Below, piece by piece: positions 1 through 64,000 of a stretch of 64,000 nucleotides of DNA (its first letter is position 1; every line of letters starts with the position of its first letter). A program made the position numbers and the translations under genes. The notes beneath the pieces are model-generated. The model saw only the letters and a list, made by a program, of their open reading frames with translations. It ran no database searches and was not told the DNA's origin. Source of the DNA: Prorocentrum cordatum (lineage: Eukaryota; Sar; Dinophyceae; Prorocentrales; Prorocentraceae); NCBI GenBank assembly GCA_963575745.1, contig CAUYUJ010014563.1, positions 18,501-82,500 on the forward strand, in the 5' to 3' direction.

Positions 1-95
1 CCCCGATGGAGGCTGCCGCTCGCGACCGTAAACGGTTGGAGAAAATCAAATGTGAACAATCTCTGGCCCTGTCGCACTTCTATAAGGCAACTTCT

Positions 96-461
96 TCATC
101 TTTTGATATGGCAAATGCTGAGCTTGGTTAACCTCCCAACGGGGCACTTTTTGCGAAGAAATTCCTCCGCTGCTTCACCAGGCGTTTGGGCTTCTTGGAA
201 GCCCGTAGTCGGTGCCAAAGTGGGACTGCGGGGCGACTGAGTCGCCAGCGTACTGGCATCACTGCCCGAGGCGGCTGAGCCGCTGGGCGCAGCGACTCCA
301 CTGGAAGCGGCTGGGCCGCTCATTTGCGCGGCGTGGCCCGGGACGGCTATGCCGCTCGAGGCCGAACCACTCCCCGAAACGGCTAAGCCGCTCGGTGCCT
401 TGGTAGGCGCTGCCTTTTGCAGTTCGTCCAGTGCCGCGCGCATATGCTCATCATTTTGCAC
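96..461 (-). CDS. Ala/Ser/Gly-rich ORF dense in hairpins, runs toward left edge
   Basis: The ORF has 121 residues. The start HMRAALDELQKAAPTKAPSG leads into a linker of repeated Ser-Gly-x-Ala units. Each such unit corresponds to one of five hairpin elements packed between 232 and 395. The last 25 residues (TPGEAAEEFLRKKCPVGRLT) look structured. The element continues past the window start. The function is unknown. Confidence 0.4.
   Translation of the reverse strand: MQNDEHMRAALDELQKAAPTKAPSGLAVSGSGSASSGIAVPGHAAQMSGPAASSGVAAPSGSAASGSDASTLATQSPRSPTLAPTTGFQEAQTPGEAAEEFLRKKCPVGRLTKLSICHIKR
232..246. repeat. Hairpin element, TGA loop
   Basis: The arms GGCGAC and GTCGCC pair over 6 bp around the loop TGA. 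The inner stem differs from the family core CGGC/GCCG, but both arms changed together. Confidence 0.65.
271..283. repeat. Hairpin element, core only
   Basis: GCGGC pairs with GCCGC around TGA (5 bp). The outer arm is weak. Confidence 0.6.
306..320. repeat. Hairpin element, 6-bp stem
   Basis: AGCGGC pairs with GCCGCT around the loop TGG. The coding strand reads Ser-Gly-Pro-Ala-Ala here. Confidence 0.65.
339..358. repeat. Hairpin element, weak outer arm
   Basis: The core CGGC-TAT-GCCG is at 344-354. Three outer pairs (one G-T) follow after a 2/1 internal loop. Confidence 0.5.
374..395. repeat. Hairpin element, full architecture
   Basis: The outer arms CCGA/TCGG, internal loop AA opposite C, inner CGGC/GCCG and loop TAA give 8 pairs with the family's asymmetric 2/1 internal loop. 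Confidence 0.75.
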
Positions 462-961
462 GCATTCACTAGCCGATCATAGGCGTTGCCCCTTCGGCGG
501 CATTCCCGGACAGAAAATCCCCCCGCGCGGCAAGAAGTAATTGTCGTCGCTCCAAAGAAAAAAGTCCTCATATGCCATTCCCTGCTTAAGAAAGTCAATA
601 AAAAACCAAACTGGCGAGTAATTAGCAAAGACGCGGGTATGTCGCCTACTGAGGAAGCCCAATTTTGCCAGTACATGACTAGCTCATTAATGGTCGCCTC
701 CCGCTCGGCATACCCGTCAGTTCTTGTCGCCCTTGCTACGTTGCCACTCCGTACGGCTGAGCCGCCGGACGGCTGGCAGAAAAATAACGCGGCCAGCTTG
801 GCGGTCTTGGTCATGTACACTGCACATAATTGGCCCGCACTCGCGCTCACACTTTGCCCACCTTTGGTTATTTTATATTCATGGTGGTTCGAAGCAAAGT
901 GAAAGATGTCTCCTGAGAAGTGCCGAAGCTGTCGGTAAAGGCTCACTCCGGCGAGGATCAT
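383..961 (-). CDS. Post-pol ORF, unknown
   Basis: This 192-residue ORF has a plausible globular stretch (HFSGDIFHFASNHHEYKITKG) before a hairpin at 748-769. After the hairpin the frame degenerates into basic residues. The overlapping frame 477-662 also looks protein-like (FANYSPVWFFIDFLKQGMAY, then EDFFLWSDDNYFLPRGG), so a frameshift probably occurs near 650. No family is recognised. Confidence 0.4.
   Translation of the reverse strand: MILAGVSLYRQLRHFSGDIFHFASNHHEYKITKGGQSVSASAGQLCAVYMTKTAKLAALFFCQPSGGSAVRSGNVARATRTDGYAEREATINELVMYWQNWASSVGDIPASLLITRQFGFLLTFLSREWHMRTFFFGATTITSCRAGGFSVRECRRRGNAYDRLVNACKMMSICARHWTNCKRQRLPRHRAA
748..769. repeat. Hairpin element, full architecture
   Basis: The outer arms are TCCG/CGGA, with internal loop TA opposite C, inner CGGC/GCCG and loop TGA. 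Confidence 0.75.
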
Positions 962-976
962 TATTCTTGGGAAAAG

Positions 977-1790
977 TCATACAGCTTTGTAGTGTTCGAT
1001 CCGACGGTTCATTCTGGCCCTAACAAGAGTGGCAACATCATCCCACATCGGGTTTATGCCAACTCCGTCCGTCTGCCAGCATTTGTGGTCCCCACCAACA
1101 TACATGATCTCTATCGCTCGGTCAGCAGCACGGCTCATCGCGTCATCCACCAGCTCAACCGCTGCCTCTACTAATATTATGAGGCTCCCTGCGAAAACTA
1201 ACGGGTTTTCCTGCCGTTTTGGCCCAGTGCCAACTCCGATCAATTCACTGGCGTCATCTACAATATCATTGAAGTTCCAAAAGGTGAAGCGTATCGGAGT
1301 GTGGATCCCCTTCTTAAAGCGCCCATGTTTACTCCACTGAAAGTTTGAAGAGGCCTCCCGAATGGCCGAGGCCAAGGCTCCACTCATGGAATTCTGCGAG
1401 CTTCCAAATACCTGCTCTCGCAGGTTGCACTCAGGAAAAAAGCTAGGTTTAATCTTCCCGGGCCCATCCTTGAATACAACTGTGGAGTCTGAAACAATAT
1501 GAACATAGTAAGACCAATAAGTATGCGGCCCACTATTCATCAAGCACAGTGGACGAAAGAAGTCAGTAACTGGTTTCCCTGTGTCCAACATGGCCGCGAG
1601 GTCCTCACCTATGAATGGGATCCACGAGTGTCCGTTCACTCTAGCGATTTGCGAGATAGCCTGGCACTTCTGAAGAAACGACAGTTTGACCGCCCAGGTC
1701 GACATCATCGGGTCCGTGATCTCCACATAAGAGAGAGCGTGATCCACCGCCGCTTTACTGTGGAAAATTGCCAACCTTTTCCTCCGGAAC
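977..1790 (-). CDS. Post-pol ORF, continuation after the insertion
   Basis: The open frame starts at 1852 inside the repeat block; coding sense begins near 1785. About 265 residues follow. Features are WAVKLSFLQKCQAISQIARV, then SWIPFIGEDLAAMLDTGKP, and a C-terminal part with LVFAGSLIILVEAAVELVDD and IEIMYVGGDHKCWQ. The alternating hydrophobic strands with FAGS and YVGG are faintly like an SGNH-hydrolase fold, but I would not assert that. It is most likely the same domain as the end of the 2876-3365 ORF. Confidence 0.45.
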
Positions 1791-2875
1791 CCGGGGGTCT
1801 CCCCCCCCCCCCTCCGAAAATCCCCCCCCTGCCGGAACCCCTCCCCCCCCACCCCCCCCCCCCCCCCCCCCCCCCCTCCCTCCCGGCAAAACCCCCCCCT
1901 CCCCTAACCCCCCCCCCCCCCCCCCTTCCTCCCCCTCGAAAGCCGGGGGGGGTCACTACCGGTTCGAACCCCCCCCCCCCCCCCCCCCCCCCACCTCCGG
2001 ATCCGGAAAACCGTGGGGGGTCACTACCGGTTGGAACCCCCCCCCCCCCTCTACTCACCGCCAGCAAACGACTCCCGGCCCCCACCGCCGTCCGCATCAC
2101 ATCCCCCACTGTTGTTCCCAGCACCACTGTCCTCACCACCACTGTCCCCACTGGTTCCACCACCGTCCCTATTGTCCCCACCAATGCCCCCACCACTGTC
2201 GCACTGTCCCCACTGTTCCCACAACTGTTCCCACCACGGTTCCACTCTCCCCACTGTCTCCACGGACCCAACCACTGCCTATCCCCATTGTCCCCACTGT
2301 CCCACTGACTCCTCCGCTGTCCCACTGAGCTGTCCCACTGTTTCCACCACTGTCCCCACTGTCCCCACCACTGTCCCCACTGTACCTCTGTCCCATTGTC
2401 CCACCGCCGTCCTCGCCACCGCCTTTACCAGTGTCTCCACCACCATTGTACCCTCCACTGTCCCAGTGTTTCCACCTCATTCCCACTGTCCCCACACCAC
2501 TGTCCCCACCACCACCGTTCCCACCACTGTCCACTGTCCCCCCTGTTCCCACCATTGTCCCCACCACTGTCCCCACCACTACCGTCCCCACCACTGTCCC
2601 ACTGTCCCCCCACTGTCCCCACCACTGTCCCGCTGTCCCCTCACCACTGTCCCCACCAACACCGTCCCCACCACTGTCCGCACCCCCACTCGGTTTTCGA
2701 GGGGGGGGGGGGGTTCGAACCGGTAGTGACCCCCCCCCCTTTTCATGATGAGCTGGGGGGGGGGGGGGGGGGGAGGGGTTCGAACCGGCAGTGACCCCCC
2801 CCGGTTTTCCGGAGGGGGGGGGGGGGGGGAGGGGTTCGAACCGTCAGTGACCCCCCCCGGTTTTCCGCCAGCAGC
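1785..2875. repeat. Composite poly-C/minisatellite insertion with inverted ends
   Basis: A block of about 1.09 kb interrupts an ORF of the retroelement. The left part (about 1800-2050) and right part (about 2700-2870) consist of long C or G runs separated by a short conserved unit containing TCACTACCGGTTCGAACC. The left copies (about 1945-1975, 2013-2040) run in the opposite direction to the right copies (about 2703-2735, 2770-2800, 2834-2866), so they form inverted ends. Between them (about 2085-2690) lies a minisatellite built from CCCCACCACTGTCCC-like units. The homopolymer lengths may be affected by assembly. Confidence 0.75.
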
Positions 2876-3365
2876 GGTAGAACACGCTCTTTCCCACATA
2901 AAGGTTGAGAATATCATTCGCCTTGACCTGCCACTCGGATGTAGGGGCCTTAGGATCAGTCGCAAAATTCCCCTGCGACCGAAGGTAGTCAAGGACGTTC
3001 CAGGGACCTCGCCCAATGTAGGGCGGGCCACCCGGCTCAGCATCGGCCTCGGGTGGACCCGATTCGGGCGGTCCATCCCCTCCACCACCTCCTGAGGAGG
3101 GATGAGAGGGTGGGCCATTTCCCGAAGAGGAACCACCTGGTCCAGGTGGAGCTCCACCACCGCCGGCTGAGCCGAGGGGTGAGCCACCACCTGTCCCACC
3201 GCCGGCTGCGCCGGGAGGGTCAGCCGGACCCGAGGCTGACTCGGCGCATGATCCGCTGGCAGCCTGCTGGCCGACTCCAGGGTTGCCCAAAGAGGGCTGA
3301 GTGACGGCTGAGGCTACCTGATGGCTTGCCGAAGCGACTGAGTCGTTCGGTGCCTCGTTTGTCAT
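2876..3365 (-). CDS. Post-pol Gly/Pro-rich ORF, cut by repeat insertion
   Basis: The ORF runs to 2844, but coding sense probably stops near 2876. It starts MTNEAPNDSVASASHQ and has a long Gly/Pro/Ser linker holding the hairpin at 3329-3350 and two weaker cores. It ends in a structured-looking piece (WQVKANDILNLYVGKSVFYRCW). The reading is interrupted there by the poly-C and minisatellite block, and the continuation appears on the other side at about 1785 (LAIFHSKAAVDHALSYVEIT). The unknown domain was therefore split by an insertion. Confidence 0.5.
3164..3213. repeat. Two hairpin cores with decayed outer arms
   Basis: CGGC-TGA-GCCG is at 3164-3174 and CGGC-TGC-GCCG at 3203-3213. The outer arms pair poorly, so these may be old copies. 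Confidence 0.5.
3329..3350. repeat. Hairpin element with compensated inner stem
   Basis: The outer arms are CCGA/TCGG, with internal loop AG opposite T, inner CGAC/GTCG and loop TGA. Both sides of the inner stem differ from the family core and still pair. Confidence 0.75.
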
Positions 3366-3967
3366 CCGCGACCTCTTCGGTGGCGACTGCGCTTTGGCCT
3401 CAGGATCGAGGCCGTCCTTGGCAAACCACTCATCCAGGTTTGGCGGCCGATTCCATGGTCGTTGCTCTTTGCGCCAATGTATCGCCTGCTAAGGGGCGGC
3501 ATCAAATAGTTGGTTCTTGCTGTAGTGGTGAGAGCCTCCTCGACAACATGCACTGGCGTGTGATACAAGCCTTTGACCACAGGAAGGGCAAACATTGTTT
3601 CCCAACCATCCCCGGCGGCTGTGCCACGGGGGGGCTCTCGGGGAGAAGGGCCCCATATGTTCAGCCACACCTCGGGGGATCCTTCTGTCCAGTGGTCTAT
3701 CACTGGGACACTCCCAAAATCTCCATATATTGTCTTACACCGTACGGCTGGGCCGACGGTGGGACCAATGACCTCTCCTTTCTCGAGGGTTCGAACAGCG
3801 CGACGTGCTTTCCCTGGTGGGTTCGCATGCAACTTGCAGACCAATCTCGTCTTTTCATCAGGGTACGTCTGAAAGAATGTACCCACGGGGATGTGATCCA
3901 GACTAGGGGAGCACAATCGAAACGGCATGTTGCCTTTCGTTCGAACGTTGTCCAGTGCACTATCCAC
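3362..3967 (-). CDS. Post-pol ORF of unknown function
   Basis: The ORF has 201 residues and overlaps the previous one by a few bases in another frame. It begins MDSALDNVRTKGN and has ordinary globular composition to about residue 130 (VGTFFQTYPDEKTRLVCKLH, IYGDFGSVPVIDHWTEGSPEV), then drifts into Arg/Ser-rich sequence. One hairpin lies at 3738-3761. I cannot assign a family. The shared reading direction and tight spacing argue that it was part of the same long polyprotein. Confidence 0.45.
   Translation of the reverse strand: MDSALDNVRTKGNMPFRLCSPSLDHIPVGTFFQTYPDEKTRLVCKLHANPPGKARRAVRTLEKGEVIGPTVGPAVRCKTIYGDFGSVPVIDHWTEGSPEVWLNIWGPSPREPPRGTAAGDGWETMFALPVVKGLYHTPVHVVEEALTTTARTNYLMPPLSRRYIGAKSNDHGIGRQTWMSGLPRTASILRPKRSRHRRGRG
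3738..3761. repeat. Hairpin element, full architecture
   Basis: The outer arms are CACCG/CGGTG (5 bp), with internal loop TA opposite A, inner CGGC/GCCG and loop TGG. Confidence 0.75.
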
Positions 3968-4790
3968 GGACCCTGCGAGACCTGAGAATACAGACGTTGA
4001 AAATCGTCTGCGATGTGGCGTCCAGGTCAGCCTCTAGCGCGGTCACGACTTGGTCGTTCCGCATATACAATACGTCATGCCTCCACATCGTGAAGCGCCA
4101 ACTCCATCCCCGCTTGTGTCCAAACTTGACGGTCCTGGTGTGATCCAATCTAGACCACTCTCTCTTTTTGTCGGGAAAGCATCGGAATGTTGGTCTCTCT
4201 TTTCTGGAATCAATGTCTCCTGGACCGGAGGTGGCCGCTTTCTTGGCAGGCTGACTGTCCTGGATAGCTGTTTCGGCTGCCCTTTTGCGAGCAACTATCT
4301 CTTCTCCGAGAATTTCTGCACCAGCCTCCATCTCGATGTCTTCATCCATCACGACATCGCTCGGGCTAAATGGTTTAGCCTCGTCCCCAGCCGGCTGAGC
4401 CGGTGGGGGAGCTTCCTCGCTCGGCTGCGCCGGTGGGGTAGCCTTTCGAATTGTATCGGGAGGAGCGTTCTCTTTGGGCTCAGTCCCGGGCTTTCCCGCC
4501 TCAAACAAGTCGGGAAGGAGTTCGTCTATGATATCGTCTGAGCAGATCGAAACAGCGTCCTCCCCCGGCGGCTTACCCACTGGGCCCCCCAACGGTCGAC
4601 ACATGGGTTTGGTCGATGCTCTCTCGGGCGCGCGGGGGCCGCGGCAAGCAAGGTTCGCGCAGTCACCGCAAGGCGACCGCGCGATCCGAGGGGGGGCCGG
4701 CCGCAGGGCAGCCCGCGCAAGCTCTAGAGACGAAACGGCAGCGGCGCAAACGTGATCTGAGGAAAGGATAAGACGACGACGAGACGACAC
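3960..4790 (-). CDS. Post-pol ORF, acidic linker plus W-rich domain
   Basis: This 276-residue ORF is downstream of the pol domains. Residues about 80-200 are an acidic Pro/Ala/Glu-rich linker with hairpins at 4385-4408 and 4422-4432. Residues about 200-265 are better structured in appearance (FRCFPDKKREWSRLDHTRTV, then KRGWSWRFTMWRHDVLYM). I do not recognise the family. It sits after the element's polymerase, where most copia elements have only an LTR, so it is either an extra C-terminal part of the polyprotein or a second gene. The first 60 residues are probably not native. Confidence 0.5.
   Translation of the reverse strand: MSSRRRLILSSDHVCAAAVSSLELARAALRPAPPRIARSPCGDCANLACRGPRAPERASTKPMCRPLGGPVGKPPGEDAVSICSDDIIDELLPDLFEAGKPGTEPKENAPPDTIRKATPPAQPSEEAPPPAQPAGDEAKPFSPSDVVMDEDIEMEAGAEILGEEIVARKRAAETAIQDSQPAKKAATSGPGDIDSRKERPTFRCFPDKKREWSRLDHTRTVKFGHKRGWSWRFTMWRHDVLYMRNDQVVTALEADLDATSQTIFNVCILRSRRVRG
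4385..4408. repeat. Hairpin element, full architecture
   Basis: The outer arms are CCCCA/TGGGG (5 bp), with internal loop GC opposite G, inner CGGC/GCCG and loop TGA. The coding strand reads Pro-Ala-Gln-Pro-Ala. Confidence 0.75.
4422..4432. repeat. Hairpin core
   Basis: CGGC-TGC-GCCG lies 27 bases after the previous element. The outer arms are not convincing. Confidence 0.5.
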
Positions 4791-5698
4791 AACTCTCTCT
4801 CTCTCTCTCTCTCTGCGGCTCGAGCAAGAACAATATGGACTTGTCTGGCAAAAGCATCCGTGTAATCTTCTGCCATCTTACACTCGCGTCCTCTAGCCTC
4901 AACATGCCCGTGCGCGCCGTCACATCTACGCTCAAGTCCCTTTGCAACATCGGAGGAGGTAGAAGCTATCGTCCAGGGCTTTTTCATGAAATTACCCTTG
5001 CTATCCTTCAGTCCGTACGCACATCCATGCAACGCCGTCTTGACGAACTCGAACTCTCTCCTAAATTCTTTCGCCTGAAGGTCCCTCCAGTAGTTACACT
5101 GGGTCGGCCATTCGATGCAAACGATGCCCCCCGTTTCGTGCACAGCACGGGCAATCTCACGGAAATTCCAAAACAGGTATCTGAAGTCTGTCCTGATACC
5201 ACGAAGCCTACGCATCGCTTTATGGTTCCCGGTACAACAAAAAAAACATGTGCTTCGTTTGCACATTGCGAGGGGGAACCTCCCGTGCAGGGCATAGAGC
5301 CCCACAACGTAATGCGTTTTCCTTTGAACATTTTTAATATCATTCAAAGCCAACCTACGTCCCTCATCATTCCTCATGTCTTCGGTCTCGGTGTATCGAA
5401 TCACTTTACACGAGTTGTCAATGAAATTATTCTGATTTGCTATCCTGCTCTGAGGGCCACAACAATATTCTACCAAGAGTCTTTCCCCGGTCCACTGTGG
5501 CCGGGGCGCAATCTTCTCGGATCCAGAACTCTGTATATCCAGTCCATATGCTAGGACAATAGTCACCATCGCTGGAATCGCCATTCGAAATATGTTCAAA
5601 TTGGTGATGGTATTTGTTATCTTCATCGCGCCAATTATCTGCACGGTCAACCGTCCAACCCTGTTGGGTGTTAATGGCATAAGTACGACGCCTATCAT
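4724..5698 (-). CDS. Methyltransferase-like module of the retroelement
   Basis: This 324-residue ORF lies directly after RNase H. Residues 76-86 read VEYCCGPQSRI, resembling a nucleotide-binding first motif of class I methyltransferases. Residues 98-108 (KVIRYTETEDM) could be the acidic second strand, and 190-204 read GGIVCIEWPTQCNYW. A Pro-Cys motif (SMPCTGGSPSQ) sits in another frame at about 5275-5300, bounded by two compensating frameshifts. Further on come KPWTIAST and CDGAHGH. The order resembles a cytosine-5 methyltransferase-like Rossmann fold, but the residues are not canonical. The last ~35 residues read through a (CT) microsatellite and are probably not native. The function is inference; the module looks disrupted in this copy. 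Confidence 0.5.
   Translation of the reverse strand: MIGVVLMPLTPNRVGRLTVQIIGAMKITNTITNLNIFRMAIPAMVTIVLAYGLDIQSSGSEKIAPRPQWTGERLLVEYCCGPQSRIANQNNFIDNSCKVIRYTETEDMRNDEGRRLALNDIKNVQRKTHYVVGLYALHGRFPLAMCKRSTCFFCCTGNHKAMRRLRGIRTDFRYLFWNFREIARAVHETGGIVCIEWPTQCNYWRDLQAKEFRREFEFVKTALHGCAYGLKDSKGNFMKKPWTIASTSSDVAKGLERRCDGAHGHVEARGRECKMAEDYTDAFARQVHIVLARAAERERERELCRLVVVLSFPQITFAPLPFRL
4791..4815. repeat. (CT)n microsatellite
   Basis: A CT run of about 12 units lies between the methyltransferase-like module and the next ORF. In the minus reading it produces an Arg-Glu run, which suggests that the ORF end there is read-through rather than real protein. Confidence 0.85.
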
Positions 5699-7064
5699 CT
5701 AACCTTTCCGGGTCGATGGGACAGTCACTGGTTACTGGCATAAACGTAACAAGTCTCGGAATGAAATGCCAGCGCTTCAAATTCTGTCCTTGTTGTGTCC
5801 ACGTATCCTTTCTGTCCAGGAAACTGGCAACAGCAGCAGGAGGAAGATGAGGAAGGAGAAGGTTGTGGCCAGGTATTTCTTCCATGTCCCTGGCTGGCTC
5901 ATTACTCGAATATCCTTCGCATAATTCTTTTGGCAAGATTGATGTATCTGACTCAGTTCCGCTGTCGGTCATGTCAAACATTGCTTTCATCTCACTATTG
6001 AAGCTTTTCTTAATTATTTCCTCCATCGCTCTGGTTTTCTCGGAGTTTCTGCTGAAACCTCCTTCGGTCATTGTAAGAGTAATTGCACCTGCTTCCACGG
6101 CTTGGCCGGGCGCATTCGCAACCGCAGCTTTGCTGGGAGCGCGTGCCACCGCGGCTTTGCCGGGGGCGGCCTCAGGCGCCGCTGGGACATTTATTGGTTT
6201 TGGTGTATGCACAACGGGCTTGCCCTTATTGGGGCGCTTCTTCTTTTTGTTCATCTTTTTGCTGGGTACAACAGCTCCTCTCCGCAAGGCCGAACTAGGA
6301 CCTAAGCGGGGCTTCAGAAGCCCCCCGGGTTTCAGGGGAAGTCCGTCTGAAAACATCGACTCTAAAAAGTCCTGGTACCGCTTGGCGGCCCAGAATTTGG
6401 GAGTTACATTGTCGACGAGGCAACAAACTTTAACCCAAGCCAAAGGGTCTGTGAACCTCTTCGCCCCAATGTCTGCAGCTTCATTTTGGGCCCTTTCATA
6501 CTGGAGCACAACAATACCTCGAGAGAATTGTTCGGACACAGCAGCAGCATCAATCCGATGTGTTCTCGGTCGGTCCATGAGCTTCATTGACCCGCCCGCT
6601 TTGATGACTCTACACACTGCCTGGTTATTCTCTAAGAACAAGCATCGTACCCGTCTGTCAAGCAGTATTTCCCATGGCGGTAGCGCTGCAAGCAGCTCTT
6701 TTCGCAAAGCAAGGTCAGCAGCCACAATCTCTGCCTCAAGTGTGCTGTGGGAAACGCAAGTCTGTCGTTGCGATCCCATGGACTGTCCAGCTCTAGTGCA
6801 TGGGCCCCATATTGCTTGAAAACTAGCACTCGTGCTCCGATGCGTTCGAATGTCACTTGCTAGGTCTGCGTCAGAGTATTGCTTCAACAAGACATCCTCC
6901 ATTTTGTCACCTACCCACGAAGACATACGGTAGTGAGAGGTACATTTTAGATAACAGATGAGGCGGAAAAACATCCATGTCTTGTTGCTCTGGCCATTTG
7001 GTGATACAACTGGCTGTTTGACACACCGCACGGGGCAAGTCACATCTAGCCATTCTTGCACCAT
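5427..7064 (-). CDS. Copia-type RNase H with long C-terminal tail
   Basis: The ORF has 545 residues. Residues about 60-215 are the RNase H domain: YSDADLASD (63-71, catalytic Asp region), STLEAEIVAADLALRKE (Glu at 110), LENNQAV (144-150), RTHRIDA and EAADIGAKRF. The position after LE in LENNQ is usually Asp in this family (LEDNQ), so one catalytic residue appears changed to Asn. The domain would remove RNA from the RNA-DNA hybrid. Residues 225-330 are a Lys/Pro/Ala-rich tail containing three Ala-Pro-rich repeats of about 8-9 residues. The remainder is an acidic region that runs into the methyltransferase-like module. Confidence 0.82.
   Translation of the reverse strand: MVQEWLDVTCPVRCVKQPVVSPNGQSNKTWMFFRLICYLKCTSHYRMSSWVGDKMEDVLLKQYSDADLASDIRTHRSTSASFQAIWGPCTRAGQSMGSQRQTCVSHSTLEAEIVAADLALRKELLAALPPWEILLDRRVRCLFLENNQAVCRVIKAGGSMKLMDRPRTHRIDAAAVSEQFSRGIVVLQYERAQNEAADIGAKRFTDPLAWVKVCCLVDNVTPKFWAAKRYQDFLESMFSDGLPLKPGGLLKPRLGPSSALRRGAVVPSKKMNKKKKRPNKGKPVVHTPKPINVPAAPEAAPGKAAVARAPSKAAVANAPGQAVEAGAITLTMTEGGFSRNSEKTRAMEEIIKKSFNSEMKAMFDMTDSGTESDTSILPKELCEGYSSNEPARDMEEIPGHNLLLPHLPPAAVASFLDRKDTWTQQGQNLKRWHFIPRLVTFMPVTSDCPIDPERLDDRRRTYAINTQQGWTVDRADNWRDEDNKYHHQFEHISNGDSSDGDYCPSIWTGYTEFWIREDCAPATVDRGKTLGRILLWPSEQDSKSE
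6098..6162. repeat. Two hairpin cores in an Ala-Pro repeat
   Basis: CGGC-TTG-GCCG is at 6098-6108 and CGGC-TTT-GCCG at 6152-6162. They coincide with a short Ala-Pro peptide repeat in the RNase H tail, so here the core may be a by-product of that repeat. Confidence 0.4.
6308..6324. repeat. Unrelated hairpin in RNase H tail
   Basis: GGGGCTT pairs with AAGCCCC around CAG. The loop and core differ from the main family. Confidence 0.5.
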
Positions 7065-7464
7065 TGCGTATCTTCATCGAGACTTTCGCCGCAATGGGCT
7101 GAAGCACTCCCGACTGCGTCGGTGGCTCTGGGTCAATGGGGCTCGCCGCTGCGGCATCAAGGCCAAGAACTTCTGCTTTCTGATCATGAGGCCCCGCGTC
7201 AACTTTGACTTGTAACGCTGATGCTATGGCCTCCTCTGCCGGAGAGTAAACTTCGCCTCTGGGGCCACCCTGGCCATCCTCGAGGTCAATTAGTTCTGGG
7301 CCACATGGTGTACCTGCAGCGGGACAAGTAGCTGGATCAGTGTCCGTTAGTTGAGCATATAACGTAACACAGGAATCAAAGAATTCTGTCATGTCATACT
7401 CTATGACCACGATGCCAACGCGAACAACACTGATGATATCGCAGTTGAAGGGGGACATGAACAC
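6907..7464 (-). CDS. RT-RNase H connection segment
   Basis: This 185-residue ORF links the RT and RNase H regions. The first half is an acidic linker. The second half (VLQPIAAKVSMKIRNGARMARCDLPRAVCQTASCITKW) resembles the connection segment before copia RNase H, where the polymerase end reads as a series of small-residue helices. It runs into the next ORF with a frameshift near 7.0 kb: the same peptide context (PEQQDMDVF, then RLICYLKCTSHYRMSSW) continues there. There are no catalytic residues of its own. Confidence 0.6.
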   Translation of the reverse strand: MFMSPFNCDIISVVRVGIVVIEYDMTEFFDSCVTLYAQLTDTDPATCPAAGTPCGPELIDLEDGQGGPRGEVYSPAEEAIASALQVKVDAGPHDQKAEVLGLDAAAASPIDPEPPTQSGVLQPIAAKVSMKIRNGARMARCDLPRAVCQTASCITKWPEQQDMDVFPPHLLSKMYLSLPYVFVGR

Positions 7465-8407
7465 GCCGGATGCAACCCGTCGAAGCCGTCGCCCCCCCTA
7501 CGCTAGAGCCTGCTGCGTGGGCCATGCGCACTTGAAACAAGAAATCGCCAGCTTCCCAACTGATGGCTCGTTTCGGCTCTCTCGGTTGGTATGGCTCGGA
7601 CGGCTGAGCCGCCGAGTCACCCCCCGTTTCCTCCTCGCTACTCTCGTCTGTGATGGAAGCGTTTTTCTTAACTTTAAGAGGAGGCGGATCCAAAACTGCG
7701 GGTAATTCGCCTTGCCATTCAACCCACTGTGTAGAGAGTCTATGTTCACATCCTAGATATCTTCCAACCGCAGTCGGAGGGTCTATCTCTATGCCCTTGG
7801 GACAGTTTTCAGAGGGTTCGTGTAGTAGTTTCCATCCTTCTGCAAGCTTGTCTGCAGGACCCGACAGCTTAAAATCATCAACGTAGATAATCGGGAAAAG
7901 TTTCAGTTCCTTGCGGAAATAACGGCTACGCCGCGGACTACACTTCACAAAGCCTTTTGCTGTAACATGCCCCTCGCAATGCTGTTCCCAATGTCCTCCT
8001 GAATTAGGATGTCCGTATAACGAGAGATATAACGGGCATGCGGGATTACGCATGTGAGACCATTCTTTAGGCCATTCATCGCGGGGTAGAAATACCCAAG
8101 TCGGGGTGCCGCCTAACCTAGACTGAGTGTAGACTTGGCGGGCGTCAGCTTGCTCAATACTATGGCCTTCGAATAGCCCGTAGGCGTCAGCTGCTTTGCT
8201 AGCCTGCGTTGTAGCAGGGCTACTGGAAAGTTCTTGGAACAACGCTATATCCTTATTCTGATCTCTCACGCCCGAACCATCAACAACGACCCGACCTTTG
8301 TATTTGCGATCTCTATGTCCCAATGGTAACTCCGAGTTCTTTTCGACAAGGATCGCAAACAACCGGCCAAAGTGCGCCGTCTGTCCGTTACGCCATCCTC
8401 TTTCCAC
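7394..8407 (-). CDS. Reverse transcriptase catalytic domain (copia type)
   Basis: The ORF has 337 residues. Motifs in order are YKGRVVVDGSGVRDQN (37-51), EQADARQVYTQS (85-96) with the first catalytic Asp at 88, LYGHPNSGGHWEQ (130-142), and YVDD (175-178) carrying the two remaining catalytic Asp residues. This is the copia-family arrangement (DA...Y, LYG, YVDD). The enzyme would copy element RNA into cDNA. All three catalytic Asp residues are present. The C-terminal 100 residues form an acidic linker with a hairpin at 7593-7618. The N-terminus is in the overlapping upstream ORF because of a frameshift. Confidence 0.88.
   Translation of the reverse strand: MERGWRNGQTAHFGRLFAILVEKNSELPLGHRDRKYKGRVVVDGSGVRDQNKDIALFQELSSSPATTQASKAADAYGLFEGHSIEQADARQVYTQSRLGGTPTWVFLPRDEWPKEWSHMRNPACPLYLSLYGHPNSGGHWEQHCEGHVTAKGFVKCSPRRSRYFRKELKLFPIIYVDDFKLSGPADKLAEGWKLLHEPSENCPKGIEIDPPTAVGRYLGCEHRLSTQWVEWQGELPAVLDPPPLKVKKNASITDESSEEETGGDSAAQPSEPYQPREPKRAISWEAGDFLFQVRMAHAAGSSVGGATASTGCIRRVHVPLQLRYHQCCSRWHRGHRV
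7593..7618. repeat. Hairpin element, full architecture
   Basis: Six outer pairs (GGCTCG with CGAGTC, one G-T) flank an internal loop GA opposite C, inner CGGC/GCCG and loop TGA. It lies in the linker after the RT. Confidence 0.75.
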
Positions 8408-9312
8408 GTGCCAATGTCTCGTAGTCTATCCCATTCTTTTCTCAAGGCAGCCTGGGCATCTTCATTCGCTTTGGCCTCGTCTTTTGAGACAGAGCGTGCG
8501 ACAGCGGCATCAATCTTAGCGCGTTGCCAGTCGTTGGGAAGTTGGAAGGGTTCGTCGACAACTGAGATAAGATCAGTAAAAGGGTTGTAAGAATACTGCA
8601 AATAAAATCTTTCTTTTTCGCGATGACTGAGTACTGAAGCCGAGCTACTCTGCAACGGCATTCGAGGCACGCTTCGCCGCGACGCGGCGGCCGCCGGACA
8701 CAAGGTCAGGCTTGCCCCTTGTGTGTCCTCAGATTCATCGTCGGATAACGGGCCCCTGCCGGCTGGGCCGGAGGGAACCCCGTCACGTGCTATGGTGCCA
8801 CCGCACCATGTCTGCTTCCACCAAATGTCCTCGTCGTCCGAAAGATGTTCGTCGGAATCACGCTCCTCAGAGGACTCGGTAGCCACAGCTGCGGCTTGGC
8901 CGCCCTGTGCCGTCAAACGACGAAGTCTCTCAGCCACCCTAGGCGCGGCTAGCCTTGCCTCAGGATACGCCGCAAGTGGCTGGGCCACTGCGGGTTCGGG
9001 CGGAGTTGGTGGATCATCCACATCCAAGCCAATATCACGCAGGAGGCCAAGACAAGGGCCAGGATCTTCTATACCGAAAAATATTCTCTTTTCTGCCTTG
9101 CATTGTTCCACAGCCTGTCGGCGCTGGGCTTGATTCACATTGAACCATCGTCCAGGATGGATCCCAGGATTGGTGGATACAGGTAGCTTTTTCAACCGCT
9201 GGGCACCGTATTTCGGGTCTGGGTCAGTGACCCACGCGCGAGTTATAGGCACGTAGTCTGGATCATAATACAGAACAACTCGAATGCTACAGGTCTTTCT
9301 TCGACCCGTCAA
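8266..9312 (-). CDS. Integrase-RT linker and start of reverse transcriptase
   Basis: This 348-residue ORF is mostly a disordered acidic and Ala-rich linker holding three hairpins (8754-8775, 8884-8909, 8970-8993). The last third carries the start of the copia RT domain: residues ending LRKEWDRLRDIGTWKE correspond to the family's W...E...L...GTW segment. The frame then breaks and the RT continues in the ORF 7394-8407, overlapping by about 140 bases. The break falls between the fingers entry segment and motif 1, so the RT is split by a frameshift. Confidence 0.7.
   Translation of the reverse strand: MTGRRKTCSIRVVLYYDPDYVPITRAWVTDPDPKYGAQRLKKLPVSTNPGIHPGRWFNVNQAQRRQAVEQCKAEKRIFFGIEDPGPCLGLLRDIGLDVDDPPTPPEPAVAQPLAAYPEARLAAPRVAERLRRLTAQGGQAAAVATESSEERDSDEHLSDDEDIWWKQTWCGGTIARDGVPSGPAGRGPLSDDESEDTQGASLTLCPAAAASRRSVPRMPLQSSSASVLSHREKERFYLQYSYNPFTDLISVVDEPFQLPNDWQRAKIDAAVARSVSKDEAKANEDAQAALRKEWDRLRDIGTWKEDGVTDRRRTLAGCLRSLSKRTRSYHWDIEIANTKVGSLLMVRA
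8754..8775. repeat. Hairpin element, full architecture
   Basis: The outer arms are CCCT/AGGG, with internal loop GC opposite G, inner CGGC/GCCG and loop TGG. Confidence 0.7.
8884..8909. repeat. Hairpin element, full architecture
   Basis: The outer arms CACAG/CTGTG (5 bp), a CT/C internal loop, one G-C pair, inner CGGC/GCCG and loop TTG lie in the pre-RT linker. Confidence 0.7.
8970..8993. repeat. Hairpin element with compensated inner stem
   Basis: The outer arms are CCGCA/TGCGG (5 bp), with internal loop AG opposite C, inner TGGC/GCCA and loop TGG. The changed first base of the inner stem is matched on the other arm. Confidence 0.75.
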
Positions 9313-10557
9313 TGGAAGCTTCTGCGTTAACTCTTCTTGTCAGACCGGCAACGATACGCCTATCTTCGAAGTATTCCATCGTATCTAGGTTTTGGGTTGT
9401 TCGAGCAAGAAGTCGCCCTTTCCTGGGGACCTTCTCACGCGGCTTAGCCGCTGAGAAGTTTGATTGTCTACCCAAACGATGCTCAATTTGCGCGAGTCCC
9501 AATTTCTGGTTCTTATCTGCTGGATGGGAATCTCGCTGTGGACCCCTGCCGTCAACTACCATAGGCTCGTCGCCCACGCACAACCCACCAGGGCCTTCAT
9601 CTTCTAATTCGGCCTCCGAGTCGAAGTGTGGGGCGCCCTCGCCTCCTTGGGAAGGCGGTGGCATGATAACAGCAGGATCATTTGCATCAAATAAGTTGTC
9701 CGATCGTATCCCGGTTGCTGGCTGTGGTCCGTCTGGGGCGGCCGCAGCTTCTCCGGCTGGAGGGATCGTGACGGAGCGCACTTCTGTCACTGCCTTCTCG
9801 TGCGCTTTTCTTAAAGGAAACTGGGGAGATTGACCATCAGCAGTGCCATCCAAAATGTCGCTGTATACCTGGTCTGACTTCTCAATGGTGGGTCGTCTAC
9901 CCTCGGGTGTGCGCCCTGGTTCCCTGTTAAGTCCATCCAGCTGTCTTGACGGCGCGACATAACTATCTGGTCCAACCAATCCCCCCGCTTTGTGCACATA
10001 CCCCAAGTATATCCCTGGAATCATCGTTGCACCGGTCTTGGCGGTCCTGAATCTAGATTCAGGCGGAGGCACATTGCGCGCGAGGGACCCGAAGGGAAGG
10101 AGCGGAGTCCTAGTATTATAGCAAAGACAGAAGTATCGGACGGCGTAAGTCCAATATGGTGGTGGAAGACCGGCCTGCATGAGCAAGGCTCTAGTCCCAA
10201 TCTGTACCACGCCATTTGCACGTTCAGCAATGGCGTTATGTTTCTTATTTCCTGGGATGGTAGGACCATGTGCAATCTTGAGCTCGTAACATGCCCTTGC
10301 AAGCTCTCGTGCGCCATCTGTATAACAGTATTATAACTTCTCCTCCGGGGCCTTAAGGTTTACCAAAACATGCAAACGTGAACCGCAGACTTGTCGTGCG
10401 CACCCTGAGCGGCAAGGAAGTCCGCGGCTCGGTCGCGAAAAGTCACGCACGCGGTCTCATCGTGGAGCCCCCGCGAGAGTTCATCCATCGCAAACCAGTG
10501 ATCCATCGTCGTCAGGCGTCCAAGCGAAGTGGGGTTAGCGCCAGGGCGGGGAACCAT
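9287..10557 (-). pseudogene. Copia-type integrase core, with in-frame stop
   Basis: Two ORFs (10360-10557 and 9287-10210) and the sequence between them encode a retroviral-type integrase. The first catalytic Asp is in TMDHW, the second in CYTDGARE and the Glu in HNAIAERANG, 30 residues after the second Asp. The residues that follow (TRALLMQAGLPPPYW) match the helix usually found after the catalytic Glu. A TAA at 10331-10333 lies in frame eight codons upstream of the second Asp codon, and a frameshift joins the first part. The C-terminal half is a long Pro/Ser/Glu-rich linker containing the hairpin at 9431-9458. The enzyme would insert cDNA into host DNA; this copy is inactive as read. Confidence 0.8.
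9431..9458. repeat. Hairpin element, 7-bp outer arm
   Basis: The outer arms are CTTCTCA/TGAGAAG, with internal loop CG opposite C, inner CGGC/GCCG and loop TTA. It lies in the integrase C-terminal linker. Confidence 0.8.
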
Positions 10558-11135
10558 CAGCCTTTAATTTTGCGCCTTGCGCTGCTGCTTTCTGATAGCT
10601 TTGGCCCAATTGCATACTGAGCAAATGGGTTCTTGGGAGTATGAGTTAGAAGGTGCGGCAAGGAGGCCGCGGCCTTTTTGAGCCGCTCGGCAAGGGATTC
10701 CGACACCTCAACCTCCGCATCGTCTGGGTTCATCTCTGGCGGTGCGTCGACGTCCACTAAGTCGACACCGTCAGCGTCTCCAACTTCACCCTCCTCGGGC
10801 CCGGGGGCCGCGTCGCGCGCGCTGGAATCCAACCCTCGATCCATGTCATAGGGGAGGTATCCTGAGACCGCGTACCAATAAGGGCACTTATATGCGGCTG
10901 CGCAGGCCTCGGCTTTGCCGGGCTGCTCGTCGTTCTGTCCAACGGCTTGACCGTGGCAGGGCAAAGTTAGGAGACTCTTAGAGGCAGCAATGCCGGTCGG
11001 CGTCCGATTCCAACCGCTGTCGCTAGCCTTTCGAGGCGAATAATAAAAAAATGATAGTATCCGCAGAGTCCAATGAAGACGGAGAAACGGGCGCGATCTC
11101 AGTCGGCCGTCCGTCAACGTCGCTGCGGGTACCAA
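10557..11135 (-). pseudogene. Protease-integrase linker and broken integrase zinc domain
   Basis: This 192-residue ORF has an acidic middle (GEVGDADGVDLVDVDAPPEM). It ends in HLLTHTPKNPF, which is the His-x3-His half of the integrase HHCC zinc-binding domain. The expected two cysteines are not in this frame but appear immediately downstream in the +1 frame near 10.61-10.62 kb (reading C-S-V-C). A one-base frameshift has therefore split the domain. The first ~60 residues are probably shadow of the protease frame. The domain would help integrase bind element ends; here it is broken. Confidence 0.65.
10902..10926. repeat. Hairpin element, core with partial arm
   Basis: CGGC-TTT-GCCG is at 10910-10920. 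The outer arms GCAG/CTGC can pair across a larger internal loop. Confidence 0.5.
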
Positions 11136-12039
11136 TCAACTCATGTGTATGCAGGTCTGTGGTTACGCGAGTCTGGACAGCATGGGGCGGAGGGCCTCCC
11201 GCAGATTCCACATTGCCCAGGAATGCCTTGGCGCCTGGCGTCACGCAACACCACCGCTCGGGGGGCTCGCCCTCCCCAGCGGCAACCGCGCGCATCCACT
11301 GACAGAGCGCCTCTTTGCCTGAAAGGGTCAAGTATGGTATCTTGCCCTCAACGATCAGGTCCACTCTTTGACCGTTGGGCAGCAATAGGTAGGGTCTTCG
11401 GCCGGCTGGCCAGAAGGAACTAAAACCGCGATCCATGCAACGCTCTCCTACCGAAATCACGCACGGAGTCTCCGGCATGACCAAAGCGTTAAAACTACCA
11501 CCCTTAAATTTAGGGCATGCGATGCGAACTGAACCAAGGGCCTTTGACTCTCCCCCAGCAGTATTCAGAGTGATCGATTGCGGAAGCTTTCGAATCCATG
11601 TCATTGCACCTGCACTTCTAATATATCTCTCCGCTATGAGGCTATACCCACACCCTGTATCCATAATAAAGCTCAACGCTCCGAAATACGCAGCGTCCTT
11701 GTCTGTGCATCCCGCAGCGGCTGTGCCGCGTGGGCCCTCGCCCCCCTCCTCGGTCCTCAACCAGAGGTGCCAGACTTCATCTTGCAGGTCTGACGCCCTG
11801 ATCAAGGCCTCCGCAGCAGACGCCCTCGACTGGGTAGACATCTGTCGGCGCATCTCTCCTGGGAACTTCCAGTCTTTGGCACTTGAGAGCAATTCTTTCA
11901 AATCGTGGCGACGCGCCTTCCTCCAAGTGATGGCGGGCTCCTCAGTAGAGGGGTGAAATCGGACACGGAGCGTGCTCCGACCCTTCATCTGAGATCGGAT
12001 GCAACTCTTACTAGTGGGGGCCCCCCAGTTCTTCTGCAT
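11023..12039 (-). CDS. Retropepsin-like aspartic protease
   Basis: The ORF has 338 residues. The active-site signature DTG lies at residues 127-129 in FIMDTGCGYSLIA, preceded by hydrophobic residues as in retropepsins. About 60-80 residues later come VISVGERC and the segment LLLPNGQRVDL, which match the later strand and flap region of retroelement proteases. Such enzymes cut the gag-pol polyprotein after dimerising. The first ~110 residues are a linker containing the hairpin at 11711-11734. After residue ~290 the ORF drifts into a different frame from the integrase linker. The catalytic motif is intact. Confidence 0.8.
   Translation of the reverse strand: MQKNWGAPTSKSCIRSQMKGRSTLRVRFHPSTEEPAITWRKARRHDLKELLSSAKDWKFPGEMRRQMSTQSRASAAEALIRASDLQDEVWHLWLRTEEGGEGPRGTAAAGCTDKDAAYFGALSFIMDTGCGYSLIAERYIRSAGAMTWIRKLPQSITLNTAGGESKALGSVRIACPKFKGGSFNALVMPETPCVISVGERCMDRGFSSFWPAGRRPYLLLPNGQRVDLIVEGKIPYLTLSGKEALCQWMRAVAAGEGEPPERWCCVTPGAKAFLGNVESAGGPPPHAVQTRVTTDLHTHELIGTRSDVDGRPTEIAPVSPSSLDSADTIIFLLFASKG
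11711..11734. repeat. Hairpin element, full architecture
   Basis: The outer arms are CCCGC/GTGGG (one G-T), with internal loop AG opposite C, inner CGGC/GCCG and loop TGT. Confidence 0.75.
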
Positions 12040-12360
12040 AGCGCCCCGAGAAAGAGGGCGCAGGAAATTCGCAAGGATACGGACAATATTCTCGACCTGT
12101 TCCCTGCACTCGCGGTGAAAACCTCCACCGGAGGGATTCCCGTATACCCCTTCCGCTGGTATCTCTAGAGGCCTTCAAAAACTTAGGGCTGGCCTGTTTT
12201 GCCCGGGGAAGCCCCGAATCAACGGGGCGGGGCACGCGATGGCACCCAAGCTGACTTGGTCAGTGGATCTCCTCCGGCCCCCTCGCTTTCGGCTTGACCG
12301 ACGCGGACTTCGCCGCATCCGTCGAACAAGGAAGACATGGACACAATTATATCGGTCAGT

Positions 12361-12396
12361 GCTCCTGCACTGGCGGCTGAGCCGCCAGTGCGGAGC
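12361..12396. repeat. Hairpin element, 16-bp stem
   Basis: An 11-bp perfect stem (12367-12377 with 12381-12391) around the loop TGA is extended by 5 more pairs (12361-12365 with 12392-12396) past one bulged T. It lies between the finger ORF and the protease ORF. Confidence 0.85.
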
Positions 12397-12401
12397 CAAT
12401 G

Positions 12402-12707
12402 TCACGGATGACCAGGTGTGGTCTGGGCAAACCAACAATCCTTGCCACGCGAACATTTGCTTGTGTCCCTGAAAGAACGACAGATCATGTCTTTGCCTTT
12501 GCCTTTGCCTTTATTATTGTCTCCGTCTTTCTTACGTCTCTCGGAATTATTGCTGGAGGCTCTCGAGCCACCATTGCCCGTTGGCGACGAGACATTAGCG
12601 GCCGCGGCATTGGCTTGTCTAGCAGTACGCTCATACCCCAGGGATTGCCCCGAATCAAGCTTCGCTTGATCGTACTTGTCGCGCTTAAGCTTCTCAGCAT
12701 CAGTCAA
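12402..12707 (-). CDS. Second CCCH-type finger segment
   Basis: This 101-residue ORF has a Lys/Asp/Gly-rich linker followed at the C-terminus by CRSFRDTSKCSRGKDC and a nearby His (C-x8-C-x5-C then His). That is a CCCH-like finger paired with the one in the preceding ORF. The reading frame ends just after it. The intergenic stretch to the protease contains the strongest short hairpin of the family (12361-12396). It most likely represents the nucleocapsid end of the gag-like region, detached by frameshifts. Confidence 0.6.
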   Translation of the reverse strand: MTDAEKLKRDKYDQAKLDSGQSLGYERTARQANAAAANVSSPTGNGGSRASSNNSERRKKDGDNNKGKGKGKDMICRSFRDTSKCSRGKDCWFAQTTPGHP

Positions 12708-12711
12708 TCCT

Positions 12712-13548
12712 CTATGCTCTTGATAGCGTCCATCCTCTGGTCCGCGACAGTTCTTGGAGTCTCGCGAATAAGCGTAACATGGTAGTTTGCTCTCTTTTCC
12801 ACGCGATTGATTGGATTGACTCCGATTTCTCTGCTATGCTCCGTTCCCGCGCCCCCCCCGTAGGGGTTTGTGGGCGGCTCTGCCCCTTTCGGCCTCGGCC
12901 TTCGGGCTTGTCAGATCCCCCTCTGGGATTCTTGTTCTGGGCTGGAGCAGCATTCGACGTAGTTCCCGCAACAGGCTGAGCCGGCGCGGCAGCCTTGGGC
13001 TTCTTATGGTTAAAAGAGCAACCCTGGCCTGCGTACGGGCAGGCCTGGCCCTTACGCACAGACTTGCACGTTGTCTCGCCCTTAGTCAATCCGCTCTTCA
13101 TGACATCTGTGGCTTTACCTAGTCGAGCTGTTACCTCTGCCGGAGCGGCTTTACCGCTGGCATTTCGACGATTGTCATTGTTGTTACTCCCACCTCCGCC
13201 CAATCGGGCCTGCCGAGCACGTTGATTCAGAGTACTCTCATGCACATTGATGTTCCATTCTTCCTTGTCGCGCAACATCAACGAATCAATTTCACTCATA
13301 AGCCACTCAGAGGAACTCACTCCTGTTCCCAATCTACCTTTGGACATGCCATAAATCTGACAAACAAAGGATAACTTCGTAGGCTTCCTACACTGCTGAA
13401 TGAAGCGTGCATGAATCGAGGCTCGCATTTCGTCCGATGGAGGTCGAGCCCCATAGCTGTTGGTAAACATATGTCCATTCATTGTATGTTTGTAACATCG
13501 GGAATGTCCATCAGATCGACCTTTTGATTGTTTCCAACTTGCCTCCAT
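12712..13548 (-). CDS. Gag-like ORF with CCCH zinc finger
   Basis: The ORF has 278 residues. The N-terminal half resembles a capsid-type helical segment (MRASIHARFIQQCRKPTKLS, then repeated charged helices). Around residues 160-185 lies a CCCH-type finger: C-x8-C-x6-C-x3-H, ending CSFNH. CCCH fingers bind single-stranded RNA and here take the place of the CCHC knuckle of many gag proteins. A Lys/Pro/Ala-rich tail follows. A degenerate relative of the hairpin family lies near 12974. The next ORF carries a second finger, so the two were probably one protein separated by a frameshift near 12.71 kb. Confidence 0.7.
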   Translation of the reverse strand: MEASWKQSKGRSDGHSRCYKHTMNGHMFTNSYGARPPSDEMRASIHARFIQQCRKPTKLSFVCQIYGMSKGRLGTGVSSSEWLMSEIDSLMLRDKEEWNINVHESTLNQRARQARLGGGGSNNNDNRRNASGKAAPAEVTARLGKATDVMKSGLTKGETTCKSVRKGQACPYAGQGCSFNHKKPKAAAPAQPVAGTTSNAAPAQNKNPRGGSDKPEGRGRKGQSRPQTPTGGARERSIAEKSESIQSIAWKREQTTMLRLFARLQELSRTRGWTLSRA

Positions 13549-14513
13549 TGATCCAGGGGGGTGCTCTCATCTAGACCTCCCGGATCATTTGGCCCTCCTG
13601 GGCCTGGAGGGCCGCCGCCGCCGCCTCCTCCGCCTGGGGGCCCAGGTCCCCCCGGACTCCCGGGAGGTGGCTTGTCTGGCGGATCGCGAAAAGTACCAGT
13701 TAGTGCCGATAGAGTATCAGTGCTCGACGCGATGCTACTGTCGTCGCCAACCTTATTCTTCCCCGCCCCGCCCGGCGGCTGTGCCGCTGGCGCATGATCC
13801 TCGTCGCTGTCGAACGGCTGAGCCGTTGGCGGTCTCGCAGGTCCGTCCTTAGAGAACGGATGATAATTGACATAATTCTTTCCTTCAATCTCACCTGTGA
13901 GCTTTAATCTGATTGGTATACCATGCTCGGAGGTGCCAAGCTTTGCCGGACCTTCAATTGCAGGGCCAGGGACAATATAATGTGGCTTCATGGCAGGTCT
14001 TGCGGGCGTATCCTGTGAGAGTAGAGGTAACTCAAACGAACTCGACTTTATGATTTTGCCCTGTTCTGTTTCCGCATGCGGGAAGGGCTTAGTGATGACA
14101 GCTTGAAGCTTCATCATGTCTCTTCCTGATGCAGCTGCAGGTGCTAGAGTCTGTTCCTCAGTTTGCTCCTTCGTCCCCTGTGCACTGCATTCATCAAGGA
14201 GCTTTTGTTGCAGGGCACGAAAGTCACTGTCGGCGCTGTGTTTTCTCCACTGCTCGTCCCACTTCTCCTGTTCAGCTGGCAATCTCTTTATTTGAATGCA
14301 CTTAGAACATCTTTCCGTATTCGCGTCAAAGTGGCCGTTGCAGCCCGGCTTTCCACAAGTGGCGCAGTCCCCGACTTTCTGGTTCAAACAGACCGAACAT
14401 TGTTCCTCATTAGCCCCTTTCGCGGGTTGCGGCTGGGGCACAGCCCTCACTTTCAGCACAGGCGGCATCGCGCTTTCCACGGTTATCAAATCCAATTGTT
14501 CTCTTGAGGACAA
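13479..14513 (-). CDS. Second Cys-rich gag-like ORF
   Basis: This 344-residue ORF is in the same strand series. Near residues 35-75 it has a compact Cys/His cluster (CSVCLNQK, CATCGKPGCNGH, then CSKC) that looks like a zinc-binding fold of RING-like spacing. The middle is unremarkable. The last third is a Gly/Pro-rich low-complexity linker that contains hairpin elements at 13772-13790 and 13813-13827. It feeds into the CCCH-finger ORF with a frameshift near 13.5 kb. It is probably part of the structural (gag-like) region; a role in nucleic-acid binding is inference. Confidence 0.6.
   Translation of the reverse strand: MSSREQLDLITVESAMPPVLKVRAVPQPQPAKGANEEQCSVCLNQKVGDCATCGKPGCNGHFDANTERCSKCIQIKRLPAEQEKWDEQWRKHSADSDFRALQQKLLDECSAQGTKEQTEEQTLAPAAASGRDMMKLQAVITKPFPHAETEQGKIIKSSSFELPLLSQDTPARPAMKPHYIVPGPAIEGPAKLGTSEHGIPIRLKLTGEIEGKNYVNYHPFSKDGPARPPTAQPFDSDEDHAPAAQPPGGAGKNKVGDDSSIASSTDTLSALTGTFRDPPDKPPPGSPGGPGPPGGGGGGGGPPGPGGPNDPGGLDESTPLDQWRQVGNNQKVDLMDIPDVTNIQ
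13772..13790. repeat. Hairpin element, 8-bp stem
   Basis: CCGGCGGC pairs with GCCGCTGG (one G-T) around the loop TGT. Confidence 0.7.
13813..13827. repeat. Hairpin element, 6-bp stem
   Basis: AACGGC pairs with GCCGTT around TGA, 22 bases after the previous element. Confidence 0.7.
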
Positions 14514-15448
14514 TGCGCCGGACGGCTGGGCCGCCGGCGCATTGTCGATGGGCGCGCGACGTCGGTTAGTTGCACTTGCTGAAGGGATGATCTAGCACTA
14601 TCATGCAATTTGAAGTATTTTCTTTGTTTCTTTGTCACATCGACTCTCGTCGCAGCTGCAAGATGGGCATTGGATACTTCCAGCCTGGCAATTTTGAGTT
14701 GCTCTTGAAGCTCCTGCTTCTCTTGTTCTGCCCTGGCTGTAGCAATTTTCCCCCCTTCTACTCCTGCCGCTGCAACGGCGGCGGAAACGGTCTTGGCATC
14801 AACAGATTGACGAATCGCCGTTACGACGGCCTGTCGTTCGGAAGCCATCATATCGGCGTGGCGGTTCTTGGCTTCTTCCTCCGCTTGCCGCTTAACGACC
14901 GCGGTTTGATGGCACACTTGTTCCGCCAACTCCTGTTCCCGCTTTCTGGCGGCCGTGGCCAGGGCAAGTCTCTCAGCCTCGAACGTCTTCCGAACGTCCT
15001 CAATGGTTGCGGTCATTTCTTCTCGATCAAGTCGGGCCTTCTCGGCCCTCTGCGCTTCGCGCGCCAGGAACTCCTGCTGAGTCTTAGCTTCGACAAATCT
15101 AGCCTGATCCTGCATGGCTTGCATGAGAAGAAATGTGCAACTGTGCTCACTCATGGGAAGACAACCTATACACAACCATTGATTGCTACATTTGGGACAC
15201 ACATCCGAGCAATTCTTACCTACTGGACGTCTACAAGCTCCATATGGCTTGCGGGCTTTCCCCGGGCATCTGCTCTCCGCCTGTGGCGCGCAGTCGGGGC
15301 CCCAGTTCCAGCATGCATCAAGCATGGATATGGTGCTGTTGCTCCCTGAAGCAAACCGGGCTCCTGATCTTGGCATTTTGGGCCCCCCCCCCCTACTCGA
15401 GGCGTTCGATCTAGGACGTGCGCGCGCACATTCTGGCGGTTTTGGCAC
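14486..15448 (-). CDS. Cys-rich plus coiled-coil gag-like ORF
   Basis: The ORF has 320 residues. Residues about 45-105 contain a cysteine-rich block (pairs such as CxxC in DVCPKCSNQW and CIGC, then a His) that could bind zinc. Residues about 110-260 form a long charged Ala/Glu/Lys/Arg/Gln-rich stretch with heptad character, probably a coiled coil. Such coiled coils suit self-assembly of a gag-type particle protein. It overlaps the following ORF slightly and lies directly upstream of the next Cys-rich ORF. The first ~35 residues are probably a shadow of the preceding frame. No exact family match is claimed. Confidence 0.6.
   Translation of the reverse strand: MPKPPECARARPRSNASSRGGGPKMPRSGARFASGSNSTISMLDACWNWGPDCAPQAESRCPGKARKPYGACRRPVGKNCSDVCPKCSNQWLCIGCLPMSEHSCTFLLMQAMQDQARFVEAKTQQEFLAREAQRAEKARLDREEMTATIEDVRKTFEAERLALATAARKREQELAEQVCHQTAVVKRQAEEEAKNRHADMMASERQAVVTAIRQSVDAKTVSAAVAAAGVEGGKIATARAEQEKQELQEQLKIARLEVSNAHLAAATRVDVTKKQRKYFKLHDSARSSLQQVQLTDVARPSTMRRRPSRPAHCPQENNWI
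14509..14546. repeat. Hairpin element, 17-bp stem
   Basis: Positions 14509-14526 pair with 14530-14546 around the loop TGG, with one bulged A at 14522. This is the longest member of the family. It lies at the junction of two gag-like ORFs. Confidence 0.85.
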
Positions 15449-16536
15449 CTCTCGAAATCCCTTTCATCCTGTCTTACTAGCTCAGTATACGAAGCTGGAT
15501 GTTCAACCGTTTCTTCATCCTCAACCACAGCCGGTATCGAGGGTTGCCAATCGCCCGAGGCAACGGCAGAACGATAGAATCCTTCCTGAAGCGGTGAATC
15601 GTTAAAATCATAATCCTCGTTCCTCTGCTTCTTGAGTTGAGGTGCAGGAGTGCGTCCTGTGGGCTCCCTATCGTGCTTCGCCTGAGATTGATGTTCGATA
15701 TCAGCCTTGACCGCCTGAGGCGTCAGGTCACTTGTATCAACATCTGAACCATCTGGGGGCCACCTCTCGCCTTGGGCGGGGAGGTCTGCACCCAGTATCG
15801 AGGACAACTCTCGGCTCAAAGAAACTCCTTTGTTGGCGTACTCCAAATCTTCCTCCATGGAGTTTATCTCATGCTCTCTATCAAGTGGCTCGTCACTATC
15901 TTGACCGAACTGTCCGTTCAATGCTATTGGGATGGGAAGAGTTCCACTCGTGCCTCCCCATCCGTCTGGGACGCCGGGGTACGCGCCTGTGGACTCGCGA
16001 GCTTCTCCCGACCCACTGACTTGGCCAGCGGCCGGCACGATTGTCTGTGTAGCAATCGGAGTAGGACTTATCGTCTCCGATGGTTCGGCGATCAAAGACG
16101 AGAAGGCTCCTCGTCTGGATCTTGCTGTTATGCCATTCCGTCTCTGCGGGTCTGGGGTTTGTTCGCGATCACCGATCGGAGCTCGAGAGGGAGAATCATC
16201 TTCCGACAAATGAACAACCTCTCCACTACTTCTACCCCGAGAGACCCGAGAGGCAATACTAGAAGAGGGAAGGCGGCCCTGCCCCGGGCCGCTCTCCTGT
16301 AGTTCATGTCCGTCGCGTTGTACACCTTGCTGTTCAGCGTTTCGCGAAGCGACGGACATTTGATCTGTCTCATCGTAGCTCATACCCGTGGCGACTATGT
16401 CGCGGGTTTCGGCTGATAACCAATCTTTCCTCTGAGAATCGGGGTAAGATGACAAAGGAAGAGGGCCACTGTTCACTCTGCTCAGTGGAAAAGGGTACGG
16501 GATGAGACATCGATAAGACAAGTAACCTGTAAGCAA
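15220..16536 (-). CDS. Retroelement leader ORF, disordered
   Basis: This 438-residue ORF is the most upstream part of the copia-like element. It is rich in Ser, Pro, Gly, Asp and Glu, with acidic patches and a short basic stretch (LKKQRNEDYD), and looks intrinsically disordered. I recognise no enzyme motif. The true start is uncertain: a Met in MSYDETDQM near residue 53 is an alternative to the first start codon. Its 3' end overlaps the next ORF (14486-15448) in another frame. The last 50 residues therefore probably belong to a shadow frame, with the real protein passing into the neighbour by a frameshift near 15.4 kb. It is likely the N-terminal segment of the gag-like polyprotein. Confidence 0.55.
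   Translation of the reverse strand: MLTGYLSYRCLIPYPFPLSRVNSGPLPLSSYPDSQRKDWLSAETRDIVATGMSYDETDQMSVASRNAEQQGVQRDGHELQESGPGQGRLPSSSIASRVSRGRSSGEVVHLSEDDSPSRAPIGDREQTPDPQRRNGITARSRRGAFSSLIAEPSETISPTPIATQTIVPAAGQVSGSGEARESTGAYPGVPDGWGGTSGTLPIPIALNGQFGQDSDEPLDREHEINSMEEDLEYANKGVSLSRELSSILGADLPAQGERWPPDGSDVDTSDLTPQAVKADIEHQSQAKHDREPTGRTPAPQLKKQRNEDYDFNDSPLQEGFYRSAVASGDWQPSIPAVVEDEETVEHPASYTELVRQDERDFERCQNRQNVRAHVLDRTPRVGGGGPKCQDQEPGLLQGATAPYPCLMHAGTGAPTARHRRRADARGKPASHMELVDVQ
15705..15727. repeat. Hairpin element, variant inner stem
   Basis: The inner stem CGCC/GGCG surrounds TGA. Five outer pairs (CCTTGA with TCAGG) carry single bulges. Confidence 0.55.
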
Positions 16537-17040
16537 ATGTACTCTATCAGGAATAGTAAATGAGGAGGCCGGCCCGCCGACGACACGACTACGACGAGGG
16601 AGCGACCCCTCGGCGCGCGCGTGCGAGCCAGCACGCTCCTTTTATCTCCTGTAAGCACACGCGGCTGCGGAAGGTGACCGCGATCACAGTCATACAGTGC
16701 GCAGCAAGACAAGCGATATGATAAGCAGCATGAAGATGAGGCGGAAAGGAGCATATTTACTAATAGAGCGAAAGCATCTTGACATCCGCCACGGATGTGT
16801 ATTTTTTGTGCCCGACCTCCCGCAGCCACAACGTCCAGCTCGCTTTTCGTACCTCGAAGGCGCTTCCCGTCATCCGCCGACCCTGTCGGCGTCTGCGAGG
16901 GGTTTGTCTGATCGAGTCGTCGTCCCCGTCAGTCGTCGTCTGCGTCGCCCCCTTTCCGTGCACCCTCCTCAAGCCTATCAGCGAGGGAAAAACCTGGCAG
17001 TGTCGTAAATTGTCGTAATCGAATCGAAAAGAATCTCCTT
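16537..17040. other. No gene recognised; possible element 5' region
   Basis: This stretch is upstream of the copia-like leader ORF and would hold its 5' LTR and promoter if present. I see no terminal repeat, TATA-like box or primer-binding site that I can defend. Several short ORFs cross it without recognisable content. Confidence 0.4.
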
Positions 17041-17745
17041 CCCTTTGATCCCTCCCTGGTATGGGGGGGTCCCGGGGGGTAGGATCAGATACCCATCCCA
17101 CCCTGCGTGTCCCCCTTGGGTGTCCCGGGGCTGCCAAAAATACCAAAACAAGCCAAGAGTGCCCCAAGAGGCTCCCGAGACGCTCCAAGAGGGCCCCCAA
17201 TCACCAAGCGATCGGTCCAAAACGCCTTCACGCTCCCAGACAGCCCAGGAGACGTACAAGACGCCCCAAGAGGCCTCCAAAGGCACTCCAGAGAGGGCAA
17301 CAAGAGGCATACATTTGTGATTTTCCATCTGGGTCTGACAGATTGGGGCGCTCTCACCTTTTCCGCTTCCCGCCGCTCCAAGACGGCCGACGAGGCCCTC
17401 AAGATCGCCCCAAGACGGCCCAATAGGCTTCCAAGAGCGCTCCAAAACATCCCAAGATAACCCCAAGACAGCCCAAAACGCCTCCAAGACGGCCCAAGAG
17501 GCCCCCAAGACGGCTCCAAGAGCGTGCCTTGACGGAACCCTCACGAGCATTTCGAGCCCTCGGCCCCGAGAAGCTCCCAGGAGGCCCCAAGAGGTTCCCA
17601 AGAGGCCCCAAGAAGCCTACAAGAGGCCCCCAGGAAACCCGAAAAGGCACCCGACAGGCCCTCAAGAGGCTCCCAAGAGACCCCAAAATTCCTCCCCAGA
17701 GGCCCCCGAGAGCCTTCCCAAGAGACCCCAAGAAGCATCCCTGAG
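17040..17745. repeat. CCAAGAGGCC-type array
   Basis: The array is a run of degenerate 11-12 bp units (CCCCAAGAGGC, CTCCAAGACGG). In the minus strand it reads as Leu-Gly-Ala-Ser-Trp-Gly peptides with an 11-residue period. An AT-richer interruption at about 17310-17370 has the same position and wording as those in the arrays at 54 and 56 kb. The long ORFs here are products of the repeat. Confidence 0.8.
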
Positions 17746-18950
17746 GACTCGGGCCCACGTCAGCGTCGTCATCGTCGCCGCCGCCACCGCCGCCGTTGTT
17801 GTCGACGTCCCCCTTCAGGGTCGGCGGCACCGGCCGTAAGGCCTTCGCAATCGCACTCCGCATCGGGCCGCATCGCCGATGCATCGGCGATGTGGCACGA
17901 TCCTCCAACCCCATCTTCTCGGGCCCCGTCTGGTCGGTGTAGAGACTTGATGATGCAGTTTGTCCCATGCGGTCTCGGCATGCATCTTTCCCCACTTCCT
18001 CCCCCGGGCTCCCCCCCATGGATCCTCCACCTGCTCCTGCCTCTCCTCCCCCTTCGACTCACCCTCCTCATCCCAGAGGCCTGAGAATCGACCCCCTGGA
18101 ACGTCCAGCCCATCTTCCTTCTCCTCGGAGCGCGTGATTTGTGAGCACCGTCCTTCAAGGGTTCAACGCGGGACGGGAGCGAGTGCATTACGCGACCCTC
18201 TTTTAGGACCCAGCGGCGGGGGTGGGGGGTGGGGGAAGGACTGATTCTGCCCATTCGGTGCCCCCCGTACTTGGAGAGCCTGGGCGGCTGAGCCACGAGC
18301 TATTGTGGCAACATTGCGCAAGATGAACGTCCTGAGTGTCCTCCTCCGGCGAGACACAGTCGCCACACGAGCGCAGGAAAGAGTCGCCGCACGAGCGCGT
18401 CCCAAAGAGGACGCTTCTGGACCCCGAGGCTGCCCACGACGACAACACAGAACGCTGGAATCTCGGGTAGTCCGTGCGCCCACCTCCCCTTCTCCGTCTC
18501 CCCTCGCTCCTACTCCCTCGCTTCCTCTCGGGTCGGGCGAAAGGGGGGGATAGCAAGGGGGGGCTTGCGAATCAGCTCGCGTAGCAGATTTTCCCGGCGC
18601 CTCCCGGCGACGGAGGTGGCTATGTATCGAGGAATGGGCCCCTTGGTGGGGCCGAAACCAGCTGCATGCAGCAGATTTCGTAACCCCCACTTTCCCAATC
18701 CCCCCCCCTCGTCCGGCCCGATCCTCCCTCGCTTCCCCTCCTCGCCTCCGCCCTCCGCCCCCCCCCACCCATCCCTCCCTCCCTCCCTGCCTCCCTGCCT
18801 CCTCCTCCCACCCTGCCTCCCGCCCTGCCTCCTTGCCTCCATCCTCCCGCCTCCCCTCCCTTCCCGTCCTTAAGACAAGCGCGTTCCACCGAAGCAACCA
18901 CACTCGCAAATGGCTTCGATCCGCCGCCGGGGATCTACGACAATTTTCGC
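17746..18950. other. Low-complexity DNA, no gene recognised
   Basis: CGCC-rich stretches, a C/T-rich tract (18700-18870) and short ORFs are present on both strands. Minus-strand ORFs 17769-18296 and 18163-19020 are Arg/Gly/Pro-rich with no motif I recognise. Confidence 0.5.
17867..17896. repeat. Palindrome without loop
   Basis: Positions 17871-17892 are a perfect 22-bp palindrome centred on ATGCAT. The flanks extend it to 30 bp with one mismatch pair. Confidence 0.75.
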
Positions 18951-18957
18951 CGAGACA

Positions 18958-18966
18958 AGCATATAT

Positions 18967-19007
<41 letters not shown>
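18958..19007. repeat. (TA)n microsatellite
   Basis: About 50 bases of alternating TA with one AA interruption. Confidence 0.95.
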
Positions 19008-19182
19008 GTATCAGGTTCAAGGAAATATCGCCTTAGGGACGCGAATTTTCACCACATCTGTTCACGCATTAAAAGCAGCAAAAGGTCGTGTATTACCTGT
19101 CTGCCACGTAGCATGTACAAGTATTACATCGTCCAAGCGTTACACCGAACATTTGTTCCCGCATTTATTTCAGCATTTCTTG

Positions 19183-19383
19183 GTTGGGTTTTTGGTTTCT
19201 TGGTAGGGCTCTCGGTTTCTTGGTAAGGCTCCCGGTTTCTTCGTAGGGCTCTCGGTGTCTTGGTAGGGTTCCCGGTTTCTTGGTACGGCTCTCGGTTTCT
19301 TGGTAGGGCTCTCGGTTTCTTGGTAGGGCTCCCGGTTTCTTGGTAGGGTTCTCGGTTTCTTGGTAGGGCTCTCGGTTTCTTGC
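19183..19383. repeat. 20-bp minisatellite
   Basis: About ten tandem copies of TTGGTAGGGCTCTCGGTTTC with single-base variants (CTCTC/CTCCC, TAGGG/TAAGG). The minus strand reads as a Lys/Pro/Arg/Glu-rich 20-residue repeat over three units, which explains the overlapping ORFs there. Confidence 0.9.
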
Positions 19384-19624
19384 AAGGCATACCCCATGCG
19401 AAGTCAAGACGGTCGGGTGCACAGTCAGAACGGAGCGGCGGATTTGCGCCGCAATGCAGCCGACTGTATGTACAACGAGACAGCGCACGAACATGTAACA
19501 CATCACACAACGTCGCCATGGCTTCGCCTTCCCCGCACGACGGAAACGGCCTAACTACAAGTTTGTCCTCGAGACACGGGTTGACGCGCCCGCGCCAGTT
19601 CCCTTGGGGCGCCGTTTTGAAAAC

Positions 19625-19930
19625 GGATGGGGGGGCTCAAGATGGGCCAAGATGGCACCGAAGGGGCTCCCAAGATGACCCAGGCGAGCCGCGAATCGAA
19701 GATCGGTCCAACGTGTGTGGTGCCCACAGTTTCGATCCCCAGGCGTCCCCGAAGAGGCTCCCAAGACGCCCAAGAAGGAAAACGCGCATTGATGACATCT
19801 CATCCTTCTGCCTCGTGAAGATCCTGAGAGGCGTCAGGTATGCCTGATGCTGCCCAGAGGAGATCCTCAACAAGACCTCGATGAGCCCAGATGGAGCCCC
19901 AAACCGTTGCTTCCAGGGGGGGGGGGCTTC
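19625..19930. repeat. Degenerate CCAAGA-type array
   Basis: Scattered CCCAAGAT and CCAAGACG units are present, more diverged than the other arrays. No gene is recognised. Confidence 0.5.
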
Positions 19931-19984
19931 AAAGTTCCCGCGAGGCACCCCAGGAGGCGTCAGACCCGCAACACGGGATCGCGG

Positions 19985-20110
19985 TCAGAGAGAGAGAGAG
20001 AGAGAGAGGTGGAGATAACGAGAGAGACAGAGAAGATGAGGAAGGGCAAGGGGGAAAGCGAGAGAGAGGAAGAGAGACAGAGGAAGAGCGAGAGAGAGAG
20101 AGAGAAGGCA
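19985..20110. repeat. GA-rich tract
   Basis: AGAGAG runs with interruptions. The ORFs reading Arg-Glu repeats here are artefacts. Confidence 0.85.
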
Positions 20111-20220
20111 CGAATGATGTGGCGCTATGGTGGCCCGTCAACCTTGCACTCTATCTTGTCAGGGTACGCCCACGAAGCCAGCCCATCCGAATCCACGAGG
20201 ATCAAGCGCTGGACTTCACT

Positions 20221-20280
20221 AGAGCAGAGGGTCAGCGCAACTCGTCACTGAGAGCAGAGGGTCAGCGCAACTCGTCACTG
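20221..20280. repeat. Perfect 30-bp tandem duplication
   Basis: The 30-base unit beginning AGAGCAGAGGGTCAGCGC occurs twice back to back without a difference, so it is recent. Confidence 0.95.
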
Positions 20281-20371
20281 CCTGAGCAGTGGCCTTGGTC
20301 AGACAGGCGCAAACTCGGGCGGGGAATATGTTGCTGGAATGTGTGCTTCCACCCCGTAGTCGTACTCCTCC

Positions 20372-20595
20372 TCCTCCTCCTCCTCCTCCTCCTCCTCTTC
20401 CTGGTCCCCCAGGGGACCACGCACGTACCTAATGCTAGCGATGTATGATTCGGCGCGCTATTGCCTTCCTCTGTTGCTCCCCAGACCCCATCCCCCGCCT
20501 CCTCCCCCTCCTCCTCCTCCTCCTCCTCCTCCTCCTCCGCCTCCTCCTCATTATCCTTCTTAGTGCCCTCCTCATCCCCCCCCCCCCCCCCCCCG
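20372..20595. repeat. (CTC)n runs and C homopolymer
   Basis: Two CTC runs (about 20372-20401 and 20503-20553) and a C run (20576-20594) flank the end of the methyltransferase-like exon. Confidence 0.85.
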
Positions 20596-20603
20596 ATCAA
20601 CGC

Positions 20604-21521
20604 TCAACCCACGTCGGCAATGCTGCTTAACAGCGCGAGATCCACACTGGCATCTGCCAAGAGTGTCTCCACGCCGCTGCCCTGGCGCGAGATCGCCTCG
20701 TCACCGGGTGAGCTCTCGAAAAAACTTGCTGACAAAGTGCCGAGCATAGCAATCGGCATCGCCATCCAGATCTGACCCGAGATGGCGTTCCCAGCAAGGT
20801 CACTCATCAAACTATCCCATTCTAGCTCGTCTGCCAACTCGTCGGCTGGCCAACCCTGGATTGCCAGAGACTCCCGACCAAGCAACAATCTTGGCTCTGA
20901 AAGCTTCGGGAGCCACAGCCGCTGGCCAGGCAAGAGCGCGTTCAATTTATCGGGGTCGTCAGAGCTTCCAGCTGACTGCGGCCGCCGGGACAAGTTCACG
21001 GAAGTCACGTCGGGCTTCGCGAGCATTTTGTAGCCGAACACGACCCTCTCCCTGTCACAGAGGCAAGCGTACCAAGAGCTGCAGCGCTGTTCTTCGGGTG
21101 GGACACAATCGGATAGCTGGATGCCTTTGCCCTCCAGGAAGTCCGAGTGCGGCTTGCTCCACGTGTTGCTCTTGTCGATGCTCTGCTTGTTCGCCACGAT
21201 CTCGTCGCGCCGCTTCTCCAAGTAGTCGCCGCCGTTGGCCAGCAAGAACGCGTCGAAACCGTCGCGAGGTTCCGCCTCCATCTCCCCCATGCACTTGAAG
21301 ACGTCGTCTATGAGCGCCCTCGCAGACTCAGGGTCAAACTCGCTGCCCCAGGCGCCCAAGGTAAGTATGAACGTTCGGCTCCGCTTCTGCGGAGACTGGC
21401 ACTTGTCACTGCGCAGTGCACGAGCGCGGAAAACGTAACCGATGGAATGGAAGGCCTCCTCCATCTCAGACATGCGGGAGGCGGGCTCTGCAATTTCCGC
21501 AAGGTTCTCGCCTGCGTGCAC
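20604..21521 (-). CDS. Cytosine-5 DNA methyltransferase-like, C-terminal half
   Basis: This 305-residue open frame begins after an in-frame TGA. Its start GENLAEIAE corresponds to the EN motif VI of cytosine-5 methyltransferases. FHSIGYVFRARALRSDKCQSPQKRSR (24-49) fits motif VIII with its PQxRxR signature. Residues from about 215 (LLLGRESLAIQGWPADEL) match the late LTxREaxRLQGFP-like segment, and GNAISGQIWMAM fits motif X (GNS/A). The middle would be the target-recognition region. Motifs I and IV (with the catalytic Pro-Cys) are missing, so the front half must lie on an upstream exon or is lost. An AG at the start (acgcag before GCGAG) could be a 3' splice site. The protein would methylate cytosine in DNA if complete. 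The last ~60 residues may be read-through. Confidence 0.65.
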   Translation of the reverse strand: MHAGENLAEIAEPASRMSEMEEAFHSIGYVFRARALRSDKCQSPQKRSRTFILTLGAWGSEFDPESARALIDDVFKCMGEMEAEPRDGFDAFLLANGGDYLEKRRDEIVANKQSIDKSNTWSKPHSDFLEGKGIQLSDCVPPEEQRCSSWYACLCDRERVVFGYKMLAKPDVTSVNLSRRPQSAGSSDDPDKLNALLPGQRLWLPKLSEPRLLLGRESLAIQGWPADELADELEWDSLMSDLAGNAISGQIWMAMPIAMLGTLSASFFESSPGDEAISRQGSGVETLLADASVDLALLSSIADVG

Positions 21522-21741
21522 GGGGCCTGTGCTCGCTCAGGTTGGACGCGATCGCCAGAAAGGTTTTCCCAGTGCTCAGTTTCGGGCCAGTCAGCGCCCT
21601 TGGGGCAGGGGCGAGCCCGGCGGCGGGGTCGAGGCGGGGGGGCCGGAGGAGGGAAGGTGGCCATTAGTAAGAGTGATGGGGGAGCTCGGGGGAATGATGC
21701 GGCAGGAAAGAGTGCGCGAGGAGGACAGAGCGTTTCGCGAG

Positions 21742-22056
21742 CTATGGCTTTGGGAAGATCTGCAAATGCGCCTTCTTACCCTCAGCCCCAGCGGGCAGGG
21801 CGTCGCCTGCTGCAAACCATCGCAAAACTTTCTCGTAGCTTGGGGAGCGTTTAACGCCTTTGCAAACCTTGCGCTTGTGGCGGCTGCAATAAACTGTCAA
21901 AGCTTCCTTCGGGGGGCCCTCGTGCATGGGCGCGATGGCCCCCGTGTACCGACCAGTGGTGGCGTCGGTGGCTCGTTTAGTATATCGGTTCCACTCTGGA
22001 AGTGGCGGGTCGGGCGCCGAATCGCCCCAGTCATCAGGCGGCGGGGTAACTCCCAT
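21742..22056 (-). CDS. Possible upstream exon, unknown domain
   Basis: This 104-residue ORF is about 220 bases upstream of the methyltransferase-like exon on the same strand. It reads WGDSAPDPPLPEWNRYTKRA and then LTVYCSRHKRKVCKGVKRSP, a Cys/His pair that might bind metal. Composition is protein-like, unlike its neighbours. Whether it is spliced to the exon downstream is unknown. Confidence 0.35.
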   Translation of the reverse strand: MGVTPPPDDWGDSAPDPPLPEWNRYTKRATDATTGRYTGAIAPMHEGPPKEALTVYCSRHKRKVCKGVKRSPSYEKVLRWFAAGDALPAGAEGKKAHLQIFPKP

Positions 22057-22074
22057 GGCCTCCTGGCCGCGCGC

Positions 22075-22150
22075 CGAAGAAGAGGAGGGGGGGGAAGAAG
22101 AGGAAGCAGAAGAAGAGGAAGAAGAAGAAGATGATGATGATGATGATGAC
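22075..22150. repeat. GAA/GAT-rich microsatellite
   Basis: GAAGAGGAAG units pass into GATGATGATG. Acidic and His-rich ORFs here are artefacts. Confidence 0.85.
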
Positions 22151-22159
22151 GCGCCTTGA

Positions 22160-22985
22160 AAGGTCGGTTCTCCCTAAACACAAACCTGAGAAGCCACCAA
22201 TACGCCAAACGCGTACGGTAGAGAAAGAGGGAAGCGGGGAGGAGCGGGGAGGAGCGAGAGAGAAGGGGTAGAACAAAGAAGAATCCCAGCCCAAGATTGA
22301 AGCCCATGATATTGAACGCCATCAAGAGAGTAAACCAACTGTCCAATTCTGACGGAAATTATGACTGAAACCCGTGATACTCAAATAAATCGTGAATGAT
22401 TAAATCCCACCTTAAATTGAAACCAGGATGCTGAATAAAACCCACCCACTCTGAGTAAAGGTGTGAGCAATGAGAAACGCAATACAAGGTGAAGGATAAT
22501 GCTTGATTGTTCGAAATATCTTGAGTGACTTGAGTAGCTCCAGTAACTTGAGTAACTCGAATACCTTGCTTGACTTGCGCAAATCAGGAAGTGAGGTGAA
22601 GAGAACTTTCATTGAGTCCCTTGAAACCCAAAAAAAAAACGTAAGTGATAACCCAATCCAATAAAAGAGATGAAAGAAGACTAGACATTGAACTGAATGT
22701 CCCAAACACGCAGTGACCCAGAAGATATGGAGGCATACAAAGTTATAACTGTAGTCGAGTGAGCCCAACTGTGAAGACCCACTCCAGGTGAACCAAGCCA
22801 TGTGAGGTAATTGAATTCAAGCAAGTGCGACGCGAGATGCAGTGGGTGTTTATGGTTTGTATTTTGCCCACTATCGATGTTGAAGGACATGCAAGGGGGT
22901 TGAAGTGAGACTAGGAGACCTCCAAAGGCCGCAGGCCCATGCACCGCAGACGCCAAGAGAAAAGGACTGAGAGATCCCCAGAATG
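22160..22985. other. AT-richer DNA without a gene
   Basis: There are frequent short phrases such as GAAACCC and TGAATGA and no long ORF. It looks like intron or ancient repeat material between coding-like blocks. Confidence 0.4.
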
Positions 22986-22989
22986 GTGA

Positions 22990-23674
22990 TCACGGATACT
23001 TCCAACGCCACTTTTCCACAAAGAAGTCTCCATCCCACCAATAGTCCGAAAGGTACCAAACCACTGGGTAAGGCCAGCCCGATTCGGGATCGAACCAGGT
23101 GTCATAGTACTCAGTGTACCAGACTTTGGTGTAGACCTTTTCTTCTTCGCAGTAGTTCCACATCCCACCTGAACCTTGAAACCACTTGAGACGCTTCCTG
23201 GATTCCAGCTTGGCTGGCAGGCATCGTTTGACCATCCCCTGACTTTTATATGGATGTTCCCAACCGCTTCGTACAAGACTACCGCCAGGGTTTGAGGCGA
23301 AACGGCTACTGACCATCAGCCAATTCTTTCCAAGGAACTCTCCGAGCCCTTTCGTCGGGTCCTCTGGCGTTTACATACAGTCTGTTAAAGCCGCTGTCCC
23401 GGCACGCTTGGAAGAGCGGAATTTTGCACCAGTCATATGTAAGGTATGGACCACCTAGGTCCGAGGGAATAAGGAATCGCGCTGGCAACTTTACCGCCCT
23501 TTGGAATAGCAACGTGGAGCAGAAAGAGAATGCTTCAAGGTCTTGCTTGGATAAGAAGCAAATCTTGCGTTTAGACCTGCAAAGTTTCCCCTGAAAGTAG
23601 ACGTGAGGGTCGGACGCCTTGGGAAGTAGCATACCGAAATCTTGAGCCCGATACTGCAGGGGCGACAGGGGCAA
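22990..23674 (-). CDS. Unidentified ORF pair with aromatic-rich end
   Basis: Two overlapping minus frames (23306-23674, 122 aa; 22990-23316, 108 aa) look like one protein split by a frameshift near 23.31 kb. The upstream part has globular composition (AFSFCSTLLFQRAVKLPARF, DLGGPYLTYDWCKIP). The downstream part ends in an unusual run of Trp and Tyr (VWYTEYYDTWFDPESGWPYP, then YWWDGDFFVEKWRWKYP). No family is recognised. Context: it follows the 23904-24773 ORF in the same direction. Confidence 0.4.
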
Positions 23675-23903
23675 GGGACGAGAGAGGGCCCAGCAGAGGC
23701 AGACCGAGGAGGGCGGGATTGTTGCGAAGCCACGGTGTCCCTACGATCACAGAGATCAGGCGGGTCCCAGATAGAATCGCATAAGTGACATCTCCTGGTG
23801 TCAGCCAATCCCGAAGGCGGGAGGCAGAGAAGGAGAGCGAACACAAAGTGGTCTTGAAACAGACCAAAAGTTAATTCCGTTGGGGAGTCAAAACCCCGCT
23901 CCA

Positions 23904-24773
23904 TTAGTATTGGAGCCTGTTCTCTGAGGCTGCCATCAGGTATGATACCCAAACCTCAGAGGATTTCGTCACGTTAAATTTGTGTACTTGCATTCCGTGG
24001 AACATTGCCACGGCAAACTTCCTAGTGTGGGGAGCACATGGGCCGCGGAAGAGGCGACGGTCCTTCCCAGTCCGAGCGAACGACCCATGTTGATCAGCAA
24101 ACATCAGAATAGACCGAATGGAGCCGATGATGGGAGAAATCCCCTCAATGAAGTTCCAGAACCGATCAGGCTCCACATACCCCACTCCCAAGCCTAACTC
24201 CATCAAGTCTCCGATGAGCTCTAACCACCTGGAGGTGTCGGGCTCCCTGTTCCACCGCTCTCGGACCATCCTCTGTACATCGGTGACACGGCCCGCCACT
24301 GATCGAAGCTCCTCCATGGACTTGTACGAGGCACTGGTAGGTTGTCTCCTTTGAAGATACCTGGCCATTTGGCCCCAAATGTTCCACCAGATAGTGTAGA
24401 TGAAATTCCCAGGGTCTGACCATCGGTTGTCATAGAACACGGCGCCCTTGTATGACATTGTCTTGATCTGTACAAAAGACATAGAGCGTACTGCAATTCC
24501 CACGATTCCAATAAGGTCTTTGCAAGCCTTACTAGAGAAAAAGGCCTCAAAGAGATTCCATAGCTGTCTCAGGGGTATCTCGAATTCGCGTCCCTTCTCG
24601 TACATGTGAAGGGTGACACATCTTCGTGGGCAGTACGATCCTGAATTCGAGGGAACGATCTCGGAACTTTCGATTGCCAGTGCACGTGGGCAAACTGAAG
24701 CCCATGCCTCAAAGATACAGCATTGGAGCGATTTTGAATTCCATGGCCTGACAACCCTCTGAGGGGCGAGCAT
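23904..24773 (-). CDS. Unidentified 289-aa ORF
   Basis: The composition is clearly protein-like, with a regular mix of hydrophobic and charged residues. Examples are FEIPLRQLWNLFEAFFSSKA, IYTIWWNIWGQMARYLQRR and WLELIGDLMELGLGVGYVEP. I see no catalytic motif. A downstream frame (23491-23952) continues in similar style (FGLFQDHFVFALLLCLPPSG), suggesting a frameshift near 23.93 kb. The surrounding DNA has lower GC than the rest of the window. It could be a gene of the LINE neighbourhood, a DNA-virus relic or a host gene; I cannot decide. Confidence 0.45.
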   Translation of the reverse strand: MLAPQRVVRPWNSKSLQCCIFEAWASVCPRALAIESSEIVPSNSGSYCPRRCVTLHMYEKGREFEIPLRQLWNLFEAFFSSKACKDLIGIVGIAVRSMSFVQIKTMSYKGAVFYDNRWSDPGNFIYTIWWNIWGQMARYLQRRQPTSASYKSMEELRSVAGRVTDVQRMVRERWNREPDTSRWLELIGDLMELGLGVGYVEPDRFWNFIEGISPIIGSIRSILMFADQHGSFARTGKDRRLFRGPCAPHTRKFAVAMFHGMQVHKFNVTKSSEVWVSYLMAASENRLQY

Positions 24774-24789
24774 GAGTGTGTTCCCAAAA

Positions 24790-25500
24790 CTTGAGAAGAG
24801 GTCGGGGCGAGACGTGCAATGCTAATTGAACCAAAATGACTACAGAAAGCTGTCATGCCAAACAGGCCAACAGAAAGACAGGGGCCGAGAGATGGAGTGA
24901 TGGAGAAAAGAGATGCACTTTATCAGTGAACGGACGGCAGTCAAAGTCCTGGCCAGCAAGGCGGAATTAACAATCCCAGGCCGAACCCATTTGTACTGAA
25001 GTGAAGAGGTAGACAGACCACCAAACTATCCCAAGAAAGAACTTGAAACGACGAGGGCTTGGACCAAGGGTGTACCACAACCCCACTGAGCCCCGTCAGT
25101 TGAATCGAGAAGAATAAGAAAAGATGCAGTCCCAGTCTTTGCAAGATGACCTGTGGGCCACATGCCCCGAGAAACTCATGATCCCAAGCATTCCCATATT
25201 GAAACGAAAGCCATAAACTTGGCCAAGTAAGGACATTTACGATCCCAGCTGACCCATTTTGGACTGAAATGACGAGTCAAACTAAGGAAAAGGCGGTTCC
25301 CAGTTGAGAAGGCCCATCAAGGCTGTGGACAAAGCAAGAAAGACTCCACTACTTTGGCCCTGACGGAAATTGAGAAGAACAGAACTTAATTCATGCCACA
25401 GATGAAGAATCTGACGTCCCCAATTGAACCAGATCTGAACCAAAAGGACACTGATGACCCAACGAGAAGAGGAGTTGGTTTGTATCTTCAGAGCTGCCTC
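24790..25500. other. No gene recognised, AT-richer spacer
   Basis: Only short ORFs occur. Phrases such as GATCCCAG and TTGAACC recur irregularly, as if derived from old intron or repeat sequence. Confidence 0.4.
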
Positions 25501-25502
25501 GA

Positions 25503-26807
25503 TCACATCAGGAAACGAGGTTTGCAGAGCAAGTGGCACCTAACAGTGGCACCGTTTCCAGTCTCCACCGTTATAAGATCACCAACGTCTTCATACGAGT
25601 CCTTGACGTAGAGGAGTGCCACAATACAGCTGCCCGCGAAGATCTGAGATTTATCGTGTAGCCTCTCCTTCTTGGGACAGACCTCAGGGCCAATGAACGC
25701 TTCTTTGGTGTAAAACCTCGCGTTAAACAAGTGAATGTCCTTGGAGCGAAACGTGTTGAGCCCAAAGTGCCAGAGGATCTTCGTAACGTCCCTGGTGGTA
25801 AGATAGCCGTGCTCACCCAAAACTGGGATGCTTTCCGAAATCAGTGGACCTTGATTGTCGATGATGAAAGGAGTGAGCTCTCGAACAGTAATGATTTGGA
25901 AGTGCTCTCCGACCTTTGCCTTGACAGTGTTCAGGCCTGTGAGCTGAGGAACGAAAACCATAATATAGCGCCTTGAGCTGGTATGGTCAGTGCCGCCCTT
26001 TGGGGCGAAAATTGGGCATCCCGAATGATCATACTCCAACTGTGACTTCAGAATTGGAGGACCCAACTTGCTGATCCAGGGCTTCTTATCTTGTTCCCAG
26101 CTCTTCGGAACAGGCTGTGACTTTCGGTCAGGCGAGTCGACTTCTGCTTCAGAGCCAGAGGATGAACTCCTGGAGCCTGGAGAGTCCGAAGACGGCACTT
26201 CCCAAGTAGTGCCGCCCGCTGGTTTGACAGGTGTTTCCCCACGATAGTCCTGCGTCTCAGGCAGGATATCATCCGAATCGGGCTTTGGCCCAGACCCGCC
26301 GCCCTGCGGTTGTTTCTTGAACCCAATTGAGTACTGCATCTTCCTAGCTATCGGCGAACGGCTCCGAGAGGCCGAGTTTCCCCTGCGCACAGGTGCAGGA
26401 GGTGGGGTGGGGAGAATCCTTGCTTCGCGAGGGCCAGCGCTAGAGGATGCCTTGGCTTTGAGTTCCTGATTCTTGAACTCTACAGACCTCGCTTGATCCT
26501 CCTTCTTCTGTTCGAGCTTCTTCTGCAACTTGATTTTCTTATCGTTCGATGTGAGAATGGGTTTCGCTTCCATCTTGACCTGACGATTGCGAGCCCAACG
26601 ATCTAAGGCGTGGCGGTCGAAGCCAAAGAAAAGAGGGATAGTTGGCTGAATCTGATTCCCAGTCCAATCCAGGTCCTGAGAGTAAAGGGAGTCCGTGGTG
26701 AAAGTAAAGAACCCCAATGGGCGCAGTGCGATACCGAAGTGTGCCTGGATGCACCAGACCGAGCCGATGGCTACTGAAGGCGAAAGTGAAGCGGTTGCCG
26801 AACCCAA
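25503..26807 (-). CDS. Unidentified ORF, Lys/Glu coil plus globular end
   Basis: The ORF has 434 residues. A plausible internal start lies near residue 79 (KMEAKPILTSNDKKIKLQKK). It is followed by a Lys/Glu/Gln-rich predicted coiled coil, a Ser/Arg/Pro-rich linker (residues about 130-240, including SRSRSPIARKM) and a globular C-terminal third. That third includes YIMVFVPQLTGLNTVKAKVG, ITVRELTPFIIDNQGPLISE and GSCIVALLYVKDSYEDVGDL. It lies just downstream of the LINE reverse transcriptase on the same strand. I do not recognise it. Confidence 0.45.
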   Translation of the reverse strand: MGSATASLSPSVAIGSVWCIQAHFGIALRPLGFFTFTTDSLYSQDLDWTGNQIQPTIPLFFGFDRHALDRWARNRQVKMEAKPILTSNDKKIKLQKKLEQKKEDQARSVEFKNQELKAKASSSAGPREARILPTPPPAPVRRGNSASRSRSPIARKMQYSIGFKKQPQGGGSGPKPDSDDILPETQDYRGETPVKPAGGTTWEVPSSDSPGSRSSSSGSEAEVDSPDRKSQPVPKSWEQDKKPWISKLGPPILKSQLEYDHSGCPIFAPKGGTDHTSSRRYIMVFVPQLTGLNTVKAKVGEHFQIITVRELTPFIIDNQGPLISESIPVLGEHGYLTTRDVTKILWHFGLNTFRSKDIHLFNARFYTKEAFIGPEVCPKKERLHDKSQIFAGSCIVALLYVKDSYEDVGDLITVETGNGATVRCHLLCKPRFLM

Positions 26808-27012
26808 TCGAGCATTTCTTTGGCGAGGCCAAGACGAAACTTTTTGTCCCTAGAACCCTGCGGAGAAAATAAGGTGGTCCAGGCATCCTTATCGTACCTG
26901 AAAACGTACCCCCTATGCGAACGGGAGTGGGTACGGCTGCCACCAGAGTGGTCAAAGGAGCGATTCTGAGTAACCCAATGCTTGCAATATTGAAACCCTC
27001 GACGAAAAATCT

Positions 27013-27237
27013 TCTGGATGTCTTTGCAGTGTGAAACCCAACTGATGGCAGAGTCCAAATGGAAAATAGCCCAAGAAACTTCTTTGAGTTGGTTTTACGA
27101 TTTCTGCGTAAACTAAATTGTTCTGGAGGATGTCTTTGCATGTGTGAAACCCAACTGATGGCAGAGTCCAAATGGAAAATAGCCCAAGAAACTTCTTTGA
27201 ACCCCTTGGTTTTACGATTTCTGCGTAAACTGTTCTG
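27013..27237. repeat. Tandem duplication of about 112 bp
   Basis: The sequence from CTGGATGTCTTTGCA through CGTAAACT occurs at about 27013-27122 and again at 27123-27237 with small indels. A short third partial copy (CTGTTCTGGAG) follows at the end of the LINE coding region. Confidence 0.85.
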
Positions 27238-28573
27238 GAGATTCCCCTGGGAGCCTTTTGAGTTTTAACATGATCCTGATACATTGATTCTGTGCCTTGG
27301 TAATCAAGTCCGCCGTCGTCTTACAGGGTACCCAGGCAGCACCTCTGGAACGTATAATCCCTCCCGCCATGCAGTTCAGTTTAGAGAGACGTTTAGACAT
27401 GGGGATATGCTCGTTAATCAAGAATTTACTGTTAGCCCAAAAGGCTTTGTTGATCTGCGAGATACCCCGCTTGACATCTTCGTGGCAGGAGCCAGTGGCA
27501 GTGAGAACAGGGCCAAGCACCTTGGCCTCCGGTACCACCGACCATGTTTTCCCGAAGGGGTCAGACCACTTGTATTCTTGAAACTGGTAAGGATAAGCCG
27601 GAAGGATTTCTCGATCGTCTTTGAGCCTAAGCCGATGTTCATTCCATAACTCCGACTCTACTAGGGCGGTCAGAGTTGCAAGATCCTGTTCCGAGGAAGC
27701 CACTATAAAAATGTTATCTGACCAGCTGAGAAGAGCAATCCTGAAGTCAAATCCCAGCTGCTCGCAGCGAATGGAGATTCCCAAAGAAGAATGTGTAATC
27801 TTCTCCAAAGTGGAGGCGAAGCAATCTTCCACAGAAACGCGCGCCAGAATGCATGCTGTCCCAGCTCCTTGCATCAACCCACGGTCTCTTTGGATAATCC
27901 CAGTGTTTGAGTCCAGAAGAGAAATGGAAACTCGAGGGTTCCTGTGCAGCCTGATGCAACCCACTGCTAAGAAAAAAGGGACTCCCCGTCCCAATAAGCT
28001 CCGTAAAACCATTCCATAACGAATCTGATCGTGGTGAGCTTTGATATCGGTAATCCCAACCATTCCTTTGTTGAAGTGATCTCGCCCATATTCTAAAATG
28101 TGGTTGACACTCGTGTGGAGCTCTTGTAATTGACCACCTTTGCTTAGCCCAAAAATCAGGCCCTTGAGACCTTTGGAGTCAGTGTATGAATCCAGAACTG
28201 GAAGAATGGCCTTCGCCACATATGCGTGCCCAATCTTGGCAATAGCAGGCTGAGGAATAACAACTCTAGTTTGAGAAGGGGTTCCAAAACCCTTGATCTT
28301 GTTACCCAGGTGGCCCCCGAGTGTGACGTCGTTCCAGAATTCAGGGTCGCCTAAGCAGGCTTGTATACACCCCGTGAGCCTTTGGGACCAGCCCGAAACT
28401 TTTATGACAGCCGTGCAGGCAAACTCTGTGTCAATCTTTCGGGGGGCCTTGATGTCGTCCAACGCGTCCTCCAGCAAGGACGGGATGATGGGGTCGTCGT
28501 AGAAATTGAAAAAAAACCCAAGGCTCGAAGCCAGGCAGTGTCCTCCTGGCGCTCCGAGTCTGAGAGTCCCCAC
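27212..28573 (-). CDS. LINE reverse transcriptase
   Basis: The ORF has 453 residues. Motif A is GITDIKAHHDQI (173-184, catalytic Asp), motif B is RGLMQGAGTAC (231-241) and motif C is SWSDNIFIVAS (283-293). Motif C carries Asp-Asn in place of the usual Asp-Asp, a variant that I associate with some LINE-like elements. Downstream thumb-like sequence and KAQNQCIRIMLKL end the ORF. The protein would copy LINE RNA at the nicked target. The N-terminal 40 residues are likely shadow. Confidence 0.75.
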   Translation of the reverse strand: MGTLRLGAPGGHCLASSLGFFFNFYDDPIIPSLLEDALDDIKAPRKIDTEFACTAVIKVSGWSQRLTGCIQACLGDPEFWNDVTLGGHLGNKIKGFGTPSQTRVVIPQPAIAKIGHAYVAKAILPVLDSYTDSKGLKGLIFGLSKGGQLQELHTSVNHILEYGRDHFNKGMVGITDIKAHHDQIRYGMVLRSLLGRGVPFFLAVGCIRLHRNPRVSISLLDSNTGIIQRDRGLMQGAGTACILARVSVEDCFASTLEKITHSSLGISIRCEQLGFDFRIALLSWSDNIFIVASSEQDLATLTALVESELWNEHRLRLKDDREILPAYPYQFQEYKWSDPFGKTWSVVPEAKVLGPVLTATGSCHEDVKRGISQINKAFWANSKFLINEHIPMSKRLSKLNCMAGGIIRSRGAAWVPCKTTADLITKAQNQCIRIMLKLKRLPGESPEQFTQKS

Positions 28574-28968
28574 CTCTCTCTATATTCTTCCGCAACCAGT
28601 GTGGTACAGCGATCCACTTCAAAAATCTTGACTTGATCAACACAGAAACCCAAAATGGGAAGAAGAGACTTGCGTGAAGCCCAGACTCGTTTTCCTTGAG
28701 AGGCGTTGAGCGCAACCTGAGCCAGTTCACGCTGAACTTTCGTTATCTTGAGTGCTTTCAAGAGGAGCTGACCCAAGGCGACCCTCGAAGCTTCGTTAAG
28801 TTCGGAGTTGAACCGTGTCCTGAGACTCTTGACCCAGAATGGCTCTTCAGCAAATCTCCTAAAGCTCCTAGGGAGGGCCTGAGTCGCTTCATACACCTGT
28901 CCCAACATGTTTCCCAGAAATCGAAGGAGAGAGTAAGGTCCCTGGGATCGTGATACCTTACCGCACAT
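28402..28968 (-). CDS. LINE linker between endonuclease and RT
   Basis: This 188-residue ORF begins in shadow, but residues about 30-130 look real (LGQVYEATQALPRSFRRFAE, LGQLLLKALKITKVQRELAQ, CVDQVKIFEVDRCTTLVAEE). That is the helical connector usually found upstream of the LINE RT. It is joined to both neighbours by frameshifts. Confidence 0.5.
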   Translation of the reverse strand: MCGKVSRSQGPYSLLRFLGNMLGQVYEATQALPRSFRRFAEEPFWVKSLRTRFNSELNEASRVALGQLLLKALKITKVQRELAQVALNASQGKRVWASRKSLLPILGFCVDQVKIFEVDRCTTLVAEEYRERWGLSDSERQEDTAWLRALGFFSISTTTPSSRPCWRTRWTTSRPPERLTQSLPARLS

Positions 28969-29813
28969 GAATCAGGCTGTTCTTCATCATTTAGACGAGT
29001 AAGTTCCGCTGATTCGGGAAAAAGACCCTGGGCGATCTTCCTGACCTCCAAAATGTTTGTAGGGGTCCAAAGTAGCGGCCTTCTCTTAAGGGCCCGCTGA
29101 GGAAAGGCCAGGATATCACATCCGATGAGGGCATGGTCCCCAGGGACGCCCGCCCAGCAGGCGAAGCAGTCAGAAGAAAGATCGCCCCTGGCGAGAGCAA
29201 TGTGGTCGATCGTGCTGTTGGCTTGGGAAATCGCCTGTTCACCGTCGGGCTTCCTTGTGAATTGCATGGAAGTCTCCTGAAACCTGAGAGGGCACCAATG
29301 GAGGTCGAGGTAGGAGCAGGCTTCGCAGAACGACCGAAATTTTTGGTCTCCGTTGCCTTGATCTGCGTTCATGTCCCCCAACCAGGAGAGAGTGGACCCG
29401 ACAGGGCGGGATCGACCGAGTTGGATGGCGCAATGGAGAGAATCATGGAAAAGTTCATGGGCAAGATGAGAGAAGAGAAAGGATCTGGCATGATGGTGGC
29501 ATCCATCGAGACAGTCAGGACGAAGATCAACGCGGATGGATCTCCAATCGCAGACAATGTCTTTCACACGTTTTCTCAGAGATTTGTGCACAAGCACGCC
29601 CATGGCCCTACACCCAGGGCCAGGATGATGACGGTAGTAAGCGTGGCCGTTGAAAACGGGACGAAGAAGCCCATCGTTTTGAAGGCAGCCTTTGAAATCC
29701 GCCTCTATGATACAAATTAAGCCCCAGCACTTCAGCTCGAGCAGATCTAGGTTGGCTTGCATTAGGGTCTCGTCTGAAGAGATGGTTGTATCAGTCGGTG
29801 GCCCGCTTGACAA
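28758..29813 (-). CDS. LINE endonuclease (EEP superfamily)
   Basis: The ORF has 351 residues. The endonuclease-exonuclease-phosphatase signature is present: GDMN at 146-149 (metal and substrate binding), STIDH at 200-204 and GDH at 225-227 (catalytic His). The earlier segment GLICIIEADFKG (31-42) is weaker than the usual start of the fold. It would nick target DNA to prime reverse transcription. The C-terminal 100 residues (LTLSFDFWETCWDRCMKRLR) connect to the polymerase and overlap the next ORF in another frame. Confidence 0.75.
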   Translation of the reverse strand: MSSGPPTDTTISSDETLMQANLDLLELKCWGLICIIEADFKGCLQNDGLLRPVFNGHAYYRHHPGPGCRAMGVLVHKSLRKRVKDIVCDWRSIRVDLRPDCLDGCHHHARSFLFSHLAHELFHDSLHCAIQLGRSRPVGSTLSWLGDMNADQGNGDQKFRSFCEACSYLDLHWCPLRFQETSMQFTRKPDGEQAISQANSTIDHIALARGDLSSDCFACWAGVPGDHALIGCDILAFPQRALKRRPLLWTPTNILEVRKIAQGLFPESAELTRLNDEEQPDSCAVRYHDPRDLTLSFDFWETCWDRCMKRLRPSLGALGDLLKSHSGSRVSGHGSTPNLTKLRGSPWVSSS

Positions 29814-31308
29814 GGAGCCCTCGGGGTCCGAAGGCGCCGAAACTGACCTGCCTTGTCGCCGCGCTTGGTCTTCCTAGCGGGCTTCTTGCCTGTGCTCACG
29901 GCCTTTGGTTTCCGAGCCCTCCTGCTCGTCACCTGAGCGCCGTCGAGATTCCTGAGCAGAGATGCCGCGGGGCCCATGGCCCTCCTAGTCCTGTGAGCTC
30001 GGAGCCCCTCTTTCGGAATTGGTAACAAACCGCGAACACGGAACTGCCACAAGGATTCACATTCGAAAGACACCCGGAAGAAAAACACGTCCTCGAACCC
30101 CCGCTGCTTCAGCGCCACTGACATCGTGGAGTCCGTGAACAAGTTGCCCAGTACGTTCTGGATGCCAGCGTGGATGAGTGACCCCTCGGCGACGGCGCCA
30201 GCTGCAGCCGGGAAACACTGTAGAAACACAATCTTGTAAGGGCTCAGCAACTGGCAGCACCAAATAACTAACAAAGCAATACGGCGGTTGCCGATCACCA
30301 GACCCCGCGGCTGCCCCCAATGCGTCGAGGTTGGGCGACCCAGTCACCAGGTAGAGCGGGAGGCTTGGCACGCCGCAGTCGCTCTCCGACGCGCTCAACC
30401 CGTCGGTGTCGTGCACGAGGCGTTTGAGGTCGGTTCTCAAACGGTCGATGAGCTCTAGTTCCACCTCGCTGAAATCATCCTTGCAGGTCCCCAAGCCGAA
30501 CCGAGCGCAACGTGGTCCCACCGTGGGCGGGCCCTCCCCATCAGCATAATCGTACGCACCCGTATTGGAGATCAACCCAGTCACGCGCGCACGAAACTCA
30601 TTCCAATAAAATGTGATTCTGCACCTGGTGTCATTGAGGAGATCTGCTCTGATCAGATACCCTCCGCCGCCGATGCCCCAGGGAGTCTGCTCAGGGTCAA
30701 GTGGCCGAGCGGGTTGAGGCTTGGTTCGTGGTCGCACCATTACCGTTGCCAATCGAGCGTGTTCTTCAGGAGGCAGTGCGAGGAAGCCCGGGCGCAACCC
30801 TCTGATGCCAGAACGTGCCCCTGAAACATAACCATGCCACGCGCTCCGAACCTGGCGCAGCGCAGGAGGTGCTTCGACACTCGCAGGTCCAGCCCTGCCA
30901 CGAGGCAGGCCCATCACGCGCGCAGCGCCGTTGTGCGGGGCACAAGGTTGTCCAGGGAACGTCGTTGGTCGACTGGGGCCGTCGCAGGCCCCTGAAGCTC
31001 GAATCACCGCCCTGGCGGGCGCAGAAATCAAGATTTTCTTCCTCCGCCCCCTGCGCCCAAGAATTGGCGTTCCGCGCTTGATCGGCCACCTCCCACCTCT
31101 CTGCAGCAACAGCCATCATGCACCAACTCTCCGACAGGACGTGCTCGGCCATCAGCGTTGCCTCGTCGGGGGAGTTGTCAGCAGAGCAGCGTGCGCGGTT
31201 CTTCATGCGCCCGAACCTGCATTCGGATCTTATGTTCTGCCCGGGCACCATGTAAAACAAATATCGCAGAAATTGGTCTTCCGCGCCAAGCTCTGCCTCA
31301 GTTCGCAC
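29762..31308 (-). pseudogene. C-terminal parts of the DDE-like gene, frameshifted
   Basis: Three overlapping ORFs (30766-31308, 30057-31109, 29762-30298) continue in the same direction. Credible segments are RYLFYMVPGQNIRSECRFGR with TLMAEHVLSESWCMM (first), GYLIRADLLNDTRCRITFYW with ELIDRLRTDLKRLVHDTDGL (second), and YKIVFLQCFPAAAGAVAEGS with LGNLFTDSTMSVALKQRGFE (third). The frame changes near 30.75 and 30.30 kb. The function of this C-terminal region is unknown. It ends where the LINE endonuclease ORF begins, so the LINE may have inserted beside or into it. Confidence 0.4.
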
Positions 31309-31572
31309 CGAAATTGCGGAGCTTCGTAACCGCGTTATCGCCGCAGCAAGAGTTCGCGCGCAAAAAAATGTCGCCTGATCAAATTCTCCTCAGCATCTGA
31401 TGCCGACCGATTTGAAAGGATCGCTAAAGGCCACGGCCACTGCAGATAAGGAGAGACAGTCCTCATCCACAAACCCCCCGCCATCTGATATGCACCCCGC
31501 GCAGCGGAATGGTAAGACTGCTGCGTCCACCTCCATCCAGGACCAGAAATGGGAAACCAACGCGGATCGCGA

Positions 31573-32691
31573 TCATCTCGGAGCCGAGCAGCGTAACTCT
31601 GGATAGCGCGAGCAGCTGGTGACGTTCTCAGATGACACAGCGGGCCCACACCAGAATGCTCTGACTTGTCTCTGGCGTCTTCGAAGAACTCCCCCAACGC
31701 CTTCAATCCAGAGGGGGGGGGGGGCACCGAGCCTCGCAAGAGTATCGATGGTGCCCCCCACGCACGCGCACCGCCGCCGCCTCCCCAGCTGCGGGGTGGA
31801 AGGGGGGTCGTCATCCTCCGCTTCTTCCTCCTCCCCCTCCTCCTCCTCCTCCTCCTTTTCCTCCTCCCCCTCCTCCTCCTCCTCCTCCTCCTCCTCTGCC
31901 CTCGCCCGTGCTGTCCTGAAATTCTGTCGCGGGCCCCAGGTGTTCCCAGGACGTTGAGGGGGCGCCGGGAACCCCTCGAAGCTCATGGCACGCCCCCCCC
32001 CCCCTCCCCCCCGACCCCCCGAGGACCCCCCAGTTGGACATGGAGCAATGGACCTCCAGCGCAGGCACCATGTTGGCGGTTGCGGCAGAAAGCCTCCGCG
32101 AGATCGATGGATCGTTGAAGAATATCTCAGCCTTTTTTTGAATCGAGCATGTTGGGCTTTCTGGCAGGCGTCGTCACGTCCAATGCCGTAGATCTCTGCA
32201 TCTTGAAACTCACCCTCGCCAGGCCCCCGAGGTCGGGCACTCGCGCGGAACACTTTGACCGCGGCCGCGTTGAAGGCGAACGCGAAATTCCACCAGGCCA
32301 GAGAGTGGAACAGCTCGTTCCATTTATTTAAGGCTGGCACTCGTGGGCTGTACTGCGCAAAGGCCCTCCAGACTATATCCTCAGCTTTCTCGGGTGCACT
32401 GCTCGGGCCGCCGCGCTCGCACCCTGCTGCGCAGGCGCGGCCGCTCCGCGCGGCCGCCCAAGACGAGCTGAAGAAGTCTAAGAACTCCTCCCTGGCGCGT
32501 CGCCCCTTGGCAGAGTTGTAGTTCTGAGGCTGGCCGAACCGATCCACGAGTAGGGCCTCGGACGGGTCGTCCGCGAAGTCTAGCAACGCCATGACTTGCC
32601 TATTGCACTCGCGATGCTCGGCGGCAGGAACTCCGCACTCAAATCGCAATCCTGTCGTGTTCGTGCGGTTGGGTTCCATGAATTGTTTCAC
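31573..32691 (-). CDS. Continuation of the DDE-like gene past the TGA
   Basis: The ORF is in the same frame as 32716-33600, separated only by one TGA codon. Residues to about 190 are ordinary protein (ALLDFADDPSEALLVDRFGQ, LNKWNELFHSLAWWNFAFAF). After that, a frameshift near 32.1 kb leads into Gly-rich sequence and a poly-Glu run made by a (CTC) microsatellite at about 31808-31903. Only the first half is likely native. The segment WNELFHSLAWW could hold the last acidic residue of a transposase core. Confidence 0.45.
   Translation of the reverse strand: MKQFMEPNRTNTTGLRFECGVPAAEHRECNRQVMALLDFADDPSEALLVDRFGQPQNYNSAKGRRAREEFLDFFSSSWAAARSGRACAAGCERGGPSSAPEKAEDIVWRAFAQYSPRVPALNKWNELFHSLAWWNFAFAFNAAAVKVFRASARPRGPGEGEFQDAEIYGIGRDDACQKAQHARFKKRLRYSSTIHRSRGGFLPQPPTWCLRWRSIAPCPTGGSSGGRGGGGGGRAMSFEGFPAPPQRPGNTWGPRQNFRTARARAEEEEEEEEEGEEEKEEEEEEGEEEEAEDDDPPSTPQLGRRRRCACVGGTIDTLARLGAPPPLWIEGVGGVLRRRQRQVRAFWCGPAVSSENVTSCSRYPELRCSAPR
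31808..31903. repeat. (CTC)n microsatellite
   Basis: An almost pure CTC run with CCC and TTC variants, producing a Glu run in the minus frame. Confidence 0.9.
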
Positions 32692-32715
32692 GCGCTTCCG
32701 AAGTCTGCGCCGATT

Positions 32716-33600
32716 TCAAGCTCTGTGCATCAAGCAGGTAGCGCAGAAAATGCCATTGCTCAAGTCGTATCCGCCAAGCACCCCCATGATTGAGGCCCAA
32801 AGCATATACATGCAACAGAAACTATGCAGCGCCATATCATTGGGTCCATCCTTCTCCCGATATTTCCTGCCCAACTTCAGCATAGATTTAGCAGAATCGG
32901 TGTTGAAGATGGTCACGCGCCGACCGACGTCACCATCGGTGCGGCGGAGCAAGAACCCCAGACGATTCTCCACAGCTGCGATCAAGGTCGACGTCTTCGC
33001 GTTTGCAATTGTTGCTGGCGGGACCACGACTTCGTGCTCATGCATGTCATGGTTCGCTGCACGTTGAAGCACATGCGCGTGGACGACCAGCACGCTATGT
33101 ACTTCGACCTGGCCGTCAACTTTGATGGGATGCGCAGCTTCGTCCATGCTGACTTCTACGATGCGGCACTGCCACCGCCCGAAGTCGTCCAGCCGTTCCC
33201 GTTGAAGTCCAAGGTAACGTTCAGCGATCGCTGAACGGACCTTCTTGATATGCGAGTGCGAATCCCGCATGGCCATGCCGACGCTGCGCATGCTGTTTGC
33301 GAGCACCGATGCCCGCGGCCGACTCGCACGTGGTGCTCTACGCTTCCGTCTGCGCAGCTGCGCCACGTGTCCGGCCAAGCCCCACGCTCCGCGCAGAAGG
33401 GCGCACGTCAACCACTGGCAGGCAGCTCCCCTCCCCTGCCCTCGTAGGTCTGCAGCCTTGACCCCATTCATCCTGGCAGAATCGATGATGTCAGCGGGCC
33501 TCACAGCATGCATGGCGTTGACATTGTCAATGCGCTCCTGCATGGCACCAGAAACACATTTCGTGTGCTGCTCTCGCAGGACCTTCTTGCTCAAACGCAT
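32716..33600 (-). CDS. Possible DDE-transposase-like protein, N-terminal part
   Basis: This 294-residue ORF ends at an in-frame TGA (32716-32718), beyond which the same frame continues for more than 370 residues. An early region (IDNVNAMHAVRPADIIDSAR) is followed by an RNase-H-fold-like layout: CRIVEVSMDEAAHPIKVDGQ (Asp at 153) and VTIFNTDSAKSMLKLG (Asp at 235), then HSFCCMYMLWASIMGVL, which resembles the Cys-x2-His helix region of some transposases. DDE enzymes cut and join transposon ends. The assignment is inference from layout; no terminal repeats were found. Confidence 0.4.
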   Translation of the reverse strand: MRLSKKVLREQHTKCVSGAMQERIDNVNAMHAVRPADIIDSARMNGVKAADLRGQGRGAACQWLTCALLRGAWGLAGHVAQLRRRKRRAPRASRPRASVLANSMRSVGMAMRDSHSHIKKVRSAIAERYLGLQRERLDDFGRWQCRIVEVSMDEAAHPIKVDGQVEVHSVLVVHAHVLQRAANHDMHEHEVVVPPATIANAKTSTLIAAVENRLGFLLRRTDGDVGRRVTIFNTDSAKSMLKLGRKYREKDGPNDMALHSFCCMYMLWASIMGVLGGYDLSNGIFCATCLMHRA

Positions 33601-33619
33601 GGCCCTGGCATGGCATTAT

Positions 33620-34150
33620 GCAGCCCACGTGTTCGCGACGAGCGGACCTCGTCGCGGGCGCAGTGCGGCGCCTACTGCGCCCAGGATCGCATCTGCCTCG
33701 TCCTCGTGGGCGGCCCCACGCGGATCCTCTGCAGCCGTCAAATAATCCACAAGATCACGGACAGCCGCTTCCATGGATCAAAAAAAACGCAACCAAAATA
33801 AACCCAAGAGCCACGATGATTACGGAGGAGGGAGGGGAAGGGGAGGAGGCGGAGGACGGGCCGCGACGTGTTGGGTCATTCCACGTATGTTTTCCGAGCC
33901 GAGGCGTAAACAGGGAAGGTATTTTTCATCCCCGTTGGTCTTCGTTCTTCTTCCCATCTTCTCCATCCTCCTCATTTCACCGTTTCTTGCAGCCTCCCGT
34001 GTTCGTAGTTCAAATTCTTCCACCCTGACCCCAGGAGTTATTTTGCAAATTACTGATGATATTGTAAATGCATTGCCATTGCTGTATTGCTATATGTTGT
34101 ATGTTTAGGCCATTTGAATTGCCAGAACAATTGCGTGCGCTTGCGTTGCA
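33620..34150. other. No gene recognised
   Basis: Upstream of the DDE-like ORF. A G/A-rich patch (33830-33860) and AT-richer DNA are present, with no promoter signal that I can support. Confidence 0.4.
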
Positions 34151-34159
34151 CAGTGGTAG

Positions 34160-34315
34160 AAATGCACGATGTAATGCGTGCATTATTGGGGTTTGCAGTA
34201 AATGCCATGTGTAATGCGCGATGTAATGCGTGCACTATTGGGGCTTGCGGTTAAATGCCACACGTAATGCGCAGTGTACTGCGTGCACTATTGGGTGCGA
34301 TTTGAAATGCACGCG
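34160..34315. repeat. Three tandem copies of a ~52-bp unit
   Basis: The unit contains GTAATGCGTGCACTATTGGGG. Copies lie at about 34160-34210, 34211-34263 and 34264-34315, the last diverged. Confidence 0.8.
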
Positions 34316-34403
34316 CATATGCTGAACTTAATGCACGAGGCTATGCGTGGACATCCGCCTAACCCTAAGAGGGGCAGGTTTGATGTGTTCCAGAACCAGC
34401 TAA

Positions 34404-34405
34404 TC

Positions 34406-34436
<31 letters not shown>

Positions 34437-34502
34437 GTATGTATGTATATATACACATATATATATATATATGTGTATATATATATATATATGTATGTAT
34501 GT

Positions 34503-34539
<37 letters not shown>

Positions 34540-34540
34540 C
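34404..34540. repeat. (TA)n/(GTATATAT) microsatellite
   Basis: Alternating TA with GTATGTATG interruptions over about 135 bases. Ile/Tyr ORFs on both strands are artefacts. Confidence 0.95.
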
Positions 34541-34555
34541 GGAGGTTTGCGAGTG

Positions 34556-35490
34556 GGCACTTCGCGAGTAGTGCAGTGCGCTCGGCGACTCCTCCCTCCT
34601 CCGCCGCCGCCGCCGCCGCTGCCTCGACGGGCCCTCCACCGCTGCCCCCGCCTTATGCCGGACGTCCGCCTGGCACCGCTCGGACGCCTCCAGCTGGCGC
34701 GCCACGCTGTCCCGCAGCTCGCGCCGGAGGTCGTCGACGAGGCCCGCCTCCTGGACCTGCGGGGGCCGCGCCGGCGGGGGGGGGGGGCGGCGGCGCACGC
34801 CGCCCGAGCCACGATGGGAAACGGGTCTTGCGCGAGATGGCACGGCGACCTCGCGCGGCGGCTCACCCGCACCGCCAGCGCGGCGCGCTGCACTGGAAAC
34901 GAGGGCGCTTCCGTTGGGCCTTGCGCGGGCAGCTGTTGCGCGCGCGGATGTCGGCGAAGACGACCCCGTTTTTTTTTCTTGTTGCGTCGCCCACCTGTAG
35001 GGGGCCACGTGCGAACCCTGCCCCTGACCCTATCGCTCGGGAGCTCCCGCACGGAGTGAACCTCCGCCCTTTCCCCCAGAAATCGCGGGGGGGCAGGGGC
35101 AGGGCTCGCGTGTGGCCCCCTCACCTGGCCGTGCCCCGACGCCCCAGCCTTGCACCTCTCTTCGCGCCGGGCGTGGTCGCCCGGGCTCGGGCCCCAGGGC
35201 CCCCCCAGACCGACCCGGCTCGACGGGTGCATCGGGAAGCAGGCAGAGAAGCACGAAGGAGGGAGGCGTTGGGAGCAGATTGGGCTTCCGCGCTCCCCGC
35301 GTAGAGGAGGGAAGAGTAGGGAATCGAACTCTACACACCGACGCTTCTTCCGGCCCTGCATCAGAACTTGCACTGGAGAGCGGATCCTGGTGTATACGGG
35401 ACCCTGATGTATACATTTTTCGCTGTTTCCCCGGGACATCGGGGAAAAAAGTATACACCACACCACCCCAGCGTCGTCCTCGACCCTCAA
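34556..35490. other. GC-rich region with a coiled-coil-like fragment
   Basis: The minus frame near 34.6-34.75 kb reads [20 protein letters not shown], a charged helix like those at 36.5 and 37.3 kb. Otherwise it is Pro/Arg-rich low complexity. No complete gene is recognised. Confidence 0.35.
35409..35457. repeat. Small imperfect inverted repeat
   Basis: TGTATAC (left) and GTATACA (right) flank TTTCCCC and GGGGAAA. Two further GTATAC sites lie at about 35393 and 35530. Confidence 0.5.
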
Positions 35491-35939
35491 GAAATCCTGG
35501 AATTGAAAAACAGACCGCCACTGGAAATGTATACGTTCCAGTTTTCGAAAGAGGGAAACCCTTCGACTCTTGGATGAGGAAGATGTCTAAAGTATATTGG
35601 GATCTGCGGGTCTTAAGATACCTACTTTCAACGACCGATGGGTCGTGTGTCCTCGCGATGTTGAAATCTGTTAGTGGCGTCGGATCTCAGGGTCCCTGGC
35701 TGGGGCCAGCCCTGAGCTCCTGGCGTATAGTACAGCGGGTGCCTATGGTAAGAAATCATGTCGTAGGACATCTGGGGGCACACTTATACTTTGCGGTCGA
35801 CTTCGGACTTCGCGGAGAGCCCCTATCAACTCCGATTGGCCCCCCCGGGCCGTCTGCGAACATTGAATTTCCGCTGGGGACTTGCTGGCAGGTTAGCTTC
35901 TTGTCTGGTGCGCTCATGCCCACACTCACGGCAAGATCA

Positions 35940-36130
35940 ATCGGCATCTGATCGGGAAACCGGATCGGGTCGGAACGCGCGTCGGATCGGGAGATGCGTC
36001 GGCACGGGGTCGAGATCGAGTGGGATTGGCCGCGCCAAGACGCCGCAGAAATACGCCCTGCAAACAACGGGTCGCATCGGATCGTCGGAAAATCGAGTCG
36101 GATCGGATCGAGCCTGGCGAACTCGAAATC
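35940..36130. repeat. GATCGG/TCGGA-rich degenerate repeat
   Basis: Many irregular GGATCGGG and GTCGGATCGG words, resembling a decayed short tandem repeat. Confidence 0.6.
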
Positions 36131-36229
36131 GGATGGCCATGGCCTTGACTAAGCCAGCCTGCATACAGCATCCTGCGGCCCAAGATGACTCTGGTCAGGG
36201 ATGGTGGTAGTGCACAACTGGCGCCTGTG

Positions 36230-36760
36230 GAGCCCAGAGGGAAAGACAGCGACACAGCCGTCGGCGTCACCGTCGCCGTCGTCGCCTTCGTCGGCGTCGG
36301 CATCGGTGTTGCCGGCCTCGCCCTCGCCGCCTCGTCTTCCTCGGAGGCATCGGCGCCGGCGGCGCCGACGCCGCCGTCGAGCGTCGCCGAGGAGGCGAAG
36401 AGGGCACCCCCATGCCCGGAGGCGCGCGGGGGGCCCCGCGGGCGGCTCTGGCGCCCGAGACCTGGTGGATCTTCTCCATGGTCGAGCTGCGGAGATCGGT
36501 GAGCGAGCCCGTGGTCCAGTCCCGTATCTCCTGGCACTCGGACTGGAAGAGCCTGAGCAGCTCCTGGGCCTGGGCCTTGCAGCCGTCCAGCTCCCTCGCG
36601 AGGGGGCGAGGAGCAGATGCTCTCCGACAGGGACGGATACGACGGCTACCGCGACGGCGCTGACGACCACGACGACAACGACATCGAAGGCGACGCCGGC
36701 GGCGACGGCAACGGCGACGGCCGCCTGACGGCTTCCAAGCCTCCATCAGCGAGCCCACCT
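36230..36760. repeat. CGTCGCC/GACGAC triplet-rich tracts with coil fragment
   Basis: Triplet runs (36260-36400, 36640-36720) flank a minus-strand fragment near 36.45-36.6 kb reading AQAQELLRLFQSECQEIRDW, a plausible coiled coil. No full gene. Confidence 0.5.
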
Positions 36761-36951
36761 TGGGTCACGGTATCAGCTCGAGGGTTGCCAAAGGCATACC
36801 TGGACGGTGCCCCCAGCCTTCGCACCGTCTCGGAGCCGCAGGGGACCTAATTATGCGCTTCACGAAGGGTGGTCGCCCCAAATCCATTTCCAATAGACCC
36901 GCGGCCCGAACACGCCTCCCAGGAGCCGAAATGAAGAAGAAACGCCAGAAT

Positions 36952-37430
36952 CTAAAAATTGCCCCGTCGAGCGATTGGGAATATGTATCTTCTGTCCATC
37001 CCACCGCTTGCGTTGACCAGCGCCTGACCGTCTTGCACCACCTGGCGCCCACGGACTAAAAAACGTTTGGGAATATGCTCGGGAGGGGAGGAGGAGAGGG
37101 AGAAGGAGGAGGCCGAAGTCGTGCGAGAAGGAGAAGGGAGGTGGAGGAGCAGGAGCGGGCCGACGACGACAAGGCCGACGAGGCCGACGAAGACGGCGAA
37201 GACGACGAGGCCGACGGGGACGACGAGGCCGACGACGACGACCAGCCTCAGGCAGTCGTCGTACTTGCTCATGCTTCTATTCGCTTCCTGGAGCACGGAC
37301 CGGACCTGCTGCGCCTCCACCTGCAGCACGTCGCTCGACCTCCGGAGCTCCGCCAAATCCTTCTCGTCCGCCTTGAGGAGCAGGCTATCCTCGGTGGCGC
37401 GCGCAATCGAGCTTGTGATCGGAGGGGTTA
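36952..37430 (-). CDS. Coiled-coil fragment with hydrophobic tail
   Basis: Part of the 247-residue minus frame 36952-37695. DEKDLAELRRSSDVLQVEAQ and QQVRSVLQEANRSMSKYDDC look like a genuine coiled coil. They are followed by a Val/Gly/Leu-rich stretch that could be a membrane segment but is encoded by a GACGAC triplet tract, so it may be an artefact. No family is recognised. Confidence 0.35.
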
Positions 37431-37519
37431 CACTCAACACGTATAATTTGAGGGAGTTCGTCTTGAGAGCTCCCGTCATCCTAACCCCCTGCGCGCGAGA
37501 GACTGGGCCCGCCAACCGC

Positions 37520-37920
37520 CCCCCCGTTTCGGGGAAATCCGGGAAACCTGGCGACGAATTCCAAACCGGCGTCCTCGCGTGGGACATCCTCGGCACCCCG
37601 AACCTCCCCAAGGAGGCCCTCAGAGGCCTCCGTGTTACGGTAGAGGGACACAATGTGTGGACACTGCCCCTCTTCCCCAAACTGAAAGTGGGCACGCGCG
37701 GAAGGGACTGCGGTCGAAGTGCAACTCATCAGACCCACCGCCAATTTTGAACATTGGGCGGAGGGGGAGGCGTTGACCGATGAATGTGGCATGGCTATCT
37801 TTGTCCGAGGCTTGTACGTTTCCGGGAAATCCAAGAAGTCCGGCGACGAATTCCAAACCACCGCCCTCGCTTGGGACATCCTCAGACAACAGGCCCCCGA
37901 GCCTCCCCGACGCGCGCCAG
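37520..37920. repeat. Diverged duplication containing a WNSSP peptide phrase
   Basis: Sequence around 37530-37620 recurs at about 37820-37915: CGACGAATTCCAAACC, then GGGACATCCTC. In the minus strand both read MSxARxxVWNSSPxFxDFPET. The spacing is about 285 bp. Confidence 0.7.
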
Positions 37921-38260
37921 GGCGCACCGGGCGTGTCCCAGTTCGGGGCTCTCGCGGCGCGCGAGAAGTCGAACCCCAGCGCGCGAGAAAGTCGGGCCCC
38001 ACGGGGCCCCCAGGGACCATTGCCGGGGATCTACCGAAGCGCGCCGGGGCGCGCCAGGGCGCACTGGGCGTGTCCCAGTCCGAGCCTCAGCCTCAGAAAA
38101 ACGACCCCCGGCGCACGAGAAAGTCAGGCCCAACCGCGTCCCCAGGGACCATTTCCGGGATCTGCCGGCGCGCGCCCAGGCGCACCTGGGCGCACTGGGC
38201 GTGTCCTCGATCGAGACATCCTCGCACAAGTCGACCCTAGCGTGTCCCAATCTGGGCCTC
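37915..38260. repeat. Tandem repeat of about 130 bp
   Basis: About 2.5 copies of a unit containing GGCGCACTGGGCGTGTCCCAG, then CGCGAGAAAGTCGGGCCC and CCCAGGGACCATT. Copies begin near 37915, 38045 and 38175. Confidence 0.75.
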
Positions 38261-38336
38261 CCGCTCGAGACACCTTCCCAAAGTCGGCAAATCGCCCCCC
38301 GAGGGAGGCCTCCGAAGACGATGACGCGATGAGCAA

Positions 38337-38438
38337 GGAGGAGGAGGAGGAGGAGGAGGAGGAGGAGGAGGAGGAGGAGGAGGAGGAGGAGGAGGAGGAG
38401 GAGGAGGAGGAGGAGGAGGAGGAGGAGGAGGAGGAGGG
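38337..38438. repeat. (GAG)n microsatellite
   Basis: About 33 near-perfect GAG triplets. The poly-Glu and poly-Leu ORFs are artefacts. Confidence 0.95.
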
Positions 38439-38714
38439 AGGAGGAGGACAGCACCGGCACGAGGGCAACGCTAGCACGAGGAGGCCGAGGAGGCGCGCCG
38501 AGGAGGAGAGGCGAGGCCCAGGAGGAGGAACGCCGAGGAGGAGCGCCCAGGAGGAGCGGCGAGAGCGGGTGGCGGAGGCGGCGGCCGGGAGCGGCGGCGG
38601 GGTGGCGCCGGCGGCGGCGGCGGGCCCCAGCCCCGGGGCGGAAGGACTGAGGGCCCGGCCCGCGGCGGCAGGCGCGGCGCGCTCGCTCCAGGGCCCTCCT
38701 CGGGCCCGAGGGCC

Positions 38715-38900
38715 CCGGGGCACGAGGGAGGAGGAGGAGGAGGAGAAGGAGGGGGAGGAGAGAAAGGAGGGGGAGGAGGAGGGGGAGGAGAAGGAGGAGG
38801 GGGAGGAGGAGGAGGGGGAGGAGGAGGGGGAGGAGGCGGAGGAGGAGGCGGAGGAGGAGGAGGAGGAGGAGGAGGAGGGGCAGGAGGAGGAGGAGGAAGA
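38715..38900. repeat. Imperfect GAG/GGGGAG repeat
   Basis: GGAGGAGG and GGGGGAGGAG units continue the purine-rich tract. Confidence 0.9.
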
Positions 38901-38927
38901 CCAGCGTATCTGATTGTTTTCGATTAT

Positions 38928-39587
38928 TCATGCTTTCTGTATCAACGGAAGCGCATCCTGCGCTTCCTTGATCATCATATCAAGGGTGATTGGGGGGCAA
39001 AACACGGCCTGCTTTTCGTGCCTCCTTTGGGGTGGCGGCAGGTCTTCAAGCAGTTCAGGGCTTGTTTTGTTATTATTGCTGGTGGGGCACCCAAGGCATT
39101 CGCTCTTAAAGGCTTTGGGGTAATATTCACTTGAAATGCCGCAGGACAGGCATGCCAAAACACAACTATCATTCTCAAGGCGATCGAAAACGTGAATGTC
39201 GTGGCCGCTCCTCTGAAGAGAAAGGGCCGACAGACTAGCACAGTGCCCAGGACAGGCCTGGTTATCTTTTTGGACTCGGGCGGCCTCGGATCGCGCTCTG
39301 ACTCTGCAGAGTTCGCGCATCCAGAGGCGATCAGACGATAAGACCCACTGGTGGGCGCCGCCTTCTTTCTGGTCGCCCTCAACGGGGTCGCCAGCGTCGG
39401 CCCCAGGGGCCCCAGGAGGGTCGGAGGTCGGAGGCAGGAGGGGGGCGAGGACGGCGGCACCTACCAGGGGCTTTCGCTCGGGTTTAAGGGCGGGCCCTTC
39501 GCAGTCCTTGCTGCCAGGTTTCGGGGCGAGCGCAGGCCAGGTCGACAGGCCCCCCGCGAGAAACCGCAAACAAAAAAAACGCAACAA
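38928..39587 (-). CDS. Cys-rich C-terminal segment
   Basis: This 219-residue ORF has a Pro/Gly-rich front. Its later part reads HDIHVFDRLENDSCVLACLS, then CGISSEYYPKAFKSECLGCP, a Cys-x2-Cys-Gly...Cys-x2-Cys pattern. It resembles the zinc-like ending of LINE polyproteins in this lineage. The ORF ends after SPELLEDLPPPQRRHEKQAV. Confidence 0.45.
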   Translation of the reverse strand: MLRFFCLRFLAGGLSTWPALAPKPGSKDCEGPALKPERKPLVGAAVLAPLLPPTSDPPGAPGADAGDPVEGDQKEGGAHQWVLSSDRLWMRELCRVRARSEAARVQKDNQACPGHCASLSALSLQRSGHDIHVFDRLENDSCVLACLSCGISSEYYPKAFKSECLGCPTSNNNKTSPELLEDLPPPQRRHEKQAVFCPPITLDMMIKEAQDALPLIQKA

Positions 39588-39661
39588 GAAACCATGGCTC
39601 TAGTAGATCTCTTGGACCTCGGCGTTCGAAGGCCCCCCCGCTTTGCTGGCAGGAGCTTTCG

Positions 39662-40243
39662 CTAATCTGTTCGCATCAATGTGCAATGACATTTCCCGTG
39701 GCCGGGTACTTTTCCCTGGGCCCTTGAGGGGGGGCGTCTAAATCCTGGCGGGCTTTCGCTTTGCTGGTCTGAGGAAGGGCCCCCCGCTATGTAGACCCTT
39801 TGCAAGCAGCTCCAACCCCGCGTGGATGTTCTTCCGATCGAGATCCGCCTGGCCATATTTGGCCATGGCCCCTGAGTGATCGGAGCGGATGCAGGTGAGA
39901 CGCGGGCGCGCGCGAGCAACGGCCATGGCTGGCGCTCTGCAGGTGGCGAGGCGGGCGGCAGCAACTCTCCCGTCTGCCCCGAGAGGTGCGCTTTACTTCT
40001 CCCTGCCGTCGAGCACAGCAACGGCCCGCCCAGTCTGGCGCCAGATTGGGGGGCCCTGTTTAAAGCAACTTCCGTCAACCAAACCTCCCCCGGCCATCGC
40101 CGCGTCAATCGCGTCTCAGCTTCAGTGGCCAAAATCTCAAGAAATTCCGAATCATTCGGGGCGCGCGACGCAGGCTGGGGGCTGAGACTGAAATCCGTGG
40201 GCGAGGGGAGCTGCTGAGGGGTGCCCTTCCATATACGATTCAC
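39662..40243 (-). CDS. Segment possibly corresponding to a decayed RNase H
   Basis: The ORF has 193 residues. DSEFLEILATEAETRLTRRW and TRGWSCLQRVYIAGG look protein-like; the rest is Arg/Pro-rich. It sits where an RNase H domain would be expected, but I cannot see its catalytic residues, so the name is only positional. Confidence 0.3.
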   Translation of the reverse strand: MNRIWKGTPQQLPSPTDFSLSPQPASRAPNDSEFLEILATEAETRLTRRWPGEVWLTEVALNRAPQSGARLGGPLLCSTAGRSKAHLSGQTGELLPPASPPAERQPWPLLARARVSPASAPITQGPWPNMARRISIGRTSTRGWSCLQRVYIAGGPSSDQQSESPPGFRRPPSRAQGKVPGHGKCHCTLMRTD

Positions 40244-40554
40244 CCAGGGGGGTAAATTAGCATCTCAACTGTCAGGTTAGGATGAGGGGGCACTCGAACC
40301 TGCGCGCCGCGCCATCTCTCTCGCGCCCACACGGGCACGTCGCGTCGACGTCGTAACCTGCGGCCGCGAGCCCAGTTCTCGTCCACAAGCACTGGGCGAG
40401 GCAAGACATCAAGCTGCTCTTCTCGGAAGGGGTGGGGCTGGGATCGGCCAGGACTCGTTTGGCAGCTGCGACGTCTAACCTGCCCCGGCGAATGGCCATC
40501 TTGGAAGCCGCGCGTTTCTCGAGGTTTGCCCTCCAGGCCTCGTCGAGATGGCAC
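40240..40554 (-). CDS. Post-RT Cys-rich segment
   Basis: The 40272-40499 frame ends with CPCGRERDGAARRFECP, matching the pattern Cys-x-Cys-Gly...Asp...Phe-x-Cys-Pro found after the RT of LINE-like elements, here without the usual His. Upstream residues are RRGRLDVAAAKRVLADPSPT. The 40240-40554 frame is the overlapping alternative. No catalytic role is known; nucleic-acid binding is inferred. Confidence 0.5.
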   Translation of the reverse strand: MPSRRGLEGKPRETRGFQDGHSPGQVRRRSCQTSPGRSQPHPFREEQLDVLPRPVLVDENWARGRRLRRRRDVPVWARERWRGAQVRVPPHPNLTVEMLIYPPG

Positions 40555-40803
40555 TTGAGAAGCGCCGGCGAGACTGCGGTGAGCTGGAGCGTCAGGCCCT
40601 AGGAAGTCTCGATCTCAAATGGGTTCTTGAGGATCCAATTCATTCTCTCGAGGCTCAATTGCGTGGCCCCTATGGATCCTCTGCACGTCGCCAATTGATT
40701 GGGGGTTCTTCATGATGGTAAGAACTTCGTGACGAAACTCTCCATGCGTTATCACCAAGCTGCGGCTGCGTCGACAGTCTCCAAACCGTTGGCCCATAAT
40801 CTT

Positions 40804-41550
40804 TCACGGGGCCCAGAGCGGCTTTCCAAGCCGGGTCTCCCAATATGCGCAGGCTGAGGGATCTGGAACGCTTTGGCTTCTTAGGCCCACGGTATTTAAG
40901 TGCGCGCTTTGGATTTGCCTGACCTCGTTATTAGTGAGCCCCGCGACCTCTGTTCCAAAATGGTTGGCTTGGCCCAGGCCTGTTCTGCGCAACTTGCGCG
41001 CGTCTGCGCCCGCCCTCTTCGGCGCCGCCAACTTGCGCTTGCGGAGGCGGGGCTCGGCAAAGCGAGCGCGGAGGGCAGCCCTTCCTCTGCCAGAGCGGGC
41101 CCCCCCTCCTGCCGTGTAATCGATGCCTAGGTTAGCTGCCGACTCCATCCTCTCTTCCGCCTGGGGCCCAGCCAAGGGCCCTGGGGCTCGAACCGGGGGT
41201 TTCCGAACGGTTGTCGACGACGCGAGGGCCGCCGATTTGTGCGAGGCGACCCCGCCCCCCATCTCGATCTCAGCCATATCTTTCGTGCTGTGGGCGGCGG
41301 AGGAGAGGTTTGTGACCCGTTTCTGGGGGGTATTACCTTGGCCCTGGAGGAGGAGGTCGTCTACGAACATGCGGGGGTCTGCATCCGGATTGTCCTGGAG
41401 CCAGACGTCGAGCGGGGCCAGGCTAAACATCTGGGCGACGAGCGCAGCGAAACTGCATCCCGCGGGCATTCCATGCCGCGGGCTTCCAACAAAAGTGGCT
41501 AGACCTTGACTCGCTACAAGCCTTGGGCCTCCATGCTGATTATAAATCAA
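40804..41550 (-). CDS. LINE-like RT, motifs B and C
   Basis: The ORF has 248 residues. GSPRHGMPAGCSFAALVAQM (22-41) is RT motif B, and RMFVDDLLLQGQG (60-72) is motif C with both Asp residues. Motif A is not in this ORF. Then comes a helical thumb-like region. GLGQANHFGTEVAGLTNNEVRQ is the kind of segment seen after the RT in such elements. Residues 150-200 are unusually Arg/Ala-rich. Part of a dead element. Confidence 0.7.
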   Translation of the reverse strand: MIYNQHGGPRLVASQGLATFVGSPRHGMPAGCSFAALVAQMFSLAPLDVWLQDNPDADPRMFVDDLLLQGQGNTPQKRVTNLSSAAHSTKDMAEIEMGGGVASHKSAALASSTTVRKPPVRAPGPLAGPQAEERMESAANLGIDYTAGGGARSGRGRAALRARFAEPRLRKRKLAAPKRAGADARKLRRTGLGQANHFGTEVAGLTNNEVRQIQSAHLNTVGLRSQSVPDPSACAYWETRLGKPLWAP

Positions 41551-41677
41551 GGCGGCAGTGGCCCGGATCGGTCCCAGAGGATAACAGCAGCATGCCTGAT
41601 GGCCATTTCGTAGTGGGCTGATTCGGCCTGGAACTTATCATCGAATTAAAGATGTGCTTAACATATGTTAAACATGT

Positions 41678-41735
41678 TCTAAAACATCAATCATGTTTGA
41701 AACACATTTTGAATGTGTTTGACACATGTTTTAGA
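41678..41735. repeat. Nested AT-rich cruciform
   Basis: TCTAAAACAT (41678-41687) pairs with ATGTTTTAGA (41726-41735). Inside, AAACACATT (41700-41708) pairs with AATGTGTTT (41712-41720) around TTG. Confidence 0.7.
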
Positions 41736-41787
41736 CATCTGGAAACTATCCGGCAACATGCTTCCTCTCCATTGATCGTCCTACACA

Positions 41788-41890
41788 AATGTCACCTCTC
41801 TTGGCCTGTGGCCGGCCCGAGACCACCCCCCGCATGACCACCCCCCGCATGACGGTGCCGAGCAGACCATGTCACCTTTCTTGGCCTGTG
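41788..41890. repeat. Short direct repeat, 80 bp apart
   Basis: TGTCACCTYTCTTGGCCTGTG occurs at about 41789 and 41869. A 16-bp unit ACCACCCCCCGCATGA is also duplicated between them. Confidence 0.75.
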
Positions 41891-42319
41891 ACTGGCTCCC
41901 GGCCGTTCCTCGAGCTCGCCCCCCCCCCCCCCGATCGCGGCGGCCGGCCCCCGGCGGGCGGCCGGCGCGTCGCGCGCCGCGGTGCCGGCGCGCACGGCCG
42001 GGCACGGGCGAGGAGGCGGAGGCTGTGGCGGCGGCCCCTCTGGGCAGCGAAGAAAGGAATCCAGGGCTGAACCTAAACGGTGTCTTTCGTTTTCGCTGTG
42101 CTTTCGTGTTCCCTCGCTTCTGCCTCGAATCCACCGCTTGCCCAAAGACGACGTCGAAACGCAAACGGCCCACGAAATCACCGAAAAAGCCGTTTGGTTC
42201 CAGCCCCGAGGGAGCCGTGGCGCGGGAAGCTGGCCGAGACGGCCAGGCCCGAAGAGGGGGCCGCCCTTCCGCCCCGGCCTCGGGCCTCGGGGCCTCGGGG
42301 CGGCCCTGCGCCAAAACGG

Positions 42320-42425
42320 GCTGCGGGGGAGGAGGAGGAGGAGGAGGAGGAAAAGGAGGAGGAAGAAAAAGAAGAGGAGGAGGAAGGAGGAGGAGGAAGG
42401 AGGAGGAGGAGGAGGAGGAGGGGGA
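42320..42425. repeat. (GGA)n/(GAA)n microsatellite
   Basis: A purine triplet run about 100 bases long. The acidic and Leu-rich ORFs around it are artefacts. Confidence 0.9.
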
Positions 42426-42510
42426 GCGACCGTACCAAGAAGGAACGAGACGAAGGCAGGCGGGCAAGACGCGAGAAGAGGGCAAGTGTCCGCGTGTCCG
42501 CTTGTCTCGT

Positions 42511-43323
42511 CTATGGCCGCATCGCATGCAGTGCAGCAGCTAGGCACTCAGAGCCTGTAGTGTAAAGAAGCGCGGCGCGGGGCGCGGCGTGCGTAATGAT
42601 ACGCAGTTTGTTGTAGAAGTGAAATGAAAGTGCTGTCCTGCGAACAGCTTCTGAAATTGTGTGCTCTGGGTTTGCGTGTTGCTCTGACGTCCCTAGGCCA
42701 ATTCGCACGAGGGGGTCCGAGGAGAGAAAAGAACGAGGTAACGCGAGGAAGTGAAGAAGGCGAGGACAGGTGAGGTAGTGGCCGAGACGGTCAGGGCAAG
42801 CTTCGCACCCGAGCAGACACGTGCGGCGCGGTCCACATGGGAATCGGTGACTGGTCCACCATGCTCCCGCTAGCGTTTTAAAGACAGCCCAGCGGATGGT
42901 TGGAGCTTTCTTTGAAAGGTATTATGATAGCTCCTTCCAGCGGGTTGGTAGGGCTGGGGGGAGCACGATTTCTGGAAGAGCCGACGAGAGGCGGCGCGCT
43001 AGGGTCTCTGCGAACTTGTCGGGGTAGAGGGAGGCGTGGAGGACCGAGGCAAGAGTTCGCTGGACCCTAGAGCGGCGCGCTTCGTTGGTGGCAGCAGCGT
43101 GCTCGTCTGCAGCGGCTTGTTGCGCCGAGCGCCAGATGGGCAGTGAAACGTCGTATGGCGGCTGACCGTCGGCGAGGTCTCGCCAGTATTCCACGATACC
43201 TGGACTTTTCCAAAGGAGGAGGAGGAGGAGGAGGAGGAGGAGGAGGAGGAGGAGGAGGAAGACGGGGGGAGGGGGGGGGGAGGGGGCTCGACCTCCCGTT
43301 TGCTCTTCGGTGCGCGCTTTCAC
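42511..43323 (-). pseudogene. LINE polyprotein C-terminal fragment
   Basis: The minus frame 43323-42922 reads VEYWRDLADGQPPYDVSLPI and RTLASVLHASLYPDKFAETL and ends in RWKELS-stop. Continuing in another frame through 42.9-42.7 kb it reads WAVFKTLAGAWWTSHRF, then CLLGCEACPDRLGHYLTCPR, a Cys-x2-Cys...His-x3-Cys knuckle. It then joins ORF 42708-42511 (TISEAVRRTALSFHFYNKLR). This is the conserved region after the RT in LINE elements. The polymerase itself is absent. It belongs to a different subfamily from the 38.9-41.5 kb fragment, judging by its Cys motif. Confidence 0.6.
43205..43290. repeat. (GGA)n run and G-rich tract
   Basis: A GGA run of about 18 triplets is followed by G-rich sequence. 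Confidence 0.9.
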
Positions 43324-43866
43324 ACGTTCGAGCGTGCACGTCGCGGCGGCCGCGCGGGGCGCGCGGTCGGCGCGGGGCTACGCGGCGACAGACCGCGAGT
43401 GGCCCGCAGCGTCAGGGGGGGGAGGGGGAGGAGGAGAGTTGGAAAAGGTGGAGGGGATGCGGAGGAGGAACGGCCACCAGGGACCCCAGGAGATTTTCCT
43501 GGGAGGATGTGGGAGTGAAGGTGGAGGCTGCCAGCATGGGAGCGGGAGGGTCTCGATGCCACCGCCTCCCGCTCATTCTCCTCTCGCCGACAAGCACACG
43601 CCCAGTCTTCTATTTACAGAAACTCCCGACCAACCGCAGAGCGGCTGGCTAGTAAGGACGCGCGATAAGGGTGCTGGGGCCTTGGGAAACCATGTCGACA
43701 CTTTGCGAGCGGGGCGCGGCCACCGAAAGCGGTCGAGGATGGGCCGAAGGGGGAGGATGCAAGGGCATTCTTGGAAAGTTGCTCATTCTTACTCTGCGGA
43801 TTGACTGTACGCGAGAGAGCACGAGACCCGTCTGACGTGTCCGATCCGCGGCTTGGAGCCCTGCAG

Positions 43867-43914
43867 CGCGCAACACCGCTCAACGCCGCTCAGCGAAAGG
43901 CGCGGTGTTGCGCG
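43867..43914. repeat. 13-bp stem hairpin
   Basis: CGCGCAACACCGC (43867-43879) pairs perfectly with 43902-43914 around a 22-base loop. Confidence 0.75.
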
Positions 43915-43980
43915 GCTGTGTCGCCCTGGCGAACTGTGAACTATGATTTCGAAAAAGATCCTATGGATCCGACGCGTGCG

Positions 43981-44398
43981 TCATGCTTCCGAAGGCACAC
44001 TGCTCCAGGAATGCAGAGGATATGGGACGGGGAGACACGGGGCAAGGTACCCCTGATCTGGAAGGCTCGGCCTGCTGATCAAACTCGTGTGTAGCCCAGA
44101 CTTCCGACATCTTGAACCAAACACGACGGACTGCGGTTCGCCATCAATGGCCTCTTCAGGAAGCCGGTTCCAGGCCCCAGGGCCGTCAGAAACGACTTGG
44201 GATCGAAAGTGGGTCCTGGGGAAAAGGTCCAGACTTCCGGAGCTGCGCAAAATCACTGCGTCGAGGGTCTGGGAAGAGAGCGGGACGATGCGGGTAGCCG
44301 CGTGAGAAGAGGTTCAGGCATCGAAGATCTGTGTGCTTGAAAACGTTGACCCTTCCCCAGACATCCGACAACGTGATTTGTTCAATGCGCGGCCCCAA
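43981..44398 (-). pseudogene. Fragment with a GPGAWNRLPEE phrase
   Basis: Two minus frames (44398-44186 and 44256-43981) appear to join by a frameshift. They read DVWGRVNVFKHTDLRCLNLF, then THFRSQVVSDGPGAWNRLPE. The GPxAWNxLPxE phrase is reminiscent of the C-terminal end of CR1-like LINE polyproteins. It is short and isolated. Confidence 0.35.
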
Positions 44399-44687
44399 GG
44401 CCCCGACTCACCTCCCAGGACAGATTACACAAATCATGTTATCGGAGGTTTGGGTCTGGGGCATCTGCGGAGGCATCGGGGACACCTCCAGAGGCCTCCG
44501 GGGACTCCCGAAGACAGTCCTCTGGAGACTTCTTCCAGCAGGATGAGACGGCCACGCCCCTCGCACTGTCCCATTTCCTGCGCGCCGCGGATATCCCGCA
44601 GGGCCCTCTGGAGATTCCCGAGGTCGGCCTTGACCCCCATGACCTCGTCGTGGGCCATGACGAACCTGACCAGGAGGGCACCATGTG

Positions 44688-44873
44688 TACAGTCGAGGCG
44701 TTGACCTAAGGAACCCTAAAAAAGGAACGAGGCCCCTTTTTTCCATAAGTCAAACTTCGACTTTCCATCGAAAACTGAAGGAAAACCTTCGGCAAGGTGT
44801 GGAACGATGAAGGAACACCGAGCCCCTCCCCAACGCAAAGGGTTCCTTCCTCAGCGCCCCGACTGCACGGTGA
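44688..44873. repeat. Dispersed repeat, copy A (about 185 bp)
   Basis: It matches 61149-61329 in the same orientation over its whole length with scattered substitutions and small indels. Shared phrases are AAGGAACCCTAAA, GGAACGAGGCCCCTTT, CCCATCGAAAAC and AAAGGGTTCCTTC. No ORF is conserved enough to prove coding. Confidence 0.85.
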
Positions 44874-45506
44874 CAGGGATCCTGGCCAGGCCCCACCCAG
44901 GCCGAGGATGGGTGCATGTGCCCTCCTGGCCGGGACGGTGCGTGCACCAGTCTGGGCTCAGGATCGGCCTGGCCACGGTCGGTGTTAGGCTCAGAGGGGC
45001 GCAACAAACGACACACACAGACACAGACAGATCGGGGATGGACAGACCCCCCTTTAGTAAAACGTGGTTTAGTGAAAACGACCTGAGGCCCAAACCTGGC
45101 GGTCGCAAGCCTGGAAAATAGCGGCCACGGCGCCCTCTCGAAAACCGAAAACGGACAATTCACTAATCGACGTGTCACTGTTGGGGGTTCTGTCCACCCC
45201 CGAACAGACTTGAGAGGTCCACGAGGATTTCACGGGTCGTCGCTGGTACTCCCCTTCCGCCCCCACACGCCTCTCTGGCGCGATGGTGCAGGAGGGGGAA
45301 AGCCCAACGAAGACCGAAGGAATACGCTGGATCTCCGATCGTGCACGTAGTGATGCCTGCGTTGGTTTTCCGCGGAAGGCCCGATCATGTCCGTGGGGCC
45401 AGCATTCCATTCCAAGTCGTTTTGTTTTTTCGGTGCCAAGCCACGAAAGCAGCCCCTCGTGGCCGAAATCTGTAAAATTATTTCCGCCATGAAAAGAAAC
45501 ACAGCA

Positions 45507-45533
45507 CACAACACACACACACACACACACACT
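45507..45533. repeat. (CA)n microsatellite
   Basis: About 13 CA units, lying 280 bases before the GT satellite. Confidence 0.9.
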
Positions 45534-45814
45534 TGATTGTGTCCCCGCTTGTTGATCCAACGGAAAGAGTGCTATGGCGGTGCACGCCTACATTGATTAC
45601 CGCCGAGCGTCTGCCGGTGGGCGGCCAGGACGTCAGAGCGTAACTGACGTGTACAGGAAAAAGGGACCCAAAGCCAATGCACGTGGAAGATGCCGAGGCC
45701 ATGCAGAGCAGCGGCATAAACTACATGAGAAGTGCAAGAGGAGGTCCGGAAGGCACCATGGAACGGAGCGCGAGACAGCGAAAGGGGGGTGTAGAAGACA
45801 GTACTGCTGCGGCG

Positions 45815-48715
45815 TGTGTGTGTGTGTGTGTGTGTCTGTGTCTGTGTCTGTGTGAATGTGAGTGCGTGTGTGTGTGTGTGGATGTGTGTGTGTGTGTGTC
45901 TGTGTCTGTGTCTGTGTGAATGTGAGTGCGTGTGTGTGTGGATGTGTGTGTGTGTCTGTGTCTGTGTGAATGAGAGTGCGTGTGTGTGTGTGGATGTGTG
46001 TATATGTGTGTCTGTGTCTGTGTCTGTGTCTGTGTGAATGTGAGTGTGTGTGTGGATGTGTGTGTGTGTGTCTGTGTCCGTGTCTGTGGGAATGTGAGTG
46101 CGTGAATGTGTGTGTGGATGTATGTGTGTGTCTGTGTCTGTGTCTGTGTGAATGTGAGTGCGTGTGTGTAAGTGTGGATGTGTGTGTGTGTGTCTGTGTC
46201 TGTGTCTGTGTGAATGTGAGTGTGTGTGTGGATGTGTGTGTGTGTGTCTGTGTCTGTGTGAATGCGAGTGCGTGTGTGTGTGTGGATGTATGTGTGTGTG
46301 TCTGTGTCTGTGTGAATGTGAGTCTGTGTGTAAATGTGGATGTGTGTGTGTGTCTGTGTCTGTGTCTGTGAATGTGAGTGCGTGTGTGTGTGGATGTGTG
46401 TGTGTGTCTGTGTCTGTGTCGTGTGTGTGTGGATGTGTGTGTGTGTCTGTGTCTGTGTCTGTGTGAATGTGAGTGCGTGTGTGTGTGAATGTGTATGTGT
46501 GTGTGTGTCTGTGTGTATGTGTGTGTGTGTGTGTCTGTGTCTGTGTCTGTGTGAATGTGAGTGTGTGTGTGTGTGTGGATGTGTGTGTGTGTGTGTCTGT
46601 GTCTGTGTGAATGTGAGTGTGTGTGTGTGGATGTGTGTGTGTGTCTGTGTCTGTGTGAATGAGAGTGCGTGTGTGTGTGTGTGGATGTGTGTATATGTGT
46701 GTCTGTGTCTGTGTCTGTGTCTGTGTGAATGTGAGTGTGTGTGTGGATGTGTGTGTGTGTCTGTGTCTGTGTCTGTGGGAATGTGAGTGCGTGAATGTGT
46801 GTGTGGATGTATGTGTGTGTCTGTGTCTGTGTCTGTGTGAATGTGAGTGCGTGTGTGTAAGTGTGGATGTGTGTGTGTGTGTCTGTGTCTGTGTCTGTGT
46901 GAATGTGAGTGTGTGTGTGGATGTGTGTGTGTGTCTGTGTCTGTGTGAATGCGAGTGCGTGTGTGTGTGGATGTATGTGTGTGTCTGTGTCTGTGTCTGT
47001 GTGAATGTGAGTGTGTGTGTAAGTGTGGATGTATGTGTGTGTGTCTGTGTCTGTGTCTGTGTGAATGTGAGTGCGTGTGTGTAAGTGTGGATGTGTGTGT
47101 GTGTGTGTGTCTGTGTCTGTGTCTGTGTGAATGTGAGTGCGTGTGTGTGTGTGTGGATGTGTGTGTGTCTGTGTCTGTGTCTGTGTGAATGTGAGTGCGT
47201 GTGTGTGTGTGTACGTGTGTGTGTGTCTGTGTCTGTGTCTGTGTGAATGTGAGTGTGTGTGTGGATGTGTGTCTGTGTCTGTGTCTGTCTGTGTGAATGT
47301 GAGTGCGTGTGTGTGTGGTGTATGTGTGTGTGTGTGTCTGTGTCTGTGTCTGTGTGAATGTGAGTGCGTGTGTGTGTGTGGATGTGTGTGTGTGTGTGGT
47401 CTGTGTCTGTGTCTGTGTGAATGTGAGTGCGTGTGTGTGTGTGTGGATGTGTGTGTGTCTGTGTCTGTGTCTGTGTGAATGTGAGTGCGTGTGTGTGTGT
47501 GTACGTGTGTGTGTGTCTGTGTCTGTGTCTGTGTGAATGTGACTGCGTGTGCGTGTGGTTGTGTGTGTGTGTGTCTGTGTCTGTGTCTGTGTGATGTGAG
47601 TGCGTGTTTGTGTGTGGATGTGTGTGTGTGTGTCTGTGTCTGTGTCTGTGTGAATGTGAGTGCGTGTGTGTGTGTGTGTGGATGTGTGTGTGTCTGTGTC
47701 CGTGTCTGTGGGAATGTGAGTGCGTGTGGGTGTGGATGTGTGCGTGTGTGTCTGTGTCTGTGTCTGTGTGAATGTGAGTGCGTGTGTGTGTGTGGATGTG
47801 TGTGTGTGTCTGTGTCTGTGTCTGTGTGAATGTGACTGCGTGTGCGTGTGGTTGTGTGTGTGTGTCTGTGTCTGTGTGAATGTGAGTGCGTGTGTGTGTG
47901 GATGTGTGTGTGTCTGTGTCTGTGTCTGTGTCTGTGTGAATGTGAGTGCGTGTGTGTAAGTGTGGATGTGTGTGTGTGTGTCTGTGTCTGTGTCTGTGTG
48001 AATGTGAGTGCGTGTGTGTGTGTGTGGATGTGTGCGTGTGTGTCTGTGTCTGTGTCTGTATCTGTGTGAATGCGAGTGCGTGTGTGTGTGTGGATGTGTG
48101 TGTGTGTCTGTGTCTGTGTCTGTGTGAATGTGACGTGCGTGTGCGTGTGGTTGTGTGTGTGTGTGTGTCTGTGTGAATGTGAGTGCGTGTGTGTGTGATG
48201 TGTGTGTGTCTGTGTGTCTGTGTCTGTGTGAATGTGAGTGCGTGTGTGTGTGTGGATGTGTGTGTGTGTGTCTGTGTCTGTGTCTGTGTGTGAGTGCGTG
48301 AGTGCGTGTGTGTCTGTGAATGTGAGTGTGTGTGTCGTGTGAGTGAATGTGAGTGCGTGTGTGTGTGTGCTGTGTCTGTGTCTGTGTGAATGTGAGTGCG
48401 TGTGTGTGTGGATGTGTGTGTGTGTCTGTGTCTGTGTCTGTGTGAATGTGAGTGCGTGTCTGTGAGTGTGGATGTGTGCGTGTGTGTGCGTGTCAGTGTC
48501 TGTGTCTGTGTGAATGTGAGTGCGTGTGTGTGTGTGCGTACGCGCGTGCGTGCGTACGTGCGTGCGTGCGTGCGTAGGTGCATGTGTGTGTGGATGTGTG
48601 CGTGTGTGTGTGTCTGTGTCTGTGTCTGTGTGAATGTGAGTGCGTGTGTGTGTGTGTGGATGTGTGTGTGCGTGTACGCGCGTGCGTGCGTGCGTGCGTG
48701 CGTGTGTGTATGTGC
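45815..48715. repeat. GT-type satellite, about 2.9 kb
   Basis: Roughly fifty units of 55-65 bp, each made of GTGTGT, GGATGTGTGTG, CTGTGTCTGTGTCTGTG and GAATGTGAGTGCG in that order. Units vary in GT count. From about 48535 it passes into CGTGCGTGCG. The alternating purine-pyrimidine sequence is Z-DNA prone. A 1099-residue His/Thr/Asp ORF spans it on the minus strand but follows from the repeat. Confidence 0.95.
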
Positions 48716-48789
48716 CTCACGGCGGTAAGGGCGGTGGGTGCGTGCAGGCCGTAGGACCGTAGGAGAAGACCGGGCCGCACCAGCGATGA

Positions 48790-49490
48790 AACCCGGCGAA
48801 ACAAACACACACACAAACACAGCACACACACACACACTCACACGGTGTCGTAGGACCCCCCAAAAGCCCAAGGACAGCGAAAGCTACCCCAAAACCTCAA
48901 GCCTCGATCATCCTACACCTGTATCACACATCCGATGTATTCAATCCGCGGCCCCAGAGATTCCGAGTGTTTCCCCGGGAACTATTTCCGATTGCACGCA
49001 GTAGCGATGTCTCAGGGGGCCGCTGGGCCTGATCAGCGCGCAAGCCCGTGCTGCGGGGACCCTGTCGACCAACACCAAATGTCACTCCATCGACCGGCCA
49101 TTCGATCCATTCCTTATAGCGCCAGGGCCGGAAGACAGCCCCACCGGGTGCCGAAATGAAGGGAACACCCCGCGGCCGAGAAACAAAAGCAATGCAAATC
49201 CTTCGGGCCACCGGCTCCCCGAGCGCGGCCACCATGCCCACCCACGAGGAAGACAGGAAGGTGAGGAGGGGGTAGGAAAGGATGTCAGCCATCCGCCGCT
49301 GACATGCGCGGAGAGATTTTTCGTCCCGGACCCATGTTTGATGTTCCCTGGTCCCAGACTGGCCCCAGGGGCGAATAACGAGAAATAGCGCTAGGACTGA
49401 CAGAGTCAGATCGCTGGAAATATTGGGGGGCGGACGGAAGCTCGAGGGAAGGAGGGGGGAGGTAATCCGATGGCCTTCCTGAGGACACGA
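48790..49490. other. No gene recognised
   Basis: Mixed GC-rich sequence with short ORFs and no motif. Confidence 0.4.
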
Positions 49491-49500
49491 GGCAACGACG

Positions 49501-49573
49501 TCAAAGCAATGCCCCAGCATTGCTTTGAACACTTTCAAGCAGTTTCAAAGCAGTCCCCCGGCGCTGCTTCGAA
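49501..49573. repeat. Palindromic repeat pair (CAAAGCA type)
   Basis: The first palindrome has a perfect 12-bp stem (49501-49512 with 49517-49528) and loop CCCA. A second, imperfect palindrome with the same CAAAGCAG/CTGCTT arms lies at 49543-49573. Two related palindromes occur at 52992-53071. Confidence 0.8.
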
Positions 49574-49607
49574 CGTTGTCAAAAGGAGGTGTCGCATGTG
49601 ACATCGG

Positions 49608-49665
49608 ATGATGGTGATGATGATGATGATGATGATGATGATGCTCATCATGATGGTGATGATGA
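49608..49665. repeat. (GAT)n microsatellite
   Basis: A GAT run with a few GGT and CAT variants, giving a His run in the minus frame. Confidence 0.9.
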
Positions 49666-49699
49666 GGATGACCAACAGCAACATGATGACGGTGGTCCG

Positions 49700-50440
49700 C
49701 AGCTGCGGCCATGCTGCACTTGCCCGCAACTGCGGTCATCACCAACGCTGAGACCCGAAGCTCCATGGGCCGCGGTCGGTCGACCGCCAAAAGGAGCCCG
49801 CCCCTTGCGCGGAGCCTCGCTCGATCGATCTCGCAATTAGCCCTTCCACGCGCGAGAACGCTCAGTCCACGCGCGCGCCACGAGCCACAACTACTGCGGC
49901 GCCATCCGGGTGCCAGCCCCGCTGGGACCAGTCCTGCCACCCCGTCCAGTGCCAGTCTCACTGGGGCCAGTCCTGCCATCCCGTCGCGGAACCGCGCGCC
50001 CCCCGTGCGCAGCCCCTGCTGGCGCCGCAGGACCGAACCACCACTGCGGCATGAGAAGTGATCGCATCGTCGCCGTTGGCAGCCTGCAGCTTCCGCGGGT
50101 TCCACGCTCGCTCAGCTCAAGAGTCTCTCTCCGCGACTGCGGTCGGTTCCCGTCTGGGTCTGGGCGCCCATCCCCGCGACCGCAACGTCCGCGTCGCCGC
50201 CTTCATTGCCGCCCTTCTGCGCCTGCTTCCCCAACCTCTGCGCGAGTTTTTGTTTCAGGCGGCCTACGGCCCGCGTTGCGCGCGAACGCAGCCGAGGGGA
50301 AGCGCGCCCCGCGTCGCGCCTTGCCGACGGCGCCGTGCCAGATCTTCTCGTCGAGTTTGCCCTGCCCGACTCTGCAAGGGCGGCGCGCACGCTCCTCGTC
50401 GGGCGCCCTGCGCGCCATCCGTCGCGCGAGGTCCGCAACC
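49700..50440. other. GC-rich spacer without a recognised gene
   Basis: Words of the form CCGCNNYTGCGG recur (for example a perfect 12-bp palindrome near 49697). ORFs on both strands are Arg/Pro/Ala-rich without motifs. Confidence 0.4.
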
Positions 50441-50444
50441 GCGG

Positions 50445-52536
50445 TCAAGGAGGCGCCAGGCAGCACGGTGGACTGTGAGTCCTCGAGCGCCGCGCACCCC
50501 CAGAGCTCCTGGAGGGCCCCCGAGGGCGCGACAGAAGGAGGTGGGCCCATCGCCGCGGCGGCAGCATACACGCGACGCTGCACAGCCGTCTGCGGAGCCC
50601 CACTGCGACAGGACCCGCCAGCAGATGACCCCTGCTCGCAGCCCGCCAACGAGTTGAGGGTAGAGATCGCGAGGTCGGACAAGCCAGTGACTGCATGCCG
50701 CCGCACAACCCGCCGTCGAACTCGGCGGCAAGGAGGCGATATCTGAGATGGCGGCGCAGCGTCTTCCCCGCGCAGCTGAGGGACAGGGAAAACATCTCGC
50801 TGGCGAATACCCTCTGGACGCGGCAGCCGACTTTGCGACTTTCATTCAGCAGGGGGCGCAAGACCAGGAGGAGCGTGAAAAAAAACCTTCTCCTGGGCAG
50901 GAGGGTCGGCTGGCTCTGAGACCTCCTCCCCGGGGCCTCCCACCCCGGCTTGTCTTTCTGCCTGCGGCGCAGCTCGGGTTCCTCCGTCGCCTTCCTGATG
51001 CTCTTCATGACGACTGCGTCCTTGTCCACCTGCGCCTTCACGTGCTCGAACAAGGACGGTGCCACCATCAAGAGATCTCCAGCTCGACTGAGCCCACAGA
51101 AAACGGTGGCCTCCTCGATCGAGAGACGGGAACTCAAACCAGCGTCCGTCTCTCTGACCTTGTCGTGGTACGCCCACTCGATGGTCTGCGCGCGCCTCGC
51201 CGCGGCCTCCGTGCACGCCAGGTTGCCGATGTCGAGCTGGTCGTACTGGTCCGCTAGCTCGATGATGCGGAGCAGGCGCTGCGGAACATCAGATTGTGAT
51301 CTAGCGGCGTGCGCCGCCGGCGAAAGAACGGCAAACGCCAACTCGTGTTCCTTGGCCCGCTCGCGGGGAAATCCTCGAACTCCTCCTGCACACAAATGTC
51401 AACAACATCCTTCCAGTGTCGCGCGCGCCCGCCAGGGCCGTACTCCACGGAAAGAGTGCGGACATCAGGCTGGGATTTCGGGATCTCAGCTCTATCACGC
51501 GGGGCAATCCTAGCTATGAAGTCCAGCGGCCCCTCGTCGCTGAACTCCACAAACACCCCGCCCTTGCCGTTCGGAGCATAGACACCCTTGACGCCCACAG
51601 ACACGGCCACAGGCTTCACCACGAGGCCGAGGTCAAGGCCTGAGGCGTTGTTGACCTCCGCCACCCTCCAGACCCCAGCAGGCGGCGTCTTGGTCCCACC
51701 AACAATAGTCCCGTCAGCGCCTCCCGAGGGTGCACCAGCGCCCCCAGCAGCGCCGAGCCGAACGCTCGGCTGCACGAAAGCCACTCCAAGGAGGGCCTCG
51801 GCTGCGACGCGCTGGCCTCGGATGCGGCATGCGATGGGGCAATCGGCGGGGGTCGCTCCGTCGGCCTGGGCGGTCTTCGCGGCCAAAGTGGCCGCGCGAG
51901 CGATCAACTTTGCGAGGAAGTCGTCGTCCAACTCGCCCGCGGGGAACGAGTAGACGGCGTCGGCAAATCCGTGCGGCAGTCGACCATCAGCAGCTGGGCG
52001 GATCCACTCCACAGGGTTATCGTCGAGGTGCCCGCCTTGGACGCTCTCGGCGCACTGGTTTCCGTCGGGCGTCGCGACCACCCAGCCCACCACCCCTGTT
52101 GACTGGGGAGGCAGTGGCCAGCACAAGACGCGCTCATGCCAGAGCGCGCCCCCCGCGCAACGGACTAGGATCACGTCGCCCGGCACCAGGCCGGACAATG
52201 ACACCGCGGCCAGCATGCCGAGGACGGCGCCCGCAGACCCGGCCCACGCACAACGAGCAGATGGCCCCGCTGCACCCGGAGAACGCCGCCAGCAGCGCGG
52301 GCGCTCGGCACGCCCGCGCTCTCGCGGGCCAGCGAGGGGCACGGCGGGGCCGCCTCGCACGCCAGCGCCTCGCAAGGCGGGCACGGGGGGGACGAGCAGG
52401 TCACCTGCGGGCAGCTCAGCGGCTGCGGCGAAGGGCAAGTGAGCGTCACCCGCGGGCAATTTAGGGTCGGCGCAGGACACGCCGGCGGGGGCGGGCAGGC
52501 CGCGGGCGGCGGGCAGGCTTGAGCATTAATAGCCAC
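50445..52536 (-). pseudogene. N-terminal part of a retroelement polyprotein
   Basis: The series starts at 52536 with a Cys-Pro-rich repeat (MAINAQACPPPAACPPPPAC). By frameshift it enters the 52480-51254 frame. That holds a hydrophobic segment (AVLGMLAAVSLSGLVPGDVI), then LVRCAGGALWHERVLCWPLP, VVATPDGNQCAESVQGG and SFPAGELDDDFLAKLIARAA. The 51395-50445 frame continues (LLRIIELADQYDQLDIGNLA, AARRAQTIEWAYHDKVRETD, ATVFCGLSRAGDLLMVAPSL). I recognise this sequence style from dinoflagellate retroelement polyproteins. The polymerase that should follow is missing. Residues after about 165 of the last frame are probably not native. Confidence 0.5.
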
Positions 52537-52574
52537 ATACGGTGAACGGCCATTAGCCAGGGTGCATATACGAA

Positions 52575-52650
52575 CTCATGTGGAACACTGCAATAAATGT
52601 ACACATTTACATATACATATATACATACGCCTATACATATCTATGATTAT
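52575..52650. repeat. AT-rich (CATATA) tract
   Basis: Irregular ACATATA units over about 75 bases. Confidence 0.8.
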
Positions 52651-52675
52651 ATCACGTCTTCTGAAAAAAGGCTGG

Positions 52676-52780
52676 GTCGTCGTCGTCGTCGCCGTCGTCG
52701 TCGCCGCCGTCGCAGTCGTCGTCGTCGTCGTCGTCGCCGCCGCCGCCGTCGCCGTCGTCGTTGCGTCGTCGCTGAGACGG
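52676..52780. repeat. (CGT)n/(CGC) triplet tract
   Basis: A run of CGTCGTCGCC triplets. Confidence 0.9.
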
Positions 52781-52991
52781 GGGTAGGGAGGAAGGAGAGG
52801 GGGTGCAGATCAACAAGCAAGAACGAGGCAGGAAAGGGCACAGGATGGGAGGATGAGGACGAGGAGGAGGAGGTGGAGGATTTCCTGATGTAGGGAGCGG
52901 GAGGAGGTGGCGGCGGCGCGGCCACGATGACGTCGAAAAGGCACGCCGACGGCGATCCTGCTATTGCCCTGCCCCCTTCTGGCCAGACTTC

Positions 52992-53071
52992 CGCATCGTT
53001 CAAAGCAGTGCCGGGGAACAGCTTTGAACGATGCGCATTGTTCAAAACAGTGCCCCGGCACTGTGTTTAAC
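52992..53071. repeat. Palindromic repeat pair (CAAAGCA type)
   Basis: 52992-53006 pairs perfectly with 53021-53035 (15 bp, 14-base loop). 53040-53053 pairs with 53058-53071 (12 of 14) around CCCG. Both carry the TTCAAARCAGTGCC arm seen at 49.5 kb. In the minus frame they read VPxHCFExC. Confidence 0.85.
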
Positions 53072-53374
53072 GTGTCCTTTATAAGGGCCATAGGATTAGA
53101 AGGCTTGGGCAACCCCGACCCTGGAACCGCCGCAACATGGGCAATTTCAAATTCAATTCGGAAATGTGCAACTCCCTTGTTTGACCTCTATGACATAGGC
53201 TTCCGACTTAAAGTGAGGTAGGGCCCCGACTCAGGATTCCACCAGGCCGTAGATTTTTCAACAACGCCGCTGAACATTCGACCGCTTCGTGGACAAGTTC
53301 ACAGCTTGAGTCGAAAACGACGGCGGCATCATACATGTCCGACTTGCCTGTTCGGATGGTATGGGATGCGCGCC

Positions 53375-53869
53375 CTACCGTCGAGAACGTTTGCTTAGCG
53401 TGTCGCGGCGGCGGCCCTGGCGATGAGCTATGACCAGCAAGCGAATAGCGTGTGGCTCCGCTCCGCGGGGCGGGAGGCTGGGATAGATACGCTCGGGACG
53501 CTGGCGCTTGGGACGTGGACAGCGTTCCGCGCCGAAGCGTGGTGGGCTAGAACCAGCGGCGCGGCACGCCAAACCAGAGTCCCTGACCGTGTACGTTTTC
53601 GTTGTGGACGAGCATCCAGGCCGGGGTGGATCCTGAGTGAAGGCAGGTCTTGGCGCCCCCCCCCCGTCGAGCCGCAAGTTGATGTCGTCGAGGTCCTGCG
53701 CTTCGGCCCTGAGACTACATACCAAACCACCCCACCCCAACCCGAAATTACCGCTGGGCTCGATGCTCTCCGGTGAGGGTGCACTCCAGGATACTCCAGG
53801 ACGTCGAGGAAACACGATGGAACCCGTAACGTAAGACGACGAGTAATCCGCCACCGTGCCTCTGTGCAC
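53375..53869 (-). CDS. Unidentified 164-aa ORF
   Basis: The composition is Pro/Arg/Ser-rich (SIVFPRRPGVSWSAPSPESI, DLDDINLRLDGGGAPRPAFT). An overlapping frame is equally open, so it may not be a gene. No motif. Confidence 0.2.
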   Translation of the reverse strand: MHRGTVADYSSSYVTGSIVFPRRPGVSWSAPSPESIEPSGNFGLGWGGLVCSLRAEAQDLDDINLRLDGGGAPRPAFTQDPPRPGCSSTTKTYTVRDSGLACRAAGSSPPRFGAERCPRPKRQRPERIYPSLPPRGAEPHAIRLLVIAHRQGRRRDTLSKRSRR

Positions 53870-53984
53870 GGAGTGGGCGTGTCCTCAGGCTCTTTGCATC
53901 ATCCTCTGAGCCTCAGTCCTCAGTCCTGAAGAGTGTCCTAGGAGCCCAGACCCCAAGTTCTCGAATTCACCGGGGACTGCCGCG

Positions 53985-54780
53985 TGCCCTCTGGGCTCCC
54001 CCGCGGCTTGTCGCAGGTCTTTTTTCAAGCCCAAGACGATCCCAATGCGGGGCCAAGAGGGCTCCAGGAGGCCGTCAAGACGGTCCCGATACGCCCAGAG
54101 ATGGCCCCAAGACGGCCCAAGAGGCCTCCAAGACGGCCCCAAGAGGCCCCCCAAGAAGGCCCCAAGTGGCAAACATCATTCATTTTCCGATGGTTGTTGA
54201 AAGATGCTAGCGTTCTCGCTTTTTCGGCTTTCCGACGCTCCAAGACGGCCCAAGAGGCCCCAAAGACCACCCCAAAACGGCCCAAGAGGCCTCCAAGCGG
54301 GCCCCAAGACGGCCTCCAGAAGGCACAGAGAGGCCAAAGTCACTAATGCTCCTTCGGTTTTTGTTCGAAATCTATTAGCATTCGTTTCTTTTCGGCCTTC
54401 CGATGGCCCGAGACGGCCCAAGAGGCCCCAAAGATCGCCCCAGATCGCCCAAGAGGCTTTCAAGATGGCCCCAGAACGGCCCAAGAGGCCTCCAAGACGG
54501 CCCCAAGAGGGCCCCAACACGGCCCAAGAGGCCTCCAAGACGCCCAAGATGGCCTCCAAGACGGCCCTGGAGCACCCCAAGAGGGCTCCAAGTCGGCCCA
54601 GAGCGGCCCCCAAAACGGCTTCCGACGGCGTCAGAGGAAGACGGGCAAAGATGTCCCCGATAAGCCCTCAAAGGCCCCCTAGCGGCCCAGGGAGGCCCCC
54701 AAGATGCCTCTAAGAGGCTCCCAGGAAGGTCCCAGGAGGCCCCTAGAGTGGTCCCAGAGGCTCTCAAAATGCCTCCTCCT
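53985..54780. repeat. CCAAGAGGCC-type array
   Basis: The longest such array here. Units of 11-12 bp (GGCCCAAGAGG, CCTCCAAGACGG, CCCCAAGAGGG) build 33-bp higher-order periods. Two AT-richer inserts of about 70 bp (54175-54240 and 54340-54410) contain TTTTCGGC and TTCCGAYG just before the array resumes. It ends in a (CTC) run at 54773-54800. Confidence 0.9.
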
Positions 54781-54896
54781 CCTCCTCCTTCTCCTCCTCC
54801 TCCATTACTCTTCCTGATAGATAGATAACTCCTCCCTGTCGCACCTTCTTCACCGTGTATGAGCCTGAAGCTTGAAAACCGGCGACAGCTTCACAG

Positions 54897-55053
54897 ATGG
54901 AGGGCGGGTGGTTTTCAACATGTGGCTCTCGCCTTAGCGTCGCGCATACTCGTTGTTTGCACAAAGAACAACAACAAATGGCTGGAGCATCACGTCTCGA
55001 GGGCGGGCCGTTTTCAAAATGTGGCCCTCACCTTGGCGCCGCGCACATTCGAT
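54897..55053. repeat. Direct repeat, about 100 bp apart
   Basis: GAGGGCGGGTGGTTTTCAA (54900) and GAGGGCGGGCCGTTTTCAA (54999), each followed by ATGTGGC, CTCNCCTT and GCGCA. Confidence 0.75.
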
Positions 55054-55118
55054 TCAAAAAGTTGTAAGAGTTTCACTTTTTCTCATGGTGAACAAACATA
55101 CCAGAAGTTGTGTATGGA

Positions 55119-55240
55119 GCGATTCAAGATTGTCGGGGCGCAACACTTACGTTGATTCGCGGTTTTGGAAACCCAGGAATGGTGCTCTGACAAGATTCAG
55201 GATCGTCAGGACGTAAGACTTAGGTTAACTCGTGGCGTTG
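55119..55240. repeat. Direct repeat, 75 bp apart
   Basis: GATTCARGATYGTCRGGRCG followed by a diverged tail occurs at about 55119 and 55194. Confidence 0.65.
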
Positions 55241-55478
55241 AAGTCCTGAGACTGGTCTTCTGGCACGCTCCAGGATTTTCCAACGGCTGTCTCCCAACTG
55301 AGTACTTCCCTCAGTGGCAATGAATATATGTAGGGGCCTATGAAGAGGGAGCTTGGAGGAAGGGTGTATTCCAACATCGTTGATGAATCTTGGGTTTGCA
55401 CTGGTCCTCCTCCTCCTGCTCCCCCTGCTCCCCGTGCTCCTCCTCCTCCTCCTGAACTTCCCCGCCATCCTCCCCCAA

Positions 55479-55617
55479 GTGCTCCCCGAATGGTTTCCAC
55501 AACGACTTGGGGAACACATGATCCGATAGCTTGGCAGAGCTCTTGCCACAACGCTCGGCCACATGGGCGACTCCAAAAGACAGGGGGCGGCGGTGATTCG
55601 CCGTAGGCGTCTTCGAT
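55479..55617. repeat. Duplicated 130-140 bp unit, copy 1
   Basis: It matches 56520-56647. Shared phrases are CTTGGGGAACACATG, TCCGATA, CAGGGGGCGGCG and TGATTCGCCGTAGGCGTCTT. It lies after a (CTC) run. Confidence 0.85.
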
Positions 55618-55769
55618 CCGCCGCCCCATGTGATCTTGCCACAGGGGTGCCTGACGTGCCAGACTTCAGGAGATTTGTGGTTCCTTTTGAACTCCTCCTG
55701 GGGCTTCGGCCGAGGCCGCCGGCCACGCGAAAGGCTGCGTTCGAGGTGGTTGCAAAAGGTTTCCCTGCT

Positions 55770-56440
55770 CAAGATGGCCCCCAGATGGCCCAAGATTGGC
55801 CCAAGATACCCTGCAAGACGGCCAAGATGGCCCGCAAGTTTGCCCAAGATGGTCCACGATGGCCTCCTAGACGGCCCAAGAGTGTCCGAGATGCCTCCAA
55901 GTCCGCCCAAGAAGCCTCCAAGACGGCCCAAGACGGCCTCGGAAGCCTCCAAGAGGCCTCCAAGAGGTCCTCCAGGAGGGCCCGCAGAAGCCAAAATCAT
56001 TGAATTTCCAGGAAGGTGTTTGAAGGAATTTGGCATTTGCATCTTTTCGACCTTCTGACGGCCCAAGACGGCCCAAGAGGTCCTCAAGATCGCCCCAAGG
56101 TGGCCCCAAAAGCCTCAAAGATGGCCCCAGGACGGCCCAAGAGGCCTCCAGGACGGCCCCAAGAGGGCCCCAACACGGCCCAAGAGGCCTCCAAGACGCC
56201 CAAGATGGCCTCCAATATAGTATGGTCATGAAGCGCCTCAAGAGGGCCCCAAGTCGCTTCAGAGATGCATGCAAAACGGCTTCCGACGGCGTCAGACGGG
56301 CCAGGAACGCCCGAAGACGGCCAAAGCGGCCCCGAACAGGCCCCCAAAGGCTCCCAAGAGGCCCAAGGAGACCCCCAAGAGGCCTCCAAGAATCTCCCAC
56401 CAGACCCCAAGAGTGCCCCAGGAGGCTTCCAAGAGGCGTC
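55770..56440. repeat. CCAAGAGGCC-type arrays with AT-richer insert
   Basis: Arrays at about 55770-55985 and 56055-56440 are separated by an insert (55988-56055) containing ATCATTGAATTTCC and CTTTTCGACCTTCTGACGG, like those at 54.2 and 54.4 kb. Confidence 0.85.
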
Positions 56441-56519
56441 CTCCTCCTTATTCTCCTCCTCGTCGTCCTCCTCATCCTACTCCCTTTTCCTTCTTCTCCT
56501 CATTCTCATCTTCTTCACG

Positions 56520-56647
56520 TGTTCCCCGAAAGGTTTCAACGACAGCTTGGGGAACACATGGTCCGATAACTCTAGCCCAATTTTCGGCCACATAGGCGCT
56601 TCCAGGAATGCAGGGGGCGGCGATGATTCGCCGTAGGCGTCTTCGAT
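56520..56647. repeat. Duplicated 130-140 bp unit, copy 2
   Basis: The second copy lies 1.04 kb after copy 1, again right after a C/T-rich run and next to a CCAAGAGGCC array. In the minus frame both read KTPTANHRRPL near the start. Confidence 0.85.
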
Positions 56648-56649
56648 AA

Positions 56650-57030
56650 AATAATGTGGGGGAAACCATAAACGAAATATTCGTCAGAATCTTCGGCTCC
56701 CGCTTCGCTTCGGTTCTGTCTGGTCCGTCGATTGTCCAGGCGCGCGTCCGACGAGGGCGGGAGGGAACGATCGAGAAGTAGATTCCTGGCTGGGGGGGGC
56801 GTTTCTCTAACCATCATCCTGGGCGCCGCCGCGTGAACACGACCCCTGGCAACTTCTTAAACCATCATCCTGCATTGTGCCCCCGACCCTAAATCTGGGG
56901 TGGTCTATGATGGGTGCGTTTTCCACCACCACCACCATAGGTTGGAGGGGGAGGGGGTCCTCCTCCTCCTGCTCCTCCTCTTCGTCCTCCTCCTCCTCCT
57001 CGTCCTCCTCCTCCCCCCCCTCTAACTTAT
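56650..57030. other. No gene recognised; (CTC) run
   Basis: A CTC run lies at about 56965-57020. The phrase AAACCATCATCCTG is repeated at about 56808 and 56860. Confidence 0.5.
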
Positions 57031-57094
57031 GGTGGTGGAAACGTTAAGAATAATCGAGACTCTGGCCGAAAACTTAGGTTTTCTTAAGCATCGC

Positions 57095-57290
57095 CTAAGG
57101 TGTAGGGCCTTCGGGCTGGACGGGGGTGGCTTGGTAAGCGGTGCTCCTCGGCTCGTCCGCCGCCAGGCCGGCGTCGACTCGCTCGGCGAGCTCCGCGAGC
57201 AGGCGCTCGGTGCGGCCGTCCCGGTCCGCGAGGCAGCGGAGGAGGGAACTCTCGAGATCCTGCGCGCGCGGCGGGGGCCTGTAGCCCCAT
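57095..57290 (-). CDS. Short coiled-coil fragment
   Basis: Within the minus frame 57095-57469, residues read PPPRAQDLESSLLRCLADRD, then GRTERLLAELAERVDAGLAA, a charged helix similar in style to the fragments at 34.7, 36.5 and 37.3 kb. No gene boundaries can be set. Confidence 0.3.
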
Positions 57291-57566
57291 CCCCCCACGG
57301 GGAACTGTCGTCCCGATCTCATTTCGTCCGCTTCGCTTTGTCCTGCTCGACTCGTCCGCTTCGAAAGGCGGAGAAAACGAAAGAGGACGACGAAAGAGGA
57401 GGAAACGAAAGAGCCACCGTGCATATTTACATATTTGGGCCCCAGGGGTCCGAGTATATCCATGTCCAACGGCTCACGAAGTCAAGGAAGACTGGTCCCC
57501 CAGGCGGTAGATATGGATCAATCCCTGCGTTCGAGGCGTTTCCAAGGAGGTTCTCTTGTTGGCTCC

Positions 57567-57694
57567 TGGATTTCTTCTCGCCACGGGACGCTTTTCAGAA
57601 GCTCCGCCTCCCCAGAAGCAGTCCTGGAGGTTTTCATTGTCTCTGGAAGGCTTCTCGCCACGGGATGCTTTCCAGCAGCTGCGCCTCACCGTGG
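57567..57694. repeat. Tandem duplication of about 75 bp
   Basis: CTTCTCGCCACGGGACGCTTTTCAG (57576) and CTTCTCGCCACGGGATGCTTTCCAG (57650) with flanking similarity. Confidence 0.8.
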
Positions 57695-57779
57695 GCGTTC
57701 GATCTGGAGGTGTCAAGATCGCCCCGAACGGCAATTCGAAGGCCCGGGCGATGGCCCAGAAACTTAAATCTCTGACAAC

Positions 57780-58460
57780 ATGATATCTTCAATCTGGGAA
57801 CTTCTCCAGGTCCATGTCGTGGTGCTTCTTCCATGTGTTGTAGGTAGCCTCACTGTTGATCCACGACTTGGGACCAATCGCTTTGCAATTCGGCTATAAG
57901 ATAGCAGCCAGAAAGTGGCAAATGGATCGCCCAAATTCGCGAAAATCGTGACCCTCTCCCCCCGCATAGCTCCAAGATGCCTTGGTATTCGGTTTTTCCG
58001 TAACAAGGGACGACATGATCTTAAGGCTGCCGCCTCTGCCGCCGACCCTATTTTTTATTTCGGGCTTTCCGGATCTCTGGGGCCGTCGTGCTGGCGTCGT
58101 GGGGCATCCTGCGCGTAGATTCCTTGCAGAAGCACAGAGAATTGCTAGATGTCTGCCTTCGAAGCTCTCGAGTTTCTCGCGGGCCGTTTTGGTGGCCTTG
58201 GGTTGTCGTCAGGCGCGTTCGGGTGTCTGGGTTCGATCTGGGAATTGGTCTGGACTCATGTGAATCCCACCAGCCCTTTGGGCGTGAGTGGTTTAGAGAG
58301 CCCGCTCTGTCCTCAACCCCCCTTCTTCCCCTTCGGGGAGGCCTGGAGAGGGACCCCGGGGCGTCGCCAGGGGGGTCTTTTTCGACTCCTGGGAGGGTCA
58401 AAAAACGACGACCCTCACGAGGATTCTGGCCCCGAGGGGGGGAGGGAGTTTGGCCCCTCT
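57780..58460. other. No gene recognised
   Basis: Mixed sequence. Plus-strand frames from 58088 run into the arrays downstream and are not convincing as protein. Confidence 0.4.
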
Positions 58461-58464
58461 GCTC

Positions 58465-58630
58465 GTCTTTGAAGCCAAAATCATTGATTTTACTACGGTT
58501 TTGGCCCCATTTTGGCCTCCTGAGGGGGCCGCGCTCATCTTCCTTCATAGCAAAACCATTGATTTTACGAAGGTTTTGGGCTCATTTTGTCCTTCTCAGG
58601 GGGCAGCGCTCATTTGCGCTTCTGAGGAGG
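58465..58630. repeat. Two AT-richer units leading into an array
   Basis: CCAAAATCATTGATTTTAC...GTTTTGGCCCCATTTTGGCC (58475) and CAAAACCATTGATTTTACGAAGGTTTTGGGCTCATTTTG (58552) are tandem relatives. They also share ATCATTGA and TTTTGG wording with the inserts in the arrays at 54-56 kb. Confidence 0.7.
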
Positions 58631-58855
58631 TCGCAAGAGGCCCCAAGATGGCCCCAAGAGGCCCCCAGGAGGCTCCCAAGAGGCATCCAAGAGGCCCCCA
58701 AGACGCCCCAAGAGGCCCCCAAGAGGCCCCCAAGAGGCCCCCAAGAGGGCCCCAAGAGGCCCCAAGAGGCCCCCAAGAGGCCCCCAAGGCCCCCAAGAGG
58801 CCCCCAAGAGGCCCCAAGAGGCTCCAAGAGGCCCCCAAGAGGCCCCACGAGGAGC
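58630..58855. repeat. CCAAGAGGCC-type array, nearly uniform
   Basis: Many nearly identical GGCCCCCAAGA units of about 11 bp, more homogeneous than the other arrays, suggesting recent expansion. Confidence 0.9.
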
Positions 58856-59255
58856 CCGAACGACTCACACCAGGACGAGGGGCCCGAACGACTCACACCA
58901 CGAAGAGCCCGAACGACTCACACCACAAGGAGGGGCCCGAACGACTCACACCAGGACGAGGCGCCCGAACGACTCACACCACGAGGAGCCCGAACGACTC
59001 ACACCACGACGCGGGCCCCGAACGACTCACACCACGAGGAGCCCGAACGAGTCACACCAGGAGGAGGGGCCCGAACGACTCACACCAGGACGAGGGGCCC
59101 GAACAACTCACACCACGAGAAGCCCGAACGACTCACACCAGGACGAAGAGCCCGAACGACTCACACCACGAAGAGCCCGAACGACTCACACCAGGAAGAA
59201 GGGCCCGAACGACTCACACCAGGACGAGAAACCCCAAACGACTCAAATCACGAGG
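58855..59255. repeat. 25-31 bp minisatellite
   Basis: About 15 units with the constant core CGAACGACTCACACCA, alternating with spacers such as GGACGAGGGGCC and CGAAGAGCC, so short and long units alternate. It begins directly at the end of the CCAAGAGGCC array. Confidence 0.9.
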
Positions 59256-59259
59256 AGCG

Positions 59260-60450
59260 CTTTCTCTCCCTCCTCCTCCGCCTCGTCCTTCTCCCGCTCC
59301 CCCCACAAGGAGGATGTACAAGGAGGCGGGAGGAAGGAGGAACAGGGGAGATATGCGGGGCCAAGCGGACACACGCCTGAAAAACACGACTGTCGGCATG
59401 CTTCGCAAGAGTTGCTGCTGTGAGATGGGCTGGTGGGGATACGCGAAGCGTAAAGAATTTCTGGAGGTGCTCTTGCAGTGTGCATCGTCTGCGCGCCGCG
59501 ACGGGGGTTTCAGGTCCATCGGCGCGTGGTGGCTATCCCGAGAGGGACAACAAGTGCCTCCCCGTTGATCGAGGGGGGAGATGGGCGCGCGGCGTCGGAA
59601 GGGGGCACCGATTTCTCGGTTGGGCCATTTCCGCTCACGCCCCCCAACCTTCGATCTGTTGCGTTCGGTCCATCCCGTCATCGTGCTCGGTTCGTAGGTC
59701 TGAGGCCACCCTGATGGGCGATGGGGTCTCGTGGGATGTTTTTCTGGAGGCAGTGTTCCTTGTGGGGGCTCAAGCTTGGGGCTAAAGGCTGAAATTCCTT
59801 GTGGGGCTTCCGCTCCGGGGCTCTTCTTGTGGTCCTCTTGGCCTGTCAGAAAAATCCTCTTGCGTACAGGGCATATTTGGGGGGAGACGCATCTCACCCG
59901 CCGATGACATGTGAAGGGGTCGGCGTATTTTTCGCCGCATGCGTTTCCTGTAGGTCGCCCGCGGGGGCGCGAAGGCAATCGCGCTTCGCGCGTCGCGGTT
60001 TAGGGTGGAGAGCTACTTGGCCTCACCGGGCGGTGCGCTGCCGCGAAGATAACCGCGCATCGCGGGGCGCGGGGCGCGACGTGGCGCGACCTGGTGAGCC
60101 TTGCCAGGAGCGCTCTCGGAGGTCCCCCCCCTTCCGTCTTCCCATCGCTCGTCCTCGCCCTCATTTCTCCTCCCCGTCCTTCGAGTCCTCCTCCTCCTTG
60201 TTCTTCTGCCCCTCCTCGTACTTCCTCGTCCCTCCTCCCTCCTCCTCGTCCTCCTCCCTCCTCGTCCTCCTTCCCTCCACCGCTGCCCCTCCCCGCGCCC
60301 CGGTTCGGGCGGCAGGCGCCCTGTCCAGCGCCCCGCGCCCGCGTAAGTCCAGGCCGACATCTCCCGCCCTCCCGCGAGCCATGCAGGAGCTACCCGCGGC
60401 CCCGTCGTCCATCCTGAGGCACGCGAGCCTCTTCCCCATCATCGTCCTCG
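59260..60450. other. No gene recognised; C/T-rich tract
   Basis: A CCTCCTCGTCC-rich stretch lies at 60120-60290. The minus ORF 59214-59978 (254 aa) is open but has no recognisable motif. Confidence 0.4.
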
Positions 60451-60456
60451 TCCTCC

Positions 60457-61839
60457 TCAGGAGGAGGAGGGGGAAGCAGCAGGTCCGGGAGATGATGGGA
60501 GCTGATCCCAGAACTTCGACGTCGTGACTTGTTCACTGTCGATCCTTTTTGTTGTTGCTGTTGCTCTGAACCCACTTCGCACGGATCTTCGGACTCCAAG
60601 TCCTCGAACGGATCGTGGATCGCACACAGCGCGCCACATGGCAACGGCGAGCCAGAGCGGCCAACCTCTGGATTTTGCGCTCGAGCGCCAGGCAAAACAT
60701 GCGACGACGAACCTGGGTGGCCGTCTCCAGGGCTTCGCGTCCTGACTTGGCGCCCTCCGCAATTTACTCAGTCTGCCTGCCTGATATTCAGGGCGACGCT
60801 GCTCCTCGATGTTCATGATGCGCGCGCATGGCTGATTCTCGCCCACGCTGGCGGCGCGATCTCGCCTTTCCCGATCAGATGGGACGGGGTGGCCCCTGGG
60901 CAATTCCATGAACGGGGGCGCCCCCAACCGTCTGATCCAGCACTCGCCGATGAAATCGCTGGGGCGGAGGAGCACCGCCATCCCGCGGCTCTCTCTCTCT
61001 CTCTCTGCCACCCCCTCCAGCCCATTCCACGCTGCGGGCGCCCGCGCGGCGGTCCTGGGGCACCGTGAGAAAACCCGGCTCGCCGCGGGTTCCTTCTGCG
61101 ACGCCGCCTCGGCCTTCGCTGGGGAGGCAGGTGAGGAGCCGAACTCATACAGTCGGAGCGTTGACCCAAGGAACCCTAAATAAGGAACGAGGCCCCTTTC
61201 ATCCACAAGTTGAACTTCGATTTCCCATCGAAAACCAAAGGAAAACCAAAGACAAACTGTGAAGCAATCAAGGAACACGGAGCCCCTCCCCAACGAAAAG
61301 GGTTCCTTCTTCAGGGCCCCGACTGTAACCGATGTCGCCTCTGTCAGCAATCCAGAGGCATCTCGGAGAACAGGCCGCCCGCGGAAGGGCAACTCCACCG
61401 CCGGCCAGCCACGGGGGCGATGGCCGCGCCCGTCGCGATCTCCCCCGAACGGAAGACTGGGCTCGACATTGCCGCGCGTCGCGCGCTGCCTCCTCCCGAC
61501 CGCGCCGCCCCCGACTGGAACTCTGGCCCTGGATCCAGAAGATCCTGAGAATAGCTTTCCCCGAACGGGTTCACGCGGGAAGAGCTGGCAGCCTCCGAAC
61601 GGCCAGGGTGAAACTCCAACGGCGCCGGCCCCGCAGACGTCGAGACCTCTCCCCTGGTAGCGAGCAAAGGCTCGGCGCATCCGCAGCTGGTCTGCCGACG
61701 CCATCCCCTCCAGCATTGGCGCGCGCGGCTGCGCGAAGCCCTTCAGTTCCACAAGGGGCTCATCAGGAACAGGAATGGCTCCAACAGCGGACAAGGAGCC
61801 CGACCAGCCCGAAGAAGGACGATTGCCCCCAACTTCCAC
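60457..61839 (-). CDS. Long open frame without recognised function
   Basis: The frame is 460 residues long and its composition changes along its length. It runs straight through the dispersed repeat at 61149-61329, which at 44.7 kb is not in a long ORF. The openness may be chance in GC-rich DNA. Segments such as SDFIGECWIRRLGAPPFMEL are not distinctive. Confidence 0.2.
   Translation of the reverse strand: MEVGGNRPSSGWSGSLSAVGAIPVPDEPLVELKGFAQPRAPMLEGMASADQLRMRRAFARYQGRGLDVCGAGAVGVSPWPFGGCQLFPREPVRGKLFSGSSGSRARVPVGGGAVGRRQRATRGNVEPSLPFGGDRDGRGHRPRGWPAVELPFRGRPVLRDASGLLTEATSVTVGALKKEPFSLGRGSVFLDCFTVCLWFSFGFRWEIEVQLVDERGLVPYLGFLGSTLRLYEFGSSPASPAKAEAASQKEPAASRVFSRCPRTAARAPAAWNGLEGVAERERESRGMAVLLRPSDFIGECWIRRLGAPPFMELPRGHPVPSDRERRDRAASVGENQPCARIMNIEEQRRPEYQAGRLSKLRRAPSQDAKPWRRPPRFVVACFAWRSSAKSRGWPLWLAVAMWRAVCDPRSVRGLGVRRSVRSGFRATATTKRIDSEQVTTSKFWDQLPSSPGPAASPSSS
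61149..61329. repeat. Dispersed repeat, copy B (about 180 bp)
   Basis: The partner of 44688-44873 in the same orientation. The flanking sequences are unrelated, so the edges define the repeat unit. Confidence 0.85.
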
Positions 61840-61947
61840 GGCTTCTCCTGATGGGCCTCGGCGACGCTTCGAATGCAGCCTGGCGCGCAGTTTCCTGGTC
61901 TCCTCGCGCAGCTTGGGAGTCTGCTCAGCAGCTGGCCCCGACGTTTT

Positions 61948-62888
61948 TTACACCCCCTGCTGCGTACTCGAAGTCAACTCCGACTTGACGCGTTCCCACG
62001 CGGCCGTGTCCGTCGTGCCCACCTCGAGGCCGCCACTATCTAAGAGCGGGCCGTCGATGATCGCGAGCGACCCCTCGTCAACGAGCGTCGACAAGTTGCT
62101 TCCCGAAGAAGGAACGGGCGCAGCCGACGCTGGGGCCTCGAGGGGCGGTGCCGAATTCTGCTCAACGCACGCTTGTTCCCAAGCCTGCTGGGCAGCGAAC
62201 GCCGAAGCGACGGCCTCGTGCTCCAATTGCTTGGCATCCGCCAACCACTGATCCCCAGCGAGGACGCGCTTGGCGTGCGCGTCGAGCCAACCCTTGCGCC
62301 CTGCGGAAGGCAACGCCCTTGGCGTACACCTCCTCCCCCAGAAATGGAATACGTTGCTCGATCGGGGGCGCAGCCTCCTGCTTGGCTTGCAGCTTCTCCG
62401 CGATGGCCCCCCGGCTCCTTCGATTCGCCCAGCACGTTCCTGAGCTCTTCCAAAGGGATCGACGGAGATTCTCCGTGTGGCCACCGAAGCATTGGGCAGG
62501 AGGCTGCGGTGCCCCTCCCCAAGGTCGCCAACCTTGGTTGCGCCACGCCCAGGGCTTGCGCGAAAAGCTTGAGCCTTTGGGCGAAGACGGCGGCAGCGAA
62601 GCTCGAGGGAGAGGAAGCCCTTCTGGTTGACCACCACCTTCGGGAACAGCACATGCCACAGAGCCTCAGCAGGGGTGGGGCAGTCACCGATCGCGGGGAA
62701 CCTTGCGACAAATTTCCCACAGGCCTCTTGTCGTCACTCGGGTTGCCGATGAGAGGCCCCGAACACTGGTGACACGAATGGCTGTTCTTGAAGTTCCAGC
62801 GGAAGCGACACTGCGGGCAATTGATGTACTGCTGGGCCGATTTGCCCAAACCTTGTCCACCCGTGCCTCCATGCCTGCCGCCGCCCAT
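61948..62888 (-). pseudogene. Zinc-ribbon LINE ORF1-like protein, frameshifted
   Basis: The 62888-62040 frame starts MGGGRHGGTGGQGLGKSAQQ and has a zinc-ribbon-like motif (CPQCRFRWNFKNSHSCHQC). The 62652-61948 frame begins LFPKVVVNQKGFLSLEL. It also carries the C-terminal part (LAGDQWLADAKQLEHEAVAS, then NLSTLVDEGSLAIIDGPLLD). A third frame (62659-62162) holds EKLQAKQEAAPPIEQRIPFL in the middle. Together they look like one protein broken by at least three frameshifts. An N-terminal zinc ribbon followed by helical segments suits a LINE ORF1 or the start of a retroelement polyprotein. Confidence 0.45.
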
Positions 62889-62889
62889 G

Positions 62890-63510
62890 AACGAGACTGC
62901 TCCGACATGAGCTCACAGAGATGATCTGCTCACCCGCGTGAGCGAGATACAGTAACACCTGCAGCGCGCCACGCGCTGAAAAACTGCGGAGACTGGCGGC
63001 GGACTGGCGGCATCCACGCTGTTCGCGGAGAACCTCAAAACCTCGAGTCAAAATGGCTACGGAGGGGCAAACGGGGGTGCGGAAGAGTCGCAGGGACGCA
63101 GCCAGCCTCCTGGCTATGCCCCGTGAGCCCCCAGAGGGCTCCTGGAGAGCGGCCGCCATGTCCGCCCGGCTCACCTGGCCCGGGCCGGCGGAGGTCGAGC
63201 GCCGCCTCTCGGCGATGCGGCTCATCTCGGGGGGGGTGGCGCCGAGCTTGCCCAGCTCGAGCTGGCTCATCTGAGGCGGGGTGCGGGGGTGCAGGATCGA
63301 GGGCGAAAGGACCGAGGACCGATGCCCTTCCTCCCTCGTTCCCCTGCCTCCTCTCCCCTGAGCAGCGTTGAATACATCCCCGTCCCCGTGGGCGTGGCCT
63401 GGGCCCCACTGGCCGATCTTTCCCCGCAAGATGAGACATAGGCTGACAGGGGTAGATTCCTAACTGGGCTGGTGGGATTGTGGGGATGGGGGTCGGGATA
63501 CGGATCGGCC
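62890..63510. other. No gene recognised
   Basis: GC-rich. The minus frames 62734-63429 and 63035-63910 are open but compositionally biased. Confidence 0.4.
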
Positions 63511-63519
63511 AAGCGACAC

Positions 63520-63595
63520 TGATCCCTCCTCCTCCTCCTCCTCCTCCTCCTCCTCCTCCCCCTCCCCCTCCCCCTCCCCCTCCCCCTCCACAATT
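63520..63595. repeat. (CTC)n run passing into CCCCCT units
   Basis: About 10 CTC triplets followed by five CCCCCT units. Confidence 0.9.
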
Positions 63596-63659
63596 ACACA
63601 ATATGAAAATCCGCCGACCCTGTCGGCGTGTGGAAGACGCATCCCGGTGTCGTCGTCTT

Positions 63660-63770
63660 GCGTGGATCACCGTCGTCGTCGTCGTCGCCGTCGTCGTCTC
63701 CGTCGTGTCCTCGTCGTCTCCGTCTCCGTTGTCCCTCGTCGTCTTCGTCGTTCCCCGTCTCCTTGAGCGC
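63660..63770. repeat. (CGT)n triplet tract
   Basis: CGTCGTCGTCGC and CTCCGT triplets. Confidence 0.85.
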
Positions 63771-63837
63771 GCGAGCCAAAGCGACATTGAGCAACGTCGT
63801 AGTTGAGTCGTGGCGAAGCCCCTCCCTACCCTCCCCG

Positions 63838-64000
63838 CCGGGGGGGGGGGGGTGGGGGGGGGGGGTCGCCGGGGGGGGTCCCCGGGGGGGGTCGCCACCC
63901 AGATACGCATCCTCCCCGGGGGGTCCCGGAGCTCAGAAAAGCTTCAAGACGAGCCAAGAGCGACAGAAGACACCCCCAAAAGGGTACAAGAGGGCCTCGA
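63838..64000. repeat. G-rich tract and start of another CCAAGA-type array
   Basis: G runs at 63840-63895 are followed by CTTCAAGACGAGCCAAGAG and ACAAGAGGGCC at the window edge. Confidence 0.7.

Follow-up and report, generated by a model that had tools for sequence, protein, structure and literature searches.

Short palindromes inside open reading frames are known from Rickettsia as the Rickettsia palindromic elements, and the GC clusters and double-hairpin elements of fungal mitochondria constitute short, many-copy hairpin families. Rickettsia palindromic elements are reported to lose the identity of their arms over time, and mitochondria of Nematomorpha carry coding palindromes with long, perfectly matched arms (PMC6649704). 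PARCEL is a 25-residue protein motif arising from coding repeats with dyad symmetry, with an association to mobile elements in some taxa (PMC2996958). For RNA viruses, dispersed packaging signals have been proposed whose sites have only part of a motif in common; MS2 uses a loop xYA together with a 5'-side bulged A (PMC6281560).

The window analysed here, meaning the whole stretch of 64,000 nucleotides, contains 23 exact cores CGGCTNNGCCG in a plus-strand pattern count of the first 16.4 kb, all of them within 272-14533, and none in the remaining 47.6 kb, as the first-pass annotation had noted for the other 47 kb. Beyond these, 12 sites with a T loop have both inner arms altered in step (plus-strand letters CGAC/GTCG five times, CGCC/GGCG three times, and CAGC/GCTG, CCGC/GCGG, TGGC/GCCA and CGTC/GACG once each), resulting in 35 sites from 226 to 16409. 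The annotation had recognised the family, with numbers that were too low (22 exact and four changed-arm sites) and an extent, 232..15727, slightly narrower than the one counted. Exact cores with any other first loop letter, CGGC[ACG]NNGCCG, are absent from 1-16 kb and occur twice elsewhere (36357 and 52342, both with loop G). The T-loop tally comprises 23 exact cores, 11 matched doubles, nine unmatched doubles (7+2) and eight singles in 1-16 kb, and 0, 7, 50 and 10, respectively, in 16-64 kb, where one of the seven matched doubles (16392) belongs to the hairpin zone. Upon synonymous-codon shuffling, which is the refutation test that had been suggested, 300 runs gave 0.71±0.84 exact cores with a maximum of 4, against a count of 23 that represents 22 distinct sites (12374 lies outside the ORFs used and 14523 in two ORFs). 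The tally and the shuffles speak against chance and codon usage as the source of the cores, and both were rejected. It is likewise very improbable that low-complexity Ala/Pro/Gln/Gly linkers with GC-rich codons yield hairpin-like cores accidentally: peptides near the sites are indeed rich in Ala, Pro and Gly, but the shuffles produce 0.7 cores instead of 23, the hairpins fall in two main reading frames with differing peptides, and their outer arms covary. No cores are found between 772 and 3155, where model matches do not exceed 14.6 bits, and Rfam models have no match in 1-17000 at E values up to 1. The repeated hairpins first noticed are real and stronger than initially stated, and form, as proposed, one family with matched arm changes that within the window is confined to one retroelement.

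As judged from its sequence and relatives, the carrier is a frameshifted Ty1/copia-type retroelement, and apparently a decayed one. Because of the frameshifts, selection, if any, must lie in the past or have operated on the copies from which the element derives. The RVT_2 assignment comes through the relatives, as PF07727 is matched by 35 of 44 aligned sequences (the reverse transcriptase piece of the window together with 43 relatives out of 120 listed), though not by the copy in the window itself. On the minus strand the order of the regions fits Gag, protease, integrase, reverse transcriptase and RNase H, with the protease below cut-off and the integrase assigned by eye. No long terminal repeats were recognised in 1-24 kb, and the element may run past the start of the window at its 3' end; the reverse transcriptase profile had no match among solved structures. 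Within 17-64 kb a second copy gave no blastn match, and the sole protein match to the element comprises 34 residues (E 7e-4) near 35.4 kb. A match in the window to 19 of 21 positions of the dinoflagellate spliced leader supports a dinoflagellate host.

Table. Retroelement reading frames and hairpin sites in the window. Sites were scored in bits by a model search, the best score outside the zone being 15.0 bits.
Feature	Positions	Strand	Remarks
ORF, RNase H region (by eye and relatives), 27-nt hairpin repeat	5427..7073	-	
ORF, copia-type reverse transcriptase	7394..8425	-	
ORF, integrase-like region	9287..10330	-	by eye, without Pfam support
ORF, aspartyl-protease-like region	11023..12174	-	PF13650, E 0.042, below cut-off
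Gag-side ORF, CCCH-like zinc finger	12712..13566	-	PF25586, E 0.014, below cut-off
Gag-side ORF, three hairpins, siblings P0122 and P0123	13479..14591	-	
Most 5' ORF of element	15220..16641	-	
Hairpin CGAC/GTCG	226..251	-	20.2 bits; starts row of five spaced 36-38 nt
Hairpin, exact core 272	264..289	-	pattern and model
Hairpin, exact core 308	300..325	-	pattern and model
Hairpin, exact core 344	336..361	-	pattern and model
Hairpin, exact core 380	372..397	-	pattern and model
Hairpin, exact core 754	746..771	-	pattern and model
Hairpin, exact core 3164	3156..3181	-	pattern and model
Hairpin, exact core 3203	3195..3220	-	pattern and model
Hairpin CGAC/GTCG	3327..3352	-	matched arms and model
Extra hairpin, one-sided change = G-U pair on coding strand	3608..3633	-	model, 20.7 bits, outside seed
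Hairpin, exact core 3745	3737..3762	-	pattern and model
Hairpin CGAC/GTCG	4038..4063	-	matched arms and model
Hairpin, exact core 4392	4384..4409	-	top model score, 29 bits
Hairpin, exact core 4422	4414..4439	-	pattern and model
Hairpin, exact core 6098	6090..6115	-	third unit of 27-nt coding repeat; pattern and model
Hairpin CAGC/GCTG	6117..6142	-	matched change within 27-nt coding repeat; model
Hairpin, exact core 6152	6144..6169	-	pattern and model
Hairpin CCGC/GCGG	6370..6395	-	matched arms and model
Hairpin CGAC/GTCG	7103..7128	-	matched arms and model; sibling P0005 has identical residues until it ends
Hairpin, exact core 7601	7593..7618	-	P0005 and P0001 imply structure-keeping changes
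Core 7923 in conserved RT motif, probably chance	7915..7940	-	13.7 bits, without outer stem
Hairpin, exact core 8760	8752..8777	-	pattern and model
Hairpin, exact core 8892	8884..8909	-	pattern and model
Hairpin TGGC/GCCA	8969..8994	-	matched arms and model
Hairpin, exact core 9440	9432..9457	-	pattern and model
Hairpin, exact core 10910	10902..10927	-	pattern and model
Hairpin, exact core 11718	11710..11735	-	pattern and model
Hairpin, exact core 12374	12366..12391	-	long near-perfect palindrome without bulge
Degenerate hairpin	12965..12990	-	model, 15.5 bits, barely over background (15.0 outside zone)
Hairpin, exact core 13776	13768..13793	-	sibling P0123 implies CGAC/GTCG
Hairpin, exact core 13815	13807..13832	-	missing in sibling P0123, 13-residue gap
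Hairpin, exact core 14523	14515..14540	-	13-bp outer stem; pattern and model
Hairpin CGCC/GGCG	15270..15295	-	matched arms and model
Hairpin CGCC/GGCG	15704..15729	-	matched arms and model
Hairpin CGCC/GGCG	15760..15785	-	matched arms and model
Hairpin CGTC/GACG	15955..15980	-	matched arms and model
Hairpin CGAC/GTCG	16384..16409	-	14.0 bits, outside seed; just before ATG at 16383 in most 5' ORF

On the coding (minus) strand the hairpins are laid out as a 5-bp outer stem, a single bulged base on the 3' side, a 4-bp stem and a triloop NNA. The single bulge and 5-bp outer stem describe the column-pair covariation better than the internal loop of two bases opposite one that had been read at first. 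The outer-arm sequences vary among sites yet remain paired: 110 of 175 cells in the 35 sites are Watson-Crick, compared with a permuted mean of 62 (0 of 5000 permutations reach this value), and pairing persists when one site per cluster is taken (85 of 130 against 47) and within the 23 exact cores (86 against 46±7, 0 of 2000, mostly at the +1 offset). Five of the top six among 484 column pairs ranked by covariation are stem pairs. Over the 35 sites, loop base 1 (T12 C11 A8 G4) and the bulge base (C13 T11 G8 A3) are free, and loop base 3 of the coding strand is A in 35 of 35, a figure that is partly built in, as this A belonged to the site definition; the closing C-G pair is unaltered in every T-loop variant.

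Matched arms could also be made without functional selection through arm copying, by template switching in reverse transcription or by quasi-palindrome correction, a mechanism discussed for Nematomorpha as well (PMC6649704). The prevalence of matched doubles over singles (11 versus 8, T loop, 1-16 kb), the lack of a clear excess of G-U intermediates and the long, nearly perfect palindromes seen at both 12374 and 14523 are in line with such copying. It is nevertheless unlikely to be the explanation, as many arms among the 35 sites are imperfect and copying does not account for a core common to the sites, an invariant loop A, an invariant closing pair and a bulge fixed at one position and on one side; on the last three features template switching alone, one of the origins first put forward, fails. 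On the coding strand G-U cells (12 of 175) are not commoner than A-C cells (12 of 175), so that the wobble pairs do not single out a functional strand. This lack of strand preference among wobble pairs would suit a role at the DNA level, either as a hairpin in single-stranded cDNA or as a binding target of a protein from the host or the element, or else host silencing of the element; however, the one-sided bulge and the covariation fit a folded single strand, and our analysis found no pointer to a DNA-binding partner, which leaves this explanation improbable.

The hairpins share one orientation along the element. The zone has 41 sites with matched arms when any loop is allowed: the loop of 23 fits this orientation only, of 12 both, of two the opposite only and of four neither. 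In the 12 ambiguous sites the outer stem likewise places the bulge on that side (45 of 60 cells, versus 16 of 60 for the other). Every one of the 34 sites examined lies inside a stop-free stretch of at least 90 residues, and ribosome bypass of the hairpins is therefore not needed. Avoidance of conserved domains is not observed, the reverse transcriptase core block holding one site for 1.6 expected.

The spacing of the sites evidences rows at 36-38, 39, 30 and 27 nt, flank similarity is slightly in excess (15 pairs with at least 16/30 identical, 5.4±2.4 expected), and around 13815 the sibling protein P0123 is shorter by precisely 13 residues, equal to 39 nt or one hairpin period. All of this is compatible with tiny mobile or duplicating palindromes that spread inside the element, with a structure that serves the spreading and not the element. 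Such an origin is unlikely: the sites have a single orientation, their outer arms covary instead of sharing sequence, the flanks present a C-rich/G-rich bias with no common sequence and no fixed unit beyond the core, and sibling P0005 has an unchanged length at 7601. The simple form of this idea, as initially suggested, is at odds with the one orientation, the unshared arms and the single unit-sized difference seen.

Comparison with siblings, made on amino acids only and with serine codons ambiguous, points to compensation at two sites. In P0005 the residues at 7601 change from A to S and from P to T, and in P0123 those at 13776 change from A to T and from P to S; in each case the changes fall on both sides of the same inner pair. 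A sibling peptide devoid of pairing arms had been named as evidence against the structure, and the outcome is divided: 7601 and 13776 are compensated, whereas at 7923 a similar peptide goes without full pairing. Core 7923 is probably a chance match, since it has no outer stem and relatives encode WRSC there.

Among genome and viral contigs, the only reverse transcriptase relative is a contig of 3.6 kb assigned to a bacterial MAG (L121, 47% identical). It has no exact cores, and its best model match (15.7 bits, E 0.027) lies on the other strand from the reverse transcriptase. AQP-type peptides are not enriched among 122 relatives, and a protein search with 8266-9339 found nothing. A viral-contig scan for two nearby cores returned at least 120 stretches; of eight loci examined after ranking by core count, seven are tandem or coding repeats and none resembles the hairpin family. 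In the eighth locus (L011) four cores lie scattered, with different flanks.

In respect to the systems described above, the hairpins resemble Rickettsia palindromic elements in lying within ORFs, but their arms change together, in one orientation and one element, and flanks and arms of the sites compared share no element sequence beyond the core. Unlike fungal mitochondrial GC clusters and double-hairpin elements, they occupy coding DNA of a nuclear retroelement and obey fixed loop and bulge rules. As in Nematomorpha, matched arms are retained in coding DNA, whereas the present hairpins are short, bulged and have one shared core. Coding repeats with dyad symmetry recall PARCEL; however, the sites share nucleic-acid structure only, in two frames with different peptides, and peptide comparison gave no peptide common to the sites. 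The hairpins resemble the dispersed MS2-type signals of single-stranded RNA viruses (PMC6281560) in being many stem-loops with a common recognition feature along coding RNA: 35 sites with one motif are present in the element DNA, and presumably in its RNA. The loop NNA and a 3'-side bulge of free identity differ from MS2 and its 5' bulged A, and the copies share one core sequence, a triloop and a retroelement carrier, with Gag as the putative binder.

We tentatively favour, at not quite an even chance, a cis-acting role for the hairpins as a recognition signal reiterated along the sense RNA of a single dinoflagellate retroelement of the Ty1/copia type, on the basis of the one architecture, one orientation, matched arms, two main frames and confinement to the element observed in the window. 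Weighing against this reading are the frameshifts, the equal G-U and A-C counts, the amino-acid-only sibling evidence, the lack of exact cores in L121, the unenriched AQP-type peptides, the core-free interval 772-3155 and the lack of avoidance of conserved domains. The recognition unit would be a ~9-bp stem with one 3'-side bulge, four pairs under an NNA triloop and a constant C-G closing pair. The hairpins would act as RNA, and a protein would read the loop end and the bulge position, the likeliest reader being the element's own Gag, which bears a CCCH-like finger. Many weak sites would jointly serve packaging or particle assembly by selecting or condensing the element RNA; new hairpins may originate through local tandem duplication, and selection would maintain the fold. 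It is possible, though doubtful, that the ~35 hairpins constitute a distributed address label, with Gag reading loop and bulge and many-copy RNAs being packaged.

A literature search, with coverage mostly outside subscription journals, returned no account of hairpins of this kind in retroelements of dinoflagellates. The motif is plain, with ~35 copies in one molecule, and its covariation is visible inside a single sequence; a few synthetic RNAs and the Gag of the element itself thereby suffice to test the dispersed-signal idea directly. Should the arms have been made by copying, template switching in a retroelement would be clearly documented here in a natural sequence; should the address-label reading be true, the hairpins would be what dispersed packaging signals are proposed to be in RNA viruses, in a retrotransposon.

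A pattern search for the exact hairpin core, CGGCTNNGCCG on the plus strand, gave 23 hits, which lie between 272 and 14533, and none in the remainder of the window. Where the loop begins with a different base (CGGC[ACG]NNGCCG), there is no core in 1-16 kb and there are two elsewhere in the window. A further 11 T-loop sites in 1-16 kb, or 12 if the range is taken to 16.4 kb, differ from CGGC/GCCG by a single paired change (inner arms CGAC 5, CGCC 3, and CAGC, CCGC, TGGC and CGTC 1 each), and the total is thus 35 sites spanning 226 to 16409, confined within the window to a minus-strand retroelement. The first-pass annotation had recognized this family, with a count that proves too low (22 exact cores and four with changed arms, against 23 and 12) and a range, 232-15727, that is slightly too small. 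Within 1-16 kb the T-loop sites comprise 23 exact cores, 11 matched doubles, 9 unmatched doubles and 8 singles, versus 0, 7, 50 and 10 in 16-64 kb, one of the seven matched doubles there being site 16392, which belongs to the hairpin zone (1-16.4 kb). Since a double change can take 144 forms, of which 12 keep the arms matched, 11 matched versus 9 unmatched doubles is a large excess. The same annotation had proposed synonymous-codon shuffling as a check and, carried out in 18 stretches of ORF so that neither peptides nor codon usage changed, this yields far fewer cores than observed: 0.71±0.84 exact cores (maximum 4 in 300 runs) versus 23 counted, which are 22 distinct sites (12374 lies in none of the stretches, 14523 in two), and 1.8±1.4 with matched variants included versus 36 counted, which are 34 distinct sites (14523 and 15278 each lie in two). 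One stretch, 977-1903, included its terminal stop codon and has no site inside. Clearly, the hairpin sites exceed chance. No core sites occur in 772-3155, a gap that holds a C-rich and G-rich simple-repeat block (1803-2867) with inverted arms around the repeated motif GGTTCGAACC; the block may have inserted into the element at a later time.

The pairing of the outer arms was analyzed without an assumed structure, by comparing 484 flank-column pairs with permuted columns at 34 sites (7923 excluded). Column pairs 1-2, 2-3, 3-4, 4-5 and 5-6 account for five of the six top z-scores and describe a 5-bp stem shifted by one base on the 3' side of the coding strand, the remaining pair (22-12, rank four) lying off the stem diagonal. 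Outer cells are Watson-Crick in 110 of 175 cases over the 35 sites (permuted mean 62.0, sd 5.3, 0 of 5000 as high), in 85 of 130 with one site per cluster (46.8 permuted), in 53 of 80 for exact cores only, one per cluster (30.4), and in 36 of 60 for variant cores only (20.1). Likewise, an alignment of 34 hairpins (7923 included, 16392 left out) has both-sided changes in 9 of 10 pairs, the inner pairs being selected by design and the outer ones not. From this covariation and outer-cell pairing, the hairpin on the coding strand has an outer stem of 5 bp and an inner stem of 4 bp under a triloop NNA, with a single bulged base between the two stems on the 3' side; the 2×1 internal loop described earlier is the same structure with the first outer pair unformed. 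Since the arms are symmetric, orientation rests on the loop and the bulge. In 1-16409 there are 41 sites with matched arms, whatever their loop; the loop fits the coding-strand orientation only in 23, both orientations in 12 (9 of them exact cores), the opposite one only in 2 and neither in 4, all six of the latter being variant cores; the 3'-bulge diagonal holds 65 of 115 pairs in the 23 single-orientation sites, versus 40 on the mirror diagonal, and 45 of 60 versus 16 in the 12 that fit both. In the outer stem, G-U cells are as common as A-C cells (12 versus 12 of 175), and wobble pairs therefore favour neither strand as the functional one.

Over the 35 sites, loop base 3 is always A, which formed part of the site definition, yet 1-16 kb has no exact core with another letter there. 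Loop base 2 is C in 22, A in 9, T in 4 and G in 0, whereas loop base 1 (T12, C11, A8, G4) and the bulge (C13, T11, G8, A3) are free. The closing C-G pair is constant, a search of 1-16 kb for T-loop variants at this pair returning none, and the most variable inner pair is pair 3 (changed in 9 of 35). Because constant bases adjoin freely varying ones, this may reflect base-specific recognition of the loop end together with recognition of the bulge position. Against a recognition hairpin count the two long near-perfect palindromes at 12374 and 14523, which look like arm copying, and the similarity of the flanks (15 site pairs with at least 16 of 30 identical, 5.4 expected), which speaks for a shared origin of some of them.

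All 34 examined sites lie inside stop-free stretches of at least 90 residues, in which two frames dominate, encoding AQP-type and G-x-A-type peptides; at 7923 and 12374 only the third frame is used, and at 14523, 15278 and 15963 it carries a second, overlapping ORF. As the same structure sits in different peptides, the nucleic acid is indicated as the relevant level. The reverse transcriptase (RT) core block (7664-8386) contains one site, 7923, versus 1.6 expected from mean density, and avoidance of domains is thus unsupported. In fact, 7923 is likely a chance match, since relatives read WRSC there and the outer stem is absent.

The carrier is a chain of ORFs with shifting frames on the minus strand of 1-16.6 kb. 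A protein search with ORF 7394-8425 gave 516 relatives, and in an alignment of 44 sequences (the window's piece and 43 of the best 120 of the 516) RVT_2 (PF07727) is matched by 35; for the window's own RT piece Pfam gives nothing up to E 10, which fits decay. Two regions stay below the Pfam cut-off, one protease-like (E 0.042) and one resembling a CCCH finger (E 0.014); integrase was recognized by eye, and RNase H by eye and via relatives. With these putative assignments, the domain order fits that of Ty1/copia. No LTRs were recognized in 1-24 kb, and the 3' end of the element may fall outside the window. Strand and hairpins lead us to infer that one RNA also includes the ORFs in 0.2-5 kb. At 7404-7567 (-), about 150 nt between the residues REPK and VIEYD have no counterpart in the sibling protein P0005, and would represent a small insertion, an intron or decay. 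The 21-nt dinoflagellate spliced leader matches 19/21 at 63042-63062 (-) and 17/21 at 24825 (-), versus at most 15/21 in three mononucleotide shuffles; a 15-base search gives a less clear result, with 5 matches against 2.0 expected when up to 3 mismatches are allowed. The 19/21 match supports a dinoflagellate host, and both matches are possibly relics of retroposed trans-spliced mRNAs.

A covariance model built from the hairpins, run unfiltered over the window, gave 81 matches at E up to 10 and recovers its own 34 seeds on the coding strand, as expected by construction. Besides the additional matches tabulated, there are four weaker ones on the coding strand of the zone, and those on its plus strand are lower-scoring mirror images (up to 18.5) or low scores (up to 14.6). 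Since matches outside the zone reach 15.0 bits (43336; next 14.4, 63159), by score alone only 3608 clearly exceeds background. The hairpin at 16384 is supported by matched arms and ends directly before an ATG at 16383 in the most 5' ORF of the element.

Additional covariance-model matches in the hairpin zone and other features of the window
Feature	Position	Strand	Details
Covariance-model match	3608	- (coding)	20.7 bits
Covariance-model match	12965	- (coding)	15.5 bits
Covariance-model match	9722	- (coding)	14.2 bits
Covariance-model match	16384	- (coding)	14.0 bits
Covariance-model match	12244	- (coding)	13.6 bits
Covariance-model match	16009	- (coding)	12.6 bits
ORF, sub-threshold C-5 cytosine DNA methylase match	20604-21521	-	PF00145, E 0.00023, 21.1 bits, cut-off 22
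GTGTGT-type repeat	45814-48714		~2.9 kb, within 1099-residue minus-strand ORF
Tandem repeat	58845-59258		~134 bp, 90% matches; alternatively scored as 53 and 81 bp units

Close relatives were taken from a protein database, and sibling DNA was deduced via the genetic code. At 7601, where the window has SAAQPSE, P0005 has SASQTTE; the A-to-S change requires G to T (if the serine is TCN) and the P-to-T change C to A, these being the two sides of inner pair 3; in another reading frame P0001 (VVRRPSRLSHT versus VTRRLSRPSHT in the window) fits CGGC-CNA-GCCG, with two outer changes that may form G-U pairs when read on the coding strand. The window's APAAQPPG at 13776 is MTATKSPG in P0123, where A to T (through G to A) and P to S (through C to T, given a TCN serine) again form inner pair 3 and lead to the CGAC/GTCG form known from other window sites. 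The residues of P0005 at 7111 are identical to the window, and at 13815 P0122 reads PPAAK and then ends, while P0123 lacks exactly 13 residues, or 39 nt, the spacing of cores 13776 and 13815. The five comparable sites thus give two implied compensations, one unchanged hairpin, one unit gained or lost and, at the likely chance match 7923, an incomplete hairpin in the siblings, as in the refuting case named by the first-pass annotation; the sites compared are few. Counting further against a recognition hairpin, a 3.6-kb contig with an RT 47% identical to the window's contains no exact core; its best covariance-model match (15.7 bits, E 0.027, strand opposite to the RT) scores a little higher than the window's best background and has a core of a different type. 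The RT of this contig is copia-type, and the contig itself, which is filed under a Chitinophagia MAG, is probably eukaryotic contamination. Also against the reading, AQP-type peptides show no excess in 122 relative proteins, although these mostly cover the RT domain.

Rfam has no match to the hairpins, and the literature returned by our search contains no account of hairpins of this kind in retroelements of dinoflagellates. Each ingredient is already known, and what appears to be new is the combination of one fixed hairpin in about 35 copies in the coding DNA of a copia-type element. The best parallel is the idea of dispersed packaging signals, in MS2 a loop xYA and a bulged A (PMC6281560); the likeness is by analogy only. 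What the data show directly is the structure, its orientation, the covariation and, inside the window, the restriction to this element, whereas the RNA level, a protein ligand, its identity as Gag and a part in packaging are inferred. We favour the reading that the hairpins, repeated along the sense RNA of the element, would be a reiterated recognition signal bound by the element's own Gag, with many weak sites that may act jointly in packaging or assembly.
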